Of a DNA stretch of 64,000 nt, positions 1 to 64,000 are shown piece after piece. Where the stretch lies: NCBI RefSeq assembly GCF_029542785.1, contig NC_083374.1, positions 62,001 through 126,000 on the forward strand, given 5' to 3'. Position numbers and translations under genes: made by a program. Every line of letters begins with the position of its first letter. The stretch's first letter is position 1. The notes beneath the pieces are model-generated. The model was not told the DNA's origin, ran no database searches, and worked only from the letters and a program-made list of their open reading frames with translations. This stretch comes from Malassezia japonica. Taxonomy: Eukaryota; Basidiomycota; Malasseziomycetes; Malasseziales; Malasseziaceae.

Positions 1-1430
1 GACGCGAGTGCGTACGCGGCCGCCTCCATCGGCGCATCGGTGTTCTCCTCGCCCTTGGCGGCCGGTGCGTCGCGGTACTCGCTGAGCGCCGCATCGAGCC
101 AGTTCCAGTAGGTATCGTCGTTCTCCTTGACCGGCTCCGGCTTGGGCTTTGATCCAAATGGCATCCACGCGGAGATGGTGCCGCGCAGGGCCTCCCAGCG
201 CGCGCCGAGCGTCGGCGGGGCCGGCGGCCTGGACTGCTCCGACTTTTTGCTCGAGGCGGGTCGGATACGCCGGGGCCCGCCCGGTCCCCTCACGTCCCAG
301 TGGTCCCAGCCCTCCATGATGCCGAGAAAGTCGCCCCACTGGGCGCTGCCGACACTCACCAGCCCGTCGTTGCCGTGCATCTTGCCGTGCAGTGCGTCGC
401 CACTGCCGTCGTACTGGCCACCGGATGTATTGTACGCGGCCGCCTTGTCGAGGATCAGTTTCGGGAGCCACAGCGGGTGCAGCACCGAGATCTCCTTGAC
501 GCGTGCCGCGATGGAAAAGTAGCGTACATCCGACTCGTCCGGGGTGCGTGGATTAAAAAGGCGGTTCATGTACTTGGTCGAGAGCATCGCATACGCGGGC
601 TGATCAAAGATCGAGAGGATATACGACGAAAGCGAGCTCGAGACCGACGTGAGGGCCCGCGTGAGCGTCGACATGCCCGGCAGGGGATTTGGCTCGTCTT
701 TGGGCTTGGCAATACCTTCGCGGCGGCGCAGGAGCGGCTCTTTGAGGCTGTATGGCAGCGGGGGCACCGGCGGCACCGGCGTTGTTGTTTTCGACTCCTC
801 CATCATTTTGTCGATGAGCTCCAGTCCGATCCCGATGTTGGAGTTGCACCAGTCCATAAACGGACTGCCGCGGTGCGGCGTCGCAAGTGTCGTGAGCGAG
901 GCCGGGGTGTATTCCGTAGGCTGGATGCGGCTAATAATGTAGCGCACGTCCAGGCCGCCCATGCTGTGCCCCACAAAGTTGAGGCGCTCGCCCCGCGCGC
1001 CGCTCGCGGAGCTGCACAGAAATTCGTGCAACGACTCGGCGCGCTCCTTGATCGAGCCGGTGGGCGGCACGCCGTGCACCAGCACCTCGGCGCCGACCTT
1101 TTTGCGCAGCACGTCGAGCGCGGCCGACCAGTAGTGGTATTCGAGGCCGAGGAATGGGCCGCGCACGTCAAATCCGTACAAGCCATGGCACAGCACAATC
1201 GGAAGACGTGGCTTGCGAATCGGGTCGTAGAGCAGCGGGTGCCGCATGAGCTGCTCGAGCTTGCTCCCTTCCGAGGGATGCGGTACCTTTTTCTTCTTTG
1301 TTGTCCGCGGCGGCGCGCTCGGCGGCGGCGCGCCTTTTGGGGCATCCGATTGCGTCGCGAGTGCACACGCACGCACGCCTCGGAATCCGGCGGCGCGCAG
1401 AGCCGGCCGCAGGACGACTCGCGCGGGCAT
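1..1430 (-). CDS. TGL2: Mitochondrial triacylglycerol lipase-like alpha/beta hydrolase (3' end outside window)
   Basis: The minus-strand frame is open from an ATG at 1430 through the left window edge, so the C-terminus is missing. The first ~25 residues (MPARVVLRPALRAAGF...) are Arg/Ala-rich without acids, as in a mitochondrial presequence. An oxyanion-type HG motif (LCHGLYG) lies near residue 80, the nucleophile elbow GHSMGG near 153, and a DHWDV segment near 376 probably carries the catalytic His. This order fits the DUF676/Tgl2 type of lipase; yeast Tgl2 is a mitochondrial acylglycerol lipase. No intron is needed. It is divergent from the exchanger gene, with about 106 bp between starts containing CACGTG at 1467-1472. 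The lipase fold is clear; the Tgl2 assignment is an inference. Confidence 0.8.
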   Translation of the reverse strand, partial: MPARVVLRPALRAAGFRGVRACALATQSDAPKGAPPPSAPPRTTKKKKVPHPSEGSKLEQLMRHPLLYDPIRKPRLPIVLCHGLYGFDVRGPFLGLEYHYWSAALDVLRKKVGAEVLVHGVPPTGSIKERAESLHEFLCSSASGARGERLNFVGHSMGGLDVRYIISRIQPTEYTPASLTTLATPHRGSPFMDWCNSNIGIGLELIDKMMEESKTTTPVPPVPPLPYSLKEPLLRRREGIAKPKDEPNPLPGMSTLTRALTSVSSSLSSYILSIFDQPAYAMLSTKYMNRLFNPRTPDESDVRYFSIAARVKEISVLHPLWLPKLILDKAAAYNTSGGQYDGSGDALHGKMHGNDGLVSVGSAQWGDFLGIMEGWDHWDVRGPGGPRRIRPASSKKSEQSRPPAPPTLGARWEALRGTISAWMPFGSKPKPEPVKENDDTYWNWLDAALSEYRDAPAAKGEENTDAPMEAAAYALA

Positions 1431-1536
1431 CGAAGAACACGCTCGGGGCACGACGCGGTGCCGATCCACGTGCATATGCAGGGTCTGCCCGATGGCCCGA
1501 TACGCTCGACCGCCCCACCGTCTTGGCGTGTCGCGG

Positions 1537-3639
1537 ATGGAGAACTGCCCGGCGGTGCCGGAGGGCGTGCTGGGCGCTTTGGCGTGCCAGCATATCCTCC
1601 AGGAATGTACAAATTCTGCATCGTATCCCTACCTCCAACTGTATTACTGCCTCGGGGTGCAAACCTTGCCTGCCGAGGTGGAGTGGCTGCGCGCGGCGCT
1701 GGGCATGTCCCTGGTGCTCGGTGCGCTGCTGCTCGTCTTTAGTGCGCTGGGCCTCGTGGCCGGCGACTTTTTCTGCCCGAATCTCTCGTCGCTCGGCGCG
1801 GAGCTGGGCTTGAGCGATAGCACGGTCGGCGTGACGCTGCTTGCGTTTGGCAACGGATTTCCGGATGTGGTGTCGACGTTCCGTGCGATGCAAAAGAACG
1901 CAGGTGCCATGGCGCTCGGCGAGCTCATGGGAGCGGCTGTGTTCACAGTGTCTATGGTATGCGGCTCGATCATGGTGTTTTACTCGTTCCGCGTGCATCC
2001 GTACGTGCTGCTGCGCGACGTCGGCGTATTTGCCATCGCGCTCACCTCGATGCTGTACTTCTTGCAGGACGGCAAAATGGGCGTGAAAGAGGGCCTCGCC
2101 ATGGTTGCGCTCTATCTCGCATTTGTTTTTCTTGTATTCTTTGGCGATCTGTACGTCGACCCCGAGCTGGGGGCCGAGGCGGCGGACGCCGAGCGCATTG
2201 CCGAGCAGTCGCCGCTGCTGGGCGAGCCGATGCTGCATGTGGACCATACGCAGCCTACGTCCTTGTCGCGTCTGCCTGTCGTTTCGACGTACGAGGTGCG
2301 CCGCCTCACACGGCTCCTGGACGAAAATTCGGGGCGCTTTCTCGACAGCCCCCGCCGCGCGAGCCAGACGCGGCATGCCTCGCTGCCCATCTACACGTCG
2401 GGCGAGACGCTCGGGGACGACATGGTGCGCACTTATTCGAACGGCGCAATCGAAGCACGGCGCCCGCCGACGCAGCTCGTGGGGCGGCGTGCCGTGTCGC
2501 CCGAGCCCGCGCGCCGCGTCGCGTCGCCGGTCCCGTTGCCGCGCAGCGCATCCCCCCAGCCGATGGACGAGGAGCCGGTCGTGCCGCATATCCGCATCCA
2601 GCGGCCGTCGGTCGACCTCGGCCGCCCCCCCATACTGTGGCATCGCGTGTGGATCATTGCGCTCTTTCCCTCGCTCGTGTGCTGGGAGCACCGTACGCTG
2701 CTGCAGCGCGTCGTCGGCGTGCTGAGTGCGCCCGCGCTCCTGGTCCTGCGCATCACCGTGCCGCTAATGAGCCGCGAAGAGTTTGTGCTGCACAAAGCGC
2801 TGAGCCGGCTGCTTGCGTCGCCCCTCGCGCCCGACGCGTCGCCGACGCCGAGCGAATGTGCGGCGTGTGACGAGCTGGGCGAGACGAGCCCCGCGCAGCT
2901 CGCAGACCCCGACTACATTGTACAGACAGCCGAGCGTACCGAGGCCGACCGTGTGCTAATGGCCCTGCAGTGCGCTCTGTGCCCCGCGTTTGCGCTGTGG
3001 GTCCTTGCGTGGCCTGCGCACGACGGCGTGCGCCACGCGCTCATGGCCGCGTCGTTGCTGCTTGGCGGCGCATTTGGCTGGGCGCTGGCGGCGCGTCTGC
3101 GCAAAAATCCGCAGTGCCACAGCCCGCTGGAGCTGCAGCGGTACGCGCTGCTGCGCAGCAGCGTCGGGTTCCTCGCCGGCCTTTTGTGGATCATTGTGAG
3201 TGTCGACGAAGTTCTTGCGGTGCTCCATGCGCTCGGCTACATCTACGGCTGGAGCGAAGCGATCCTTGGCCTGACGCTCTTTGCGATGGGCAACTCGCTC
3301 GGCGACGTGGTGACGAATTTGACGATTGCGCACCTCGGTCACCCCCTCATGGCTCTGTCGGCATGCTTTGCGAGCCCCCTCACCAATCTGTTGCTCGGCA
3401 TGGGCGCGTCAGCGACGTGGATGCAGCTGACGCACCCGTCGCACGGCCCCTACTACTTCCCCCACAGCGCGACACTGCAGCTGAGCAGCCGCGTGCTGCT
3501 CGGGATGCTTCTGTCGATGCTCGTCGTGATTCCCCTGAACGGTTTCCGGGTGAGCCGGCACCTCGGCTACGTCTTCCTCGCGTGCTACGTGGTGGTGATG
3601 AGCATCAATGTATATCTGGAAACACATAGTGTACACTAG
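1537..3639 (+). CDS. Cation/Ca2+ exchanger of the CaCA superfamily (CCX/NCLX type)
   Basis: A single 700-residue ORF. The N-terminus has the Cys-rich ENC...ECTN...LYYC pattern seen before the first membrane helix in CCX/NCKX proteins. Alpha-repeat 1 (VTLLAFGNGFPDVVS, about residues 98-112) and alpha-repeat 2 (LTLFAMGNSLGDVV, about 578-591) carry the GNGxPD and GNSxGD ion-binding motifs. Two hydrophobic blocks flank a ~165-residue Ser/Pro/Arg-rich cytosolic loop (about 205-370). Such proteins exchange Ca2+ for Na+, H+ or K+ across vacuolar, ER or mitochondrial membranes; location here is not evident. I chose ATG 1537 because the conserved Cys region starts there; an in-frame ATG at 1492 is the alternative. 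Its stop TAG overlaps the stop of the convergent DCC1 gene. Confidence 0.88.
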   Translation: MENCPAVPEGVLGALACQHILQECTNSASYPYLQLYYCLGVQTLPAEVEWLRAALGMSLVLGALLLVFSALGLVAGDFFCPNLSSLGAELGLSDSTVGVTLLAFGNGFPDVVSTFRAMQKNAGAMALGELMGAAVFTVSMVCGSIMVFYSFRVHPYVLLRDVGVFAIALTSMLYFLQDGKMGVKEGLAMVALYLAFVFLVFFGDLYVDPELGAEAADAERIAEQSPLLGEPMLHVDHTQPTSLSRLPVVSTYEVRRLTRLLDENSGRFLDSPRRASQTRHASLPIYTSGETLGDDMVRTYSNGAIEARRPPTQLVGRRAVSPEPARRVASPVPLPRSASPQPMDEEPVVPHIRIQRPSVDLGRPPILWHRVWIIALFPSLVCWEHRTLLQRVVGVLSAPALLVLRITVPLMSREEFVLHKALSRLLASPLAPDASPTPSECAACDELGETSPAQLADPDYIVQTAERTEADRVLMALQCALCPAFALWVLAWPAHDGVRHALMAASLLLGGAFGWALAARLRKNPQCHSPLELQRYALLRSSVGFLAGLLWIIVSVDEVLAVLHALGYIYGWSEAILGLTLFAMGNSLGDVVTNLTIAHLGHPLMALSACFASPLTNLLLGMGASATWMQLTHPSHGPYYFPHSATLQLSSRVLLGMLLSMLVVIPLNGFRVSRHLGYVFLACYVVVMSINVYLETHSVH

Positions 3640-4921
3640 TACTTGACACGCGCTTGGTACAGCACGCACTCTTCGGTCCCTGTCGCGCGCGGCGCGCCGT
3701 GCTCGGCAATCTCGCCGCGCAAGAGCACCGCCGCGTGGACGCGGCTCCAGCGCGCGCGCGACGCGCGCGCGTGCTTCACGAGGAGACCTTCGAGGCTCGA
3801 CCCCTTTTTCGTGCCCGCGGTCGCGGCGAGGTCCTGCAGGAACGGCGTAAGCTCCTCGCGCACCCACTGCGTGCGCATCAAAAAGAGGTCCTGGAAACGC
3901 TGCGCCGGCGCAAGCGGCAGGCTCGTATGCGGAAAGTATTGGATCGTGACCGCCGCCGCGAGCGCCTGGGGCTGTGGATCGGCGGCCGGCGCGCTGTGTG
4001 TGTTGGTCGTCGCAAAGGACGTCGGGGGCGGGTCCAGGAGATAGAAGCCGTGCAGGAGCGCGAGGTGCGCCTCGTCCGCGAGCGGCCCGAGGGCCTTTTT
4101 CCACTCTGCGACAAACGTCAACAGGGGCATGCGCTGGGTGAGCGGCGCGGCGTACCTTGGCCTCGCGCAGGACGTGGATGCCGATAAAGCGCGCCATTTC
4201 CGGCGTCGCGAGCGCGACGTGCGTCGGCACGCCGCTCGGCAGCGGCGGCGCACAGAACCAGTCGCAGAGCACCTTTTCCGCGACCTCGGGCCGTGCGGCC
4301 ATCTGCAGCGCCTCGAGCGCCGGCGCGTACGGCACGCTCTCTGCGTCGCACGCCAGAATATCGAGCTGGTTCAACAGGACGCGGAGCAGCTCGTAGACAA
4401 ACGACGGCGCGACGCGGCGCATGTACCCTGTGTGAGTCGCGCTACGTACCGTCGAGGAGGACGACGTGCCGCTGCCGCAGCCCCTCTGCAAGCTCCTTCT
4501 CGCTCGCCTGCACGACCGAGCGCAGCTCGCTGGGCGTGTACCGCCGCGCCCACGCGCCCTCCTCCGCGTCGCCCGCGTACGCCGACGCGTCGAGCAGCGC
4601 GGTGATGCGGTCGAGGCGCGCAGACGTCGGCACGAGCTCCATTGTGTCGGTTGCGTTCTGGTGCATGCGCAGCTGCACATTCCCCGCGCTATCGTGCTCC
4701 ACGCCGCAAAGCAAGAGGCTGTTGCTTTGGGTCACTTGGCGCACCGCGTAGGTCGTGTCGGCCGTCGCGAGCGCCGCCTCGTCCACAAGCCGCCCATTGA
4801 ACGTAAGCGGCGGCGCGTCGCTCCCCGCCACGAGGTGCCCTTCAAGCTCTGGGGGGAGCTCGAGCAGGCAGTACGTCTTGCGCGCCGCCTGCGCGCCGGT
4901 CACCAACGCGACGCCCTCCAT
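3636..4921 (-). CDS. DCC1: Sister chromatid cohesion protein DCC1 (alternative RFC subunit)
   Basis: Spliced gene: exons 4450-4921, 4156-4427 and 3636-4133, introns both 22 nt (4428-4449 and 4134-4155), total 1242 nt and 413 residues with phases that fit. The N-terminal region (YCLLELPPELEGHL, then TTYAVRQVTQSNSLLLC) matches the Dcc1 family signature. Dcc1 joins Ctf8 and Ctf18-RFC, which loads PCNA and supports cohesion during replication. Translation without splicing stops within each intron, so splicing is required. The start is the only ATG that precedes the conserved LLELP block and leaves a 61-bp divergent promoter shared with the ECL1-type gene, with CACGTG at 4937-4942. The stop codon shares the CTAG palindrome with the exchanger gene's stop. 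Confidence 0.88.
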
Positions 4922-4982
4922 GCTTGCAGTGGAGGCCACGTGGGAATCTGCGCAGCAGAAAGACACACCCCGCCTTGACAGG

Positions 4983-6974
4983 ATGAGTGCACCGCGGCGG
5001 CGCCCTGTCCCGCACGGTGTCGATTCCGGGAGCAAGATGAGCAAGAAGAAGGGGGGACATAGTACATCAACCCCCGCGAAAACCAAGTCGCGGCCGGTGC
5101 CGGACGAGGATCCCCTCACGTCCGAGACCGAGGAGGAAGCCGCGGCGGTCGGTGCCGATGGCGACGGTGTGTGGGACAAGGCGTTTTGTGTGGTGTGCGA
5201 CTGCCTGATCGAGACAGAGGGCGCGTCGGACGACGGCAAAGACATCGACGACAGCACATGGGAAGCGGCGGCGGTGTCCTCGCTGCCGATCCACGCACGC
5301 CTGCTGAAAGAGCGGAGACAGCGTGCACCGCCGAGCACGCTGCAGCAAGGCGCGCCGCTCTTTTGCTCGGAGCGGTGCCGGCTCGCCGACGAGGCGCAAT
5401 CGGGCAGCATGAACGAGTTTATGCAGTACGTCGAGCCGCCGAGCGAGGCGCCGCGGCGCATGTCGCAGCCGACACAGCCGCGTATCGGCGCCTCGCTCGA
5501 GAAGGAGCGCATGCCCCGCAACGCCGTCACACAGAGCCTGAATACCTACTCGCTGCGTGCCGCGACGCGCGTCGCGCACACGCGCGCCGCCGAGCGGCCC
5601 CGCAGCCCCGGAAGCGCCGCGTTTCCGCAGGAGGCGTTTGATACCACATCGCTCAAGCAGGCGGTGCGCAGTGCCGCCACATCGCCGAGCGCCCCGTCGA
5701 ACCTCGCACGCGCACGCCGCCATGCGGCACAGTCATTGTCGCCCAGCGAGCTCGAGCTGAATACACCGCCAAAGTCGCTCGTGCTCGGCGGCGCAGAAAG
5801 CAGCTCGCTCGATGCGCGCACGCCCGTCTCCGGCTCGCCCCTCGACCTGCTTCCGAGCGGGCGGCACCGCGCCGAGCCGAGCGTGCACGTCGCACGCAGC
5901 GAGGCCGACCGCCGCGCGATGCCGCCGCCCGACACGGGCGCCACCGCCTCGGCCGTGCAGGCCCTGCGCCGTGCCAAGGCGCAAGGCGACGACGACGAGA
6001 AAAGCGCACGTTCTTTTTCCGGCGTCTTTTCGTCGCTGCTTACCGGCCGCGACGACAAGGACGCGGACGCGGAGGGCAGCGTGCGCATCCCGCCGCGGGG
6101 CAGCGACGCGAGCTCCTTGTCGCGCTCCGACGTGCCCCGCGCCATCCACACGCCGTCCGAGCCTGCAGAGATCGACGGGAGCGGGAGCGAGGCGTCGATG
6201 TCGACGTCGCTCGGCGTGCGCTCGAGCATCAGCTCGACGCGGCGCAAGTCGCGGCGCAGCCGCGACATTCACGTCCTCCCGCCGCTGCTGGGCCTCCCGC
6301 CACAGAGCGCAAGAAGCGGGTCGTCGGTGGGAAGCGCACGCAGCGCGACGCGCAGCGATAGCCTCGCGCCGGGCAGCAGCGACGAGCCACTGAGCACGAC
6401 GCCGATCGAGCGTTCGTACTCGCGCACGAGCCTCTCGATGCGCTCGCCGCGGCAGTGGAGCGCGAGTCTCGCGCCGAACCCTGGCGACGCGGGCCTCTTT
6501 TCGCGGAGCATTGGCGCGCACAGCTCGACGGCGCTCGCGGCGAGCTTTGGCGTGCCGGGCACGTCGCCCCGGCGCACGGGTCTCGGCTGGAGCGCGCTCA
6601 CGCCGGTGCAGCCGCGTGGCGAACGTGCGCCGATGCGCTCGCGCACGACGGCCATGGCCGAAGGCGCGGGCGCGAGCCCCTCGAGCGAGCAAGAAACCGC
6701 CGCGAGCCGGCGGCGTCCCCCCGCGGGCGGCAACTGGCGGTACACCGGCGAGGATGGCTCGGCAAAGATGTACCCCATTCTGCAGCTGCCCGGCGCGGAT
6801 ATCCATGACATGTACAGCGAGTATTGGCAGGGCCCCGACGCGCCGCAGCACGCCGCCGACGCGCCGCCGAGCGCCGAGGAGCTGCTTTCGCGGCGCCTCG
6901 CCCACTCTCAAAAGCGGGCGGTTCCGGTGCAGCCGCCTGCGCGACGCAAGTCGCTCTTTTACTTTGACAGCTAG
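4983..6974 (+). CDS. ECL1-domain (life-span regulatory factor type) Ser-rich protein
   Basis: Intronless, 663 residues from ATG 4983 (second in-frame ATG at 5037). About residues 69-75 read FCVVCDC and about 126-133 read FCSERCRL, the CxxC...CxxxC zinc-binding arrangement of the fungal ECL1 family, whose small S. pombe members extend chronological life span. The rest is low-complexity Ser/Arg/Pro/Ala sequence, with short conserved-looking blocks near the C-terminus (PPAGGNWRYTGEDG, PILQLPGADIHDMY). This is far longer than the ~80-residue yeast proteins and resembles the large ECL1 proteins of filamentous and basidiomycete fungi. Molecular function is unknown. Confidence 0.7.
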   Translation: MSAPRRRPVPHGVDSGSKMSKKKGGHSTSTPAKTKSRPVPDEDPLTSETEEEAAAVGADGDGVWDKAFCVVCDCLIETEGASDDGKDIDDSTWEAAAVSSLPIHARLLKERRQRAPPSTLQQGAPLFCSERCRLADEAQSGSMNEFMQYVEPPSEAPRRMSQPTQPRIGASLEKERMPRNAVTQSLNTYSLRAATRVAHTRAAERPRSPGSAAFPQEAFDTTSLKQAVRSAATSPSAPSNLARARRHAAQSLSPSELELNTPPKSLVLGGAESSSLDARTPVSGSPLDLLPSGRHRAEPSVHVARSEADRRAMPPPDTGATASAVQALRRAKAQGDDDEKSARSFSGVFSSLLTGRDDKDADAEGSVRIPPRGSDASSLSRSDVPRAIHTPSEPAEIDGSGSEASMSTSLGVRSSISSTRRKSRRSRDIHVLPPLLGLPPQSARSGSSVGSARSATRSDSLAPGSSDEPLSTTPIERSYSRTSLSMRSPRQWSASLAPNPGDAGLFSRSIGAHSSTALAASFGVPGTSPRRTGLGWSALTPVQPRGERAPMRSRTTAMAEGAGASPSSEQETAASRRRPPAGGNWRYTGEDGSAKMYPILQLPGADIHDMYSEYWQGPDAPQHAADAPPSAEELLSRRLAHSQKRAVPVQPPARRKSLFYFDS

Positions 6975-7001
6975 TGTACTATAGGGAACAGGGTTGCATT
7001 G

Positions 7002-7821
7002 CTACGTGTCGACCTGCCGGAGCCAGCCGCGGAGCAGCAGCGGCTCGACCTCGTCGCGACGCACGTACAGCCGCTCGCCGGCACGCAGCTGCATCGTCCC
7101 GCGCTCCGTCTCGACGTCCTGTGCGTCGCGCGTCACGAGCACCGTGATCATCAGGTCGTCGGGCGCACGCAGCGTGTTGGGCGGCGTGATTTTTGCATAG
7201 ACGCTCACCGCGGCGCCCGGCGCAAAGGACGCACCGCCGAGCGCGTTGCGCGCACTCGCGGCCGTCTGCCGCGCGGACTGAATGTGCCCGTCGTGCCGCG
7301 CGTGGCCGACGCCGGTCGCCAGGGGGAGCGTCACGTCGAGCACGTCGAGGTAGGTATCTTTGTACAGGCCCACAAGGCCCGAGTATGCACGCAGCCACTC
7401 GAGCTCCGTGTGGTCGAGCAGCGGGCGGATGGACAGCACATCCGCCTCGCCGCCCGCGTTCGGCGGCTGGTCCTCGTCGAGGACGAGCGCCAGGGCGCCG
7501 GCCTTGTCCCAGACGCGCCGCTTGAGCCACTCGAGGCGCTGGTTGTGGTATACGAGCATGCACCGCTTGTTGCGGTACGCCTGGAGATGCAGCGTCACGA
7601 GCTGCGCCGCAAGCGCAGGGTCCGCGCCGCTTCCGGACGCGGCGCGCGCCGCGTCGGCAAGCGGGACGAGCTGGGTATGCAGCTGCCGCGTCTCGAGCAG
7701 CACGAGTCGCATTTGCTCCGCACTGCGTTAGCTGAGCGACCTACTTGTACTGCCGCAGCGCGCCGGTCGCGAGACTCAGCTTCGCCTCCTGCACCAGCTC
7801 CAGCGCCTGCTCGGCCGGCAT
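7002..7821 (-). CDS. PSF1: GINS complex subunit PSF1
   Basis: Exons 7745-7821 and 7002-7722 around a 22-nt intron (7723-7744, GTAGGT...CTAACGCAG), giving 265 residues. Splicing joins LRQY to NAEQMRLVLL, restoring the N-terminal helix of Psf1. Family blocks follow: LQAYRNKRCMLVYHNQRLEWLK, then ELEWLRAYSGLVGLYK, and a C-terminal B-domain ending LLLRGWLRQVDT. GINS binds Mcm2-7 and Cdc45 in the replicative helicase. The 30-bp gap to the divergent tubulin cofactor gene holds three tandem ACGCG pentamers (7829-7843), the core of MBF/MCB cell-cycle sites, which would suit a replication gene. Confidence 0.9.
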
Positions 7822-7828
7822 GGTGGAA

Positions 7829-7843
7829 ACGCGACGCGACGCG
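7829..7843. promoter_or_regulatory. Three tandem ACGCG cores (MBF/MCB-like) in PSF1/TBCB promoter
   Basis: The 30 bp between the two start codons contains ACGCG repeated three times without spacing. ACGCG is the core recognised by Mbp1-type cell-cycle factors in fungi. Function is inferred from the sequence and from PSF1 being a replication gene. Confidence 0.45.
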
Positions 7844-7851
7844 CCTCCACA

Positions 7852-8541
7852 ATGGTGTCGGTGTGGGTGTATGCGCCGGGCATGCAGACCTATGGCGAGC
7901 AGCGTGTGGACGTGGGGCTCGCGTACGACGCGCTCCAGGCGCGCCTCGAGCGGGTGACGGGCATTCCGCCTGCCGAACAGGTCCTCACGCTCTTTTCCGC
8001 GAGCGACGTGCAGCACGGACAGCAAACCGGCTCGGCACGCGTGCTGCCCACGCCGCCGTGCGCTCCGGACGCCGCGCCACTGGCCTTGTGGCGCGTCGCG
8101 GACGGCATGATGATCCGCGTGGACGACCGCCGGGGTGCGATGCTCGACGGCGACGTGGAAAAGTACGAAATGAGCGATGCGGACTATGCGAAGCGCACCG
8201 ACTCGGTGCGCGCGTTCAAAGAGGCGCATGGCCTCGGGCGCTTTGGGGAAAAGGCCCCGGAGCCGGTGCGCGACGACCTCGTCGTCGGCGCGCGCTGCAG
8301 CGTCGCGCGCGACGAGTCGTTCGGCCGCCGCGGCACGATTGCGTATGTCGGCAGCGCGTCCTTTGCGCCAGGCCCGTGGGTCGGCGTCGTGTACGACGAA
8401 CCGGTGGGCAAGAACGACGGGAGCGTGCAAGCCGTGCGCTACTTTACGTGCGCGCCGCAGTGCGGCGGCATGGTGCGCCCGGCCATGGTCACCGTCGGCG
8501 ACTTTCCGCCGGAAATAGACTGGAGCGATGAGGAGCTATAG
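7852..8541 (+). CDS. ALF1: Tubulin-folding cofactor B (ubiquitin-like plus CAP-Gly)
   Basis: 229 residues, no intron. Residues 1 to about 85 form the ubiquitin-like domain (VSVWVYAPGM...YGEQRVDVGLAYDAL). Residues about 145-213 are a CAP-Gly domain with GRRGTIAYVG, PGPWVGVVYDEP and the GKNDGSV signature. The acidic end DWSDEEL replaces the EEVDEM-like tail of other cofactor B proteins. TBCB (Alf1 in budding yeast, Alp11 in fission yeast) captures alpha-tubulin after chaperonin folding. It shares a 30-bp divergent promoter with PSF1, and its stop TAG ends one base before the stop of the convergent coiled-coil gene. Confidence 0.9.
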   Translation: MVSVWVYAPGMQTYGEQRVDVGLAYDALQARLERVTGIPPAEQVLTLFSASDVQHGQQTGSARVLPTPPCAPDAAPLALWRVADGMMIRVDDRRGAMLDGDVEKYEMSDADYAKRTDSVRAFKEAHGLGRFGEKAPEPVRDDLVVGARCSVARDESFGRRGTIAYVGSASFAPGPWVGVVYDEPVGKNDGSVQAVRYFTCAPQCGGMVRPAMVTVGDFPPEIDWSDEEL

Positions 8542-11500
8542 CTATTCTACATCGGGGTCCACCATCACGCCAGCGTCCGGCATCGGTGTGACCGGCGCCG
8601 AGTCGACGTATCGCTGCACGGACTCTTCGAGGACGATCGCACGCTCGGTCACCATCTCGCTCGTGTTCATCGTCGCGATCAGCCGCGAAAAGACGTCGGC
8701 CAGCAGCGCCGAGATCGCATGGCGCAGCTCGCTGGGGAGCGAGGCGAGCACCGCGTCGACGCGGTGCGCAAACGCGGGGCTCGCGGCGCGCGGCGTGTCG
8801 CCGCTCGCGAGGAGCATGTGCACCGCGCTGTCAAACGCCGTGCCATACGCCGCGCGCACCGCCTCGAGCGCGCTGGGCGTGCCGGGCTGTGCCGCGGCAA
8901 ACAGCGCGTGGACCGCGCTGAGGGGCAGCGACATGCTGTGCGCCAGCGCGTCCTTCGGGGGAAGCAGCGCGCTGACCAGCGCAAGGCTATACAGACACAC
9001 GGCCAGCTGCTCTTCCGCCGCACGCGCACGCGCAAGCAGCGCCGAGGCGGAGCCGGCGCCTTCGCCGGCGGCCGTCGCGGCCAGCTCCGCGTCGCGCGCC
9101 TGCAGCTGCTCTTGCAGATCCTCGATCTGGTCCTCGAGCTGCGCCATGACATTGCTCCCGAGGCCAGACGTGCCGGCGCTCGCGAGCCCTTCGGCCATGT
9201 CGCTAATGTGCTCTTCCAGCTTCGAGATCAGCTTGTCGAACTCGTCGACGGCCGCCTGCGACCGCTCGACAAGCGCCGCAGGGGGCGCAGGGCGCGTGTA
9301 CGACGACGCCTTGATTTGGCTCAGGAGCTCGTCCATCTCTTCACGCCCATCGTCCTTGCCGAGGACACGCGCACAGAACTTGTCCTGCTGCTCAAGGCGC
9401 TCCGAGAAGCGCTTCCACTCCTCGGCCCACGTACGCGCCACGGCCTGCTGCTGCTCGCCGAGGTCGTGCTCCGCGTCGTACTTGGCCTTGAGCTCTTCGT
9501 AGGCGGCACGCGACTGCTCGGCCGCACGGCGGTGCTTGTCGACCTGCACTTCCAACAGACGCGTACGCGCATCGCGGCCCCGCACCTGCCCGTCGCTGCC
9601 GCGGGGGGACATGCCGGCGGCAAGCAGCGCGGTCTGCGCCTGGCTGTCCCACGAGTCGCGCGAACCGCGCGAGTAGGGCGAGCGCAGATCGTCGCCGGGC
9701 AGCGGCGCGGATCGCAGGGGGTACGATGGCGACGCCATCGACGTGCTCAGCCCGAGACCCCGCGACGCGGGGGAGGACTCGGACGGAGCCGAGGTGGGCG
9801 CCCCGTCGGGGACGCGCCTACGTGTCTGCCACGGCGACGCAAGCTCGGGCGCACTGGCCGCATCCACAGAGGCGCTTGGGTCGGATGCACGCTTCGCGTC
9901 CGAGGACGCGCTGGAAACGAGTGGATTGGATGGGGCCGTAGGTTGCGATGCGTGGGAGGGAATATTAAGGCCGAGGCCGAAGCCGCGCGCGGCGCGCGCC
10001 GTCGGCTCAGGGACCGTGGGGGTGTCGGGGAGGGGAATGTTGGCCGCCAACACAGGCGTGCTGATCGAGCGTTGTGCAGCGGCGGCGTCCTGAGCACTTT
10101 CGGAGTACTGGGCGCTTTCGGCGTACTGAGCGCTTTCGGCGTATTGAGCGCTCTCGGCGTACTGGGCGCTCTCGGCATACTGAGCGCTTTCCGCGTACTG
10201 AGCACTTTCGGCATACTGAGCGCTCTCGGTGCCTTGGCTTGGGAGCTCGGGCGCGGCAACGAGAGGAGCGGAGGCGTCCTGCGCCAGCCCATTAGCGCCG
10301 GGCGCGGCCTCGGTGGCAGGCGCCCGCACGGCAGGCGCCCGCACGGCAGGCGCCCGCACGGCAGACGTTGGCATGGAAGGCGGCACGGCGTCGATGCTGT
10401 GCGGGCCCGAGTCCCGATCCGCACGCTTCGCCTGCTGCTCGAGCGCAGCCTGCGCCTGCTCGAGCGTCGCCGCAACGTGTGCGTGCTGCGCATGCAGCTC
10501 GTCGAGCTGCTTTTGCAGCGCCGCACGCTGCTCGCGTTCCGTTTCAAGCTCGGAATGCAGCTGCAGTGCATCATTCGCGGCCTCGACACCCGACACATCG
10601 GTGGGTTTGGTACGCCGCGGGCGTGACGACGCGGCCGACGTACGGCGGCTCGACGGCGACGTGCTGCCCCACGAGTGTGCGCTTCCCGGCGAAAGGGCGG
10701 CACCCGGTGAGCTGTGCAGCGTGTCGTTCAGGCGGTCGGACAGCGAACGCTTCTCGTCGCCCGGCACCGACAGCGTGGCAGAGCCGGTCGGCACGTCCTG
10801 CACGGCCACGTCTGGCTCACCGACGATGCTCTCGGGCTCGGCCGGTTCGCCGTGCAGCTGGATCTCCAAGAGACGGCTTTCTTCGTGTTCGGCCTGGAGG
10901 CGCGCCTCGTGCGACTCGTTCGTCTCGTCCAGGGTACTAGGCACGCTGCGGCTCTGTGCCATCGAGTGCCCAAACGACTCTTGGAGCTTGGCCTGCACCG
11001 CAGCAAGCTCCTCGGCGTGCTGTTGGGCGGCACGAGCCAGGGCGGCGGCGTGCTCCTTGTTCTGTTCCTTGCTCTGTGCCTCGGCCGCCTCGCGCGCGGT
11101 GCGGTGCGTCTCGGACTCTTGCTGCGCCTCGGCAAGTGCCGCGGCATGCACTCCGCTCTCTACTTCGGCCATTTCGCGAGCAGAGCGGTGGTCGTCGACT
11201 TTTTGCAGCGCCTCGGCCAGGGCAGACGTGTGCTTTTCGCTCTCGGCCTCGGCGGCTTCGCGAGCAGAGCGGTGGCCTTCGGCTGTTTGCAGCGCCTCGG
11301 CCAGGGCAGAAGCGTGCTTTTCGCTCTCGGCCTCGGCGGCTTCGCGTGCGGTGCGGTGGGTGTCCGACTCGCTCTGCGCTTGCGCGAGCGCCGATTCGAG
11401 ACGCAACGTTTCCGCCTGCGCCTTGGCCAGCTCGTCTCTGGCCGCCTCTGCATCCGACGTGGCCTTGGCGAGTGCGACCCGCACATCTTGTGCCTCGTCC

Positions 11501-13086
11501 TGCTCGGCCTCGAGCACTGCACGCGCCTCTTGGACGTCTTCCTGCGCGTCTTGGAGCTGCGTACGGAGTGCTTGCACCTCGCTCTCCAGCGCAAGGTTGG
11601 CCTCGACACGCCCCCCCAGTGCCTTTTCAAATTCGGTGGTGGTCGTGTCCAAATGATCGTTTGCGTCCTGCCACTTTTGCTTCAGCGCATCGTGCGCCGC
11701 CTGCTCGTCCGCCAGGGCCCGGCGAAGCGACTGGTGCTGCGCGCGGAACTGTTCGGCGGCGTGCGCCATGCGGTCTGCGATGGGGTCGGCCTGCGGTGCT
11801 TCGATTACGCGTGGCGTGTCGTCCGGATCCTGCACGAGGCTCGTCGCGGCGTCCTGCAAGACGCTCTCGAGGCTCGCGAGCAGCGTCTTGCGCGATGCCT
11901 GCTCGGCCGCAAGCTCGCGCGTCGTCCTTTCGTGCTTCTCGTCGAGGTGCCGCTTTTGCTTTTGTGATTCGTGCAGTTCGCGCTGGAGCGACGCGTGTGC
12001 GTCGCGCGTCTGCTCGTGCTCTTCCTCGAGCTCTTGCACGCGCCGCTCCTGGTCCGCAGCCGTGTGTGCGGCACGCTGCAGCGCCGTATGGACGCCGCCC
12101 GCGAGCGTATTTTGCTGTTGCGGGTTCTTATATGTGAGGTGGTCGCGCAGTACCGCGATGTGGTGCCCCAGCAGCTGAGTCTCGATGGAGTGCACCTCGT
12201 GGGCAAGCTCCATGTACTCATGCATCGCCGCGTCTGCGCGTTCCATGGCCTGGGCGACATCTGCATTCTCGAGGAACTCGTCGCTGCTCGGCCCGTTCTG
12301 CTGCGAGGCGGCCCAGCGCGAGTTGCGCAGGGCCGTGGTCGCGCTGCGGATGCGCTGCTGCAGCGATACCTTGTACTTGAGGTCCGCGAGGCGCTCTTCG
12401 AGGTGCGCACGCGTCGCCTTGAGCTCCGCAACGTCTTCCAAGGCGAGCGCCGCGTGGGATTGCACTTCGAGCTGCGTATGTGTCACGAGCAAATCATCGA
12501 GCAATGTGCGCGGCGACGGTGGCGCTTGTAACGTCTCGGGCCCGACCGACTGCGAGCGGCGCACCAGGGCCTGTGTCGGATCCCACGACACAGACGAGAT
12601 GGGCGAAAAGGCGCCCATCGACGGCGAAAGCGGCTCGAGGAATCCCGAGGATGGGATGCGACGCATGTGTGTCGGTGTCCCCAGCATCGAAGGCTGAGAC
12701 CACTGCGGCGTGCGGCTCTGTGCAGCGGCGCGCCCACGCGCTGCGGAGGCGTGCAGCAAGAGGTCCGCTGTCGACATGGCATCGATCACTGTCTCATCGA
12801 GCGAAGGCGAGGCATATGTGCGTGGTGACGCAAACACGCCGCTGCCCTTTTGCGGCGTGCGGCTCAAGTGCGGAGAGCCTGTGGTCTTCCACCGCGCGAG
12901 CGGGGGCGGACGCGTCGCGCGTGTCGCGCCCTCTTCCTCCTGCTGCGTGCCACGGTGCGAGAAAAACGGCGAAGTACTCGGTATAGTGCCATTCCGCGGC
13001 GACATCCACGGAGCGTGGCCCGCGTGTTCGCGCGTCGCACCGCCGTACGCGGCGCGGCCGTCGCTCCCTTCGCTGGGCCGTCGCAT
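8542..13086 (-). CDS. Large coiled-coil protein with Uds1 (up-regulated during septation) domain
   Basis: One uninterrupted frame of 1514 codons from ATG 13086; ATG 13005 is an equally credible start. A Ser/Pro-rich N-terminal region is followed at about residues 200-270 by a Uds1-like helical region (VAELKATRAHLEERLADLKY then QQRIRSATTALRN). Very long coiled coil follows, including a 28-residue repeat (HR[ST]AREAAEAES.KH..ALAEAL, four copies, four heptads each). Next come a low-complexity zone with an AVRAP repeat and eight ESAQYA-type hexapeptides, a further coiled coil, and a globular C-terminal ~250 residues. Uds1 proteins are fungal and tied by name to septation; a cortical or septum scaffold is only an inference. 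It ends directly against TBCB. Confidence 0.75.
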   Translation of the reverse strand: MRRPSEGSDGRAAYGGATREHAGHAPWMSPRNGTIPSTSPFFSHRGTQQEEEGATRATRPPPLARWKTTGSPHLSRTPQKGSGVFASPRTYASPSLDETVIDAMSTADLLLHASAARGRAAAQSRTPQWSQPSMLGTPTHMRRIPSSGFLEPLSPSMGAFSPISSVSWDPTQALVRRSQSVGPETLQAPPSPRTLLDDLLVTHTQLEVQSHAALALEDVAELKATRAHLEERLADLKYKVSLQQRIRSATTALRNSRWAASQQNGPSSDEFLENADVAQAMERADAAMHEYMELAHEVHSIETQLLGHHIAVLRDHLTYKNPQQQNTLAGGVHTALQRAAHTAADQERRVQELEEEHEQTRDAHASLQRELHESQKQKRHLDEKHERTTRELAAEQASRKTLLASLESVLQDAATSLVQDPDDTPRVIEAPQADPIADRMAHAAEQFRAQHQSLRRALADEQAAHDALKQKWQDANDHLDTTTTEFEKALGGRVEANLALESEVQALRTQLQDAQEDVQEARAVLEAEQDEAQDVRVALAKATSDAEAARDELAKAQAETLRLESALAQAQSESDTHRTAREAAEAESEKHASALAEALQTAEGHRSAREAAEAESEKHTSALAEALQKVDDHRSAREMAEVESGVHAAALAEAQQESETHRTAREAAEAQSKEQNKEHAAALARAAQQHAEELAAVQAKLQESFGHSMAQSRSVPSTLDETNESHEARLQAEHEESRLLEIQLHGEPAEPESIVGEPDVAVQDVPTGSATLSVPGDEKRSLSDRLNDTLHSSPGAALSPGSAHSWGSTSPSSRRTSAASSRPRRTKPTDVSGVEAANDALQLHSELETEREQRAALQKQLDELHAQHAHVAATLEQAQAALEQQAKRADRDSGPHSIDAVPPSMPTSAVRAPAVRAPAVRAPATEAAPGANGLAQDASAPLVAAPELPSQGTESAQYAESAQYAESAQYAESAQYAESAQYAESAQYAESAQYSESAQDAAAAQRSISTPVLAANIPLPDTPTVPEPTARAARGFGLGLNIPSHASQPTAPSNPLVSSASSDAKRASDPSASVDAASAPELASPWQTRRRVPDGAPTSAPSESSPASRGLGLSTSMASPSYPLRSAPLPGDDLRSPYSRGSRDSWDSQAQTALLAAGMSPRGSDGQVRGRDARTRLLEVQVDKHRRAAEQSRAAYEELKAKYDAEHDLGEQQQAVARTWAEEWKRFSERLEQQDKFCARVLGKDDGREEMDELLSQIKASSYTRPAPPAALVERSQAAVDEFDKLISKLEEHISDMAEGLASAGTSGLGSNVMAQLEDQIEDLQEQLQARDAELAATAAGEGAGSASALLARARAAEEQLAVCLYSLALVSALLPPKDALAHSMSLPLSAVHALFAAAQPGTPSALEAVRAAYGTAFDSAVHMLLASGDTPRAASPAFAHRVDAVLASLPSELRHAISALLADVFSRLIATMNTSEMVTERAIVLEESVQRYVDSAPVTPMPDAGVMVDPDVE
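10084..10227 (-). repeat. In-frame 18-nt minisatellite (8 copies) encoding ESAQYA
   Basis: Eight tandem 18-nt units inside the Uds1 gene encode six ESAQYA, then ESAQYS and ESAQDA. Units differ at third positions (for example ctt/ctc, gcg/gca, tac/tat), so the peptide has been kept while the DNA diverged. Confidence 0.95.
10316..10360 (-). repeat. Three exact 15-nt repeats encoding AVRAP
   Basis: The unit gcaggcgcccgcacg occurs three times head to tail without mismatch, giving consecutive AVRAP pentapeptides in the low-complexity part of the Uds1 protein. Perfect identity suggests a recent expansion. Confidence 0.95.
11060..11372 (-). repeat. 84-nt repeats encoding a 28-residue coiled-coil module
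   Basis: Three to four diverged units of about 84 nt encode HR[ST]ARE[AM]AE.ES..H..ALAEA[LQ]Q. Twenty-eight residues equal four heptads, so duplication keeps the coiled-coil register. The leftmost unit is expanded by four residues. Confidence 0.85.
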
Positions 13087-13139
13087 CGACGTGAAAGTCA
13101 ACACGTGGCACCACGTGCCACACCCGTCCTCTGGCGACG

Positions 13140-14472
13140 ATGGGGCCGAGTAGCTTGCTGGGCCAGCTGCGCGGTCTGGATGCGTTTGGACGTGTAGGTT
13201 GAGAAGCTAATCCAGACCGCAGACGACGCACGAATTCGCACCAATGTCGGCGCATTCATCACGCTTTTGAGCGCGGCGCTGGTTTGCATCCTGACGCTGA
13301 GCGAGTACTGGGAGTACCGCAAGGTAAACGTTGTGCCGCGCCTCGAGGTCGACCTTGCGCGCGATGCAAAGCTCGCGATTCGCTTGAACGTCACATTCCC
13401 GCGCGTTCCGTGCTATCTGCTCTCGCTCGATGTCGTCGATATCGTCGGCGATATGCAGATGGATATTAATCACGACGTCCAGCGTACGCGCCTCGACCGC
13501 GACGGCAAGCCGCTCGGCGTGCGTGGTGACCGCAGCCTGCAGGGTGATGCCGCGCGCTACCTCGCCGAGATCGGCCGCGGCCCCGACTACTGTGGCTCGT
13601 GCTACGGCGCCCAGGCGCCGGAATCGGGCTGCTGCAACTCGTGTGAGGACGTGCGCGATTCGTATGTGCGCTCCTCGTGGTCCTTTTCGAACCCCGACGA
13701 GATCCAGCAGTGCCGCGACGAGCACTGGTCGGAGCGCCTCAAGGAGCAGAACCACGAGGGCTGCAACATTGCCGGCGAAGTGCATGTGAACCGCGTGGTG
13801 GGTAACCTGCACCTGAACCCCGGGCGCGCATTCCAGCGGAATGACGTGCACACGCACGATCTCGTGCCGTATCTCCAGGGAACGGGCGATGAGTACCACC
13901 ACTTTGGCCACGTCATCCACGAGCTGAGCTTTGGCACAATGTACGAGTTTATCGGCCAGCGTGCCGGCCGCCAGGACTCGAGCTCGAGCAAAAAGATGCA
14001 GCTGGGCCTCCGCGACCCGCTCCAAGGCCGCCGTGCGCACACCGAGCAGAGCCAGTTCATGTACCAGTACTTTCTCAAGGTCGTCCCGACCGAGCACAGG
14101 AAACTGAACGGCCGCACGCTCGAGACGTTCCAGTACAGTGCGACCTCGTACGAGCGCGACTTGAAGCCTCATGACCCCAACCTCGGCCACGACGAGCCGA
14201 CCAAGACCGAAGGCACCCTCGTGCGCACCGTCGAGGGTGTTCCGGGCGTCTTTTTCAACTACGAAATCTCCCCTCTGCGCGTCATTCAGACCGAGACCCG
14301 CGCGACGCTGTGGCACTTTTTGTCGAATTTGTGTGCGATCGTCGGTGGTATCCTGACGCTCGCGGGCCTGCTCGACGCCGTCATCTACCGCGGCCGTAGG
14401 CAGCTCGGCAACGCGCCGGCCTACGACGAGCACGACGGGTTCTACAATGGCCTGGACACGAAACTCTTGTAA
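13140..14472 (+). CDS. ERV46: ER-Golgi COPII vesicle cargo receptor ERV46
   Basis: Exon 1 is 13140-13193 (18 codons), intron 13194-13215 (22 nt, GTAGGT...CTAATCCAG), exon 2 13216-14472; 436 residues. Splicing creates LRGLDAFGR-TADDARIRTN, the classic Erv46 cytosolic start, followed by TM1 (AFITLLSAALVCILTLSEYW). The luminal domain has the paired Cys motifs YCGSCYGAQ and CCNSC; TM2 (LCAIVGGILTLAGLLDAVIY) lies near the C-terminus. Erv46 works with Erv41 in COPII/COPI cycling and retrieval. The ~53-bp gap to the divergent Uds1 gene has two CACGTG palindromes (13102-13107, 13112-13117). Confidence 0.93.
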
Positions 14473-14494
14473 ACGTAGTTGCTCCTACATGCAA

Positions 14495-15899
14495 TTACCT
14501 GTCGACCTCACCGAACACCAGGTCCATGGTACCGATGATGGCGACCATGTCGGGCAGGTAGTGGTGGCGCGCCATAAAGTCGGCACCGGCCAGGTGGCGG
14601 AAACCGGGCGCAGAGATGGAGCAGCGGTAGGGGCGGTTGGTACCGTTCGAGACGAGGTACACACCCATCTCACCCTTGGGCGCCTCGATCGCCGAGTAGG
14701 TCTCGCCGGGGGGAACCGCGTAGCCCTCGGAGAAGAGCTTAAAGTGGTGAATCAAACTCTCCATCGAGTCCTTCATCATCGAGCGCGAGGGCGGCGAGAT
14801 CTTGTGGTCGTCGACCTTGATCTGGCCCGCGGGCATCTTGTTCAGGCACTGGTGGATGATGCGCAGCGACTGGCGGAACTCTTCCATACGGCACACGTAG
14901 CGGTCGAAGCAGTCGCCGTTCTTGCCGACCGGGACGTCGAACTCGCACTGGTCGTATGCATCGTACGGCTGCATCTTGCGGACGTCCCAGGGGATACCCG
15001 AGCCACGGAGCATCACGCCACTGAAACCGTAGTCAAGCGCCTCCTGCGCAGTGACACGGCCGATGCCAATCGTACGCTGCTGCCAGATACGGTTGTTGGT
15101 CACCAGCTCCTCAATCTCGTCGATGCGGCCGGAGAACTGCGTGCACCAGTGGTAAATGTCCTCGAGCAAACCCGGGGGGATGTCATACGTCACACCACCG
15201 GGGCGGATGTAGGCGGCGTGCATACGCGCACCCGACACACGCTCGTAGAACTCCATAATCTTTTCACGCTCCTCGAGACCCCAGACGAATGGGGTGAGAC
15301 CACCGACGTCCATAATGTGCGAAAAGACGGCCATACAGTGGTTCGAGACACGCGTAAGCTCACCAAACAGGGTACGGATCCACTTGGCACGCTCGGGGAC
15401 CTCGATGTTCAGCAGCTTCTCGACGGCACGCGAAAAGCACAGCTCGTTGGTCATCATCGAACCGTAGTCGAGACGATCAAAGTACGGCAGCGCCTGCGTG
15501 TACGTCTTGTATTCAATCAGCTTTTCCGTGCCACGGTGGAGCAGGCCGACGTGAGGCTGGGTGAGTGGCTGGGCAACGTACGTCAACACGGAGGATCTCT
15601 TCACCGTTCAGCTCCATAATCAGACGCAGCACACCGTGCGCAGCAGGGTGCTGGGGACCAAAGTTGACGGTAAAGTGACGCAGACTCGCATCCCGAGACG
15701 TACCCTCCTCACGGAGGAGCGTCGAGGCATCGTGGCCCTGGAGGTCTTCGACGGTCGTCGCCGAGTGCGTCGGGTTCTCCATCTTCTCGGTAGCATAGCC
15801 ACGCACGGCCATGCGCGAGAGAGGAACGCTCGCCGACGCATTGCGGCGCGCAATACTAGCACCTGCCGTACGCAGCGCGCGCGGAAGCATCGCAACCAT
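14495..15899 (-). CDS. NUO49: NADH:ubiquinone oxidoreductase 49-kDa subunit (NDUFS2)
   Basis: Exons 15582-15899 and 14495-15556, intron 15557-15581 (25 nt, GTACGT...CTCACCCAG); 459 residues. The N-terminus ([20 protein letters not shown]) is a plausible presequence. [28 protein letters not shown] and LDYGSMM are the quinone-site signatures of this subunit of the complex I peripheral arm. Splicing restores [12 protein letters not shown] exactly. A CCAAT box (GCCAATC on the gene's strand, 16019-16025) lies about 120 bp upstream of the start, consistent with HAP-type regulation of respiratory genes (inference). Confidence 0.96.
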
Positions 15900-15977
15900 A
15901 GCTATCGCCGCAGAGGTTCGCGGAGGAAAACGCGCCGGCGCCGCCTCCCGTTGTCTTTACGCTCGGCCGAAAAAAAC

Positions 15978-16002
15978 ACTACAAATCGCCGGCCGTCGAT
16001 TG
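15978..16002 (+). repeat. Left copy of a ~25-bp direct repeat flanking the broken SDR
   Basis: The block at 15978-16002 matches 16849-16873 at 23 of 25 positions and shares the exact core cggccgtcgattg. Both copies are followed 15-20 bp later by tgattggc. The two copies bracket the degenerate short-chain dehydrogenase. Confidence 0.8.
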
Positions 16003-16018
16003 TTAGACGGCGCTGCGT

Positions 16019-16025
16019 GATTGGC
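16019..16025 (-). promoter_or_regulatory. CCAAT box upstream of NUO49
   Basis: GATTGGC on the plus strand reads GCCAATC towards the complex I gene. CCAAT/HAP complexes commonly activate respiratory genes in fungi; the role here is inferred from position. Confidence 0.35.
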
Positions 16026-16143
16026 AGCGGGAAGGCGATCGGGCAGGGGCAGCAGTGCTCGCACTTCATTCGTTTCAGGGAAAGCTTAAACGAGCGGAGC
16101 GCCTCGCCTGCCTACTCTGCGGGCATGCACCAAAACGCAGCCA

Positions 16144-16772
16144 ATGTTGGACATCGCACACGCCAACGTCCTCATTACGGGCGGCGCTAGCGGCATCGGC
16201 AGGGGGCTCGCCGAGCGCCTGCTCCGCGCGGGTGCCAAGGTCCTGGTGACCGGGCGCGATCAGGAGAAGCTCGCGGCGTTGGCCAGGGCCAGAAGGAAAT
16301 CGATATCCTGCTGGCCGGGCCGGTGCACCTGAACTCGATGCTGTTGCCGACGATGCTCGAGGGCCAGCACGCTGGCTTGATCGTGAACGTCACGTCGGGC
16401 GGAGCGTACATTCCGCAGCCGTTCGCGCCGCTGTATGCGGCCTGCAAGGCGGCGCTACACAGTTATACGGTCACGCTGCGCCATGCGCTGCGCGATGCTC
16501 CGATCCGGGTCGTGGAGCTGATTCCGCCGGCTGTCGCGACCGGAATGGCGGGGCCGGGGAACAATCATGGCGCGCCTGTGGATGAATTTTGCGATACCGT
16601 CTTTGCGCGTATCGTGCAGGGCGACGCGGACGAAGTGGGGTACGGCGCAACAGATTCGGAGCAGTTCAAGGCGGCGCAGCAAACTTATAAAGATATGTTT
16701 ACGACCTTTGCCCCGCGCTTTTCGACTGCGACCTATGCGTCCCAGGGGAAGGAGACGCCTCATGTTTTGTAA
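16144..16772 (+). pseudogene. Internally deleted, frameshifted short-chain dehydrogenase (DltE-like)
   Basis: From ATG 16144 the first frame carries an intact Rossmann start (VLITGGASGIGRGLAERLL, then LVTGRDQEKLAALA) but runs to a stop at 16332. A second frame, readable from about 16287, gives EIDILLAGPVHLNSMLLP and continues with INVTSGG-like VNVTSGG, the active-site YAACK and a C-terminal SDR region to 16772. Roughly 60 residues that should hold the central strands and NNAG motif are missing, and the two halves are in different frames. No GT-AG pair rejoins them. The pieces look most like the DltE/YdfG-like SDR group. The intact coding quality on both sides suggests a fairly recent loss; a sequencing or assembly deletion cannot be excluded. 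Direct repeats flank it at 15978 and 16849. Confidence 0.75.
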
Positions 16773-16848
16773 ATACGTTTAGCGCATCAATAGACAAGAC
16801 TCTTGCACCGACGCTCCAGTCCGATCATCGACACGCGGGCCACCTACT

Positions 16849-16873
16849 ACTACAGATCGGCGGCCGTCGATTG
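16849..16873 (+). repeat. Right copy of the ~25-bp direct repeat flanking the broken SDR
   Basis: Matches 15978-16002 with two differences. It lies between the end of the SDR remnant and the 3' end of the bromodomain gene. Confidence 0.8.
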
Positions 16874-16894
16874 CGTGTGGCCGTGCATGATTGG

Positions 16895-18040
16895 CTACGG
16901 TGTCTGCTCGAATTGGTCGAGCATCTGGGTAAGCTGCGTGCACGTACCTCGTCCGTGGCCAGTCGCATCTCGTTCGCCATGCGGTGCACCTCGGTGTCGG
17001 GGCGGTTGTACATGAGCGCATTCGCAAACATGAGGCTCAGTGCGCGGCGCAGATCAAGCGCCGACGCGATCGTGCCCTCCTTAATGCGCTGCTTGATGAG
17101 TTTGAGGTCCATAGGCTGCTTGATGAGCGAATAATAGTCCGGGGCATCCGCTTCTTTGATTGCCTGGTGAAAGAGGTTGCCGTGCGTGTGATTCGACACC
17201 TCGTTGTGCAGCATAAGCAAGACCTGCGTCGTGCGCCGCCGGCTCTTGTCGCGCTCGGCGTCCGACACGCCGTCGGTCCCGTGGCCGTCCTCGCTGGCAG
17301 AGTGCTCGTCGGCCTCGGGCGTCGCTCGCCGCGAGCGCCGCGTGGTGCGCCCCGGCGACGGCGTGCGCGAGAGCGACTCGTCGGCCGTCAGGCTGCGGCC
17401 GCGGCTCTCGGTTCGCCGCCGTGCACGCGACTTGTATGTCGTCGCAGGCTGCGGCGTCCGTTCTTCCCGCTCGGGCGTCTCAGGGACATGTGCCTCGGCC
17501 GGCCCATCGTCGCCAAGCAGGTCCTGCTCGACTTGCAGGTGCTCGTCGGCCTCGTCGTCGTCGTCAGCCGACGCTTCTGCGGCCTCGGCACGCCGCTTGC
17601 GCCGCGGCGTCTCGTCTGGAATGCCGGCCTCTTCGCGCAGGCGCTCGTCCAGCTTGCCGCTCTCGAGGTCCTGCAGGCGCTGGTGGAGATCGCTGGGTGA
17701 GGGAAGGCACGTACCGGAACTTGGTCTCCTTTTCCTTGATCTGCTCGTGGATTTCGCCAAGGCGCGCTGCGTACAGCTTTTGTGCAAGCGCAAGCTGCGC
17801 ATTCCTCCCCGACTTGGGCGCCTGGGCATCGCCTTCTTCGGTGATCGCGTGGCCGAGCATGAGCGACTTCCACGCCTGCTCACACTGCCCCGCGTTCCAC
17901 TGTGTCCTCTTCTCCAGCACCAGAGGGTGCGTAGACAAAAGCGACGCTACCTTTTCCCATTCCGGCGGACTCGCCGCAACTTGGTACACGGCCTGAGCGA
18001 GGAGCAGCTGCTCCCACAGCACGCTCGGCCCTGCGTCCAT
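16895..18040 (-). CDS. Bromodomain protein (Brd8/Bdc1-like)
   Basis: Exons 17715-18040, 16948-17692 and a 30-nt last exon 16895-16924; introns 17693-17714 (22 nt) and 16925-16947 (23 nt). The product has 366 residues. The N-terminus (SVLWEQLLLAQAVYQV...EWEKVASLL) resembles the SANT-like start of Brd8-type proteins; the middle is acidic and Arg/Ser-rich. The C-terminal bromodomain (about 245-355) has DYYSLIKQPMDLKLIKQRI and the acetyl-lysine Asn in FANALMYNRP. Brd8/Bdc1 subunits belong to NuA4/SWR1-type chromatin complexes; that assignment is inferred from domain order. The start could also be ATG 18097, which overlaps the start codon of the divergent methyltransferase in one CATG. Confidence 0.78.
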
Positions 18041-18095
18041 CGCGTCGCGCTCCAAGGGCGGAAAGCCACGTGGAAGTGGAGGGTGTCTTCCCAGC

Positions 18096-19434
18096 ATGAC
18101 GGCGGAGGACGAGCGGATGGACGCCGAGGCCCAGGCCGTGGATCTGTACGACAAGAAAGATGAGGCGTACTTTTCATACTACTCGCAGCTGACGCACCAA
18201 GCACAGATGCTTCAGGTACGTTGCGAAATTAATGCAGGACGCTGTGCGTACGTCGGCCTACCAAAATGCCATCCTGGCCCACGGCCCGGCATGCTTCCAG
18301 GGTACGTGGCTTGGCTCACGCAGGCAAAACGGCGATGGACGTCGGTGCCGGAAACGGAATCTTGTCTCTCTTTTCGATCCAGGCGGGCGCCGCGCTCGTG
18401 TACGCCGTCGAGGCGTCGGACGTCATCGGGTGTCTTCACCGCCTGGTCGCCGCGTCGTCGGGGGAGGACGAGAATGCGCCGAACGCGTGGATGCGCGACC
18501 GGCTCGGCGTGGTGCACTGTACGTACAGACGCTAACGCAGCGCGCGTCGAGGACGTCACGCCCCAGGTGCTCGAAAAGGCGACGCCCCGCGGCTTGCTGC
18601 CGGCCGACACGGAGCAGGTGGACACGATCGTGTCCGAGTGCCTCGGTGTGGTATGTACTCCATCTAACCCAGCTCTTGGTGCACGAGCGGATGTGCGAGT
18701 CGTTCTTGGAGGCGCGCGACAAGTTTCTGCGCCCCGGCGGCGCGCTCTTTCCCCGCACCGGCACGCTGTGCTTCTCGCTGCTGAACGACGCGCGCCTCTG
18801 GCAGGAGGTGCGTGCGCGTGCGGACTGGTGGAACACGACCAACTTTTACGGCGTGGACCTCACGCCGTTTTTGGGCGCGTCGCGGACCGAGGCCTTCCAG
18901 AGCCCGGTCGTGGGCTGCTTCTCGCCGACGCACGTCGTTGGGGCGCAGACCGACCTGAGCACCGCTGCGATCCTGTGCCCCGACGAGGCGGTGTGCAAGT
19001 ACCTCGTCGACTTTGGCACCGTGTCGAGTGCGGATCTGCGCACGTTTGACGTGCCGATCGCCTTTGACTGCGTCGACGAGCCGACCGTCGTGCACGGACT
19101 CGGGGCGTGGTTCGACCTGTCTTTCCTGCAGCCCGGCGAAGTCGAGGAGGACGACCTGCAGCCCCGAAACGCCATGACTACCAGCCCCTTTGCGCCGCCG
19201 ACACACTGGGCGCAGGTCCGTATGCTCTTCCACGAGCCGCTGGCCTTGAATACGGGCCAGCGCGTGCTCGGCACGCTGCATTTCGAGGCGAACGAGAGCC
19301 GCTCCTACGACATCCACGCCGACCTCTATGTGCCGCTGCCGGACGGTATCGGCGGCAACACTCCCCTCTTTCGTCGCACGGCCCTCTGGAAGCTCGACAA
19401 GCAGACCTATTCCTGGGAGACGCCGGGCGCCTAA
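18096..19434 (+). CDS. CARM1/PRMT4-like protein arginine N-methyltransferase
   Basis: Five exons: 18096-18215, 18238-18301, 18324-18518, 18541-18650, 18673-19434. All four introns are 22 nt; total 1251 nt, 416 residues. Features in order: [30 protein letters not shown] (PRMT helix Y), SAM motif [21 protein letters not shown] with the ribose-binding Glu, the double-E loop SECLG...VHERM, and the THW loop [10 protein letters not shown]. These fit a type I enzyme closest to CARM1, which lacks an orthologue in budding yeast. No N-terminal PH-like domain is visible. Likely substrates are chromatin and RNA-binding proteins. It is divergent from the bromodomain gene, with CACGTG at 18067-18072 between them. 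Confidence 0.85.
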
Positions 19435-19472
19435 TAGCCTCCACCTAGCCGAATTTTTTTTTGCGAGCGACG

Positions 19473-22400
19473 ATGCGGAAGCAGCTGGATCCACGGATCC
19501 CGACGCTGATCCGGAACAATGTCTCGACCGGGCACCGTTCGTTCTTTGTGGTTGTCGGTGACCATGGTCGCGACCAGGTAGTCAACCTCCATTTCCTGCT
19601 CTCGCAGTCGCGTGTCGAGGCGCGCCCCAACGTGCTGTGGTGCTACAAGAAGGACCTCGGCTTCACGACGCACCGCAAGAAGCGCGAGGCGAAGATCAAG
19701 CGCGATATCAAGCGGGGCGTGCGTGATCAGGATACACAGGATCCGTTTGAGCTGTTTGTGGGCGTGACCGATATCCGGTACTGCTACTACAAAGACACGC
19801 CCAAGATCCTCGGCCGCACCTTTGGCATGCTCGTCCTGCAGGACTTTGAGGCGGTCACCCCCAACGTCCTCGCACGCACTATCGAGACGGTCGAAGGCGG
19901 TGGTATTGTGGTGCTGCTGCTGCAGACCATGTCGTCGCTGCGCCAGCTTTACTCGCTCTCGATGGACGTCCACTCGCGCTACCGCACCGCGAGTACCGAC
20001 GAGGACATTGTGGCGCGCTTCAACGAGCGCTTCCTGCTCTCGCTAAGCGCATCGCCCAACTGCCTCTTGCTCGACGACGAGCTGAATGTCTTGCCACTGA
20101 GCCGCGGCAAGGAAATCCGGGCCCTGCCCGAGACCGCCTCGGGCCAGAGCGTCGGCGGCGTCGGCTCCGCAGTGCAAAAGGGCAGCGCACGCCGCGCGCG
20201 CGACGAAGAGCTTGCGTCGGTGCAGGCGGACGTCGCCGAGACCAAGGTCGTCGGCCAGGTCATCAAGCACGCGCGCACGCTCGACCAGGCCAAGGCCGTG
20301 CTGACGATCCTCGACGTGCTCGCCAGCAGCTCGCTCTCGACGACCGTCGCATTAACTGCCGGCCGTGGCCGCGGCAAGTCGGCCGCGCTCGGCCTGTGTC
20401 TCGCGGCGGCGATCGCGCACGGCTACGCCAACATCTTTGTGACGAGTCCCAGCCCCGAGAACCTCAAGACACTCTTTGAGTTTGTGCTCAAAGGTCTCGA
20501 TGCACTCGGCTACGAAGAGGTGGCCGACTGGGATCTGCAGCGCGGCACCGGCGAGTGGAAGGACACCGTGGTGCGCATCAACGTCTTCCGTGGCCACCGC
20601 CAGACGATCCAGTATATCCAGCCGCAGGACCACCAGGTCCTGAGCCAGGCCGAGCTTGTTGTTATTGATGAGGCGGCCGCGATTCCCTTGCCGGTGGTGC
20701 GCAACCTCTTCGGCCCGTACCTCGTGTTCCTCTCCTCGACGGTGAACGGGTACGAAGGCACCGGGCGCAGCCTCTCGCTCAAGCTCATCCAGCAGCTGCG
20801 CCAGGGCACGCAAGGCACGCCGGGCGACCGCACTACCGCGCTGGCCGACCGCAATGCATCGGCGCCGCGCTCGGGCGCCTTGTCCGCGCGTGCGCTCAAA
20901 GAGGTCGAGCTCCAGGAGCCGATCCGGTACGCGGAAGGCGACGAGATCGAGCAGTGGCTGCACGAGCTGCTGTGCCTCGACGCGTCGGTCGCCAAGCTGC
21001 CCTCGTCGCAGAAGCGCGACGCGCGCTCGGGATGCCCCCACCCAAGCGAGTGCGAGCTGTATATGGTGAACCGCGACACGCTGTTTAGCTACCACCCCGC
21101 CTCGGAGACGTTCCTGCAGCGCATCATGGCGCTCTACGTCGCGAGCCACTACAAGAACTCGCCGAACGATCTGCAGCTGATGAGCGATGCGCCGGCGCAT
21201 GCCATCTTTGTGCTGCTTCCGCCACTCAGCTCCGCGGCCAAGACGGGCGGCATGCCGGAGCCGCTGTGTGTCATCCAAGTCGCGCTCGAGGGCAATATCA
21301 GCCGCCAGGCGATCCTCAACAGCCTGTCGCGCGGCACGCGCGATGCGGGCGACCTGATCCCTTGGCTCATTACGCAGCAGTTCCAGGACTCGGACTTTGC
21401 CGAGCTTTCCGGCGCGCGCATCGTGCGCATCGCCGTCCACCCCGAGTTTGCGGGTATGGGCTACGGCTCGCGCGCGTTGGAGCTCATGGAGCAGTACTAC
21501 AGCGGCGCGCTGCTCGACGCCGACGCGCTCGAGGAGCGCCGCGCACGCGACGCCAAGAACCCCCTGGCACCCCGCACGGATGCGGTCGGCGTGCGCGACC
21601 CGTCGCAGCTCCCGCCCTTGCTCGAGCGGTTGTCGGAGCGCGAGCCCGAGGCGCTCGACTGGCTCGGTGTCTCGTACGGCCTGACCCCGAGTCTGTTCCG
21701 CTTCTGGAAGAGCAACGGATATGCGCCACTGTATATGCGCCAGGCGCCGAACGAGCTCACGGGCGAGTACTCTACGGTGCAGCTCAAGACCATTGGCGAG
21801 TCGCGCGACGCGCTGTGGTTGCCTGCGTTTGCGCGCGACTTCCGCCAGCGCTTTATCTCGCTCCTCGCCTTCCGCTTCCGCGAGCTGAGCACGCTCACCG
21901 CCCTCAGCGTGCTCGAGGCCGCGTCGCGTGCCGCGTCCGAGGCGCCGAACGCGCGCCCGGTCACTGCCGCGGAGCTCGCGCTGCTCGTCACGCCGTTCGA
22001 CATGAAGCGCCTCGAGTCGTACGGCAACAATCTGCTCGAGCTGCAGGTCGTGCTGGACCTGATTCCCGTGCTCGCTTCGCTGTACTTCTCGCGGCGCCTG
22101 CGTGTCGTCGCAGACGCCGACAACGACGCGGACGCCCAAGGCGATGCGATGGAGCTGACGGTGAGCGGCCTGTCGGCTGCCCTGCTCCTCTCGATTGGCC
22201 TGCAGCGCCGCACGCTGGACGACGCGGCGTCCGAGCTGCAGCTCCCGCTGAGCCAGGCACACACACTTCTATGCAAGGCCGTGCGCTGGATCGTCAAGAA
22301 CCTGCGCGCGCTCGAGCGCCGTGCGATTGCCAGCGACCTGGCCGAGGAGCCGGTCGAAAAGGCGGCGCCTGGCTTTGCGCCGCTCGAGCAGAGCGTCGAG

Positions 22401-22700
22401 GACGAGCTCGCGGCCGCTGGCCAAGAAGCGCTTGCAGAAGAGGCGGCGGCGCGCGAGCAGATGCGTGCCGACCTCGCCAACGACAAGGAAATGTCCCGCT
22501 ACCTCATGCCCGAGGACGACCAAGTGGCCTGGGACGAGGCCGAGGCACGTGTGCGCAAGATGCAGTCGGACCCCTCGCGCCCCTTGTCGAGCACCTTTTC
22601 CCTGCGCACCTCGCGCCCCGAAACCGAGGCCGAGACGCGCGCGCCAAAGCGCAAGGAGCCCAAAGGCTCGCGCCCCGGCGGCAAGAAGCGCAAGGCGTAG
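19473..22700 (+). CDS. KRE33: RNA cytidine acetyltransferase KRE33/NAT10
   Basis: A single 1075-residue frame, close to yeast Kre33 (1056) and human NAT10 (1025). The start MRKQLDPRIPTLI is typical of the family. An N-terminal TmcA-like domain is followed by an RNA helicase module with Walker A (AGRGRGKSAALGL, about residue 296) and Walker B (LVVIDEAAAIPLP). A GNAT acetyltransferase domain follows (RIVRIAVHPEFAGMGYGSRAL), then the tRNA-binding region and a Lys/Arg-rich tail. The enzyme makes N4-acetylcytidine in 18S rRNA and tRNAs and acts in nucleolar small-subunit assembly. Confidence 0.96.
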   Translation: MRKQLDPRIPTLIRNNVSTGHRSFFVVVGDHGRDQVVNLHFLLSQSRVEARPNVLWCYKKDLGFTTHRKKREAKIKRDIKRGVRDQDTQDPFELFVGVTDIRYCYYKDTPKILGRTFGMLVLQDFEAVTPNVLARTIETVEGGGIVVLLLQTMSSLRQLYSLSMDVHSRYRTASTDEDIVARFNERFLLSLSASPNCLLLDDELNVLPLSRGKEIRALPETASGQSVGGVGSAVQKGSARRARDEELASVQADVAETKVVGQVIKHARTLDQAKAVLTILDVLASSSLSTTVALTAGRGRGKSAALGLCLAAAIAHGYANIFVTSPSPENLKTLFEFVLKGLDALGYEEVADWDLQRGTGEWKDTVVRINVFRGHRQTIQYIQPQDHQVLSQAELVVIDEAAAIPLPVVRNLFGPYLVFLSSTVNGYEGTGRSLSLKLIQQLRQGTQGTPGDRTTALADRNASAPRSGALSARALKEVELQEPIRYAEGDEIEQWLHELLCLDASVAKLPSSQKRDARSGCPHPSECELYMVNRDTLFSYHPASETFLQRIMALYVASHYKNSPNDLQLMSDAPAHAIFVLLPPLSSAAKTGGMPEPLCVIQVALEGNISRQAILNSLSRGTRDAGDLIPWLITQQFQDSDFAELSGARIVRIAVHPEFAGMGYGSRALELMEQYYSGALLDADALEERRARDAKNPLAPRTDAVGVRDPSQLPPLLERLSEREPEALDWLGVSYGLTPSLFRFWKSNGYAPLYMRQAPNELTGEYSTVQLKTIGESRDALWLPAFARDFRQRFISLLAFRFRELSTLTALSVLEAASRAASEAPNARPVTAAELALLVTPFDMKRLESYGNNLLELQVVLDLIPVLASLYFSRRLRVVADADNDADAQGDAMELTVSGLSAALLLSIGLQRRTLDDAASELQLPLSQAHTLLCKAVRWIVKNLRALERRAIASDLAEEPVEKAAPGFAPLEQSVEDELAAAGQEALAEEAAAREQMRADLANDKEMSRYLMPEDDQVAWDEAEARVRKMQSDPSRPLSSTFSLRTSRPETEAETRAPKRKEPKGSRPGGKKRKA

Positions 22701-22751
22701 CCTAGCGCACGGACCATAGATTCGGCCGAGTAGCGAATCGCCTTCACCTCC

Positions 22752-23337
22752 ATGAGCGCAGCGCGGCGCGACGACGGCGGCGCGTCGCCCATGTCGGGAG
22801 CTGGTGCGTCGCCCGCGTCCGAGTCAGATTCTGCCGGAGATACCGCCGACGATCTCCTTGCGCGCCTCTTGCAGTGTGACGAGCAGCTGGCCGAGCTGCT
22901 CCAAACCGCGTCCTCCGCCGTATGTGCGCTGGCGCCCGATGCGGCCGACGATACCCCCTCTGAAAACAAAGGAACGTTTGAGGATCATACACAGCACTGG
23001 TTTTCTACGCTAAATGTACGTCGTCTCTACTCATGTATAGGATGTGCAGCTCGCGCTTCGCGAAGCGGCGCATGCGCTGCGGCACGCGCGTCTTCCTCCC
23101 CTCACTCCCCCCGCCGTGGCGCTAGCCCGTCTGAGTGGCGAGGCAGGCGTCGCGGGCCCCGCACATGCGCTCTCTGCCGAGACCCCGTGGAGTCTCTCGA
23201 CGCTGCGCCTGCGCGAGGCGGCCTGGCGCCACGTGGCGACGTCGCTTCGCGATGCGGCCCACCGTGCCTCGGCCGAGGACGCTGCGTTGGTCGAGTCCCT
23301 GGGGAACGGGGCAGAAGTTCGATCACGTAGTCTGTAG
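22752..23337 (+). CDS. MED11: Mediator subunit 11-like protein
   Basis: Exons 22752-23015 and 23041-23337 around a 25-nt intron (23016-23040, GTACGT...CTCATGTATAG); 186 residues. The helical core LLARLLQCDEQLAELLQTAS, followed by FEDHTQHWFSTLN-DVQLALREAAHALR, fits the short helical Med11 fold of the Mediator head, but similarity is weak because the family is short and divergent. The gene itself is convincing: splicing joins two helices in frame and the second exon ends at a stop before transaldolase. Other small helical-bundle proteins remain possible. Confidence 0.55.
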
Positions 23338-23400
23338 CCAATCAATGCGCAGCGGCACAAAGGCGGGCCGTGCGGCCCGCTCGGCTCTTCCCATCCCAAC

Positions 23401-24372
23401 ATGAGCACGACTCTGGACGCCCTGAAGCAGTACACCAACGTTGTCTCCGACTCGGGTGACTTCGAGTCCATCGACGCGTACAAGCCGCTCGATGCGACGA
23501 CCAACCCCTCGCTCATCCTCGCTGCGGTGAAGGAGGAGAAGTACGCCAAGCTCATCGACCCTGCGGTCGAGTACGCCAAGAAGCAGAGTGGCAACAAGGA
23601 CCAGCAGGTCGAGGCTGCGGTCGACCGTCTGCTGGTCCTCTTTGGTCAGGAGATCCTCAAGATCATCCCCGGCCGTGTCTCGACGGAGGTCGACGCCCAC
23701 CTCTCGTTCGACACCCAGGGCACCATTGAGAAGGCCAAGCAGCTCATTGCGCTGTACGAGTCGCAGGGCATCTCGAAGGACCGTGTCCTGGTCAAGATCG
23801 CCTCGACCTACGAGGGTATCAAGGCTGCTGCCGAGCTCGAGGCCAAGCACGGCATCCACTGCAACCTCACCCTGCTCTTTGGCTTCTGCCAGGCGGTGGC
23901 GTGCGCGGAGGCCAAGGTGACTCTCATCTCGCCCTTCGTCGGCCGCATCCTCGACTGGTACAAGAAGAACAAGCCCGATGGCAACTACGACGGCGCCAAC
24001 GACCCTGGTGTCGAGTCCGTGAAGCACATCTACGAGTACTACAAGCAGCAGGGTGTCGAGACGATCGTCATGGGTGCCTCGTTCCGCAACACCTCGGAGA
24101 TTGAGGAGCTCGCTGGCTGCGACTACCTCACCATCTCGCCGGGCCTCCTCGAGAAGCTCAAGGCGGACTCGAAGCCCCTCGACCGCAAGCTCTCGGTCGA
24201 GAAGGCCAAGGCTGCCAAGGCCATCCCCAAGGTCGAGTACCTGCAGCACGAGCAGAAGTTCCGCATTGCCCTGCTCAACGATGAGATGGCCTTTGACAAG
24301 CTCCACGAGGGTATCCGCAAGTTTGCCGCCGACGCGCAGACCCTCAAGGGCATCATCGAGAAGAAGTTCTAA
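23401..24372 (+). CDS. TAL1: Transaldolase
   Basis: 323 residues, no intron. The start STTLDALKQYTNVVSDSGDF, DATTNPSLIL, the Schiff-base Lys in VLVKIASTYEG (residue 132), and the C-terminal FRIALLNDEMAFDKL region are standard for class I transaldolase. It transfers dihydroxyacetone between sugar phosphates in the non-oxidative pentose phosphate pathway. Codons are strongly biased towards C-ending forms (GTC, CTC, AAG), as expected for a highly expressed gene and unlike the looser usage of the neighbours. Confidence 0.98.
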   Translation: MSTTLDALKQYTNVVSDSGDFESIDAYKPLDATTNPSLILAAVKEEKYAKLIDPAVEYAKKQSGNKDQQVEAAVDRLLVLFGQEILKIIPGRVSTEVDAHLSFDTQGTIEKAKQLIALYESQGISKDRVLVKIASTYEGIKAAAELEAKHGIHCNLTLLFGFCQAVACAEAKVTLISPFVGRILDWYKKNKPDGNYDGANDPGVESVKHIYEYYKQQGVETIVMGASFRNTSEIEELAGCDYLTISPGLLEKLKADSKPLDRKLSVEKAKAAKAIPKVEYLQHEQKFRIALLNDEMAFDKLHEGIRKFAADAQTLKGIIEKKF

Positions 24373-24406
24373 GCTCATATATCCATGATTCCGTAGCTAA
24401 TTGCTA

Positions 24407-25903
24407 TCATACACTCTTCTCACCCGACTTTTCCTCGCCACGCTTCTCGATCGAGGCTGCGGGCACCGGCTCGGCGTGCGCCGAAGGGCCCGCGTTCAGC
24501 TCCGACGGATCGAGCGGCTTCTCATCCGAGGTGCGCATATTGGCCTGCTCCTGGGCCAGCTGTGCGGCGGTCCAGCCATCGGGGGGCATCGCGCCCGGCG
24601 CCAACCCCTGCTCGCGGCGCTGCGTACGGAATTGCTTCTCGCGCCACCACCACGCGCTTGCATGGGTGAGGTCGGCGGTCTCGGGCTTGGCCGTGGGATC
24701 AACCGCCGTGCCGTTCGTCACGCGGTAGGAGAGACCGACGCGGCGCATCTTGGACAGCTGGTGGACTCCGTTCAGGCTCACGATTAGCGCCAGGACACAG
24801 GTGGCAGCCGTCGCGATATAGAATGCATAGGGGTGCTCTTCAAAGCCAGACACCAGGTTCATACCAAAGAGGCCGGCGATGAACGTCGCCATCGTGAAGC
24901 CGAGCGTGACGATGCCGATGCGCAGCTCAAGCGACAAAATGCGGTTGCGGTTGCTGTCGAGGATCAGCTCGGCAATTTCTTGTGTGTTGTTGACGTTCGC
25001 GTACATGCTCTCGATCTCGGCGACGACTTCCTCGACCTGCTTCTCGAAGCTCTCGAGGAGCAGTTCGAGCTCCTCCAGGTTGCTGTGCTCCGTGCGGGGA
25101 TGGCCGTCCTTGGCATCGGTCAGGTACATGAGCGCCATGTCTTCGTCGTTTTCGAGCACTTCTGACACGGCCGTCTTGACACCTCTGGATCGGCTCAAAA
25201 AGCCGTGGAGCTTGCGCGAGATCTGCAGAAGCATGCGCAGCTTCTCGCGGTCGATATCGTCCTCGAGCGTCTCGAGCACGTCTTCGACCACGAGCCGGAT
25301 CCAGCTGAGCTCTGCACGCAGCGCGTCGAGTACCGACGCCAGGATCGATTCCAGTGCACGGAACTCGTACGGGAGCTTGGACGAGCTCAGGCGCAAATTA
25401 TATTCGAGGTTGTACACAAAGGCCGAGTTGAGTCGGGTATCATTTGCGCCGTAGCTGTCAAAAAGAAGCACTGCGTCCGACTTGATCATCGCACGGATAT
25501 GCAGGATATTGATCAGCGTGCCACTGCGGCGTGCCAGGATCGTCGGCACCAGATTCGGCACGCGCGAATCGATCTTGCGCAGATCGCGCGGCTCGAGGCC
25601 ATGGTGCGAACACAGCTCCGACTTGCTAAAGAGACCCGAAATGGACTTGACCGACCCTTTCGAGTCCAGGATCGTGCACCGCAGCAGGATGTTGGGCGAC
25701 AGCTGCGCGGTGCCGACGCCGAACAGGGGCGGCTCAAAATTCGCCGCACGCTTTTTGTCGTCGGAGCGCGCGGAAGCGTACGCGCGCCGCGCTACAGAAA
25801 AGAGAGTGGGAGGCGTATCACCTGTACTCGCCGACGCACGCGGCCTGGAAAGAGGCGCGACACGCCGGAGGCCTCGCAGCCACGCCACGGGCCATGCACT
25901 CAT
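24407..25903 (-). CDS. MRS2: Mitochondrial Mg2+ channel, Mrs2/CorA type
   Basis: 498 residues, no intron. A presequence-like N-terminus is followed by an alpha/beta and long helical matrix domain. TM1 contains the selectivity motif in FIAGLFGMNLVSGFE, with TM2 (YIATAATCVLALIVSL) next. LYLTDAKDGHP and ELELLLESFEKQVEE are family-typical helices. Mrs2/Lpe10 conduct Mg2+ into the matrix. The C-terminal ~110 residues after TM2 are basic then acidic low-complexity, longer than usual. Divergent from the AAGAB-like gene; CACGTG at 25926-25931. Confidence 0.93.
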   Translation of the reverse strand: MSAWPVAWLRGLRRVAPLSRPRASASTGDTPPTLFSVARRAYASARSDDKKRAANFEPPLFGVGTAQLSPNILLRCTILDSKGSVKSISGLFSKSELCSHHGLEPRDLRKIDSRVPNLVPTILARRSGTLINILHIRAMIKSDAVLLFDSYGANDTRLNSAFVYNLEYNLRLSSSKLPYEFRALESILASVLDALRAELSWIRLVVEDVLETLEDDIDREKLRMLLQISRKLHGFLSRSRGVKTAVSEVLENDEDMALMYLTDAKDGHPRTEHSNLEELELLLESFEKQVEEVVAEIESMYANVNNTQEIAELILDSNRNRILSLELRIGIVTLGFTMATFIAGLFGMNLVSGFEEHPYAFYIATAATCVLALIVSLNGVHQLSKMRRVGLSYRVTNGTAVDPTAKPETADLTHASAWWWREKQFRTQRREQGLAPGAMPPDGWTAAQLAQEQANMRTSDEKPLDPSELNAGPSAHAEPVPAASIEKRGEEKSGEKSV

Positions 25904-25951
25904 GCCTTGTTCGGTGGAGTGAGGGCACGTGCTTTGCGTCTGTGCGAAAGA

Positions 25952-26919
25952 ATGCCCGGGGTGTCGGCGGCCAGGACCATTGCGTGGGTGTGCGCCGAGG
26001 AGGCGCTTCCGCGGCAGCTCGCGCTCGAGACGAGTGCGCGCTTGTCCAGTGGTAGGTAGCTGGCCTCACACAGGCATAGTCGGCGTGAGCCAGGACGAAA
26101 TCCAGGAGGCGTACGCGCGCGAAGAAGGCGTGGCTTGGGCTATCGAAAACGCGTACTACGATGCCGACGTGTGGATGCGCTTTGGTTCCTATGTAAGTGG
26201 TGCTCCTGCTGCGATCTTGCTGGTGGACCGTGAAATGGTACGTGCTGTGGCTTATGCAGCCTGCGACGCGCCATGCCGAGGTGCTGCAGCGTCTCGAGCG
26301 TGTGCACAACCTGACCGGCTTTGACCTGGACGTGTCGCTGGTCGTCGGTGTGCCGTCGCGTGAAAAGGCGTCGAGCATGTCGCTCGAGGTCGACGAGGTG
26401 TATGCAATGGGCGGCTGGGAGTACATTGATCTGGGCGATACGGACGAGGACCCCGCGACGCGTCTCAAGGACGCCTTGATGGTGCACATGTGGGAGGGCA
26501 TGCGCCCAAAACAAGCGCAGCCGACGCCGAGCAACGAGAATGTCAAGGAGCGCATCGCGCACATGGACCAGTCAGCCGCGGCGCTGCCGCGCTCGGGCGG
26601 CGCTATCCCGCCCGCGCCGCGTGCGATGCAAGCGTCTGCCGAGCGCTTTCTGTCGGATGCGCCCCCCCAGGATACCCCCGACGACGACTTTAGCGAGTTT
26701 GTCGAGGCGCCCGCACCCGACGTGCCTACGGATGCCGAAGTCGACGCGTATTGTGCACGGCTCGGCCTTGGGACGCTCGGCATGGACAGCATGCCCGTGC
26801 TCTTTGAGCGGCTGCGTGGCGAGATGGAGCGTGTTCGCAGCCTCCCCCCCGGCCCCCCCAAAGAGCACGCCGCGGCGCTGGTCGCTCTTGCTGTAGAACG
26901 TTCGCTCGAATCAGAATGA
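25952..26919 (+). CDS. Alpha/gamma-adaptin-binding protein p34 (AAGAB)-like
   Basis: Exons 25952-26051, 26074-26237, 26260-26919; both introns 22 nt; 307 residues. Central WAIENAYYDADV matches the WTIDNKYYxAD signature of AAGAB/p34. The C-terminal helical segment FERLRGEMERVRSLPPGPPKEHAAALV matches the conserved p34 tail. These proteins have a Rag-like GTPase fold and chaperone assembly of AP-1 and AP-2 adaptors. Residues from Y (GSY) through ILLVDREM are coding, not intron: the only short intron in that stretch is the 22-nt one at 26238. Confidence 0.75.
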
Positions 26920-26945
26920 TTTTTTTTTTCTATTTTTGTACAGCC
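26920..26945. terminator. T-rich 3' end between convergent AAGAB-like and cyclin genes
   Basis: The 36 bp between the two stop codons contains a run of ten T and a second ttttt followed by gtaca. It is the only obvious candidate for 3'-end signals of either gene. Confidence 0.35.
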
Positions 26946-26955
26946 AAGAATCAAA

Positions 26956-28476
26956 TCAAGCCACACGCGCTTCCGCAAGGAGCTTTTCGAGGGTCTCGAG
27001 GAGCAGGGCGCGGTCGCTCCGCTCTTCCTCCGAAGCTAGCTCCGCCTCGTTGAGCCGTGTAAGGTGCTGGTGCCAAGCGGCGTCGCTCAGCGAGAGGTGG
27101 AATTGGGTGCGGCACAGAAAATACGATTCCATCTTGTTCAGCTCAGCCAAAGGAATGCCAGTCACTTCATGCCATGTCTTGTTCAAAAACGTATTGTCAT
27201 CCAGGAACTTGTTTGCGAGCATGAGGCCCAATGTAAGAAGCTTGAAGGGGGTGGTCGACGCGGGCTGTGCGAGCAGCCCCAGCGCCGTCTCGGCGTCGCT
27301 TCCGATCGCTGCAGGAAGCAGCTGCACATAGTACAGAGCCAAGATGAGCGCCGTCGGCGTCAAAAGCGTCTGGGCAAGGACCTGGTGGGTAAAGTGGCGG
27401 AACGCGGGGCTCACTTCGTTGCCCAACGCAGCGTGTTTGTTGGGCGTGCGTGGCCTGCGCTGCACACTCTTTTGCTTGTCGCTCGTCTCTGGCGCACTGC
27501 TGAGCGAAGGGAAGGTCTGGGAGTTTTGTCCCATCGCCCGAACCAAGCGGTGCAGCGCGGTGGACTGCTTGCCCTGCTGCGCCTCGTCTAGCCGGAGTGC
27601 ATCGAGCGATGCATTCAGCTCACCGTCGCGCTCGGGCGTAGGGCACGAGAGCGACGGCGTGGACGGCAGACTCGACAGCGACGAGACATGAGCCCGCGAC
27701 GGCGAAAAAGGCTCCGACGAGCACACCGAGCTGCTCGGCGAGTCGTCCGGCGAGCGCAACGGCGTCGAGACCCGCGACTCGGGCGAGGAGGTGGTGCGCT
27801 GCATCGACATGCTGCGTCCCTCGTCGTCGCCCCGCGTGGTCTGCTGGCCGAGACTGACCAAGGCCGTGCTGGCGCGCCAGATGGCCTCTGCGCCAAATGC
27901 CGCGAGCGGCACGGCGGTCGCCTCCGGCGGAGGCGTCGGAGGCCGCTCGAGCACCTCGGGGGTGCGCTCCGCGGCCTCCTCCGGGAGTGCCTCGTGAGAA
28001 AAAGCATCCACCGGCGCACTCGGACCGTACGACGGCGCGGCAGCGCCATAGTGGCCTTGGTGCATTTGGGCGTGCACATTGGCCGCGTACGCATGTGCAG
28101 CGTACGCGGCGTGTGCGTCGTGAGCGCCCCACGAAGGAGGGGCGCCCCAGACGGGTTGGGGGGCGTAGGGGTAAGCCGGTGGCGCGTGCCAACCGGCATA
28201 CATGCCCTGCGCCGATGGAGCATGTGCCATCGGCGCCTGGTGCATCGGGGCATAGGAAGGATACCAGGCGTGGGCGTACGGCTGGTAGTGCCTATCCAGA
28301 CGAGGGCGCGCAGCGTTGAGCCTCGGCGCGGGCGGCGGTGCGCAAAACACCATGCCTACCGGAGCGCCATGCCATGCATCCCCATGCACGGCATACGGCA
28401 TACCTTGCTGCATGTGTGGGTTGGTGTGTGCGAAGCCTGCATCGAAGCAGGCTCCGCCTCCCACAGACATCATCAT
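26956..28476 (-). CDS. Pho80/Pcl-type cyclin
   Basis: 506 residues, no intron. The first ~330 residues are low complexity: a Tyr/Ala/His/Pro-rich start (YPSYAPMHQAPMAHAPS) and then a Ser/Thr-Pro-rich region. The cyclin domain is C-terminal (about 355-485): FRHFTHQVLAQTLLTPTAL, LILALYYVQLLP, KLLTLGLMLANKFLDD and NTFLNKTWHEVTGI, as in PF08613 cyclins that partner Pho85-type CDKs in polarity, cell-cycle or nutrient signalling. Which Pcl subgroup cannot be decided here. Start ATG is the first of three consecutive Met codons. Confidence 0.85.
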   Translation of the reverse strand: MMMSVGGGACFDAGFAHTNPHMQQGMPYAVHGDAWHGAPVGMVFCAPPPAPRLNAARPRLDRHYQPYAHAWYPSYAPMHQAPMAHAPSAQGMYAGWHAPPAYPYAPQPVWGAPPSWGAHDAHAAYAAHAYAANVHAQMHQGHYGAAAPSYGPSAPVDAFSHEALPEEAAERTPEVLERPPTPPPEATAVPLAAFGAEAIWRASTALVSLGQQTTRGDDEGRSMSMQRTTSSPESRVSTPLRSPDDSPSSSVCSSEPFSPSRAHVSSLSSLPSTPSLSCPTPERDGELNASLDALRLDEAQQGKQSTALHRLVRAMGQNSQTFPSLSSAPETSDKQKSVQRRPRTPNKHAALGNEVSPAFRHFTHQVLAQTLLTPTALILALYYVQLLPAAIGSDAETALGLLAQPASTTPFKLLTLGLMLANKFLDDNTFLNKTWHEVTGIPLAELNKMESYFLCRTQFHLSLSDAAWHQHLTRLNEAELASEEERSDRALLLETLEKLLAEARVA

Positions 28477-28725
28477 CCACCACCGACAAAAGGGTCAGGC
28501 GTCCCGTGCCGAGTGGCACGAGCGGAGGACACAACGAAGCTGTGTCGAGTCCTAGGCACGTAGCCTGCCTGTTTCTGTCGAGATTCCGACAGTCCCTATA
28601 CTACTCTTAACTCCTGCAACGACGGCAGACTTGTGGCCCCGCCTCCTACTCTTTGGTCCCGGAGAAAAAAAGGAGGCGGCGCGAGCGCTCTTCGGCCGAC
28701 GCCCGATGGCCCGATCTCTGCGACC

Positions 28726-29976
28726 ATGGCGCAGGCGCCGGGGGCGGACGACGGCGCGTACGTCCGGCGCACCTATGCGCATTTTTTGCGCGTAGGAGTC
28801 GAGCAGGATGGCGTGGCAGAGGGGATAGAACATACGCGGCACAAGCACGAGCCGCCGGAGTGGGGTGCAAAAGTGCGCAGCCGGATCCTCGAGGGCGACG
28901 CCTTGCAGTCGGATCTCAAGCTGCACGAGACGCTCGACTGCTTTGGCTTCTACGACGCGTCGCCGATGCACGCGCGCAAGGAGCCGCTAGTCTTGCCGCT
29001 CAAGGCGGGCACGGCGCCGAGCGCGGATGCGGTGCACGCCGCGCGGCAGCGGCTCGCGGCCCAGCGCCGCCGGCGCGACGCACGACGCGTCCAAAAATGG
29101 CACAAGATGCTGCGCTTTACCGAGGGAAAGGCGTCGCTCGACGGCGCGTCGCCTCAGACCGTGCGCCGGCGCGTGTACAAAGGCATCCCCGATGCATGGC
29201 GCGGCGCGGCATGGCGCGTGCTCGCGCAGTGCCCAGACGCCCCGTCGCCGGCCGCGCTGCTCGCGACGCCGAGCGCGCATGATATCCAGATCGACCTCGA
29301 TATTCCCCGCACGATCCGGGGACACGTCCACTTTCGCACGCGCTATGGCCGGGGGCAGTGCGACTTGTTTACCGTGCTGCACGCCGCGAGTCTCACCTGT
29401 AATGACTGCGGGTACTGCCAAGGGATGGGGCCGCTTGCGGCCATCTTGCTGCTGTACATGGTGCCCGAGGACGCGTACGCCATGATGACCCAGTTGCATA
29501 CCACGTACGCCTTCCACGGCCTGTTTCGGCCCGGCTTTCCCGGCCTGCGCGAGGAGCTCTATGTCCTGCGTACGCTCCTGGCGCAGCACGCCCCCCGTGC
29601 CACGGCCGCGCTCGAGGCGTTCGGCGTCGCGCCGAGCGCGTTTGCGACCGGCTGGTACATGACGCTCTTTTCCGGCGTGCTGCCGTTTTCGACCCAGCTT
29701 CGTCTATGGGACGCATTCCTACTAGACGGCCACGACGTCGTGACGCTCGCGGCTGTCGCCATCGTGCAGACGCTCGAGCCCCGGCTGAGCACGCCGCCGA
29801 CCGACTGGCTCGTCGAGGCGCTCAGCGCGCCGATTCTCCCTGATGACGACGACGCGTTTCTGCACTGGATCGGCGCACGCGTCCACGAGCCACGGACCGC
29901 CGCCGCCATCCGCGACGCGCGCCGTGCATGGGCCGCGCGCTGTGCCGCCGGCACGGCCGACGCGGAGTTTTTGTAG
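28726..29976 (+). CDS. TBC-domain Rab GTPase-activating protein
   Basis: 416 residues, no intron. The TBC domain spans about residues 145-370. It has RRVYKGIPDAWRGAAWRVL, the catalytic Arg finger in IDLDIPRTIRGHVHF, the Gln finger in CGYCQGMGPLAAILL, and GWYMTLFSGVLPF with LRLWDAFLLDG. These are the residues needed for Rab GTP hydrolysis. The upstream ~140 residues are Arg/Ala-rich without a recognised domain. The substrate Rab is not evident. Confidence 0.9.
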   Translation: MAQAPGADDGAYVRRTYAHFLRVGVEQDGVAEGIEHTRHKHEPPEWGAKVRSRILEGDALQSDLKLHETLDCFGFYDASPMHARKEPLVLPLKAGTAPSADAVHAARQRLAAQRRRRDARRVQKWHKMLRFTEGKASLDGASPQTVRRRVYKGIPDAWRGAAWRVLAQCPDAPSPAALLATPSAHDIQIDLDIPRTIRGHVHFRTRYGRGQCDLFTVLHAASLTCNDCGYCQGMGPLAAILLLYMVPEDAYAMMTQLHTTYAFHGLFRPGFPGLREELYVLRTLLAQHAPRATAALEAFGVAPSAFATGWYMTLFSGVLPFSTQLRLWDAFLLDGHDVVTLAAVAIVQTLEPRLSTPPTDWLVEALSAPILPDDDDAFLHWIGARVHEPRTAAAIRDARRAWAARCAAGTADAEFL

Positions 29977-30002
29977 CCACGTGATACGCACGTCCCACCA
30001 CG

Positions 30003-30853
30003 ATGGAGCGCCTTCCCCCCCTCACGGCGCTGTGCCGGCGAGGTACGTAGCGGAGCTTACGCAGTGGTCCTACGGCACCTGAGTGGTACGCACTCTGACT
30101 TATGCAGCCGTGCACGACTTGGGGGATATGCCCTACCGCCTCGCCAAGCCGCTGCTGCAGCAGTGCAGGCCCGAGCAGCTGCGCGAGCTCGAGGCGGCGT
30201 CGCCGGTACGTCGTATCGCTCACGCAGCACCTCGCGGAAGATACACAGGGTGCGTTTTCTTTCTGATGCAGAAATATGGAAGCACGCGTGCTTGCGCGAC
30301 TTTTCTGACCTGCGAAAACTCGACGAAGAGCACAAGCTCGGGGACGTGGCGAGCTGGCGCGCCTTGTACGATGTACGCCGCAAGACTAACGCAGGAAAAG
30401 CAGGAACATATCGAGGCCGCCAAGGCCGCGGCGACCGCACGCATCAAGGGGCGGTACGCAGAGCACAGCGCGCAAAAGGACGCCAAGAAGCTCGTTGTGA
30501 GCGACGTCGCGCTGCGGCCGACACGCGGCCGCCACCGCGCTGGGCCGCGCGTGCCGGCCACGCCAGGGCAGGCAATGATGGCGCGCGCACGCAACGGCAC
30601 GGCGATGCAGACGCGGCGCATGATGCTGATTCCCCCACGCGCCCCGTCGCGTGGCTTTGTCCGCGCCGCTCCGTCCGTGCGTGCGCCGCGCACGGATGCG
30701 CCGCCGGACGCGCCGCAGGCTGCGCCCAGCGCGCCGCGGCCCGCGGCACTCCCTCCGTCGCCGGTGCGCGCGAAACGGCCGCCGCCAGAAGGCCAGAGCA
30801 TCTTTATGCCCAAGCGCCGCATCCCCTCCCAGCCCCACCATAGTCACGTGTAG
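30003..30853 (+). CDS. ELA1: Elongin A, six exons with five 22-nt introns
   Basis: Exons 30003-30042, 30065-30085, 30108-30205, 30228-30249, 30272-30372, 30395-30853; every intron is 22 nt and the phases close to 246 residues. The start MERLPPLTALCRRVVLRHL contains an Elongin BC box (LxxxCxxxV), which intron 1 interrupts. DLGDMPYRLAKPLLQQC is the Elongin A F-box-like region. Splicing of introns 3 and 4 yields SPHLAEDTQEIWKHACLRDF, matching the family's W..H...DF block. The C-terminal ~120 residues are Arg/Pro-rich. Elongin A with Elongin C targets stalled RNA polymerase II for ubiquitination. Exons 2 (21 nt) and 4 (22 nt) are as short as the introns. Confidence 0.88.
30043..30394 (+). other. 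Cluster of five 22-nt introns and two microexons in ELA1
   Basis: Introns at 30043-30064, 30086-30107, 30206-30227, 30250-30271 and 30373-30394. Each begins GTACGT, GTACGC or GTGCGT and ends with an NTNAY branch-like motif followed by GCAG (CTTACGCAG, CTTATGCAG, CTCACGCAG, CTGATGCAG, CTAACGCAG). Exons of 21 and 22 nt lie between them. The reading frame and family motifs are restored only by removing all five. Confidence 0.88.
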
Positions 30854-30881
30854 GATCCAGGGGCGGATCCCCACGACCGCG

Positions 30882-32005
30882 ATGTCGTTCAACTTCACCT
30901 GGCCTGCATTCTCAGGGGAGTTTTACGAGAACGCGATCCAGACGCTGAATACCGCGCTGAACCGCGGCCCCAAGCCCAAGGTCATTGCCGGGGACATCCA
31001 GGTGAAGGAGCTGCATATGGGCACGGTCGTACGTCGCGTAAACTCACGCAGCCTCCGGAGCTCGAGATCCTTGAGATTGGCGACCTGAGCCGCGAGCGCT
31101 TCCGTGGCATCTTTCGGCTGATGTATGCAGGTGACGCGCACCTCGAGCTGTCGACGAGCGTGCAGGCGAACCCCCTGGCGAAGCCCGCGTCGGCGGGCGC
31201 GGGCCTGTTTGCGACCCCCGCCGCGGAGCGCGGCATGCTCTTTGCCGCGAGCCCCCTCACGGTGCCGATGCGCGTGCGCCTCAGCGAAGTGCATCTTCGC
31301 GCGATCGTCGTGCTGGTCGTCTCGCGCACAAAGGGCATTACGCTCGTCTTTAAGAACGACCCGCTGGAGAGCGTCAAGGTTTCGTCGACGTTTGACAGTG
31401 TCGGTGTCATCCAAAAGTACCTACAAGAAGAGATTGAGGCGCAGCTGCGCGAAATGTTCCGCGAGGACCTACCTACGATCATCCACCGCCTCAGCCAAGA
31501 GTGGCTGCGCACGGATCCCGCGCCCCGCCAGGCGCCGTCCACGCCGGCGGCCAAGCCGCGGCCGGAGCCCGAGTGGCCCGTGCCGCCGCCCGAGGAGCCG
31601 CTGGCGTTCCTCTCGCTGGACGATGCGCCGCCCCGCGCGTCACCCGCGGCGGTGCGCCTCGCGCACCTCGCGTCGGAAAACAGTCCCCACGGCCTCGCGG
31701 ACCTCTTTGCGCCGCCCGAGTCGCCCGCGGCGCGCGCGCGCACCTTTCACGCGACGAGCCGCGTGCGTGCGCCGCAGACGCCGGTTGGCACGCCCCCCCG
31801 CCTGCGCGCCGAGCCGGCGTTTGGGGGCCTCGAAATGTCGGGCCACCTCGCCGAGCTGCTCAAGGCGAACCACACGCTCTCGCCCTATACGCGGCAGGCG
31901 CGGCATGTCGCGATACGCAGTGCGCCTGGGCACAAGCAAGGGCGTGTAGGCCGTGTCCATGCACGCCAGCGGCGGCGATTTCAGCTCGGCGGCCAGGCCG
32001 AATAG
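30882..32005 (+). CDS. MDM34: ERMES subunit MDM34
   Basis: Exons 30882-31028 and 31052-32005, intron 31029-31051 (23 nt); 366 residues. The SMP domain fills the first ~205 residues: [76 protein letters not shown] and [15 protein letters not shown]. These are near-diagnostic for Mdm34/Mmm2, the outer-membrane part of the ER-mitochondria encounter structure that moves lipids with Mdm12 and Mmm1. [18 protein letters not shown] is the conserved C-terminal motif. Using a 26-nt intron from the upstream GTCGTA would remove one Val. It ends 5 bp from the convergent MYST gene. Confidence 0.93.
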
Positions 32006-32010
32006 ATACC

Positions 32011-32997
32011 CTATAGCACATAAGCCTCGTCGAGGATCGCAGGCTTGATCCGCAGCCGCTGCGCGGCCGTGTCCACGTCCGCGGCCGAGAGCGCAAACGC
32101 CTCGTCGACCGGCGAGGCAAGGAGGCCCGCGTGCGCGAGCGCGAGTGTCGTGTCGTCTACGCGGAGCCCCGCAGCGTAGGCGACGCGGGCGATGGTCGTC
32201 TGTGTCGCGAGCGGCGTATCCGGCACGGCCGCGTCCCTCTCGTGGTCCTTGACCACCTCGCCAGCCCACCCCCGCACCGTCTTGCGGCGCTTGGGCTGCT
32301 GCGGCCGCAGCGAGACGTCTGCGCCGGCGAGTGCCGCGCGGATGCGCCGTGCGTGCGCCGTGTCGCTGGTATACGCGTGCTGCAGCGTGCGCAGCACGGC
32401 CGACGTCCAGTACGCGACGTAGCCCCGGAGTCCGAGCGCCGAGAGGGGCCGCTCGGGCGTCCCCGCGACGTCGGCGGCGCGCGAGAGGTAATAGCTGTAC
32501 TCCATCAGCAGCGTGCCGTACCCCTTGCGCTGGAACGGGGGGAAAACGACAATGCACGCGAGGTTGTAGTCGTCGTAAGACACCTTTTCCTTCGAAAAGA
32601 ACCCGAGCACATGGTCAAACTGGCTCGTAGCATCCGTCAGCACGTAGCACACAAACGGCTCCACATCAAAATAGACGGTTTTGTGGTCGATAAAGAACTT
32701 GCCAAAGAGGCACAGGTTCTGCACGTAGAGCTTCTCTTGCGCTCCATCGACCTCCCAGATGATATGCGCCCCCCGCTGGTACACCTTTTTTCCGGGAGGG
32801 TGCCGAAGTAGGCAGGTCCGGCGGTGGGCGTGCAGCGCGGGAGCCGTCGGCAGGTACTTGAAGCAGCCGGCACACACGTAGAGCGTCGACGAGGCAAACT
32901 CATCGTCTATGGGGTAGGGACTCGCGTACCAGGTCCGTATATCGTACGCATCGTACACCACGCGCTCGATCGCGCGCCGCGCTGGCCCTTCGCCCAT
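32011..32997 (-). CDS. MYST-family histone acetyltransferase (Sas2-like size)
   Basis: 328 residues, no intron. The MYST domain begins almost at once: YDIRTWYASPYP, a C2HC zinc finger (CAGCFKYL...HRRTCLLRHPPG), VDG...LYVQNLCLFGKFFIDHKTVYFDV, the catalytic Cys in NLACIVVFPPF, the acetyl-CoA loop QRKGYGTLL and ERPLSALGLRGYVAYW. No chromodomain or PHD finger precedes it, so it resembles the small Sas2 type more than Esa1/Tip60. Histone H4 Lys acetylation is the expected activity; the orthology is uncertain. Confidence 0.85.
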   Translation of the reverse strand: MGEGPARRAIERVVYDAYDIRTWYASPYPIDDEFASSTLYVCAGCFKYLPTAPALHAHRRTCLLRHPPGKKVYQRGAHIIWEVDGAQEKLYVQNLCLFGKFFIDHKTVYFDVEPFVCYVLTDATSQFDHVLGFFSKEKVSYDDYNLACIVVFPPFQRKGYGTLLMEYSYYLSRAADVAGTPERPLSALGLRGYVAYWTSAVLRTLQHAYTSDTAHARRIRAALAGADVSLRPQQPKRRKTVRGWAGEVVKDHERDAAVPDTPLATQTTIARVAYAAGLRVDDTTLALAHAGLLASPVDEAFALSAADVDTAAQRLRIKPAILDEAYVL

Positions 32998-33054
32998 CCA
33001 CAGGCCGGAGGAGGGTGGAGGTCAGTGAGCGACGACGTCCCCGACGCGAGGACG

Positions 33055-35550
33055 ATGAGCGAGTCGTTCCCGAACCCGTTTGGCGCGGCCGAGGAGCGGG
33101 CTGAGCCGCCCCGCGCTACACAGGAGAGTGAGGACGAGGAGCTGACGCGTGCGCTGCGCGAGTCGCTCGCATTCCAGGACCAGGCCGCGGAACGGCAGCA
33201 GCGCGAGGAGCAAGAGGCGCTCGAGGCGGCGATTGCCGCATCCAAGGCGGAGGATGCGCGGCGCCGGCAGGCCGAGGAGCAGAGCATCATGCAGGAGCGC
33301 CAGGCGCTCGAGCAGTCGCGCCAGGAAGCACGCCGGCGCGAGGCCGAGCGCCAGCGCCAGGCGCTGATGGAGCGCGAGGTGATCGAGCAGTCGCGGCGCG
33401 AGCACGAGGCGGATCTGCGGTACCGCGTATCGATGTCGCCGCCACGCAAGCAGACCGAGGACTATGGCACAGACGAGTCGCTCTTGTGGCTCAGCGCACG
33501 CCAGGCGACATCGGGGCGGTCGACACCCGCGCTGGGACGCACCATGTCGCCCGCCTTTGCGCCGTCGTCCAGCAAGTTTTCGGCGGCGCAGAATGCGTTT
33601 GGCCTGCCGCCTTCGTATACTCCGAGCGAGGAGCTGCGCAATCCATACGACGAGGCACCGACGCCGCAGGCGCAGAAAGAGCCCCTGCCGAGCGGCCAGG
33701 CAATGGCGCCGAGTGCGTACGCGCCGCAGGCCCCGGCCATGCACGCGCCCGAGGCGCAGTACCCGGCAGCGCATGCCGCGGCACCGGCACAGCAGCGCGT
33801 GGCAATGCCCGCGCCGATCAATACCAACCCCTTTTCGACGCAGCGCGACGAGCCGCCGTCGGCCTCGAGCGACGCGCCGTCCGACTTTTCCATCAGCTCG
33901 GCCACGCTGCCCAAGCCGCCGCCGAGCCGGTACGAGGCCGCACTAGCGGCAGGCGAGGCAGAGTACGAGCAAGAGTCGGAGGACTCCTGGGCGCCGGATT
34001 CGGGCGAGGAGCAGCTGTGGCGGGGGCCGGCGGGGTACCGCGAGGAGCACGACGAGCCCACCGACCTCGAGTCCGAGTCGGAGCCACCCACTGCGTACGC
34101 AGCTGCGATGCAGCGCACCGAGACTGTGACCGAGGCGCCGGCCGCCGCCGAGTATCGCCATGCGGCGTTTGGCGACTCGGGTGCCTATACCGACCAGCTC
34201 CTCGAGGAGCTCACGCAGGAGAATACGACGCCTGGGCCGCGCAATGCCCAGGCGCCATCGGCGGCGGCGGCAGCAGCAGCCTCGGCGGCGGCAGCAGCCC
34301 CGGCGGCAGCAGCAGCCCTGGCCTCGGCTCCTGAGCCCGACGGGGCGCCCGAGATGGATCTGCCGAATCCGTTCGACGGGCCCAAATCCGCGCAGTACGG
34401 CCTCGACGAGCAGCCGTGGGAAAAGGAGCTCGTCGATCCGTACGACCGCGTCGCCCCGCCGGTGCGCACCGATGCGCAACCCCCCCCGAGCGCGTTGGGT
34501 GAGCCGCCGCCGACCCCCGCGTCGCACGGCGCGCCGACGCGCACCAACAGCCGAAGCACCGGGTCATCGATCTCGTCGCGGCGCGATAGCATGCCCGGCG
34601 TGCCCTACCCCCCCGAGCATGCCTCAGGGCAGCCGGCGCTGCGCGGCGTGCAGTTTGGCTATGCCCAGACGCCGTACGATATCGGGGTCTATGTGACGCC
34701 GACCGCGCCTGCGCCTCTATATGCGAGCCCCGAGCTGGTGCAGGAGCCGCATATCCCGGTGGATGCCATGGCGCAGCCCGAGGAGCGTCTGCAGCTCTAC
34801 TTCCCTGAAAAGATTGAGCTGCGCCCCGATGCGCCGCGGCCGTGGTTTGTGATGCGCGCCTACTCCTGGAAAGTGCTGCTGCAAGCGCTGGCGTGGTACG
34901 GCCACACGTCGCTCGTGCCCGCCGCGCCGGGCGGGCGCCTGCACACCGAGCTGGTCTTTAGCATTCCGAAGCGCTACGACGCTGCGCAGGAAGCCGCCGC
35001 GTCGTTTGTCTCGCTCGCGATGGGCCTCTCGGCGAACGCGCGCCCCCATTCGACCCAGGCGCTCGACGCGTTTGCGGCGCAGGCCGGCGCGAGCCTCACG
35101 CCTGTCTCGCTCGCGCAGCACGCGCTCAGCCTGCCGACCGACTTTGTGACGCTGGCGCAGACGCTCTTTAGCGCGCCGCAGCTGAGCAGCGCCCCGGCCC
35201 TGCGCGAGCTGCGGCAGGCCATTGCGCGGCAGGACGAGTGGCTGGAGCTGCGCAAGGGCGAGCTCGAGAAACGCACACGCACGCAGATGGCCCAGGCGGC
35301 CGACGCGGGCGCGACGATCGACCGCACAGAGAATCTAGAGTGGGGCATGCTGCACCACCAGCTCTCGCTCCTGCAGCACCCCGGCGCGCTTCCCACGAAT
35401 GTACAGACCGAGGCGCCGTCCGGTCACCGCGAGCACCTGCGCCAGCGCGTCAAGAAGAAGTTTGCACGCTGGAACTCGGGCAACGCGCAGGACCAGGACC
35501 TCGCCGCATGGATCACGCCGTACGACCTCTCGCAGCACGGTGCGCCATAG
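33055..35550 (+). CDS. UIM-containing protein of unknown function
   Basis: 831 residues, no intron. Near the N-terminus, EDEELTRALRESLAFQDQ and EQEALEAAIAASKAED match the ubiquitin-interacting motif pattern (acidic patch, then xxAxxxS). A third related segment and an Arg/Glu/Gln-rich helix follow. The middle ~400 residues are disordered Pro/Ser/Ala-rich, with an alanine tract at about 34255-34330. The last ~260 residues look folded (RPWFVMRAYSWKVLLQAL; GGRLHTELVFSIPKRYD) and end with a basic KKKFARWNSG stretch. I do not recognise the C-terminal domain. A ubiquitin-binding adaptor in trafficking is a guess only. Confidence 0.65.
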   Translation: MSESFPNPFGAAEERAEPPRATQESEDEELTRALRESLAFQDQAAERQQREEQEALEAAIAASKAEDARRRQAEEQSIMQERQALEQSRQEARRREAERQRQALMEREVIEQSRREHEADLRYRVSMSPPRKQTEDYGTDESLLWLSARQATSGRSTPALGRTMSPAFAPSSSKFSAAQNAFGLPPSYTPSEELRNPYDEAPTPQAQKEPLPSGQAMAPSAYAPQAPAMHAPEAQYPAAHAAAPAQQRVAMPAPINTNPFSTQRDEPPSASSDAPSDFSISSATLPKPPPSRYEAALAAGEAEYEQESEDSWAPDSGEEQLWRGPAGYREEHDEPTDLESESEPPTAYAAAMQRTETVTEAPAAAEYRHAAFGDSGAYTDQLLEELTQENTTPGPRNAQAPSAAAAAAASAAAAAPAAAAALASAPEPDGAPEMDLPNPFDGPKSAQYGLDEQPWEKELVDPYDRVAPPVRTDAQPPPSALGEPPPTPASHGAPTRTNSRSTGSSISSRRDSMPGVPYPPEHASGQPALRGVQFGYAQTPYDIGVYVTPTAPAPLYASPELVQEPHIPVDAMAQPEERLQLYFPEKIELRPDAPRPWFVMRAYSWKVLLQALAWYGHTSLVPAAPGGRLHTELVFSIPKRYDAAQEAAASFVSLAMGLSANARPHSTQALDAFAAQAGASLTPVSLAQHALSLPTDFVTLAQTLFSAPQLSSAPALRELRQAIARQDEWLELRKGELEKRTRTQMAQAADAGATIDRTENLEWGMLHHQLSLLQHPGALPTNVQTEAPSGHREHLRQRVKKKFARWNSGNAQDQDLAAWITPYDLSQHGAP
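34255..34330 (+). repeat. Alanine-coding GCN tract
   Basis: Runs of gcg/gca codons interrupted by tcg and ccg encode more than 20 Ala with few Ser/Pro. The mixture of synonymous codons implies an old tract rather than pure slippage. Confidence 0.8.
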
Positions 35551-35604
35551 CTTTGCGCGCCACGCGACGCGCCTCCACTTGCAAACACCCCGCTTCTAGC
35601 CGCG

Positions 35605-38025
35605 ATGACCGTCCAGATCACGGTGCCCGACTGGGTCGTGCACCGCGGCGACGAGCGGTCGAAGCGGTCGACAATCTATAGTCTTTCTGTGCATCCCGAT
35701 GGGTCGCGACTTGCGACCGGCGGGCTGGATACCAAGATCCGCGTGTGGGCCACCGCGCCGGTGCTCGAAGAACGCGCGGCGGAGGACGCGGCGGAGCCCC
35801 GGCTGCTGAGTACGCTCGCGCGTCATACTGGTGCGGTGCTTGCGGTGCGGTGGTCGCATTCAGGGCGCTACCTGGCCTCGGGCTCGGACGACACCGTCGC
35901 GCTGATCTGGGACCTCGACACGTCGGGCATCGGCAGCGGCCTCGTGTTTGGCTCTGCCGAGACGAATCTCGAGCACTGGCGGCCGCACCGCCGCCTGCCG
36001 GGGCACGAGTCCGATGTGACGGACGTGGCATGGTCGGAGAACGATGCGTACCTCGCCACGTCCGGCCTCGACTCGCTGGTGATCGTCTGGTCGGGCTCGA
36101 CGTTCGACCGCCTGCGCACCATCCGGGGACACCAGGGGTTTGTCAAGGGCCTCGCCTTTGACCCGGTCGACCAGTTTCTCGCGAGCAGCAGCGACGACCG
36201 CACCGTCAAGATCTGGCGCATCAGTGACTGGGGCCTCGAGGCGTCCATCACGGCGCCGTTTGAAAACAGCCCCAGCTCGACCTTTTTTCACCGGGGGTCC
36301 TGGACACCGGACGGCGCGAACCTCCTCGCCTCAAACGCAATGAACGGGCCGGTGTTTGTCGCGAGCGTCGTCAGACGCTTGCAGTGGTCCTCGGACATTT
36401 CGCTCGTCGGCCACGAAAATGCCGTGACCGTCGCGGCGTGCAGTCCCCGCCTCTTTCGCACAGAGGGGGGGGGCGTCGCGACCGCCGTCGCGCTGGGGTC
36501 GCAGGACCAGGGCGTGTCTGTGTGGATCACCGGCCACCCGCGGCCGGTCATGGCAGCGCGCGACGTGTTTGAGCGCCATGTGATGGACCTGTCGTGGTCC
36601 AGTGACGGGTACACGCTGTATGCATGCTCGTCCGACGGCGCCGTCGCCTCTTTTGTCTTTACTCCTGCCGAGCTCGGCGAGGCGGTGCCCGAGGACGAGC
36701 TGCAGACGCTGCGCAAGGCGTACGGATACGTGCCCAAGACGCGCGCCGCTCACTCCGCCTCGGCCGCGCTTCCGGGACGCGCAGGCGCACAGGAGCGCCC
36801 GCACATGCTCACGGTGCGTCCCTCGGCGCCGGGCGAGCGCCTCAAGCAGCAAATCTCGCGGAATGCCGACGGAAAACGGCGCATCCGCCCGACACTCCTC
36901 GCGGGCGACGCGGCGCCGGCCGACGCGTTTGCCGCACCGAGCGCCAAGCGCTCTGCCGACGTCCTCGCATCCTTCCCGGGCGCAGGCGGGCGCGCGCTCG
37001 GCAGTGAAAAACGCGCGGCGCTCGCAGCCGAATCACTCGCCGTATCGCTACCGAAAAGCGGGCCAAGCGGCCTCCGTACGCCCAACGTGCAGACCGCGCT
37101 CCGTGTTCCGTGCACGTACGGCGCAGTGGACGTCCGCAACCACACCGAGCAGGCCTCTGAGATTGCATTGGTCGACAAGGACGAGCAGGTGCAGTGGCTC
37201 GATTTTGTCCCGTCGCCCGTGGTCGGCGCCGTGGCATGCGAGGCGTTTGTGGCCGCGTCGCTCGCGGACGGGACCCTCTTGTGGTACTCGCCCAGGGGGC
37301 CGCGGCTCAGCACGCTCGTGCTTTCCGTGCCGTGCCTCGAGCTTGCGTGCCACGGATCGGTGCTAGGCGCCGTGTCGTGCGACGGCGAAGTCCGCCGCTG
37401 GGACGTGGCGCGCGGCACGGCGCTGCCGGGATCGGCGCGCCTGCCGCACGGTGCAGACGTGCACAAGTTTTACGTGCATACGAATGGCGTGCCGGTCGTC
37501 GTCCTGAGCAACGCGCTGGCCGTGGGGCTCGACCCCGAAAAGAATGCGCTGCTCACGCTCTCCTCCGCGTGGCTTGCGCAGCACTCGACCGCATGGGACG
37601 CCACAGGCGCGGCGCGCGAGCCGGTGCGCAGCATCGAGAGCGAGGTGGCTGCGCTACGCTCGACACACGCGTCTTCCGTCTCGACGCATCCCGAGTTTGC
37701 GCTTGCGGCGACGCTCCGCCATCTCGAGACGCGCATCGCCGCGGCCGAGCTGCTGGAGAGTGCGAACGAGTACCGCCAGGCCGTGCATGCGCTCGCACGC
37801 CAGCTCGCAGAGCAAGGTATCCGAAACCAGGCCGAAGACCTCTTGCGCTCCTTGCTCGGCCCCATCTACTACCAGCCGGGCGTGCAGCCAGCATGGAAGG
37901 CGAGCGTGTGTGGCCTGCCGAAGCGCGAGCTCCTTGCGTCCGTCTTGTCCGTGATGGGCACCAACAAGGCTCTGGCCGAGCTTGTCCAGCATGTCGAAAG
38001 TCTGCTTCGTGCAGTAAGCACGTAG
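35605..38025 (+). CDS. HIR1: HIR complex histone chaperone subunit HIR1/HIRA
   Basis: 806 residues, no intron. Residues 1 to about 380 are WD40 repeats: IYSLSVHPDGSRLATGGLDTKIRVW, VRWSHSGRYLASGSDDT, DVAWSENDAYLATSGLD, LAFDPVDQFLASSSDDRTVKIW and MDLSWSSDGYTLYACSSDG, in HIRA order starting with the VPDWVVHRG opening. A basic linker with RPTLLAG (B-domain-like) precedes the C-terminal Hira domain (about 500-800). HIR deposits H3-H4 independently of replication and represses histone genes. Confidence 0.94.
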   Translation: MTVQITVPDWVVHRGDERSKRSTIYSLSVHPDGSRLATGGLDTKIRVWATAPVLEERAAEDAAEPRLLSTLARHTGAVLAVRWSHSGRYLASGSDDTVALIWDLDTSGIGSGLVFGSAETNLEHWRPHRRLPGHESDVTDVAWSENDAYLATSGLDSLVIVWSGSTFDRLRTIRGHQGFVKGLAFDPVDQFLASSSDDRTVKIWRISDWGLEASITAPFENSPSSTFFHRGSWTPDGANLLASNAMNGPVFVASVVRRLQWSSDISLVGHENAVTVAACSPRLFRTEGGGVATAVALGSQDQGVSVWITGHPRPVMAARDVFERHVMDLSWSSDGYTLYACSSDGAVASFVFTPAELGEAVPEDELQTLRKAYGYVPKTRAAHSASAALPGRAGAQERPHMLTVRPSAPGERLKQQISRNADGKRRIRPTLLAGDAAPADAFAAPSAKRSADVLASFPGAGGRALGSEKRAALAAESLAVSLPKSGPSGLRTPNVQTALRVPCTYGAVDVRNHTEQASEIALVDKDEQVQWLDFVPSPVVGAVACEAFVAASLADGTLLWYSPRGPRLSTLVLSVPCLELACHGSVLGAVSCDGEVRRWDVARGTALPGSARLPHGADVHKFYVHTNGVPVVVLSNALAVGLDPEKNALLTLSSAWLAQHSTAWDATGAAREPVRSIESEVAALRSTHASSVSTHPEFALAATLRHLETRIAAAELLESANEYRQAVHALARQLAEQGIRNQAEDLLRSLLGPIYYQPGVQPAWKASVCGLPKRELLASVLSVMGTNKALAELVQHVESLLRAVST

Positions 38026-38043
38026 ATATATACCCACTATTTC

Positions 38044-39000
38044 CTAGTCCCAGTAATAGGTGCGCATTTCCCACTCCGCAAAAGGGTCGGACCACGCTTT
38101 CCCTGCCTCGTCGCCCGCCGCGCCGGCGCACACAACCAGGGGAGAAAAGTGCTCGGACCCGTTGCGGGGGTGCGCCTCGTACGCAAAGTCCCAGTTGCGC
38201 CACTGGAGCAGCGCCGCGCGGCGTTTCGCCGAGTCAGGCTGCATCACGGCAGTGTCCACTTGTTGGTTCCAGTGGCGCTGGCGCTGCTCCGACATGACAT
38301 CGCCTTGCGAGCCAGAAATCATCAGGCGGATATTGTGGAAACTCGCCGAGCCCGAGCCAACGATCGCGACGTTGGCATCGCGCAGGGGGGCAAGCGCCTC
38401 GCCGAGGGCATACAGCTCAGCAGGGTCTTGGGACGCAAGCACCGAGACTTGGACAATGGGAATGTCGGCCTTGGGGTGGATGAGAAGCATGGGGACAAAC
38501 ACGCCATGGTCCCAACCGCGCTTGTCGTCGAGCTCACTAGGAATATGCTTCTTTTTCAAGAGCTCCTGGACCTTTTGGGCAAGTTCAGGGCTGCCGGGCG
38601 CATCGTACGTGTACTTGTACGACTCGGGGGGGAAGCCGTAGTAGTCAAAAAGCAGCGAGTGCTTCTTGTTGCTGCTAATGTGGACGTTTTTGGTCTCCCA
38701 ATGCGCCGTAACAAGGACAATAGCACTGGGGCGCTTCGACACGTCGCTTCCTTCGGCTGTCCGCAGGATCTGGGGGACCCGCGTGCGCATCGAGTGCGCC
38801 AGCTGTTTTTGCGTGGGGGCACCAAGCAGCGGCATGGGGCCGCCGCCGTGTGTCACAGAGATGACAGGAGCACGGAGAGTCGTCATTGAGATGGAAGTAG
38901 ACGTTGCGTTGTGTTGCGCGTAATATAAGGCAAGAAAAAGGCCGCCTGTGGCAATCCAAGCCGCCGGACTTACTAGGACGACGCGAATGGTACGAAGCAT
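38044..39000 (-). CDS. LigB-type extradiol dioxygenase (4,5-DOPA dioxygenase-like) with N-terminal anchor
   Basis: 318 residues from ATG 39000. The first ~30 residues form a hydrophobic segment (SPAAWIATGGLFLALYYA), a possible signal anchor. From about residue 40: PVISVTHGGGPMPLLG, AIVLVTAHWE, WDHGVFVPMLL and ASFHNIRL, where the His residues match the metal ligands and catalytic His of class III ring-cleaving dioxygenases. The plant members open DOPA to betalamic acid; fungal substrates are mostly unknown. An internal ATG at 38886 would give a soluble form without the anchor. Confidence 0.85.
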   Translation of the reverse strand: MLRTIRVVLVSPAAWIATGGLFLALYYAQHNATSTSISMTTLRAPVISVTHGGGPMPLLGAPTQKQLAHSMRTRVPQILRTAEGSDVSKRPSAIVLVTAHWETKNVHISSNKKHSLLFDYYGFPPESYKYTYDAPGSPELAQKVQELLKKKHIPSELDDKRGWDHGVFVPMLLIHPKADIPIVQVSVLASQDPAELYALGEALAPLRDANVAIVGSGSASFHNIRLMISGSQGDVMSEQRQRHWNQQVDTAVMQPDSAKRRAALLQWRNWDFAYEAHPRNGSEHFSPLVVCAGAAGDEAGKAWSDPFAEWEMRTYYWD

Positions 39001-39098
39001 AATTGTTCGTACCCCGGCGTTAATTTTCGTGTGCGGGGATAAGCAATGGAGGACCTGGTAGGCCAAAACAATAAAAAAGTGGGGACTATGCACAACGA

Positions 39099-40145
39099 TT
39101 ACCAGATGGTATGGCCGCCGCTCACGATAATGTCAGCTCCGTTGCAGAACGAAGAGGCATTGCTAGCGAGCCAGGTAGCCACACCGCGCAGTTCCTCGGG
39201 ACGACCGATGCGGCCCAGTGGATTACCGTCGCTCCAGCGACGGAACATCTCCGGGTTCGAGTCGAGCAGGCCCGAGACCATGTTGGTGCGGATATAGCCA
39301 GGAGAGATTGTGTTGACACGAATGTTCATAGGGCCCCATTCGGCAGCCAGGTTGCGACCCAGCTGCAGAACAGCGGCCTTGGATGTATTGTAGGCAGTCC
39401 ATTGTTGGTCACGGTTCACGACCGTGCCCGACATGGACGCAATTAGGATAATGGAACACTTCACGTCTTCTTGTTGATGCATGACACGCGCAGCAGCTTG
39501 GGCAGTAATAAAGACACCTGTCGTGTTCACCTCGAGCATCTGGCGGAACTTGTCAATGGGGTAGTCGAGTGCAGAGTAGGTTTGGAGAATTCCGGCGCAT
39601 GCGACACAGACATCCAGCGTGCCGGTGTTGGAATGCTCGAGGATGTAGGGCATGGCTTCGTTCATCTCATCCTGGTTGGTGACGTCCGCAGAGATATACT
39701 CAATCTGGCGGTCCATCAGCTTGCAGTGCTCCGCCACCTGCCGGAATTCTTCACCAGGCTCAGAGGGAAGGTCAATCACATATACGTGAGCACCAGCTTC
39801 GACGTAGGCAAGCGCCATTTCCAGACCAAGACCGCGGTTGCCGCCGGTCACGACAGCCGTCTTGCCTTCCAGAGAAAACTCGGAGAAGATCGACGTAGTA
39901 TGGCGGTCCATGGTCTCGGTATTGTGGTTCAGAATAGCATTCACGCCAATCTTAGACTTAGCAGGGGGCGGTCCAGGATTTATGGGCATCTCATCCTCGC
40001 CCACCGACTGCCGAGGCGGCGCGTTCCAACGCTTCACCTCGCCGGAAGGGGTGGACCATACACTGAGCATACGCAAAGACGTTGGGCGAAGGGCCCTGCG
40101 GGCGGCGCGCAGGGGAATAGATGACTGCAGAGTGCGGAGAAACAT
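39099..40145 (-). CDS. Mannitol/sorbose-type SDR, tandem copy A, with presequence
   Basis: 348 residues, no intron. Residues 1 to about 27 (MFLRTLQSSIPLRAARRALR) are Arg-rich without acids, as in a mitochondrial presequence. A Pro-rich linker (PINPGPPP) leads to the SDR domain: TGGNRGLGLEMAL, ADVT, ACAG, catalytic Ser in ASMSG and YNTSK, with GGHTIW at the C-terminus. The domain is closest to fungal NADP-dependent mannitol dehydrogenase, sorbose reductase and arabinitol dehydrogenase SDRs. Polyol oxidation or reduction is therefore likely; the exact substrate and the location need experiment. Confidence 0.85.
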   Translation of the reverse strand: MFLRTLQSSIPLRAARRALRPTSLRMLSVWSTPSGEVKRWNAPPRQSVGEDEMPINPGPPPAKSKIGVNAILNHNTETMDRHTTSIFSEFSLEGKTAVVTGGNRGLGLEMALAYVEAGAHVYVIDLPSEPGEEFRQVAEHCKLMDRQIEYISADVTNQDEMNEAMPYILEHSNTGTLDVCVACAGILQTYSALDYPIDKFRQMLEVNTTGVFITAQAAARVMHQQEDVKCSIILIASMSGTVVNRDQQWTAYNTSKAAVLQLGRNLAAEWGPMNIRVNTISPGYIRTNMVSGLLDSNPEMFRRWSDGNPLGRIGRPEELRGVATWLASNASSFCNGADIIVSGGHTIW

Positions 40146-40632
40146 GGTTAATGTAGAGCGGCTACGTTGTGGGGTATCACTCAGAAATGAGCCCACTTTA
40201 TATAGTCTACAGAGTTCGGCTGTTTAGGTCTTGTGTTACGCCAAGCCCGCCTTAGGCGCGAGGGGCTCCCCATTCCATAAAAACTAAGAAACCCCAATAC
40301 GCATCTGCTGTTTAGTGTCAAATGATTTTTTCACGCGTTTCGCGGACATCTTCTGAAATAACACTGCCCCGCAACTCCGAGCATCCGTTTATATTGTGGC
40401 AAAAGTTAAAATTAACAGTGCTCAGCAGTGCCCTTGAAAATTTGGAGACCAATGAATATCCTGGTACGTCACACGGCACCTCGTCTCGCCGATGCATACG
40501 CCTAAGCATGACCGTGCTTTCATTTTCTGCGGCGCTCAATCGGAATAAGTACGTGGAGGCCCGTGCGACAGACGGGGCTGTGCGGACATGCGGGGAAATG
40601 GAAAATGCGAAGTTGGTACTATGAACAAATGC
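40146..40632. other. Gap between SDR copies A and B
   Basis: 487 bp, AT-richer than the flanks. It must hold the copy A promoter on its left side. A GAGGGGCTCCCC palindrome (40259-40270) contains AGGGG/CCCCT stress-element cores. No open frame has coding character and no RNA gene was seen. Confidence 0.5.
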
Positions 40633-41682
40633 TTACCAGATGGTGTGACCGCCACTGACGATGATGTCAGAGCCGTTGCAGAAGGAAGATGCATGACTTC
40701 CAAGCCAGACAGAAACGCCACGGATCTCGTGGGACTTACCAATGCGGCCCAGAGGGTTGCCATGACTCCAGCGCTTAGACATTTCGGGGTCCGAATCCAG
40801 TTTCTCCGAGACAAGACTAGTACGGACATAACCCGGGGAGATTGTGTTGACGCGAATGCTGTTGGGGCCCCATTCGGCGGCCAGGTTGCGGCAAAGCTGC
40901 AAAAGAGCAGACTTGGAGGTATTGTAGGCGACGGATTGCCGGCCACGGTTTGCCACCGAGCCAGACATCGATCCAACAAGAATGATAGATCCGGAAACAT
41001 GCTCTTGCGACTTCATTACACGAGCAGCGGCTTGGGCAGTAATGAAAGCACCAGTAGTGTTCACTTCGATCGTTTCCCTGAACTTGTCCACGTCATAGTC
41101 CAAGGCAGAGTGGGTCTGCAGAACGCCTGCACAAGCCACGCATATATCCAAGGAACCGGTATTGGAGTCCTCACGAATGTATTGCATGACCTCGTTAATT
41201 TCCTCCTCATTAGTCACATCAGCCGAGATATATTCAATTTGGCGATCCATAAGCCAGCAGTGCTCTGCTACGCGCTTGAACTCGTCGCCAGGCTCTTCCA
41301 GGAGATCAATGACATAAACGTGGGCACCGGCTTCCACGTAGGCAAGAGCCACTTCCAGGCCCAGACCACGGTTTCCACCAGTGATCACCGCCGTTTTACC
41401 GACAAGCGAAAATTCGGCAAAAATGGGCGTAGTGTGCATGCCCAGATCGGCGCTATTCTTGTTCAGAATAGCATTTACACCGATCTGTGTGACGGGCGGC
41501 GGGGGTCCGGGGTTGGTGGGTATCTCGTGCTCGGCCACCTGTTTCCGCGGGGGGGCTTCCCAGCGATTCACATCATTCTTTGGGTTCGACCAAAGAGCAA
41601 AAGCGCGAGAGGCAGTAGGGCGTAGACCCTGCGCAGCCGCACGCAGCGTTGTAAAGGATGGGAGCGCTCGTGATGGATACAT
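40633..41682 (-). CDS. Mannitol/sorbose-type SDR, tandem copy B, with presequence
   Basis: 349 residues, no intron. It has the same plan as copy A: basic N-terminus (MYPSRALPSFTTLRAAAQGL), RAFALW, NPGPPP linker, TGGNRGLGLEVAL, ACAG, GSMSG and YNTSKSALL, ending in GGHTIW. It is the most diverged copy, with many replacements on the surface (for example CWLMDRQIEY) and a looser, more AT-tolerant codon usage than copy C. All catalytic residues are kept, so it should be active. A telomere-like inverted repeat lies about 190 bp upstream of its start. Confidence 0.85.
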   Translation of the reverse strand: MYPSRALPSFTTLRAAAQGLRPTASRAFALWSNPKNDVNRWEAPPRKQVAEHEIPTNPGPPPPVTQIGVNAILNKNSADLGMHTTPIFAEFSLVGKTAVITGGNRGLGLEVALAYVEAGAHVYVIDLLEEPGDEFKRVAEHCWLMDRQIEYISADVTNEEEINEVMQYIREDSNTGSLDICVACAGVLQTHSALDYDVDKFRETIEVNTTGAFITAQAAARVMKSQEHVSGSIILVGSMSGSVANRGRQSVAYNTSKSALLQLCRNLAAEWGPNSIRVNTISPGYVRTSLVSEKLDSDPEMSKRWSHGNPLGRIGKSHEIRGVSVWLGSHASSFCNGSDIIVSGGHTIW

Positions 41683-42430
41683 CAAGAACGAGTTTGGTTG
41701 GAAGGGAAAGCGGGACTGATTTACATAGAATTCCGTTTGAGCAGGCCAGTGCCCTAACTCCCCTTTTGCCCGCTTCCCCGAGCACGCCAAGGCAGGGTTT
41801 TTTCAAAATTACGTACACCTACCCCAACGCAATTTCGGGGATTTACATCCCCATTGAGCTGTCGGACTAGGGTTAGGGTTTGGACCCTGACCCTACTATT
41901 TCGAAGGACAAATCAGCAGCCAGGTTTGTGTTTCGATCTGCTCCGGATGTGCACGGATAACGGACGCGGCTAAGGGAAAGCGGAGAATCCGCCAATAATA
42001 CTCGGTAGTGGTAGGCAACACCCTGGGTTGTTTCTCCCCAGGAATTTCGCTTGCACATTAGCCAAGATTGCGCGCTATTCCAGTGTAACGGAGATATGGA
42101 GTGGATTCTGCCAATCCCTTTACAGGTTCAGGGTGTGCCTATGAAGGCCGCGCGACTCGGGACGAAAGACGGGAACAAGTATTCTCCGTAGGACTAGCGG
42201 CAAAGAGTAGACTAGTAGTTCCTTTTGATATCTAGATAGGTATTGCGAAGCACAGCCATGCCAAGGTCTATGATGCCGAGGATGCTAATGTTGGGGTGAC
42301 TTGCAGCGCACAGCCCTTATCAGGCCATTTCGGCCGTGATTATCGTCGCGGCGCCCAAAGTGGAGGTCCAAGCGCGGGAAGCACACGTCAGTCGATACCT
42401 GAAAATGAAATAAGGAACTATTGACAAAGA
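41683..42430. other. Gap between SDR copies B and C
   Basis: 748 bp without a credible gene. The left part is the copy B promoter and contains the TTAGGG-type inverted repeat at 41869-41894. The right part is the 3' region of copy C and is otherwise featureless. Confidence 0.5.
41869..41894. repeat. Telomere-repeat-like inverted repeat
   Basis: AGGGTTAGGGT (41869-41879), a 4-nt spacer TTGG, then ACCCTGACCCT (41884-41894). The arms pair over 11 positions with a single T-G wobble. The left arm is almost two TTAGGG units; the same 11-mer recurs at 44942-44952. Confidence 0.85.
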
Positions 42431-43498
42431 TTACCAGATTGTGTGACCACCGCTGACAATGATGTCGGCACCGTTGCAGAACGACGAGGCATCGCTGGCA
42501 AGCCAGACAGAGACACCACGCAGCTCGTGGGGACGACCAATACGGCCCAGGGGGTTGGCGTCGCTCCAGCGACGGAGCATGTCAGGGTCAGTGTCGAGCT
42601 GGTCGGCGACGAGGTTGGTGCGAATGTAACCAGGCGAGATAGTGTTGACACGGATATCCTTAGGGCCCCACTCGGCGGCGAGGTTACGGCCGAGCTGGAG
42701 AACAGCGGCCTTCGAGGTGTTGTAGGCGACCCACTGCTGGTCACGGTTCACAACCGAACCCGACATCGAGGCGATGAGGATGATCGAGCCGTGCACGTCG
42801 GGCTGAGCGTGCATCACACGGGCGGCGGCCTGGGCAGTGATGAACACACCGGTGGTGTTGACCTCCAGAACCTTGCGGAACTGGTCAATAGGGTAGTCGA
42901 GGGCAGGGTAGGTCTGCATGATACCAGCGCAGGCCACACACACGTCGAGCGAGCCAGTGCCAGAGTGCTCGAGAATGAAAGGCATGGCCTCGTTCATCTC
43001 GTCGGGGTTGGTCACGTCCGCCGAGATGTACTCAATCTGGCGGTCCATCAACTTGCAGTGCTCCGCCACTTGAATGAAGTCGTTGCAAGGCTCATCGGGA
43101 AGATCGATAACGTAGACGTGGGCACCAGCCTCAACGTAGGCAAGGGCCATCTCGAGACCGAGACCACGGTTACCACCGGTAACCACAGCAGTCTTGCCCT
43201 CGAGCGAGAACTCGGAGAAAATCGAGGTGGTGTGACGGTCCAATGTCTCGGGGTTGCGGTTGAGAACAGCGTTCACACCGATTTTGGAGGTAGGCGGGGG
43301 AGGGCCGGGGTTGATCGGCATCTCGTCCTCGCTAACAGGCTTGCGAGGCGGGGGAACCCAGCGCTTGACCTCGGAGTTGGGCTTGGTCCAAAGGGTGAAA
43401 GCACGGGCAGCGACAGGGCGACCCTGCATAGCAGGGCGCGTAGCCTGGGCAGCCGTGCGCAGGAGCGCAGACGAAGGCAGGAAACGGGGGTTGATCAT
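42431..43498 (-). CDS. Mannitol/sorbose-type SDR, tandem copy C, with presequence
   Basis: 355 residues, no intron. The N-terminus (MINPRFLPSSALLRTAAQAT, then RPVAARAFTLW) is a strong presequence candidate. The SDR domain has TGGNRGLGLEMAL, ACAG, ASMSG and YNTSKAAVLQLGRNL. Strong preference for C- and G-ending codons suggests this is the highly expressed member, and it is more similar to copy A than to B. Upstream, the stretch around 43593-43605 has CCCGCCCCGCCCCC, resembling Mig1/CreA-type CCCCGC sites, which would fit carbon control (inference). Confidence 0.88.
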   Translation of the reverse strand: MINPRFLPSSALLRTAAQATRPAMQGRPVAARAFTLWTKPNSEVKRWVPPPRKPVSEDEMPINPGPPPPTSKIGVNAVLNRNPETLDRHTTSIFSEFSLEGKTAVVTGGNRGLGLEMALAYVEAGAHVYVIDLPDEPCNDFIQVAEHCKLMDRQIEYISADVTNPDEMNEAMPFILEHSGTGSLDVCVACAGIMQTYPALDYPIDQFRKVLEVNTTGVFITAQAAARVMHAQPDVHGSIILIASMSGSVVNRDQQWVAYNTSKAAVLQLGRNLAAEWGPKDIRVNTISPGYIRTNLVADQLDTDPDMLRRWSDANPLGRIGRPHELRGVSVWLASDASSFCNGADIIVSGGHTIW

Positions 43499-43814
43499 TG
43501 AGATACGCAGAGGTGGGTTGCTAGGAAGAGGAAATTCTACACCGGAGGCTTTATAAATCGCGAAGACTCGGGGCAATCGACTGCCTGGCTTATTCCCGCC
43601 CCGCCCCCAAGGCCAGCGCGCCAAACCTGGCCTGCGCCGAAATTACATTGCCCCAATGCAGCGACTGGGATTTATCGATATGTTCGTAATTGATTTGGTC
43701 TATTTTCATCCTACGACAAATGAGAAGCGCCGACAGAATCCGGCCTCCCTAGACCTCCACCTCGAACGGCCTTGAGAAACCCCATTCTAACGGGAACGTG
43801 GAGGCGTAATTACA
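43499..43814. other. Promoter of SDR copy C and 3' region of GLO2
   Basis: 316 bp. It contains GC-box/Mig1-like CCCCGCCCC sequence near 43593-43605 and AT-rich flanks. No gene was seen. Confidence 0.5.
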
Positions 43815-44790
43815 TTAAATGTTCGTGCGCAGCGCGCCCGCATTTTTGGCTTCGCGCAAGTACTGCATCGTTGACACGGGGTCGCTGGTCTTGGCAACGC
43901 GCTGCACTTCTGGATCAGAGACGAGCATAAAGGGGTTGTGCTCGCGCTCCTCGGCGAGCGTGTACAGGCCCGTAGTGATGCCCTGGTTCCGCTTGGATTG
44001 CAGGTCGCGAACCAGTGCCTGGATTGCAGGGCGGTTCGGCAGGACGGCGGCGCTGAAGGCAGCATTCGATTTCGTGTATTCTAGAATTAGTTGTGAAATA
44101 CGCACCATGCCCGCAGTAGACGAGCGTGTCGTCCGGGAGCGAAGCAAGCACTTTGTTCAGTGCGGTGTGCATCTCTTCCGGGGTACCCTCGAAGAAGCGG
44201 CCGCAGCCAGAAATAAAGAGAGTGTCGCCCGTAAAGACGCCCCGCTTCTTCTCGCCCGCAGCGCCCTCCTTGACGCCATTCGGCGTCTTGGCGAGCTCAT
44301 CGTTGCTGCGCGCATCGTCCACCAAAAAGGCAATCGAGTCGCGCGTGTGGCAAGGCGTGGCGTGGCAGCTCACCGCCACAGGTGCCGACTTGGAAAACAG
44401 CGTGAATTTGTCGCCGTCCTTTACGACATTGGTCACGCCGTCAATCTTGGGCGAGCCACCGTAGATGAGGCGGCTGGGGAACTCCTTCGCAAAGGTTTCG
44501 TTGCCACCAGCATGGTCGTAGTGGCCGTGCGTCGTAATGGAGCCGATAATGTCAGAATCGCTTAGACCCGCGTCGTGCGCCGCCTGGCGCACCTTGGCGA
44601 CGTCATAAGGGTCCACAAAGACTGCTTCCGGGCGTACGCCATTCTGGGTCGGCGTCGACATCAGGATGTAGGCATAGTTGTCCTCGCGCACAGGCACTGG
44701 AATGATGCGCATGTTCCGCAGTTGGTTAGAGAGGCTAGAGAGAGACGTGCGTATACCAAGTGTAGGCCGTACCAGAGAGCGCACGAGCAT
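43815..44790 (-). CDS. GLO2: Glyoxalase II (hydroxyacylglutathione hydrolase)
   Basis: Exons 44106-44790 and 43815-44080, intron 44081-44105 (25 nt, GTGCGT...CTAATTCTAG); 316 residues. The metallo-beta-lactamase fold shows THGHYDHAGG (zinc ligands), CHATPCHTRDS, GVFTGDTLFISGCGRFFEGT and, across the splice, VYCGH-EYTKSN. It hydrolyses S-lactoylglutathione to lactate and glutathione, finishing methylglyoxal detoxification. ATG 44790 gives a mitochondrial-type N-terminus (MLVRSLVRPTLGIRTSL); ATG 44712 (MRIIPVPVREDNY) would give the cytosolic form, and ATG 44826 is a third option. One gene may therefore supply both compartments. Confidence 0.93.
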
Positions 44791-44941
44791 CCAAGATGGT
44801 GACGTCGGCGTGGAGGGGACCCGCATTTCGCATTACAAATCCATAATTCCCCGACAAAGTTAGGGCCGCGATCAGTGTAGAAAATGACGTGGGGTGTGCA
44901 CCGCCACGATGCATACTGTACATAGTCTATTCACGTCAGCA

Positions 44942-44952
44942 AGGGTTAGGGT
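44942..44952 (+). repeat. Second copy of the AGGGTTAGGGT 11-mer
   Basis: Identical to the left arm at 41869-41879 and in the same orientation, about 150 bp upstream of the GLO2 start. Here no inverted partner follows. Confidence 0.7.
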
Positions 44953-45005
44953 AAGTCCCTAGGCCAGTTGACGTTTGCCAAGTCGTTGTCACATGACGAT
45001 CGGCA

Positions 45006-45461
45006 TTAGTTGTTCTGGCTGAACTTGTAGCCGCACTTGGGGCAGTCGTAGAAGACGGTAGAGCCTTCGTCCGCACTGCGCAGCTGAAGGGTATGGAAGT
45101 TCATCTCTTCGTTGCCGCATCCCGGGCACTTTTCCTTGATCGTGGCCTGCTCCATAGCAGCGCCGCCGTCGTCACCGAGCGCGTTGCTGACCAACTGGCG
45201 CTTTTGGCGGAGCACCGACGGGAATGCACTGGGATGCGATCGGGTGACGATCTCCATGTTGTCGTAGACTAGAGTCAGTTGACAGTGTAAAACGTACTGC
45301 GCGCATCCTGCACTGTACCACACGGAGCACACTTGATTACGTCGTCATTTTCCGGCAGATCGAGCAGCGATCCGCATGCCGAGCAGAATAGCAAAGATCC
45401 AATCTTGTCTGGTGTGAGAACAAACGCGCTACATACCAGGAAGCACTACGCTCGTCGTCAT
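45006..45461 (-). CDS. RPA12: RNA polymerase I subunit RPA12
   Basis: Exons 45437-45461 (25 nt), 45298-45408 and 45006-45268; introns 45409-45436 (28 nt) and 45269-45297 (29 nt). The product has 132 residues, close to yeast Rpa12 (125). Splicing gives MTTSVVLPDKIGSLLFCSAC, the N-terminal zinc ribbon (CSACG...CAPCG). It then gives IVTRSHPSAFPS and the TFIIS-like C-terminal ribbon CPGCGNEEM...LQLRSADEGSTVFYDCPKCGY with its acidic hairpin. The subunit supports RNA cleavage and termination by Pol I. CACGTG lies at 45516-45521, 55 bp upstream. Confidence 0.93.
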
Positions 45462-45549
45462 CGTCACCAAGCGTCGTCGCCAAAGCAAAAACCACGTTTG
45501 GCCCAAATTTTTCGTCACGTGTAGCCTCCACACGACTACTACGTAGGGT

Positions 45550-46943
45550 CTAGAGACGAATGTGGTAGAGGCGAGCGAGCTGCTCGCAGCTCTCGTACAC
45601 CTCTGCCTGGATCTTGGCAATCTTGGCCTGGTCACCCTGTATGTTAGAATAGAAGAAGACGTACACCAAATCCGAAGAACCCTTGCGCGTCCAGCAGGCG
45701 CCGGCGTTTGTACTCCTGGGCATTCTCACACTGGCGGTAGAGCTCCTTCATCCAGGCGTCCTCGACGCGTTTTTCAAATCCAAGTAGTTCGGGACTGCTC
45801 TTGTCCTTGGAGAAGCGCTGCATGGTACTACCCTTGCGCGTCGAAGTCTGTGTCGAAGTCACAAACGGATGGCGCGCAAACGACACAGGGTCGACGTAGT
45901 ACGACACGCCCCGCTCAAACGTCGTGCGGTGCGCACGGTGTAGAGTCGTTGGCCGCCAGCGGAAGTCGGGGTCTGGCGTCGTGAAGAGTGTCGGCAAGTA
46001 CGACAGGAGCGAGAATGCCACGAGAATAAGGATAGGGAGCAACTGGAACCACAGGCCGGTTTGGTTGTTGTTGTTACCCTGGCGCTGCCCTTGCGCAGGG
46101 CGCTGGCGTGCACCTCCTGCGCGGTAATACTGCGTGCGGAACCCTGGGCCGCCAAAGGTGAACATGGGTCCGCCTGCGCCAAAGCCAGCTGGGTGAGCAA
46201 AAACTACACGTACGACCAGCTCCCATCCCCCCGCCAAAGAACATGTTGAAGAGGTCCTCGGGGTCGACCTCTTGCCCCATTCCTGGGCGCATGCGAGGTC
46301 CCTGGCCAAAGCCAGAGAAGGCATTCGCCGAGCTGGACGCGGACGCAGCGCCGAAACGGCTGTCTGGATCGCCGCCAAAGCGGTCGTATGCTGCGCGCTT
46401 ATCCGGGTCCGAAAGCACCGTGAACGCTTTGGAGACAACTGCGGGTGAGCAAGCAATACCTACTCTTGAAAGCCTCGTCTGCGCCCGGAGCGCGGTTCTT
46501 ATCGGGATGCAGCTGCAGCGCGAGCTGGGTCAGCAAAAGACACGCACCTTCCTATATGACTTTTTCACGTCCGTCTCCTGGGCCGACTTTTCAATCTCTA
46601 GCACCGCATAAAAGTCACCGCCTGCGCGCTTCACACGCCGGACGATTTCGACCTGCTTCTCCGTGTACTCCCGTTTGTCCCCCGGCGTGTTGGACGTCGT
46701 GGTTTTTGTCGTGTTGGAAGTATAAATGGTCTGCGACTTGGGGTCGGCGGCCTTGCTCGGTCCGCTCGACGTGGGATCGGCTTGTGCGCCAAACTTCTCG
46801 AGGCGCGTGACGAGCGTCGTCGCCTCCGGCGTCGAGTAAATGGCCACGCTCTTACGTGCCCACTTCAGCGCTGCATCCGTGTTTCCGGAGGAATCATGCT
46901 TGCGCGCAAGCTCGAACGCCTTGCGAGCCTCTTCCGCGTCCAT
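45550..46943 (-). CDS. HLJ1: ER-type DnaJ protein, HLJ1/DNAJB12-like
   Basis: Exons 46548-46943, 46464-46524, 46214-46438, 45665-46188, 45550-45636; introns of 23, 25, 25 and 28 nt. The product has 430 residues. It has an N-terminal [15 protein letters not shown] helix, a J domain ([13 protein letters not shown]...[15 protein letters not shown]...[15 protein letters not shown]) and a Gly/Phe-rich region. A single TM ([20 protein letters not shown]) and a DUF1977-like lumenal region follow, the DNAJB12/DNAJB14/Hlj1 layout. These anchor Hsp70 at the ER membrane for ERAD. Introns 1 and 2 both cut the J domain around the HPD loop, so unspliced RNA cannot make a working J protein. Confidence 0.9.
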
Positions 46944-47067
46944 CGCCAGCGGACAAGTGGAAGGCGACGGGGCCACGTCGTCTTTACTTCCCCGTTACTT
47001 CGCGCATAGATCCCAGACGTGGGGTCGTTATCACGAGGAGAAAAGATGCGTGTGGCTATGGGTGCAT

Positions 47068-48003
47068 CTAGAAGAGCTTGTCGAGGACCTTGGACGACAT
47101 CTCGACACCGACGAACACGGCAGCATTCGCAGGGAAGGCACGCGCCATGGCAGGGCCAAAGCCCTTGAAAAGCGCACCGACACCGTCGGCGGCGACCGTC
47201 TTGCGAGCGCAGTCGAGGAAGCCCTTGTAGGTGCCCTCCGGAGCGCCCTGGTAGCGCGACTTGATGACATCCGGAGGAATGGCAAAGGCCCACATGGCCA
47301 TACCAGCAAGTCCACCGGCAGTGATCGTGGTGAGGATGTTCACGTCCTTCGGGTCGGAGTTCTTGGGCAGGAGCGCGCGCTTGGCCAGCTCGTAAGCAGC
47401 AAAGTAAGCAGCCGAGCCGGGACCGTCACGCGCGAGCGTGGCACCGGTACCCTTGAAGACCGAGCGGAGACCGCCCTCCTTGTAGAGCTGGCGGACGACA
47501 TCGGCGGGACCGTTGTAAGAGGGGCCGCCGGCGTTCTGGCCCTGGAGCTGGAGCAGGACCTTGACACGCTCCGCGGGGCCGGCCACCAGCGTAGTGGGGA
47601 CAGCGCTGAAGAAGCCCGCAAAGGCCAGCTCACCAAGCGAGAGCTGAGGGTCCTTGCGGTGGGGGGTCGCACCGTAGACGATCTTCTTACCGAGATCGTA
47701 CGAAAAGAAGGACAAGGCAAAGATGGGAGTGACACCGATCAGAGGGGGACCCATACCACGGTAGAGACCCTTGATACCATCAGCCTTGATGGTCTTGCCG
47801 ACCACATCCATGGCACCCGAGTAGGTGCCCGGGGGCGCGGTCTGCAGACGCGTCTTAATCAGGTCAAAGGGATGACCAACCAGGATGGCACACACGCCAC
47901 CCATGCCACCAGAAATGAATGACTTGGCGGCCGAGGCCACGCTAGTGGCCTGCTTCTGCTGCTGCTCGAGTTCAACGCTTTCAGTCGCAAGGTCGTCCGC
48001 CAT
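47068..48003 (-). CDS. CRC1: Mitochondrial carnitine/acylcarnitine carrier
   Basis: 311 residues, no intron. There are three mitochondrial-carrier repeats with signatures HPFDLIKTRLQ, a changed second copy (GPAERVKVLLQ) and IPPDVIKSRYQ. PPLIGVTPIFALSFFSYDLGKK and FPANAAVFVGVEM match the carnitine carrier subfamily (Crc1, AcuH). It moves acylcarnitines into mitochondria for oxidation, plausibly important in a lipid-dependent yeast. Codons are strongly biased, suggesting high expression. Divergent from the ChAPs gene with CACGTG at 48070-48075. Confidence 0.92.
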   Translation of the reverse strand: MADDLATESVELEQQQKQATSVASAAKSFISGGMGGVCAILVGHPFDLIKTRLQTAPPGTYSGAMDVVGKTIKADGIKGLYRGMGPPLIGVTPIFALSFFSYDLGKKIVYGATPHRKDPQLSLGELAFAGFFSAVPTTLVAGPAERVKVLLQLQGQNAGGPSYNGPADVVRQLYKEGGLRSVFKGTGATLARDGPGSAAYFAAYELAKRALLPKNSDPKDVNILTTITAGGLAGMAMWAFAIPPDVIKSRYQGAPEGTYKGFLDCARKTVAADGVGALFKGFGPAMARAFPANAAVFVGVEMSSKVLDKLF

Positions 48004-48129
48004 GGTTGCTGCACGAGAGAAGAAACGCCTGCGTGCCCATAGCCGGGGCGTGGGCGCCGGGCCGGTACCCACGTGGCCCCACGTTGTCATTCGAACTAAG
48101 CACGCACCTTCGTGGCACGGTTCAGTGCG

Positions 48130-50097
48130 ATGGCCGACACCTTTTTGTCGCTGCCAGAGTTCTTTGAAAACGACATAGGCGAGAGTCTCCTATGCCGTAC
48201 GGAGACGCTCGGGTCCTTCCGTGAGCTGGGTCCTCCGGATTTATGCCATGTGCTCAAGTCGAACGGACGCAAGGAGGTTGGGTCCTACCACTATGTTTCG
48301 GGCGTAGACGCCTCGTCGTCTGCGACGCTCGCGACGTACATCACGAGTCTTGCATACGAGATGGAGCACCATCCCGCGTGGTTCAGTAGCAAGTCGCCCT
48401 ATAAGCTCAAGGGCGGCGTGTACTGCTGCTTCAACGCAATCTCGCGTGTTGATCTCCGCGTCGAGGTCTGCATTCCGGGTAGCGTGCAGACGTACGTGGT
48501 GAATGTGCGCGGCGAGCGCCAAGAGGCTACACCAGAAATCTGGCAAGAGACCTACCTTTCGGCGGTGCTCCGCGCGATCCTCTATGCGGATGATGCCAAC
48601 TACCGCCTCGCGGGCTACCGTAAGCTCGACCCCATTCCGACCTTGGAGCACGAGTTCCGATTTTTGCTTGCTGCCGAGAACCTCTTTTTCAAGGGCTGGC
48701 AGCTGGGCAGCGAGCCCGAGATACAGGTGGCCACGATTGTCCACAACCATCTTTCAGCAGGCATCCTGAAATACTTTGGCGAGTCGTCGCGGTACGAGCA
48801 GGCGGTGAATCTGTTTGAGAAACTGTGGGCGCGTGAGCCAGAAGTGGCAGCGTTGGTCGCCAAGTCGTACCTCGGCATGAACCAGGAGGTGAAGGCCGTA
48901 CAGATTATGCACCGTTCGCTGCAGCAAAACCCGCACAGCTACGTGCTCCTTCACGTCCAGTGCGACTTCCTCCGGAAAAAGGGACAACTGGATTGGGCTA
49001 TTCGGCTTGCAAACCAGGCGGTAAGCTGCGCGCCGAGCGAGTTTGTCACCTGGGCCAAGTTGGCCGATTGCTTGGTGGATGCCGGTGAGTGGTCGGCGGC
49101 GCTCTTCACACTCAATTCGTGTCCCATGTTTACGTATAATGAGCGGGATCTGCACCGCATCCCTGAAGCTGCCCGGACGCACTTCCCGATTCGCCCTCTT
49201 GCGGCGCAGAGCAAGCTGCTCGACGAAGACAGCGCGAATGACAACGAGGCCGACGTCGCTCTCCTCCGTTTGCCTGCCCCGGCGTTGCGCGGTACCTTTG
49301 CGAGCGCATACGGCATCCTTACCAAGCTCGCGAACAAGATTGGTTGGGACGAACTGCTCAAGTGCCGATCGGAAGTGTTTGTGATGGAAGAAGAGTACCG
49401 CACCCAAAATCCTAGCCAAGAAGAGGTCAAGCAAGGTGAAGGAAGCGAGAAGTCTGGTTTGATGCAGCAGCCGGAAGCAGCAGGTGCTGCGGAGGAAAAT
49501 GGCGCTCTTCCGAAACACAGGCATGAATCGGGACATTGGCTGTCGTTCACAGACAAGCGCCTGTGCGAACGCTGGCTGGATAACCTGTTCATGGTGCTCT
49601 ATGAAGACCTGCGTGTCTATACGATTTGGCGTGCAGAACTTGCGCACTACCAGGCGCAATCGATGCCTTTCCGCAAGACAGGAACGGACTGGGAGATCTT
49701 GGGCGAGCTGGCACTCCGCCTGCACCACCCGGAAGAGGCACACGAGGCATTCCTGCAGTGCATTGGGCAAAAGTTTAGTCCCAAGGCATACCAGCGGCTT
49801 TTGGAGCACTGCGTCGAGATCAACAATCTGGAGCAGTGCTTGTCTATGGCTCTGTACCTCACCGCGTACAACTACCGCTGGTATACCGACTGTGTCTTCC
49901 CCGGGGCCGTCGCGACGAGTCTCTTCAAGTTGATCAACACCGAGGGACTGAGCAAGGTCTCCAACACGCTCATTTCCATGAAGCCTCCCCCGGCTATGCT
50001 CCGTCTGATGCAACGGGTACGTCGTAATTACCGCACATGCTAACCACAGTACTTTGCCTACGCGCAAGAATTCCGGATTCCCGGGTCGCAATTCTAG
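48130..50097 (+). CDS. ChAPs-family exomer subunit (Bch1/Bud7 type)
   Basis: Exons 48130-50016 and 50050-50097, intron 50017-50049 (33 nt); 644 residues. The start gives LPEFFENDIGESLLCRTETLGSFRELGPPDLCH, then a TPR-rich body (YEQAVNLFEKLWAREPEVAALVAKSYL) and a last exon encoding FAYAQEFRIPGSQF, the conserved C-terminus of ChAPs proteins. With Chs5 these form exomer, an Arf1-dependent cargo adaptor at the trans-Golgi that exports chitin synthase and other cargo. The intron is the only one in the window with a length divisible by three; it contains an in-frame TAA. Confidence 0.9.
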
Positions 50098-50333
50098 GCG
50101 CAGTGATCGTTTCCACGTGGCGAGGTTCAGGGACCTGATCAAAATTGGAGCCGCATTTAGAACCGAAAACCCCGATGCCCGTGCCTCGATTTGGACTGGC
50201 GAACTAGTGACTGGCCGGAATTGCAGATGAATGGCCCAAGATTTTGGCATGGCAGTGTAGCTCTACCTAGTGCATAAATTCCCTGGCCGATCTTTCCTCC
50301 TACCTCTTTCCTCTTTTGTCCAAGCTAAAATAC

Positions 50334-52093
50334 ATGGTAGAAGAGGAATACCCGCGCCATGATTCGCATGACACTGTGAAAGTGTCATCATCTACAGCTT
50401 CAGTACGTATTGTTGTTTTGCAGGGACAGACTCCTAACATGGCAGGCACCTTTAGATTCCCAGGCTTATCATGGAAACAGTGAAAAGGATGCCCAAGAAG
50501 ATGTGAATAAGCTCAGCAGTGCCCCAGGCGAAAGGGGCCAAACTGGTGAAAATAATGACCTGGAGCGGGGGCCTGTCAAGGAGGGAGAGTACATCGACGA
50601 TGCTATCCCGACCGAGCTGCCCGACGGTTTGGTCGACGCCAAGAAAGCCAAGGGCTGCTCGTTGGTGCAATGGGACAATCTGGACGACCAAGAGCTAGCA
50701 ACGAACTGGTCGTCCATTTATCGTTGGTATGTTACGATGATGGTGTGCGTCATGACGGTTACGTCGACGATCGTGTCGTCGGCGCCTTCGCAACTTTTGA
50801 CGCAGCTGTCGGAGCATTACCAAGTAAGCGAAGAGGTTATCAAGGTCGCAGTCTTTGTTTTCTTGGCTGGGTATATCTTTGGGCCCATCTTCTGGGGCCC
50901 CTTGTCGGAACTGTATGGCACACGGCTCATGCTTTTTTTGTCCGGTATCGGAGCGACGGTCTTCAATGTTGTCTGTGCTCATTCGCCCAACATTGGTTCT
51001 TTGATTGTATTTCGATTCCTCGCGGGTGTGTTCGGCTCGTGCCCCTTGGCCATTGGCGGAGGCGTAATGGTGAATATCTGGCATAAAGAGATCATGGGTA
51101 TCGGCATGGCAATCTTTGCGTCGGCACCTATGGCTGGTCCAGCGCTCGGCCCTTTGGTTGCAGGTTGGATTTCTATATCGGGTACCACCTTTCAATGGGT
51201 CTTTTGGTCGATGGCTATGTTTTCTGGAGTAATTACGTTTATTGTGACGGTTACGGTTTTGGAGACCAACCCAGGTGTAAACTTAGTCAAGAAGGCCAAA
51301 CGACTGAGAAAGCAAACCGGCAACGATCGATTGAAGGCACCATTTGAGGTACGAAAGATCGATATCAAGGAATTGGCAACAAACCGCCTGATCACCCCGG
51401 TTCTCATGCTCATGGTATGTAAATGTCTCGCCCCAGTTTGCTAACGCACAGATGGAGCCTATGCTCTTTGCGATTACTCTGTATGTTGCATTTGTCTATG
51501 GCGTTCTCTACCTCTTTTTTGACGCCTATCCTGTGGTATTTGTGGAACATCATGGGCTCAACCCGGTGTTAACCGGATGTACATTCTTGCCGTTTCTGGT
51601 GGGGTGTGTTCTTGGCACTGTTTTCTACGCGTTCTTCGAGAACAAAATCTATCTGAAAAGGCTCAATGCGAGTCCCACCGACTCACTCCCCCCTGAATTT
51701 CGAATTCGGTCTACCATTTATGGGGCCCCCATTCTGGTCATCTCTTTGTTCTGGTTTGCATGGACCTGCTTACTTTCCGGTTCAAGGATATGGTCGCCGA
51801 TCGTTGCAGGCGGATTTTTCGGTCTGGCGATCTTTTTCATCATGTTCAGTCTGTTCACATACCTCGCAGACACCTACAAGGGCATGACTGCTAGCGCTAT
51901 TGCAGCTAATACTATGGTTCGGTCCGCCTTTGGTGTTGGGTTCCCTCTCTTTTCCACTCAAATGTACCACAAGTTGGGCCCGCCTATTGCAACGACCGTT
52001 CTAGCTTGTATTGCTGTCGTCATGCTTCCTATTCCATTTGTACTATACAAGTTTGGGCCCTACCTGCGTTCGAAATCCCGGTACGCAGCCTAA
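50334..52093 (+). CDS. MFS transporter, DHA1 family (polyamine/drug type)
   Basis: Exons 50334-50402, 50446-51414, 51452-52093; introns 43 and 37 nt, the longest in the window. 559 residues. A ~100-residue acidic cytosolic N-terminus (VEEEYPRHDSHDTVK..., SLVQWDNLDDQELATNWSS) precedes about 12 TM segments. Motif A-like GPLSELYGTRLML and motif C-like APMAGPALGPLVAGW mark DHA1 drug:H+ antiporters; the N-terminal WDNLDD-ATNWS signature is frequent in polyamine and fluconazole transporters. Base composition and codons are clearly more AT-rich than in neighbours. Exon 1 is inferred from splice signals and matching phase. Confidence 0.85.
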
Positions 52094-53016
52094 ATGGTTT
52101 GCGTTCCAGCGTTACAAGCAACGATGTTGGAATGTAATACTACTCTGTCATTTGCCTTAATGAGCTATGTGAATTCTCACGAACCTCGCATTTTTTAAAA
52201 AATTGACTGTTGCAAACTACGCTAGGTGTACCTGACATGGAGAACTGTAGAGTGCACCTGCATTTTATCCTACATTCAGTTTTCTGAAACTCGGTAGCTA
52301 AGCAAAATCGACTTGCCCCCAAAAAAAAAATAGAATCGCGCTGTTCCTAACAAAGGGATGATCAAGCAAGCGTTGAACGTGGGGTGAACGGACAAATGCT
52401 ACAGGGCTACATGCTTACCGGCGAAGTGCCTGAATCTCGCTTAACCTCTATTAAGAACATTATGCAGCTCCGCCATGGGGCGTGGCCTGAGTAACGATTC
52501 TGATTGGCTTGACATTACGACAAACCAACTCGCTTGGCACAGCTACTTGGCTAGCAGCATGACAAATGACGCAGAAATTCCATTGGACGGGAGAATTCAG
52601 GAACGAACCCGGCCGATTGCATGACTTCATGTCCCTCCCCCTACAGGTGATTGCGTATCAAAACACAAGCGAATTACCTGTTCACGTGCTTGAAATTCGG
52701 CATTTGAGTGATAGACTGATTGAGGCCACGGATCGATTGCCTGATATGGCGACAATGATTGGCCAAAATTTGTCATGCATTCAGCAGCAAGTCCCGTTTC
52801 GGTATTGTTATTTCGGTATTCGCTGAACTTTCGATAGCGAGGAATCGTGCGGTCCAGTCAAACTGCAGGTCAAAGGAGACGAACAGTACTGTGCCTAGCT
52901 GCCCGGTATTGAGTTTCCAGGCCAATAATAGGAAGTGGGTTCTCTACCAAGCGCCCTCCCCCCTTAACTTGTACAACCTTCCTTGCCATCTGCCGCGCTG
53001 CGTCGTGTTATGACAT
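52094..53016. other. Large AT-richer intergenic region
   Basis: About 0.92 kb, the longest gene-free stretch. It has a poly-A run of ten (52322-52331), a ttttttaaaaaa segment (52192-52203) and CACGTG at 52683-52688. Small open frames here (for example 52566-52826) lack coding character. It probably holds the MFS 3' UTR and a long Myb-gene leader. Confidence 0.5.
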
Positions 53017-54351
53017 ATGGTGATTGCTCCCTCTAACACGCAACCCAGCAACTGCGTCGACCGTCGCAAGTGGACGCCAGAGGAAGATGCCCTCCTGACG
53101 AGGGCCATGGCTCGCTTCCGTCACATGCAAGAGATCCGTTGGACCGAGATCGCCGCCGAAATCCCCGAGCGTTCTGCCAAGGCCTGCCGCAAGCGCTGGG
53201 TCAACGGTCTCAACGAGCGCTTGAAGAAGGGTTCGTGGACGAACGAGGAGGACGAAAGGCTCCGAGAGGGAGTTGCGATGCTTTCGAGCGATTGGGCTCG
53301 CATTGCCGATCATGTGGGCCAGCGCTCGGGAGACCAGTGCAGCAAGCGTTGGAGAGAGGTGCTTGACCCTGCCATCAACAAGACGAGCTGGACTGCCGAG
53401 GAGGACCAGCTCCTCACTCAGCTGTTCCATAAGCACGGCTCCTCATGGCAAGTCATTTCGACCCACTTCAACAACCGTCGCGCTCTGCAGTGCCGCAACC
53501 GCTGCTGCAAGCTGCTTGGTCTCCATTCCTACCCCCGTACGAAGAAGTCGCCGGTTGAGAAGAAGGCCAAGATTTCGGCGTCGCAGTCGCCGTCCTTGCA
53601 CGTTTGCTCGCAGGGTGAGGTGCCGACTTCGCCCACGTACATTGACATGCCGAGCAGCATGTGGCCCAGCCTGAACATGTCGACCACTCACGAGCCCATG
53701 TCGGGCGCGCACGCGTTTGTGCCCGATCAGATCTTTAGCGGAAACATGCTTCAGAACGGCAATGCTGGCCAGGCATGCATCTCTCCGATCTCTCCGCTGT
53801 TTAACCAAGGCTGCAACCAGCAGGCCCAGGAGGACAATATGTTGGAGAATGGAAGCTCGCAGGGTCTGACTTCGCTGGACTCGTGGAACAAGGTTCAAGG
53901 ATTCTCATCGCTCCAGCGCAAGGACCCTCCTGCTGCTCTCAACCTCAATGACCCGATCACTCAATCTGTGGGCGCTAACGACCAATTTTATTCACCGTTC
54001 TTCGCCTCTCCTTCGTTGTGTTCGAGCATCAGCACGTCGCCTACGACTCCGTCGGGAACTGATACCCTTGCTTTGCAAAGCACATCGAACCCGTCGACGA
54101 TGCTGCCCTCGCCGATGGTGCAGCACCAGATGCCGACTCCGATGAACGACCGCTTCAGCTACGCTGCTCCGGCATCCGTGATGCCGGCTGAGAAGAATAT
54201 GAATGCTATGAACTGGAACATGTATTGCGACAAGCTTGTATCGCTGCAAACGCCCCAAAATCCGGCCGGCCATGATGGAATGTTTTCTTCGATAATGAAC
54301 AATGCGACGTCCACGAACCCCATGGTCTGGCTGCCAGACATGCAGTTCTAA
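53017..54351 (+). CDS. Myb-type transcription factor with three repeats
   Basis: 444 residues, no intron. Three tandem Myb repeats occupy about residues 16-170: RRKWTPEEDALLTRAMARF, KKGSWTNEEDERLREGVAML with DWARIADHVGQRSGDQCSKRW, and NKTSWTAEEDQLLTQLFHKH with SWQVISTHFNNRRALQCRNR. Each keeps the spaced Trp or equivalent. The remainder is Ser/Asn/Met/Pro-rich, like an activation domain, ending NPMVWLPDMQF. It is the only sequence-specific DNA-binding factor recognised in the window; targets are unknown. Confidence 0.88.
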   Translation: MVIAPSNTQPSNCVDRRKWTPEEDALLTRAMARFRHMQEIRWTEIAAEIPERSAKACRKRWVNGLNERLKKGSWTNEEDERLREGVAMLSSDWARIADHVGQRSGDQCSKRWREVLDPAINKTSWTAEEDQLLTQLFHKHGSSWQVISTHFNNRRALQCRNRCCKLLGLHSYPRTKKSPVEKKAKISASQSPSLHVCSQGEVPTSPTYIDMPSSMWPSLNMSTTHEPMSGAHAFVPDQIFSGNMLQNGNAGQACISPISPLFNQGCNQQAQEDNMLENGSSQGLTSLDSWNKVQGFSSLQRKDPPAALNLNDPITQSVGANDQFYSPFFASPSLCSSISTSPTTPSGTDTLALQSTSNPSTMLPSPMVQHQMPTPMNDRFSYAAPASVMPAEKNMNAMNWNMYCDKLVSLQTPQNPAGHDGMFSSIMNNATSTNPMVWLPDMQF

Positions 54352-54717
54352 AGGTGCGAATCATTACGTTTTCCTACGAATGCGTTTCTGAGAAGAATTT
54401 TACAATATGGATTGCTAATTTCTTTTGACGGGACTAGCGCCATGGAAGACACCATTGTGGTATTGCATTCCACGACCCTCAATAGTTTCGTCGGATTTTT
54501 TTTTTGTAATGGTATATGATACGACATTGATATCTCGGAGTATTTTCTCGCCTTCATGGTTTGTCCGAGCCGGTGTATGTAGCACGTCGGCGCTATGGCG
54601 TTATCTCGGAAAATTGCGCCGCTGGTAATGCAGTGGCGTTATGTAGGCGTTGTGGCGTACAATGTTGGTCCGCCGCGTGCCTGCATTTCACCACGTGGTT
54701 TCATTCTGCGTGCCACC
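54352..54717. other. Gap between Myb gene and DUF1748 gene
   Basis: 366 bp, AT-rich on its left side with a run of ten T around 54498. CACGTG lies at 54692-54697, 21 bp before the DUF1748 start codon. No gene was seen. Confidence 0.5.
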
Positions 54718-54959
54718 ATGTTTGGCCGCGTGGTACACTTGGTGGTGGACGCGATGCTGATCAGCGTCGTGCTCTCGGGCATCAAGCGCAACACTGGGCT
54801 CACATTGTCGCTCGCGCGTATTCCCAACCGAGATGTGCGCAAGTTTTTTAGCGCGTACCTGGAAGCCGGCGAATGGGTACGTCGAAAGCACTCACGCAGC
54901 TGATGGACTTTGCTGTCGTGATTCTTGGTCGGAGCAGCAGCTTTGAGCGTATCCGCTGA
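54718..54959 (+). CDS. Small DUF1748 protein
   Basis: Exons 54718-54876 and 54900-54959 around a 23-nt intron (54877-54899, GTACGT...CTCACGCAG); 72 residues. MFGRVVHLVVDAMLISVVLS, GIKRNTGLTLSLARIPNRDVR and, across the splice, YLEAGEW-LMDFAVVILGRS match the short fungal DUF1748 family, whose role is not established; one hydrophobic segment could be a membrane helix. The splice is needed to reach the conserved C-terminus (SSSFERIR). Its length is typical for the family. Confidence 0.85.
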
Positions 54960-55024
54960 GAGTTCCTTTATATACCCTATACGACCAATCTCATGAACAC
55001 CTGCAGTACTCTAATGGTATACAT

Positions 55025-57353
55025 TCATGCGGTCGCGCCCGCCGAGGCCAGCTGCAGCGCGCCCAGCCGTTTGTTGATGCTTTTCAAAAACTTCTCCACG
55101 GTGGAAACAGAGTTGGTCGAAAGACCCATGCGGTCTTCGCTGGGGTCAAGCAGCCCTAGCAAGAGCGATGATGCGGTTTCGTACGCCAGCATGCAGCTCG
55201 TCGGGTCCCAGTGTAGACCATCGCGGTTCCCCTCGAGCTCGTCGAGGGCCGCCGCACGAGCCAGCTCGAGTGCCTTGTCAAAGATTTGGCGGTCGACGTG
55301 CTGGATGCTGTCCGGCAAGGTGTGCGAGCTGCAGCAGCTCCGGGCGTACATGGAGCGCTCGTAGCACTCGTTGAAACGCGCACGGAACCAATAGGCGAGT
55401 TCGCGCATCTCTGCCGTCGGATCCGTGTCCTGGAGCGATTCTGCGTAGCCATTGATTGCCGTCAGGCCGCGCTGCAAAAAACTCAGCGCGCGAACGTAGA
55501 GTGCGAGGCCCTCTGCCGCGGTGTTCTCTTGCATGTGTAGCGCGGCGGAGTTGGGGCTGCTGCCCACCGGGCTGATTCCCCCCTGCGGCAGTCGCGAGCC
55601 GTTGTTGTACTCCGAGATCTTGGCGTCGGCAAACTCGCTCAGTACGTACGACTTTTGCGCAAACCCCTTGAGCATGGCCGCGAGATCGTCGTCGCTGGCA
55701 TCCGCAAACGGCGCCGCATGCGTAGTGGTGGCCGGCATCGACATCGGTTTGCCCGACAAGGGTTGCACGGTCGACGGGTCTTGGAAGGAGGCCGAGCGCA
55801 CGGGATCCGCATGTTCAGGGCGCGGCGATCCAAAGAGGTGGTTGCCCGCCAAGCTGATCGCGCGCGATAAGGCACTCGGAGGCAGCGCGCCACGCTCCTG
55901 CCCCTCGGCCCGTTTCGGCAAAGGGAGCGGCGGTGTGGGCTTCGCCTCGGCCCCCGGCTCGAACCCGAACGCGGTGTTGGTGGTCCGGCTGCGGTCGTGG
56001 AGCGGCATGTCCATCAACCGGTTTGCCAGGGCCCCGTTCGTCTCGGCGTCCTTCTTATCAACTAGCACATAGTCGCGCGCTTCGTTAGCCGGCGGCGAGT
56101 CGTGCTGTGCTGGTGCAGAAGGGGGATAGGATGGCGACGTGTCGCGCATTTCCATATCGCCCTCGTGCCCCTCCTCGCGGGGGTGCACGAGCGAGGGCCG
56201 GTCCTCTTTGGACGCTTGCTCGGCCGGCGCCGGGGGGTCGTGCGAAGATGTGTAGGTGTGGTCGCTGAGCATCGACGCCGCCAAGTCGTCCTTGATAATG
56301 GCCCGTCCGACATACGGCACAGACACGATGATGTCGTCGTGGAAGAACTCGTCAAAGCTCACGCGCTCGACGGGATGCCGCTTGAGCAGTTTGCGAATCA
56401 AAGCCTTGATATCCGGCGCGACTTCGTGCGGCGGCAGCCGCGGCGGCTCGCCGTTGAGGCGCCGGCGAGTCGCATCGCGCTGCAGCGACTGCTGCGAGCG
56501 CTCGTCCGGAAACTTGATCCGGTCGTTGCTCTGTTCGATCCGGCGCAGGAGTTCCACGTGGTTCGTGGCGCGGAACGGTGGCTTGCCGACGGACATTTCG
56601 TAGAGCACCGCTCCGACGGACCACAGATCCGCCTTGGCGTCGTACTTTTCGTAGCGGAGAATCTCGGGCGCCATGTACAGCGGCGATCCACAGAGCGTCT
56701 TGGCGAGCGAGGCGGCCGGGAGCGAGCGTGCGAACCCAAAGTCGGCGACCTTGATCTGGGGAATTTCGCGCGGGTGTCCGCTTTCGAGGCACTCGTCGTC
56801 CGGGATGCGCAGCAAGAGATTCTGCGGCTTGATATCGCGGTGCACGATATCGCGGCTGCGCAGGAACCGCAGCGCGGAGGCGAGCTGCGTGAGGAACGAG
56901 CGCACCATGGCGTCGTTCAGCCCCCCATCTTCGGGATGCGGAAAGAGGCGGCGCTGCGCTGCCGCGAGCGGGTTGCTCAGTGCATCTCCACTCCATGGCG
57001 CGACATCGCCGCGCTTGCGGATGTACTGCGAGAGATCGCCGCCGGGGCAGTACTCCATGATCATGTGAATGTAGTCGTCCGTGTACAGGCAGTCGCGCAG
57101 GTCGACGATGTTGGTGTGCCGCATCGAAGTCAAAATCGAAATCTCGCCCTCCAAGTTCTCCAAGAGCTTTGGCGAGAGCTTGGCACGCGTCACCGATTTG
57201 ACGGCGACCAGCTGGCGCGGCGGATCCTGCGTGAGTCGCGGCACGTACGCGGTGGTGCGCTCTATAAACCTGAGCAAAGGAACCCTTGCCTATCTCATGC
57301 TCCAAAACGTAGTCGCCTACGCTTATCGGCTCCCCATTCCGTTCCGAGGTCAT
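55025..57353 (-). CDS. ATG1: Autophagy-initiating Ser/Thr kinase ATG1
   Basis: Exons 57249-57353 and 55025-57226, intron 57227-57248 (22 nt, GTACGT...CTCACGCAG); 768 residues. The kinase domain starts [20 protein letters not shown]; splicing joins [21 protein letters not shown], placing the catalytic Lys. [19 protein letters not shown] and MAPEIL follow. A ~30-residue insert ([20 protein letters not shown] region) sits before the catalytic loop. The C-terminal half has a linker and a helical MIT-like tail that in Atg1 binds Atg13. The divergent promoter has tandem TCACGTG elements. Confidence 0.93.
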
Positions 57354-57423
57354 GGTCGCGGTCAAGCACCACGTCACGCAATCTCCCGGTGTGGTTGGCC
57401 CCTGCGCAGTGGGGTGATAGGAG

Positions 57424-57437
57424 TCACGTGTCACGTG
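57424..57437. promoter_or_regulatory. Tandem TCACGTG elements between ATG1 and the AGC kinase gene
   Basis: TCACGTG occurs twice head to tail (CACGTG at 57425-57430 and 57432-57437). This is the E-box bound by bHLH factors (Cbf1/Pho4-type in fungi; TFEB uses a similar core at autophagy genes in animals). Regulation of ATG1 is inferred from position only. Confidence 0.5.
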
Positions 57438-57472
57438 CGCGTGACGCCGGGCAGCTCCTGTCCACAACAGAC

Positions 57473-59560
57473 ATGGCAGCAGCGGCCGGCGCACCGTCTT
57501 CGCCTACGCAAGGTCGGCAGGGCCGCTGGCTCCACAAAATACGTTCAGGGCCGCTGCGTAAGAGCAGCATGATGAATATTGGCCAAAATGTGCAATCGCC
57601 GCCGTCGAGCTGTGCCGCCTCGCCACGCATTGGCAGTGTCACTTCGCCGACACTCAGCGCCGAGAGCGGTGCCTACCTCGAGCGGCCCATGTCGCCATGG
57701 TCCATAGGGGAGGAAGGGCGTGCCGAGGCACAGAGCCTCGGGAGCCCCAGGATCGCGGCACGTGTGCCGTCGCCGCCACCGCAGCGGGGCACGCCGCGGC
57801 GTGTGCTGTACATGGAGCCGAGTGCTAGCACCAGCTCCTCACTTTCGTCGGGGCCGAGCGTCGCGGTGGCCCCGTCGCTCTCGAGCATGCTCGGCGAGAG
57901 CAGCAGCGCCGAGGCGTACCAGTCGATGCCTCCGGCGCCCGACGCGCCCAAAGAGGCGCCTGCGCAGAGCCGCTCGGACCTTGCGCGCTGGATCCGGCGT
58001 GTATCGAGCGCACCGGATACCAAGGCACTCTTCTATGGGCGCCGACCATCGCAGCCGACGCAGGTTGTGCCCACCGACCTCGATTCGGGCCATGCGCCGC
58101 TGCCCGTTTTTGCGCCGCGCCACGAAGACGCATTAAAAGCGTCGCACACCGCGTCGGCCACCTCGCCCAACGTGCCGCAATCGGGCCCGGCCTCGCCGCG
58201 CATGCCCGAGACGCATGCAGAAGGCACCGCGTCGCCGCGTCGGGCTAAGCTTCTGCCGACGCTACGCACGAACCGCGCGCGGCACGTCTCTGAGATGCCG
58301 GCGCCGGAAGCGCCCAGGCCGCGGGGCATCTCGCGCCTGTTCAAGTCCAAGAGCTCCGGGACACTGCGCCAGGTCTCGGAAAAGCACCGCACCGAGATTC
58401 CGCCCGTGCCCCCGATCCCCGCACAAGAGGTACGCGTGCCGCCCGTGTCGCGCGTCAAGACGGTGCACTCGGCGGTGTCTGCGCAGAGCTTCCAGCACAT
58501 CAAGCTGCTTGGCAAAGGCGATGTGGGACGCGTGTACCTTGTGCAAGAAAAACAAGGCAAGCGACTCTACGCGATGAAAGTCTTGTCCAAGGCCGAGATG
58601 GTCAAGCGCAACAAGATCAAGCGCGTGCTTGCCGAGCAGGCGATTCTTGTGTCGTCCAACCATCCGTTTATCGTGCCTCTATACCACACCTTCCAGTCGA
58701 AGGACTACCTCTATCTCTGTATGGAGTACTGCGCGGGCGGTGAGTTCTTCCGCACGCTCCAGTCGCGGCCCGGCCGCTGCCTCTCGGAGGAAGACGCAAA
58801 GTTTTACGCGGCCGAGGTCGTCGCTGCACTCGAGTACCTGCACCTGATGGGCTTCATCTACCGCGACCTGAAGCCCGAAAACATCCTGCTGCACCACACG
58901 GGGCACTTGATGCTCTCCGACTTTGACCTCTCGGCCAAGTCGGTGCAGCAGGGCGGAGCGGCGCCGGCCATGTTCCAGGCGTCGCCGCGTGCGATGCCGC
59001 TGGTCGACACGCGCTCGTGCATCGCAGACCTGCGCACCAACTCGTTTGTCGGCACCGAGGAGTACATCGCTCCGGAAGTGATCAAGGGGTGCGGCCACAC
59101 GAGCGCCGTCGACTGGTGGACGCTCGGCATCCTTATCTACGAAATGATCTTTGCAACGACACCCTTCAAGGGGACTTCGCGGAACGCCACCTTTGCCAAT
59201 GTCTTGCGCAAGGACGTGACTTTTAAGGAAGGCACGCCGATCTCGTCGCAGGGCAAGGCGTTCATCCGCAAGCTCCTTGTCAAGGACGAACACAAGCGCC
59301 TCGGCTCGCAGCTCGGCGCGGGCGAGGTCAAGCAGCACAAGTGGTTCGTCAACCTCTCGTGGGGCCTCTTGCGCAACATGACGCCTCCGATCGTCCCGAC
59401 CGAGGTGAACGTCGCACAGATGGTCCAGGAAGCGGCAGAGAACCCGGTGAGGACCCTCGACTGGGAGCACCAGGAGACGCTCGAAACGCACGACGTACCG
59501 GCGCCAGACTCGCCCCGCCAGCCATTCCACGCGTTCAGCAACGTGTCGCTTCAGCGATAG
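57473..59560 (+). CDS. FPK1: AGC protein kinase, Fpk1/Kin82/Nrc-2 type
   Basis: 695 residues, no intron. The first ~340 residues are Ser/Pro-rich. The kinase domain (about 345-640) has [53 protein letters not shown] (DFD in place of DFG, as in this family), an insert in the activation segment, then [14 protein letters not shown] and [16 protein letters not shown]-terminal AGC tail follows. Fpk1-type kinases activate phospholipid flippases and link to polarity and sphingolipid sensing. Start ATG 57473 lies 119 bp from the ATG1 start. Confidence 0.92.
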
Positions 59561-59573
59561 CTTGTATAGTACA

Positions 59574-61793
59574 CTATGGCGCTTTGCGCTTTCCCAACGA
59601 GATCTTGATCTTTTCGCGGGGGGCCTCGGGCGCCGAGGAGGACGCGGGCGCAGAGGACACCGGCGCAAACCCGGGCTTGGACGAGATGGGCGCAAACGCA
59701 GGTTTCATGGTCGGCTTCGGCGCCTCGGGCGCCTCGGGCGCCTCGGCGGGCGGCGCAGCGAGGCCCGGCGGCGGGCCCGACGGCGAGGCACCTGGCTGGG
59801 CTTTGCGCTTGCCCTTGCCCGTCTCCTTCTTGGCCGCCTTTGGCTGCTTGGAAATTTGCGCCTCGCGCTCGCGGCCAAGCAAGTCGATCTCCTGCGGCGC
59901 ATGGTCCTTGTTGCCGACACTCAGCACCATGTGCGCCTGTCCGGTGCGCGCCGAGCGCTCCTGGAAGGCCTGGGTCATGGCGCTCGTGTCGCCCGCAAGC
60001 ATGCGCTCCCTACGCCGCTCCTCTTCAATGCGCCGCAGGCGCTTCTCCTGCGCCTTGTACCCCGGTGCATTGCCGTGGAAGACGTGCGAGAGGCGCTTCC
60101 AGGCCTCCTTTTGCGAGAGCGTGCGCCCAAACTCGTCGTGGTATTCCAACTTGACGTCGGGGGTATAATCCTTGAAGCGGTCCGCGGCCTCTTGCGCCTC
60201 GCGCTTCTCACGCATGCGGTTCTCGCGCTCGCGCGTCGCCTGGTCCTTGGGCGCGCTGCGCGAGGCAAGCAGCTCCTGCTCGTGCTGCTTGTCCGCCTTT
60301 TTCTGCGCGGCGACCCATGCATCGTAGTGCAGCTGCTTCTTTTCGCGCTCGCGCTGCTCGGGCGTCGCCTCCTCGATCACGCCTTGGCTGCGCAGGAGAC
60401 GCAGCGCGCCAGCAACGCCGCCGGACGCGAGATCGTCCGGCGCCGCCTCGGTCGCGAGCTCGCTCCATTCTTCTTCGGTGGGAATGCCGGCAGGCGTGTC
60501 GGGCGCGTCGGCGTGCGCATCGGCCTCGGTCGGAACGTCCTCTTGCGAGTGGTCTGCCGGCGCTTCTTGGGGCGGCGCCTCGCGTGCCTCTGCCTCGTCT
60601 GCCTCCATCGGCTCCGGCACCAGCAGCGACGAGGCATCGACACTGTCCTCCTTCTTCTCCTCTGCCGGACGCTGCGCAATCTGGCGCACAAACTCGGACG
60701 TCTCGTCAAACGTCATGCCCTCCTCTTGCGGCTCGGCGGCCTCGGCGGCCTGCTGCGCGGCAAGGTTCTTGGCGATCATCTCGGGCGTGATTTGCGTGAT
60801 GGTCTTTTTGGCTTTTTGGCGGCGGGCGCGTGCGAGGCTTGCCGCAAGCTCGTCATCATCGACGAGGTTGTCGGTCAGGGTACGCTCGCGGGGCGCGGGC
60901 GCCTGTGGCGCCGCCGGCATCGGCGCCTCGTCCTCCTCCGGCTCGACTTTGACACGCGTCGCCTGGCGCTTCTTTTTCTTGGACTTTTTGAAGCCGACGT
61001 CCGCGGCCTCGTAGTCGGACACGGGGACGTTTTTGAGATAGTCGAGCGTCGTCATCTGTGCATTCCGTGCCTCGGCGGCAGCCTGCTGCGCCTGGCGGGC
61101 CTCGGCACGCTTCGCCATATCGCTCGTGGACGCGGCGTCGCCGAGGCGGAAACCTGCGTCGGTCGAGCTCGTCGCGGGCGCCGCGTCGTCGTCGTACTTG
61201 CTAAGCACGCCGCCACGCTTGCCGCCCTCTTCAAACTCGTCGTCGTCGAGGCCCGTGTAGGCCTTGGGCCCTTTCTTGCGCTCCTGGTTCTGCCTGTCGC
61301 GCTCGGCGCGTGCCAGACTCGCATCCACCAGCTCGTCCTCGCCATTATCCAGAACTCCCTGGTCACGCAGCGTAAGCACACGCTCGTTGCCCGAGGCAAA
61401 GTCGTCGAGGTCGTGCGCCACGCGCAGGCCTTGCAGATCCGCCGCCGAGTACTCGGCCTGGACGCGCTTTTCCTCCTCCTCTTTTTCCCGGAGGATCCGC
61501 GCGGCATTCTCCTTCGCACGCCGTCCTTGCGCCTTGACCCATGCCTTGGCACCCTCGTCGCGCTCCTCCTCGCCGAGCGTCGGCCCACGCAGCTGGCGCG
61601 CCAGTGCGCGGCGGTTCTGCGCCTTGGCGATGCGCTCGCGCGTCGCGTCCTCTGCCTCTTTTTGGTGCGCCGGCGCCGATACCTCCGTCTCTGTCTCCTT
61701 CGGCCCATCGTCCTCCAGCGGCTTGAGGCCGAGCGAGATACGCACGCGGTTCGTCTCCTCCAGCGTCAGCGACTCTTTGTGGAATTCGGCCAT
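59574..61793 (-). CDS. SNU66: U4/U6.U5 tri-snRNP protein SNU66/SART1
   Basis: 739 residues, no intron. The start ESLTLEETNRVRISLGLKPL is a Hub1-interaction (HIND) element. Long charged helices follow (ARILREKEEEEKRVQAEY), then DDFASGNERVLTLRDQGVLD, the family block MTFDETSEFVRQI, and the conserved C-terminal LEYHDEFGRTLSQKEAWKRL with FHGNAPGYKAQEKRL. Snu66 holds the tri-snRNP before activation and, through Hub1, influences use of non-consensus 5' splice sites. The protein ends in KISLGKRKAP. CACGTG lies at 61806-61811, 13 bp upstream. Confidence 0.94.
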   Translation of the reverse strand: MAEFHKESLTLEETNRVRISLGLKPLEDDGPKETETEVSAPAHQKEAEDATRERIAKAQNRRALARQLRGPTLGEEERDEGAKAWVKAQGRRAKENAARILREKEEEEKRVQAEYSAADLQGLRVAHDLDDFASGNERVLTLRDQGVLDNGEDELVDASLARAERDRQNQERKKGPKAYTGLDDDEFEEGGKRGGVLSKYDDDAAPATSSTDAGFRLGDAASTSDMAKRAEARQAQQAAAEARNAQMTTLDYLKNVPVSDYEAADVGFKKSKKKKRQATRVKVEPEEDEAPMPAAPQAPAPRERTLTDNLVDDDELAASLARARRQKAKKTITQITPEMIAKNLAAQQAAEAAEPQEEGMTFDETSEFVRQIAQRPAEEKKEDSVDASSLLVPEPMEADEAEAREAPPQEAPADHSQEDVPTEADAHADAPDTPAGIPTEEEWSELATEAAPDDLASGGVAGALRLLRSQGVIEEATPEQREREKKQLHYDAWVAAQKKADKQHEQELLASRSAPKDQATRERENRMREKREAQEAADRFKDYTPDVKLEYHDEFGRTLSQKEAWKRLSHVFHGNAPGYKAQEKRLRRIEEERRRERMLAGDTSAMTQAFQERSARTGQAHMVLSVGNKDHAPQEIDLLGREREAQISKQPKAAKKETGKGKRKAQPGASPSGPPPGLAAPPAEAPEAPEAPKPTMKPAFAPISSKPGFAPVSSAPASSSAPEAPREKIKISLGKRKAP

Positions 61794-61880
61794 GGCGGAG
61801 TGGAGCACGTGACCTCCACGCCACGGGCGCCGCGTCGGCGTTTCACCGCGATACGGCCTGAGGACGCTGCTTGGCTGGCC

Positions 61881-64000
61881 ATGCACAATTTTCTCGGGCG
61901 CCGCAAAGCAGCGGAGCGTGCTGCTGCGGACGTAGACCATGCTACTGGCGCTGATATTCCACGGGACACGCCGTCGCCCGTGCCTAGCACCGCGTCGACA
62001 ATGAGCTCGAACGCGATACAGCGCATCCATAAGCTCCGCAACATGCGCGTGCCTCCCCGCTGGATTCCAGGCAAGTCGACGCAGCCCGGCGAGGTTGCGT
62101 CGCCGAGTATAAGCGATACGGCGCCGGTCGAGGCGCAGGCGGACCCGCCGAGGCGGCCCTCGTCGCCGTTTGGCGGCCAGCGCGCCTCGTTCTCGGCCCT
62201 GCGGCGCTCGCTCGAAAAGGGGACGCGGTCCGCGTCGATGCTCTCTGCACGCAACAGCAACGACTCATCCAGCGCGATCGACGCGTCGGACCTCGGCAAG
62301 ACTCCGATCTCGCTCGACATCACCCTCAGCCAGCCGGCCAGCGCCGAACAGGACGAGGAGACGCCGGTCGACACGCCGTCGACCTCGTCCGCACAGGCGT
62401 ACATACCTGCTACTGACCATACGCCGCCGGTGCTCCCGCCGGTCGAGACGTCGCCGCTGCAGACGCCGTCGTTCCGGTCGCCCGAGACGGGCACGGCTTC
62501 GCTGCCGGACGAGCCCGCCCCGACGACCGCGGACGAGATGCACGCCCCGCCTGCGATTCCCGGCAGCGCAGACGCGAGGGATGCGCAAGGGACAGAGGCG
62601 CCGTCCATCGCACTCGATGAGGGCGACACGTCGGCACACGACGTGCTCGTCGACGCACCGTCCGAGCCACTGTCGCGCAGCGAAGTGACGCAAGAGATGC
62701 TTACCACGCCGTCGTCGTTCGCGACAATGGACACGGCGCAGGCGGACGTGTCGACCGACACGCGCTCCGAGGCCGAGCAGGCGCCGGAAGCGCACGCCGA
62801 TAGCCTCGCTCCTACGCCGGCCAAGGGCACGGACGCGCCTGCGGCGCGCCTGGCGCCGACGCCGCAGGAGGGCGCTGCGGCGACCTCAGACGCACCTGCG
62901 GATGCGGCCGAGGCAAAAGACGAGGCAGATATCTCGGCGAGCACCGACGTCGGCACGCCGGCGGCGGCGCTGCCCACTATGCCGTACACTGCGCCGACGA
63001 TCGACAGCGCGGCGGCCATGCCATGGCACACGTCGCCCGTAGCGACGCCGCCGGCCGTGGAGACCACAGAGACGGACGGCGCCGCAAAGGAGGCCGCCAA
63101 CGCCGAGGCGGCCCACGCCGAGGCGCCGGCCGAATCCACCCAGGCCGAGGCCCCGAGCGAGGTCGCGGCGTCCGAGGCGGCGCCCGCGCCCGGCACGTCG
63201 GCCGCGCCTGCTGCGCCTGCTGAAGTGGCCGCGTCGTCTTCCGAGCCCCCATCGGCGGACGCGCCGTCGGACGAGGCATTGTCGCCTGACTCGGGCACGC
63301 TTCCCACGATCCTCACACCTCCTACGCTAGAGACGCCCACCACTCCTCCTGCGCTCGAGCTGCCCTCGGGCCCCACTCCGTCTGCCTCGGCGACGCGCCT
63401 TGCCCCCCGCGAGGCCCCCGAGCTGCCGCGCACGTCGAGTGCCGTCGAGCTCCCCGTGAAGCCCGAGACGGATGCCCCCCACGCCGGCATGCTGGGCCAG
63501 ATCGGCAAACGCGGCTGGGACATGGTGCGTGGTTGGCGGCAGCCGCTGCCGAACGTGCGCAAAAACACGGTGCCAGGTGGTGCGCGGCTGGAGCCCGGGA
63601 AAGGCGAGTCGCGCCGCCGTTCGCTCTTTGTGCCGAATCTCGGTGCGGGCCCCAAGAACGAGGTGCGCCCCACCTCGACGCCGACCAAGATGTGGCTCGA
63701 CTGGCTCGAGTCCTCCAGCCCCTCGCTGGCTGGCTCCGGGTCGCGCAACAAGCTGCGTGGCCTGCGTTCGTCTACGTCGATGCTCACCACGTCGGCGAGT
63801 ATGCAGTCGCTGCGCCTCTCCCCCCGGCTGGGCGTGCCCGAGGAGGTGGGCGTGCCTGCCGCGCCGCTCTTTGGCATGCCGCTGCGCGACGCGGTGCTTG
63901 CGACCCGCCTGCTCGTCCCGGAGCTGAGTCTCGACGAGGAGGCGAAAGGCGTGCCGAGCCGTGCCGAGGCGCAGCAGTCGCTCGTGCCCCGCGTCGTCAC
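61881..64000 (+). CDS. RhoGAP-domain protein (3' end outside window)
   Basis: The frame is open from ATG 61881 to the window edge (706 codons). The first ~520 residues are Ser/Pro/Ala/Glu-rich low complexity. From about residue 590, WLDWLESSSPSLAGS, then VPAAPLFGMPLRDAVLATRLLVP and RVV at the edge, match the opening of fungal Sac7/Bag7-type RhoGAP domains; the catalytic Arg region is at or beyond the edge. Such proteins switch off Rho1 or related GTPases in cell-wall and actin signalling. It is divergent from SNU66 with 87 bp between starts. Confidence 0.75.
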   Translation, partial: MHNFLGRRKAAERAAADVDHATGADIPRDTPSPVPSTASTMSSNAIQRIHKLRNMRVPPRWIPGKSTQPGEVASPSISDTAPVEAQADPPRRPSSPFGGQRASFSALRRSLEKGTRSASMLSARNSNDSSSAIDASDLGKTPISLDITLSQPASAEQDEETPVDTPSTSSAQAYIPATDHTPPVLPPVETSPLQTPSFRSPETGTASLPDEPAPTTADEMHAPPAIPGSADARDAQGTEAPSIALDEGDTSAHDVLVDAPSEPLSRSEVTQEMLTTPSSFATMDTAQADVSTDTRSEAEQAPEAHADSLAPTPAKGTDAPAARLAPTPQEGAAATSDAPADAAEAKDEADISASTDVGTPAAALPTMPYTAPTIDSAAAMPWHTSPVATPPAVETTETDGAAKEAANAEAAHAEAPAESTQAEAPSEVAASEAAPAPGTSAAPAAPAEVAASSSEPPSADAPSDEALSPDSGTLPTILTPPTLETPTTPPALELPSGPTPSASATRLAPREAPELPRTSSAVELPVKPETDAPHAGMLGQIGKRGWDMVRGWRQPLPNVRKNTVPGGARLEPGKGESRRRSLFVPNLGAGPKNEVRPTSTPTKMWLDWLESSSPSLAGSGSRNKLRGLRSSTSMLTTSASMQSLRLSPRLGVPEEVGVPAAPLFGMPLRDAVLATRLLVPELSLDEEAKGVPSRAEAQQSLVPRVV

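Follow-up and report, generated by a model that had tools for sequence, protein, structure and literature searches.

Introns of exactly 22 bases, not far above the shortest that any spliceosome is known to excise, appear to number in the thousands in Malassezia japonica

Ultrashort introns are described in several eukaryotic lineages. Stentor coeruleus has introns of 15 to 16 nt (PMC9505925), and those of the chlorarachniophyte nucleomorph, an intron-dense relict endosymbiont nucleus, fall in a narrow range of 18 to 21 nt (PMC10245619). The parasitic mikrocytids have 224 introns of 16 to 17 nt and a spliceosome with 17 to 19 identified proteins, and their shortening is proposed to have proceeded by deletion down to a functional threshold (PMC10245619). 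Dicyemids also have short introns (PMC2483917), and a sequence-only reading of the DNA studied here, which had assigned comparable sizes mainly to ciliates and nucleomorphs, thus drew the circle too narrowly.

In fungi, the median intron is 32 nt in Encephalitozoon cuniculi (over 13 introns) and 95 nt in Ustilago maydis, in which ACTGAC is the commonest branch motif (PMC2483917, Table 2); U. maydis shares a subphylum with Malassezia japonica but differs from it in this length. Malassezia restricta has 2,150 introns with a mean of 37.2 and a median of 30, and two annotations of Malassezia globosa give average introns of 76 and 79 (PMC9241646, PMC6473144, PMC4634964, and PMC7426719; the median is from PMC9241646). 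No 22-nt mode was found in passages of these four papers on introns of other Malassezia species. Short introns are nevertheless not new in kind for this genus of compact genomes, because a review remarks on Malassezia genes with very short introns (PMC7426719) and the annotation of M. restricta used lower limits of 20 and 15 for intron size (PMC6473144). The earlier description of the M. japonica introns as among the shortest for any fungus fits the M. restricta, E. cuniculi, and U. maydis medians, with the reservation that very short introns were already known in the genus. A 22-nt floor, a two-part anatomy, and micro-exons were not found in the literature searched on Malassezia short introns and fungal micro-exons, although M. 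sympodialis proteogenomics may give intron lengths.

The window is a 64,000-nucleotide stretch of M. japonica DNA (contig NC_083374.1, positions 62,001 to 126,000), and Rfam and tRNA scans of it returned no Rfam matches and no tRNAs. GC in the sequence samples analyzed is 0.636 and 0.613, which agrees better with the 62.35% of the M. japonica genome than with the 66.31% of M. slooffiae, and among the matches listed no named protein approached identity. We scanned it with the pattern GT(A/G)NG...(C/T)TNA(C/T)N(C/T)AG, in which the branch A lies 5 nt before the intron end. Seventeen introns of 22 nt are among the candidates listed (the better-scoring of 91), and all 17 match the pattern with the branch A in this place. 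They include every 22-nt intron of the sequence-only reading, being the 11 that it had given by coordinate, the five in ELA1, and one at 17693. Other lengths among the listed candidates are 23 nt (four), 25 nt (four), 28 nt (four, of which two lie within dehydrogenase open reading frames and are doubtful), 29 nt (two), 33 nt (one), 37 nt (one), and 43 nt (two). The earlier tally, which gave only counts for these lengths, agrees at 23, 33, and 37 nt and departs from ours at 25 nt (five), 28 nt (two), 29 nt (one), and 43 nt (one).

Conserved proteins are restored when these segments are removed, as expected of U2-type spliceosomal introns. Pfam or PDB matches enclose 12 of the 17 22-nt junctions (two in DCC1, one in PSF1, one in ERV46, four in PRMT, three in ELA1, and one in ATG1), judged by match ranges for DCC1, ERV46, and ELA1; for PSF1, too, ranges were used for the junction-covering matches (E below 0.001). 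The two DCC1 introns (4134 to 4155 and 4428 to 4449, minus strand) carry the motif and have their junctions at residues 249 and 158, within a Pfam Dcc1 match over residues 17 to 347 (3.5e-62). The motif is also present in the introns of PSF1 (7723 to 7744, minus strand; junction at residue 26, match range 3 to 103) and ERV46 (13194 to 13215, plus strand; junction at residue 19, ERGIC_N match 10 to 99). The ATG1 intron (57227 to 57248, minus strand) is spanned by a gapless alignment with ULK1 over YRAHHR/DPPRQLV (slashes mark junctions). The four PRMT introns are on the plus strand. Relatives that extend as far as intron 1 (18216 to 18237) align over its junction without gaps, ACFQ/GKTAMDV is aligned in relatives at intron 2 (18302 to 18323), VVH/SRVEDV at intron 3 (18519 to 18540), and ECLGV/LLVHERM, without gaps, at intron 4 (18651 to 18672), which a metagenome protein (P0007) reads through. 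In M. equina, the gene model is seven residues short at intron 2 and one residue longer at intron 3.

ELA1 (plus strand) has five 22-nt introns, and all five junctions fall within an alignment to Malassezia proteins. Intron 1 (30043 to 30064) is crossed by an unbroken alignment with an M. furfur protein (P0241) and others, and intron 2 (30086 to 30107) is likewise covered; the two flank a 21-nt exon (30065 to 30085), and the seven residues that it encodes are precisely those missing from the M. brasiliensis model (P0242). Intron 3 (30206 to 30227), intron 4 (30250 to 30271, preceded by a 22-nt exon), and intron 5 (30373 to 30394) lie within an Elongin_A match over residues 23 to 126 (5.3e-28), and two metagenome proteins (P0243 and P0245) read through intron 5. 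Checking the proteins against relatives thus yields alignments that run across the junctions, with 14 of the 17 22-nt junctions within homology matches. At the other three the evidence is the motif with an open frame: two are in an AAGAB-like gene whose Pfam match is below the cut-off (26052 to 26073 and 26238 to 26259, plus strand), and one is in a bromodomain protein, outside the Bromodomain match (17693 to 17714, minus strand). Of the longer introns, a 25-nt one in the complex I 49 kDa subunit (15557 to 15581, minus strand) has a gapless alignment over EILRVD/PHVGLLH, a 23-nt one with the motif in the bromodomain protein (16925 to 16947, minus strand) has its junction at residue 377, just past the Bromodomain match (291 to 368), and another of 23 nt, in a gene without a Pfam match (31029 to 31051, plus strand), has the motif and an open frame.

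The sequence-only reading had placed its introns by a method that favors those that break the reading frame, and the length peak is no artefact of that method, since it persists when the frame is ignored. A frame-blind scan of 264 kb (made up of the window and 200 kb from contig C1), with lengths of 12 to 120 nt scored, gave 81 matches at 22 nt, 10 at 23 nt, four at 25 nt, three at 26 nt, and one each at 19 and 24 nt, with a sparse background at larger lengths and none at 20 or 21 nt. Reversal of the 264 kb left 22 matches, each of a different length, and three Markov-resampled copies gave 10, 5, and 14. Genome-wide, the exact 22-nt pattern has 3,431 matches (1,748 + 1,683) versus 90 (49 + 41) for the backwards pattern, an excess of about 38-fold, or about 3,300 matches. 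The strict motif at 15 to 21 nt has 14 matches versus 9 in the control, and at 23 to 52 nt it has 628 versus 30. Three strict matches of 21 nt and one of 20 nt, in which base 16 or 15 is the branch A, seem genuine, and the floor may therefore leak. A narrow peak with a sharp lower edge, the mark of the uniform ultrashort introns of Stentor, mikrocytids, and the nucleomorph, is thus present. M. japonica resembles mikrocytids in the narrow length at a floor and the strongly conserved sequence, and differs from them in the number of matches above control. As far as sequence can tell, the observation of real introns with a 22-nt mode and a hard lower edge is confirmed, and it holds far beyond the window.

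Of the 88 motif matches of 22 nt submitted to a frame test, 67 favor the spliced frame, 9 the unspliced frame, and 12 neither; for the 66 confident cases these numbers are 58, 1, and 7. GT-N18-AG strings without the motif favor the spliced frame in 136 of 1,015 confident cases, and the backwards motif gave four matches, one of them spliced. It is highly improbable that the segments stay unspliced, as frame errors, programmed frameshifts, or chance GT-AG strings, given this difference, the 38-fold motif excess, and the restoration of catalytic motifs over 3-nt and 7-nt exons; the frame-blind scan and the frame test together reject chance strings and frame errors. The segments are almost certainly real introns that would be spliced in the cell.

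The 22-nt introns share one layout, with the 5' splice site GTACGT at bases 1 to 6, about seven freer bases, CTNAC at bases 14 to 18 with the A at base 17, and an NCAG end, which leaves 5 nt from the branch A to the intron end. The per-base table of 88 introns gives GT-AG ends with a GTACGT-like start and a CAG end, and the branch site fits the recognition sequence of U2. At base +4, C is found in 74% and A in 1% of the 88 introns, and U1 pairing and U6 methylation may therefore be altered; U6 methylation is linked with METTL16. Across the 264 kb, half of the 144 matches (72) have the branch A at base 17, and 88 of the 144 have 5 nt from A to end; the control has 56 matches and no peak. An A earlier than base 17 occurs in four matches (seven in the control), and a distance below 5 nt in four (four in the control). 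Genome-wide, 76 matches have CTNAC with the A at bases 12 to 16 and 6 to 10 nt to the end, and these were rejected as exceptions to the 17-nt floor because 68 of them contain a second CTNAY at the usual place, leaving 8 (the control, not so filtered, has 17). The branch A is also 5 nt before the end in Stentor (10th of 15 bases there, 17th of 22 here), but M. japonica has seven more bases ahead of it and a strong CTNAC consensus, and Stentor is without a strong branch consensus (PMC9505925). The 5-nt limit is not universal, because some other yeasts reportedly prefer a branch-to-AG distance of 3 to 5 nt, judged from few introns (PMC2483917).

Very uniform length across some 3,300 sites could also be a signature of copying, with 22-nt introner-like units inserted at many sites and the length set by a template rather than by any limit, and two JmjC introns 3 nt apart, where a metagenome relative (P0124) has a single insert, would suit such an origin. 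This is very unlikely, however: many near-identical copies are not seen, as all 88 22-nt sequences in the 264 kb differ from each other, and the seven middle bases (7 to 13) have nearly the GC content of the sample (0.609 versus 0.618). Longer introns have the same ends with extra bases in between, the introns of P0124 in the corresponding places look longer, and ELA1 introns 1 and 2 seem to be present in M. brasiliensis as well.

Selection on the reading frame is a less remote alternative, although still unlikely. It would favor 3n+1 introns, whose retention shifts the frame and leads to mRNA decay, with no part for spliceosome geometry. The lengths 22, 25, and 28 are all 3n+1, and among the first 100 listed of the 628 longer matches 25 nt (19) exceeds 24 nt (12), and 28 nt (9) exceeds 26 nt (3) and 27 nt (5), a pattern that a pure deletion-to-floor model does not predict. 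The commonest length in the same 100 is nevertheless 23 nt (39), the frame rule alone permits 19 or 16 nt when matches of 15 to 21 nt are near control, and the two spacings have separate floors.

The splicing machinery that we identified looks ordinary in its RNAs, with GUAGUA intact in U2 and ACAGAGA intact in U6; the U2 branch-recognition site and the U6 ACAGAGA are also conserved in Stentor (PMC9505925). The Rfam model for U1 gave no match and was silent in every control too, which does not indicate absence. Slu7 (2.3e-91) and Prp18 (1.7e-18) are present, as is a U2AF65-like protein (3.9e-66) that at 224 of 310 bits is under the curated cut-off. For Stentor the entries for Slu7 and Prp18 read "not available" (PMC9505925), a difference that is no general mark of the class, and M. 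japonica also differs from mikrocytids in having these second-step factors. We considered that a short branch-to-end spacing goes with loss of Slu7 and Prp18, and rejected this because both are present.

Neighboring 22-nt introns can be 3 or 7 nt apart, and their removal rebuilds the Rieske CPWH box and the JmjC HRDVYTSYSW motif. We rejected one 47-nt intron as a substitute for the two 22-nt introns and their 3-nt exon, since the proteins would then read WWH where the homologues have the Rieske CPWH, and HRDD where they have HRDVY. P0124 has 9, 12, and 10 extra residues exactly at JmjC junctions 1/2, 3, and 5 and none at 4 and 6, as would result from retained introns of 27, 36, and 30 nt, and on sequence comparison this fits shrinkage of common introns. 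The M. vespertilionis JmjC model is without VYTSYSWSTNIA, and in published Malassezia gene models these introns seem to be missed or put in the wrong place. With the errors in M. brasiliensis ELA1 and M. equina PRMT, the protein sets of the genus may therefore hold many small errors, three models being too few to gauge the extent.

We are confident in the overall explanation that these are ordinary U2-type GT-AG spliceosomal introns shrunk to a floor of 22 nt. The floor looks like the sum of two spacings, each with its own minimum, namely the branch A at base 17 and the 5 nt from there to the end. The first would be set by the closest approach of 5'-site-bound U6 to branch-site-bound U2, and the second by the distance that can be spanned between the branch helix and the 3' site. 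Such a two-part steric floor is reasonably likely, and the case for introns having drifted down to it, presumably under deletion bias in a compact genome, is only slightly better than even. The steric minimum proposed by the sequence-only reading gains from the two separate floors and is still something we infer, and its interpretation overall is partly supported. Introns 3 to 7 nt apart would be removed sequentially, because two spliceosomes could not fit there together. More tentatively, and at somewhat less than even chance, 17 + 5 nt is a hard geometric limit at which thousands of introns are handled by a basidiomycete spliceosome still equipped with Slu7, Prp18, and a U2AF65-like protein, and 22-nt introns on either side of one 3-nt exon are spliced in strict sequence through intron definition. 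If so, the limit would show directly how closely the helix of U6 with the 5' splice site and that of U2 with the branch can be joined in a spliceosome without strong reduction.

Spliceosome geometry is directly constrained by how short an intron can be, and the organisms known for the extremes (ciliates, mikrocytid parasites, and relict nuclei) either resist experimental manipulation or possess a reduced machinery. A transformation system is described for M. furfur and M. sympodialis (PMC5654937). On the practical side, gene annotation tends to err where introns, as is sometimes the case here, are separated by coding pieces of only 3 to 7 bases. In a transformable genus that has 22-nt introns by the thousand and retains the second-step factors Slu7 and Prp18, the limit would become measurable.

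The motif scan of the window identifies 17 introns of 22 nt, and among these are all of the 22-nt introns that the sequence-only reading had placed by coordinate (11) or in ELA1 (five). Eight spliced gene models were included in a Pfam scan, with matches above cut-off for DCC1 (3.5e-62), Elongin A (ELA1; 5.3e-28), COPII-coated ERV (1.9e-81), DnaJ (4.1e-24), Bromodomain (2e-19), and PRMT_C (6.1e-13); the AAGAB-like protein reaches 20.9 bits against Adaptin_binding, under the cut-off of 32, and no Pfam family matches the spliced gene at 31029. Among solved structures, CARM1 (8.9e-52), ULK1 (8.7e-54), PSF1 (6.7e-9), and the complex I 49 kDa protein (2e-209) were matched. The genome has 8,433,779 bases in nine contigs, with the window occupying 62001-126000 in contig C5, and GC is 0.636 in the window and 0.613 in C1:200001-400000; the contig number and GC agree better with M. 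japonica, described as having 62.35% GC and nine predicted centromeres, than with M. slooffiae, at 66.31% GC (PMC7025860). We note that window positions 40001-56000 are lower in GC (0.541-0.592 in 4-kb steps), and the same interval has most of the longer intron candidates in the motif scan (28, 29, 33, 37, and 43 nt). A short-chain dehydrogenase gene is present in three tandem copies (39099-43642, minus strand), adjoined by a gene at 38044-39132 that visual inspection of the translations marks as a putative LigB-type dioxygenase, and a telomere-like near-palindrome, TAGGGTTAGGGTTTGGACCCTGACCCTA (41867-41896), lies between two dehydrogenase copies, ~104 kb from the contig start.

The 22-nt mode is also evident when reading frame is ignored. 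Pairing each GTRNGT with downstream CTNAYN(C/T)AG ends in the window and C1:200001-400000 (264 kb) gives 81 matches at 22 nt, none at 20 or 21 nt, one at 19, 10 at 23, one at 24, four at 25, and three at 26, with a thin background up to 120 nt; the same sequence reversed has 22 matches, with every length represented once at most. Genome-wide, GTRNGNNNNNNNNNTNAYNYAG has 3,431 matches versus 90 for the backwards pattern, and the mode is thus not a product of the frame-based method by which it was proposed. With a stricter motif there are 14 genome-wide matches of 15-21 nt (9 in the control) and 628 of 23-52 nt (30 in the control). The first 100 listed matches longer than 22 nt include 39 of 23 nt, 12 of 24, 19 of 25, three of 26, five of 27, and nine of 28; among these 100, the counts at 25 and 28 nt hint that 3n+1 lengths may be preferred. 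Rare shorter strict matches at C1:532423, C1:1494591, and C2:1291149 (21 nt, all starting GTAGGT) and C8:415433 (20 nt) look like genuine introns.

Removal of these segments restores coding phase in most cases. With 49 long ORFs as the training set for a codon model, the phases either side of 88 22-nt motif matches agree with the spliced frame in 67 cases, with the unspliced frame in nine, and with neither in 12; for confident cases these numbers are 58, one, and seven of 66, and the 58 spliced cases include all three intron phases (22, 18, and 18). GT-N18-AG strings lacking the motif fit the spliced frame in 136 of 1,015 confident cases, the backwards motif in one of four matches, and 23-nt matches in eight of 12.

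Orthologous proteins agree with splicing at these junctions. A PRMT search returned 200 matches (120 listed, 10 aligned), and relatives among those listed are M. brasiliensis (75%), M. vespertilionis (70%), M. equina, M. yamatoensis, and M. cuniculi (59%), identifying the organism as a Malassezia. None of the listed proteins approaches identity along its entire length. The four PRMT junctions are gapless among the 10 aligned relatives, except in two later-starting proteins and the M. equina model, which has seven residues missing past junction 2 and one added at junction 3; one of the later-starting proteins, the metagenome protein P0007 (97% identity, 62% of the query), reads through intron 4. 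For ELA1 (21 matches, eight aligned), M. furfur and others align across all five junctions, and the M. brasiliensis model lacks VVLRHLS, precisely the residues of the 21-nt exon that separates intron 1 from intron 2. In published gene models of M. equina, M. brasiliensis, and M. vespertilionis, residues are lost or displaced at the very sites of tiny introns or micro-exons.

Strict 22-nt introns within 30 nt of each other form 32 pairs, with none in the control; four of these, at three loci, were tested by homology, and another, with a 15-nt exon, is spliced in the model of locus L007. At C1:403157-403232 (minus strand), removal of three 22-nt introns joins exons of 3 and 7 nt and rebuilds a Rieske protein's second iron-binding box, VVVCPWHQYDF (Pfam Rieske, 1e-8; PDB 3d89 aligned across the box, 2.6e-5). 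A 3-nt exon, TTT, at C3:662867-662913 (minus strand) yields HRDVYTSYSWSTN after removal of six 22-nt introns from a JmjC protein gene (JmjC, 5e-18; Cupin_8, 1.6e-19; the N-terminal end of the model is provisional). Six of eight JmjC homologues, chosen for alignment among 120 listed, have VYTSYSW at this site; the stretch is absent from the M. vespertilionis model, and that of Exobasidium has HRDD, as though the 3-nt exon were skipped. The third locus, with a 7-nt exon (C7:497161-497211), codes for a DUF1746 protein (1.3e-9). Catalytic motifs (Rieske CPWH and JmjC HRDVY; loci L034 and L035) are encoded in 3- and 7-nt exons between 22-nt introns. Introns 3 nt apart leave no room for two spliceosomes at once, and we infer that they are removed one by one.

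In the base composition of 88 introns (with GT, R3, G5, T15, A17, Y18, Y20, and AG imposed by the search pattern), the start is GTACGT, bases 8, 9, and 13 are weakly biased, bases 14-18 are C (99%), T (100%), N, A (100%), and C (82%), and the remainder is N, C (90%), A, and G. Position +4 carries C in 74% of them but A in 1%, departing from the usual GTAAGT. METTL16 is linked to U6 methylation, and U1 or U6 may differ in this organism. A separate free-spacing search (144 matches) places the branch A at base 17 in 72 and base 18 in 13, and 5 nt from the end in 88, 6 nt in 18, and 7 nt in eight; spacings below either A17 or 5 nt show no excess over the control. Genome-wide, 76 matches carry a CTNAC whose A falls at base 12-16, with 6-10 nt left before the end; 68 of these contain another CTNAY at the normal position, leaving eight versus 17 in the unfiltered control; A before 17 with 5 nt to the end occurs 14 times (nine in the control). 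From both spacing tests, 22 looks like 17 + 5, each part with its own floor and with rare leaks. The proposal of a steric minimum is supported insofar as there are two spacing floors, with the steric cause itself inferred. We note that branch-to-AG distances of 3-5 nt are described in some other yeasts (PMC2483917), and 5 nt is therefore not a universal limit.

The splicing machinery includes U2 (with GUAGUA) and U6 (with ACAGAGA), both above Rfam cut-offs, Slu7 (2.3e-91), Prp18 (1.7e-18), and a U2AF65-like protein (3.9e-66) under its curated cut-off; the Rfam U1 model has no match here, nor did it match in any control, and this is not evidence of absence. Stentor introns share the 5-nt branch-to-end spacing, and Slu7 and Prp18 are listed as missing there (PMC9505925); their presence here shows that their loss is unnecessary for such spacing.

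Introns of uniform, ultrashort length belong to a known kind, and Malassezia is already described as having very short ones (PMC7426719); the 22-nt mode was not found in the open-licence literature searched on Malassezia introns. Precisely at JmjC junctions 1/2, 3, and 5, the metagenome relative P0124 has nine, 12, and 10 additional residues, as would be expected of retained introns of 27, 36, and 30 nt, and it has none at junctions 4 and 6; these apparent intron lengths agree with the M. restricta median of 30 nt (PMC9241646). The simplest account of the 22-nt introns is that they would have shrunk by deletion down to a functional floor, as is also proposed in the discussion of mikrocytids in PMC10245619.
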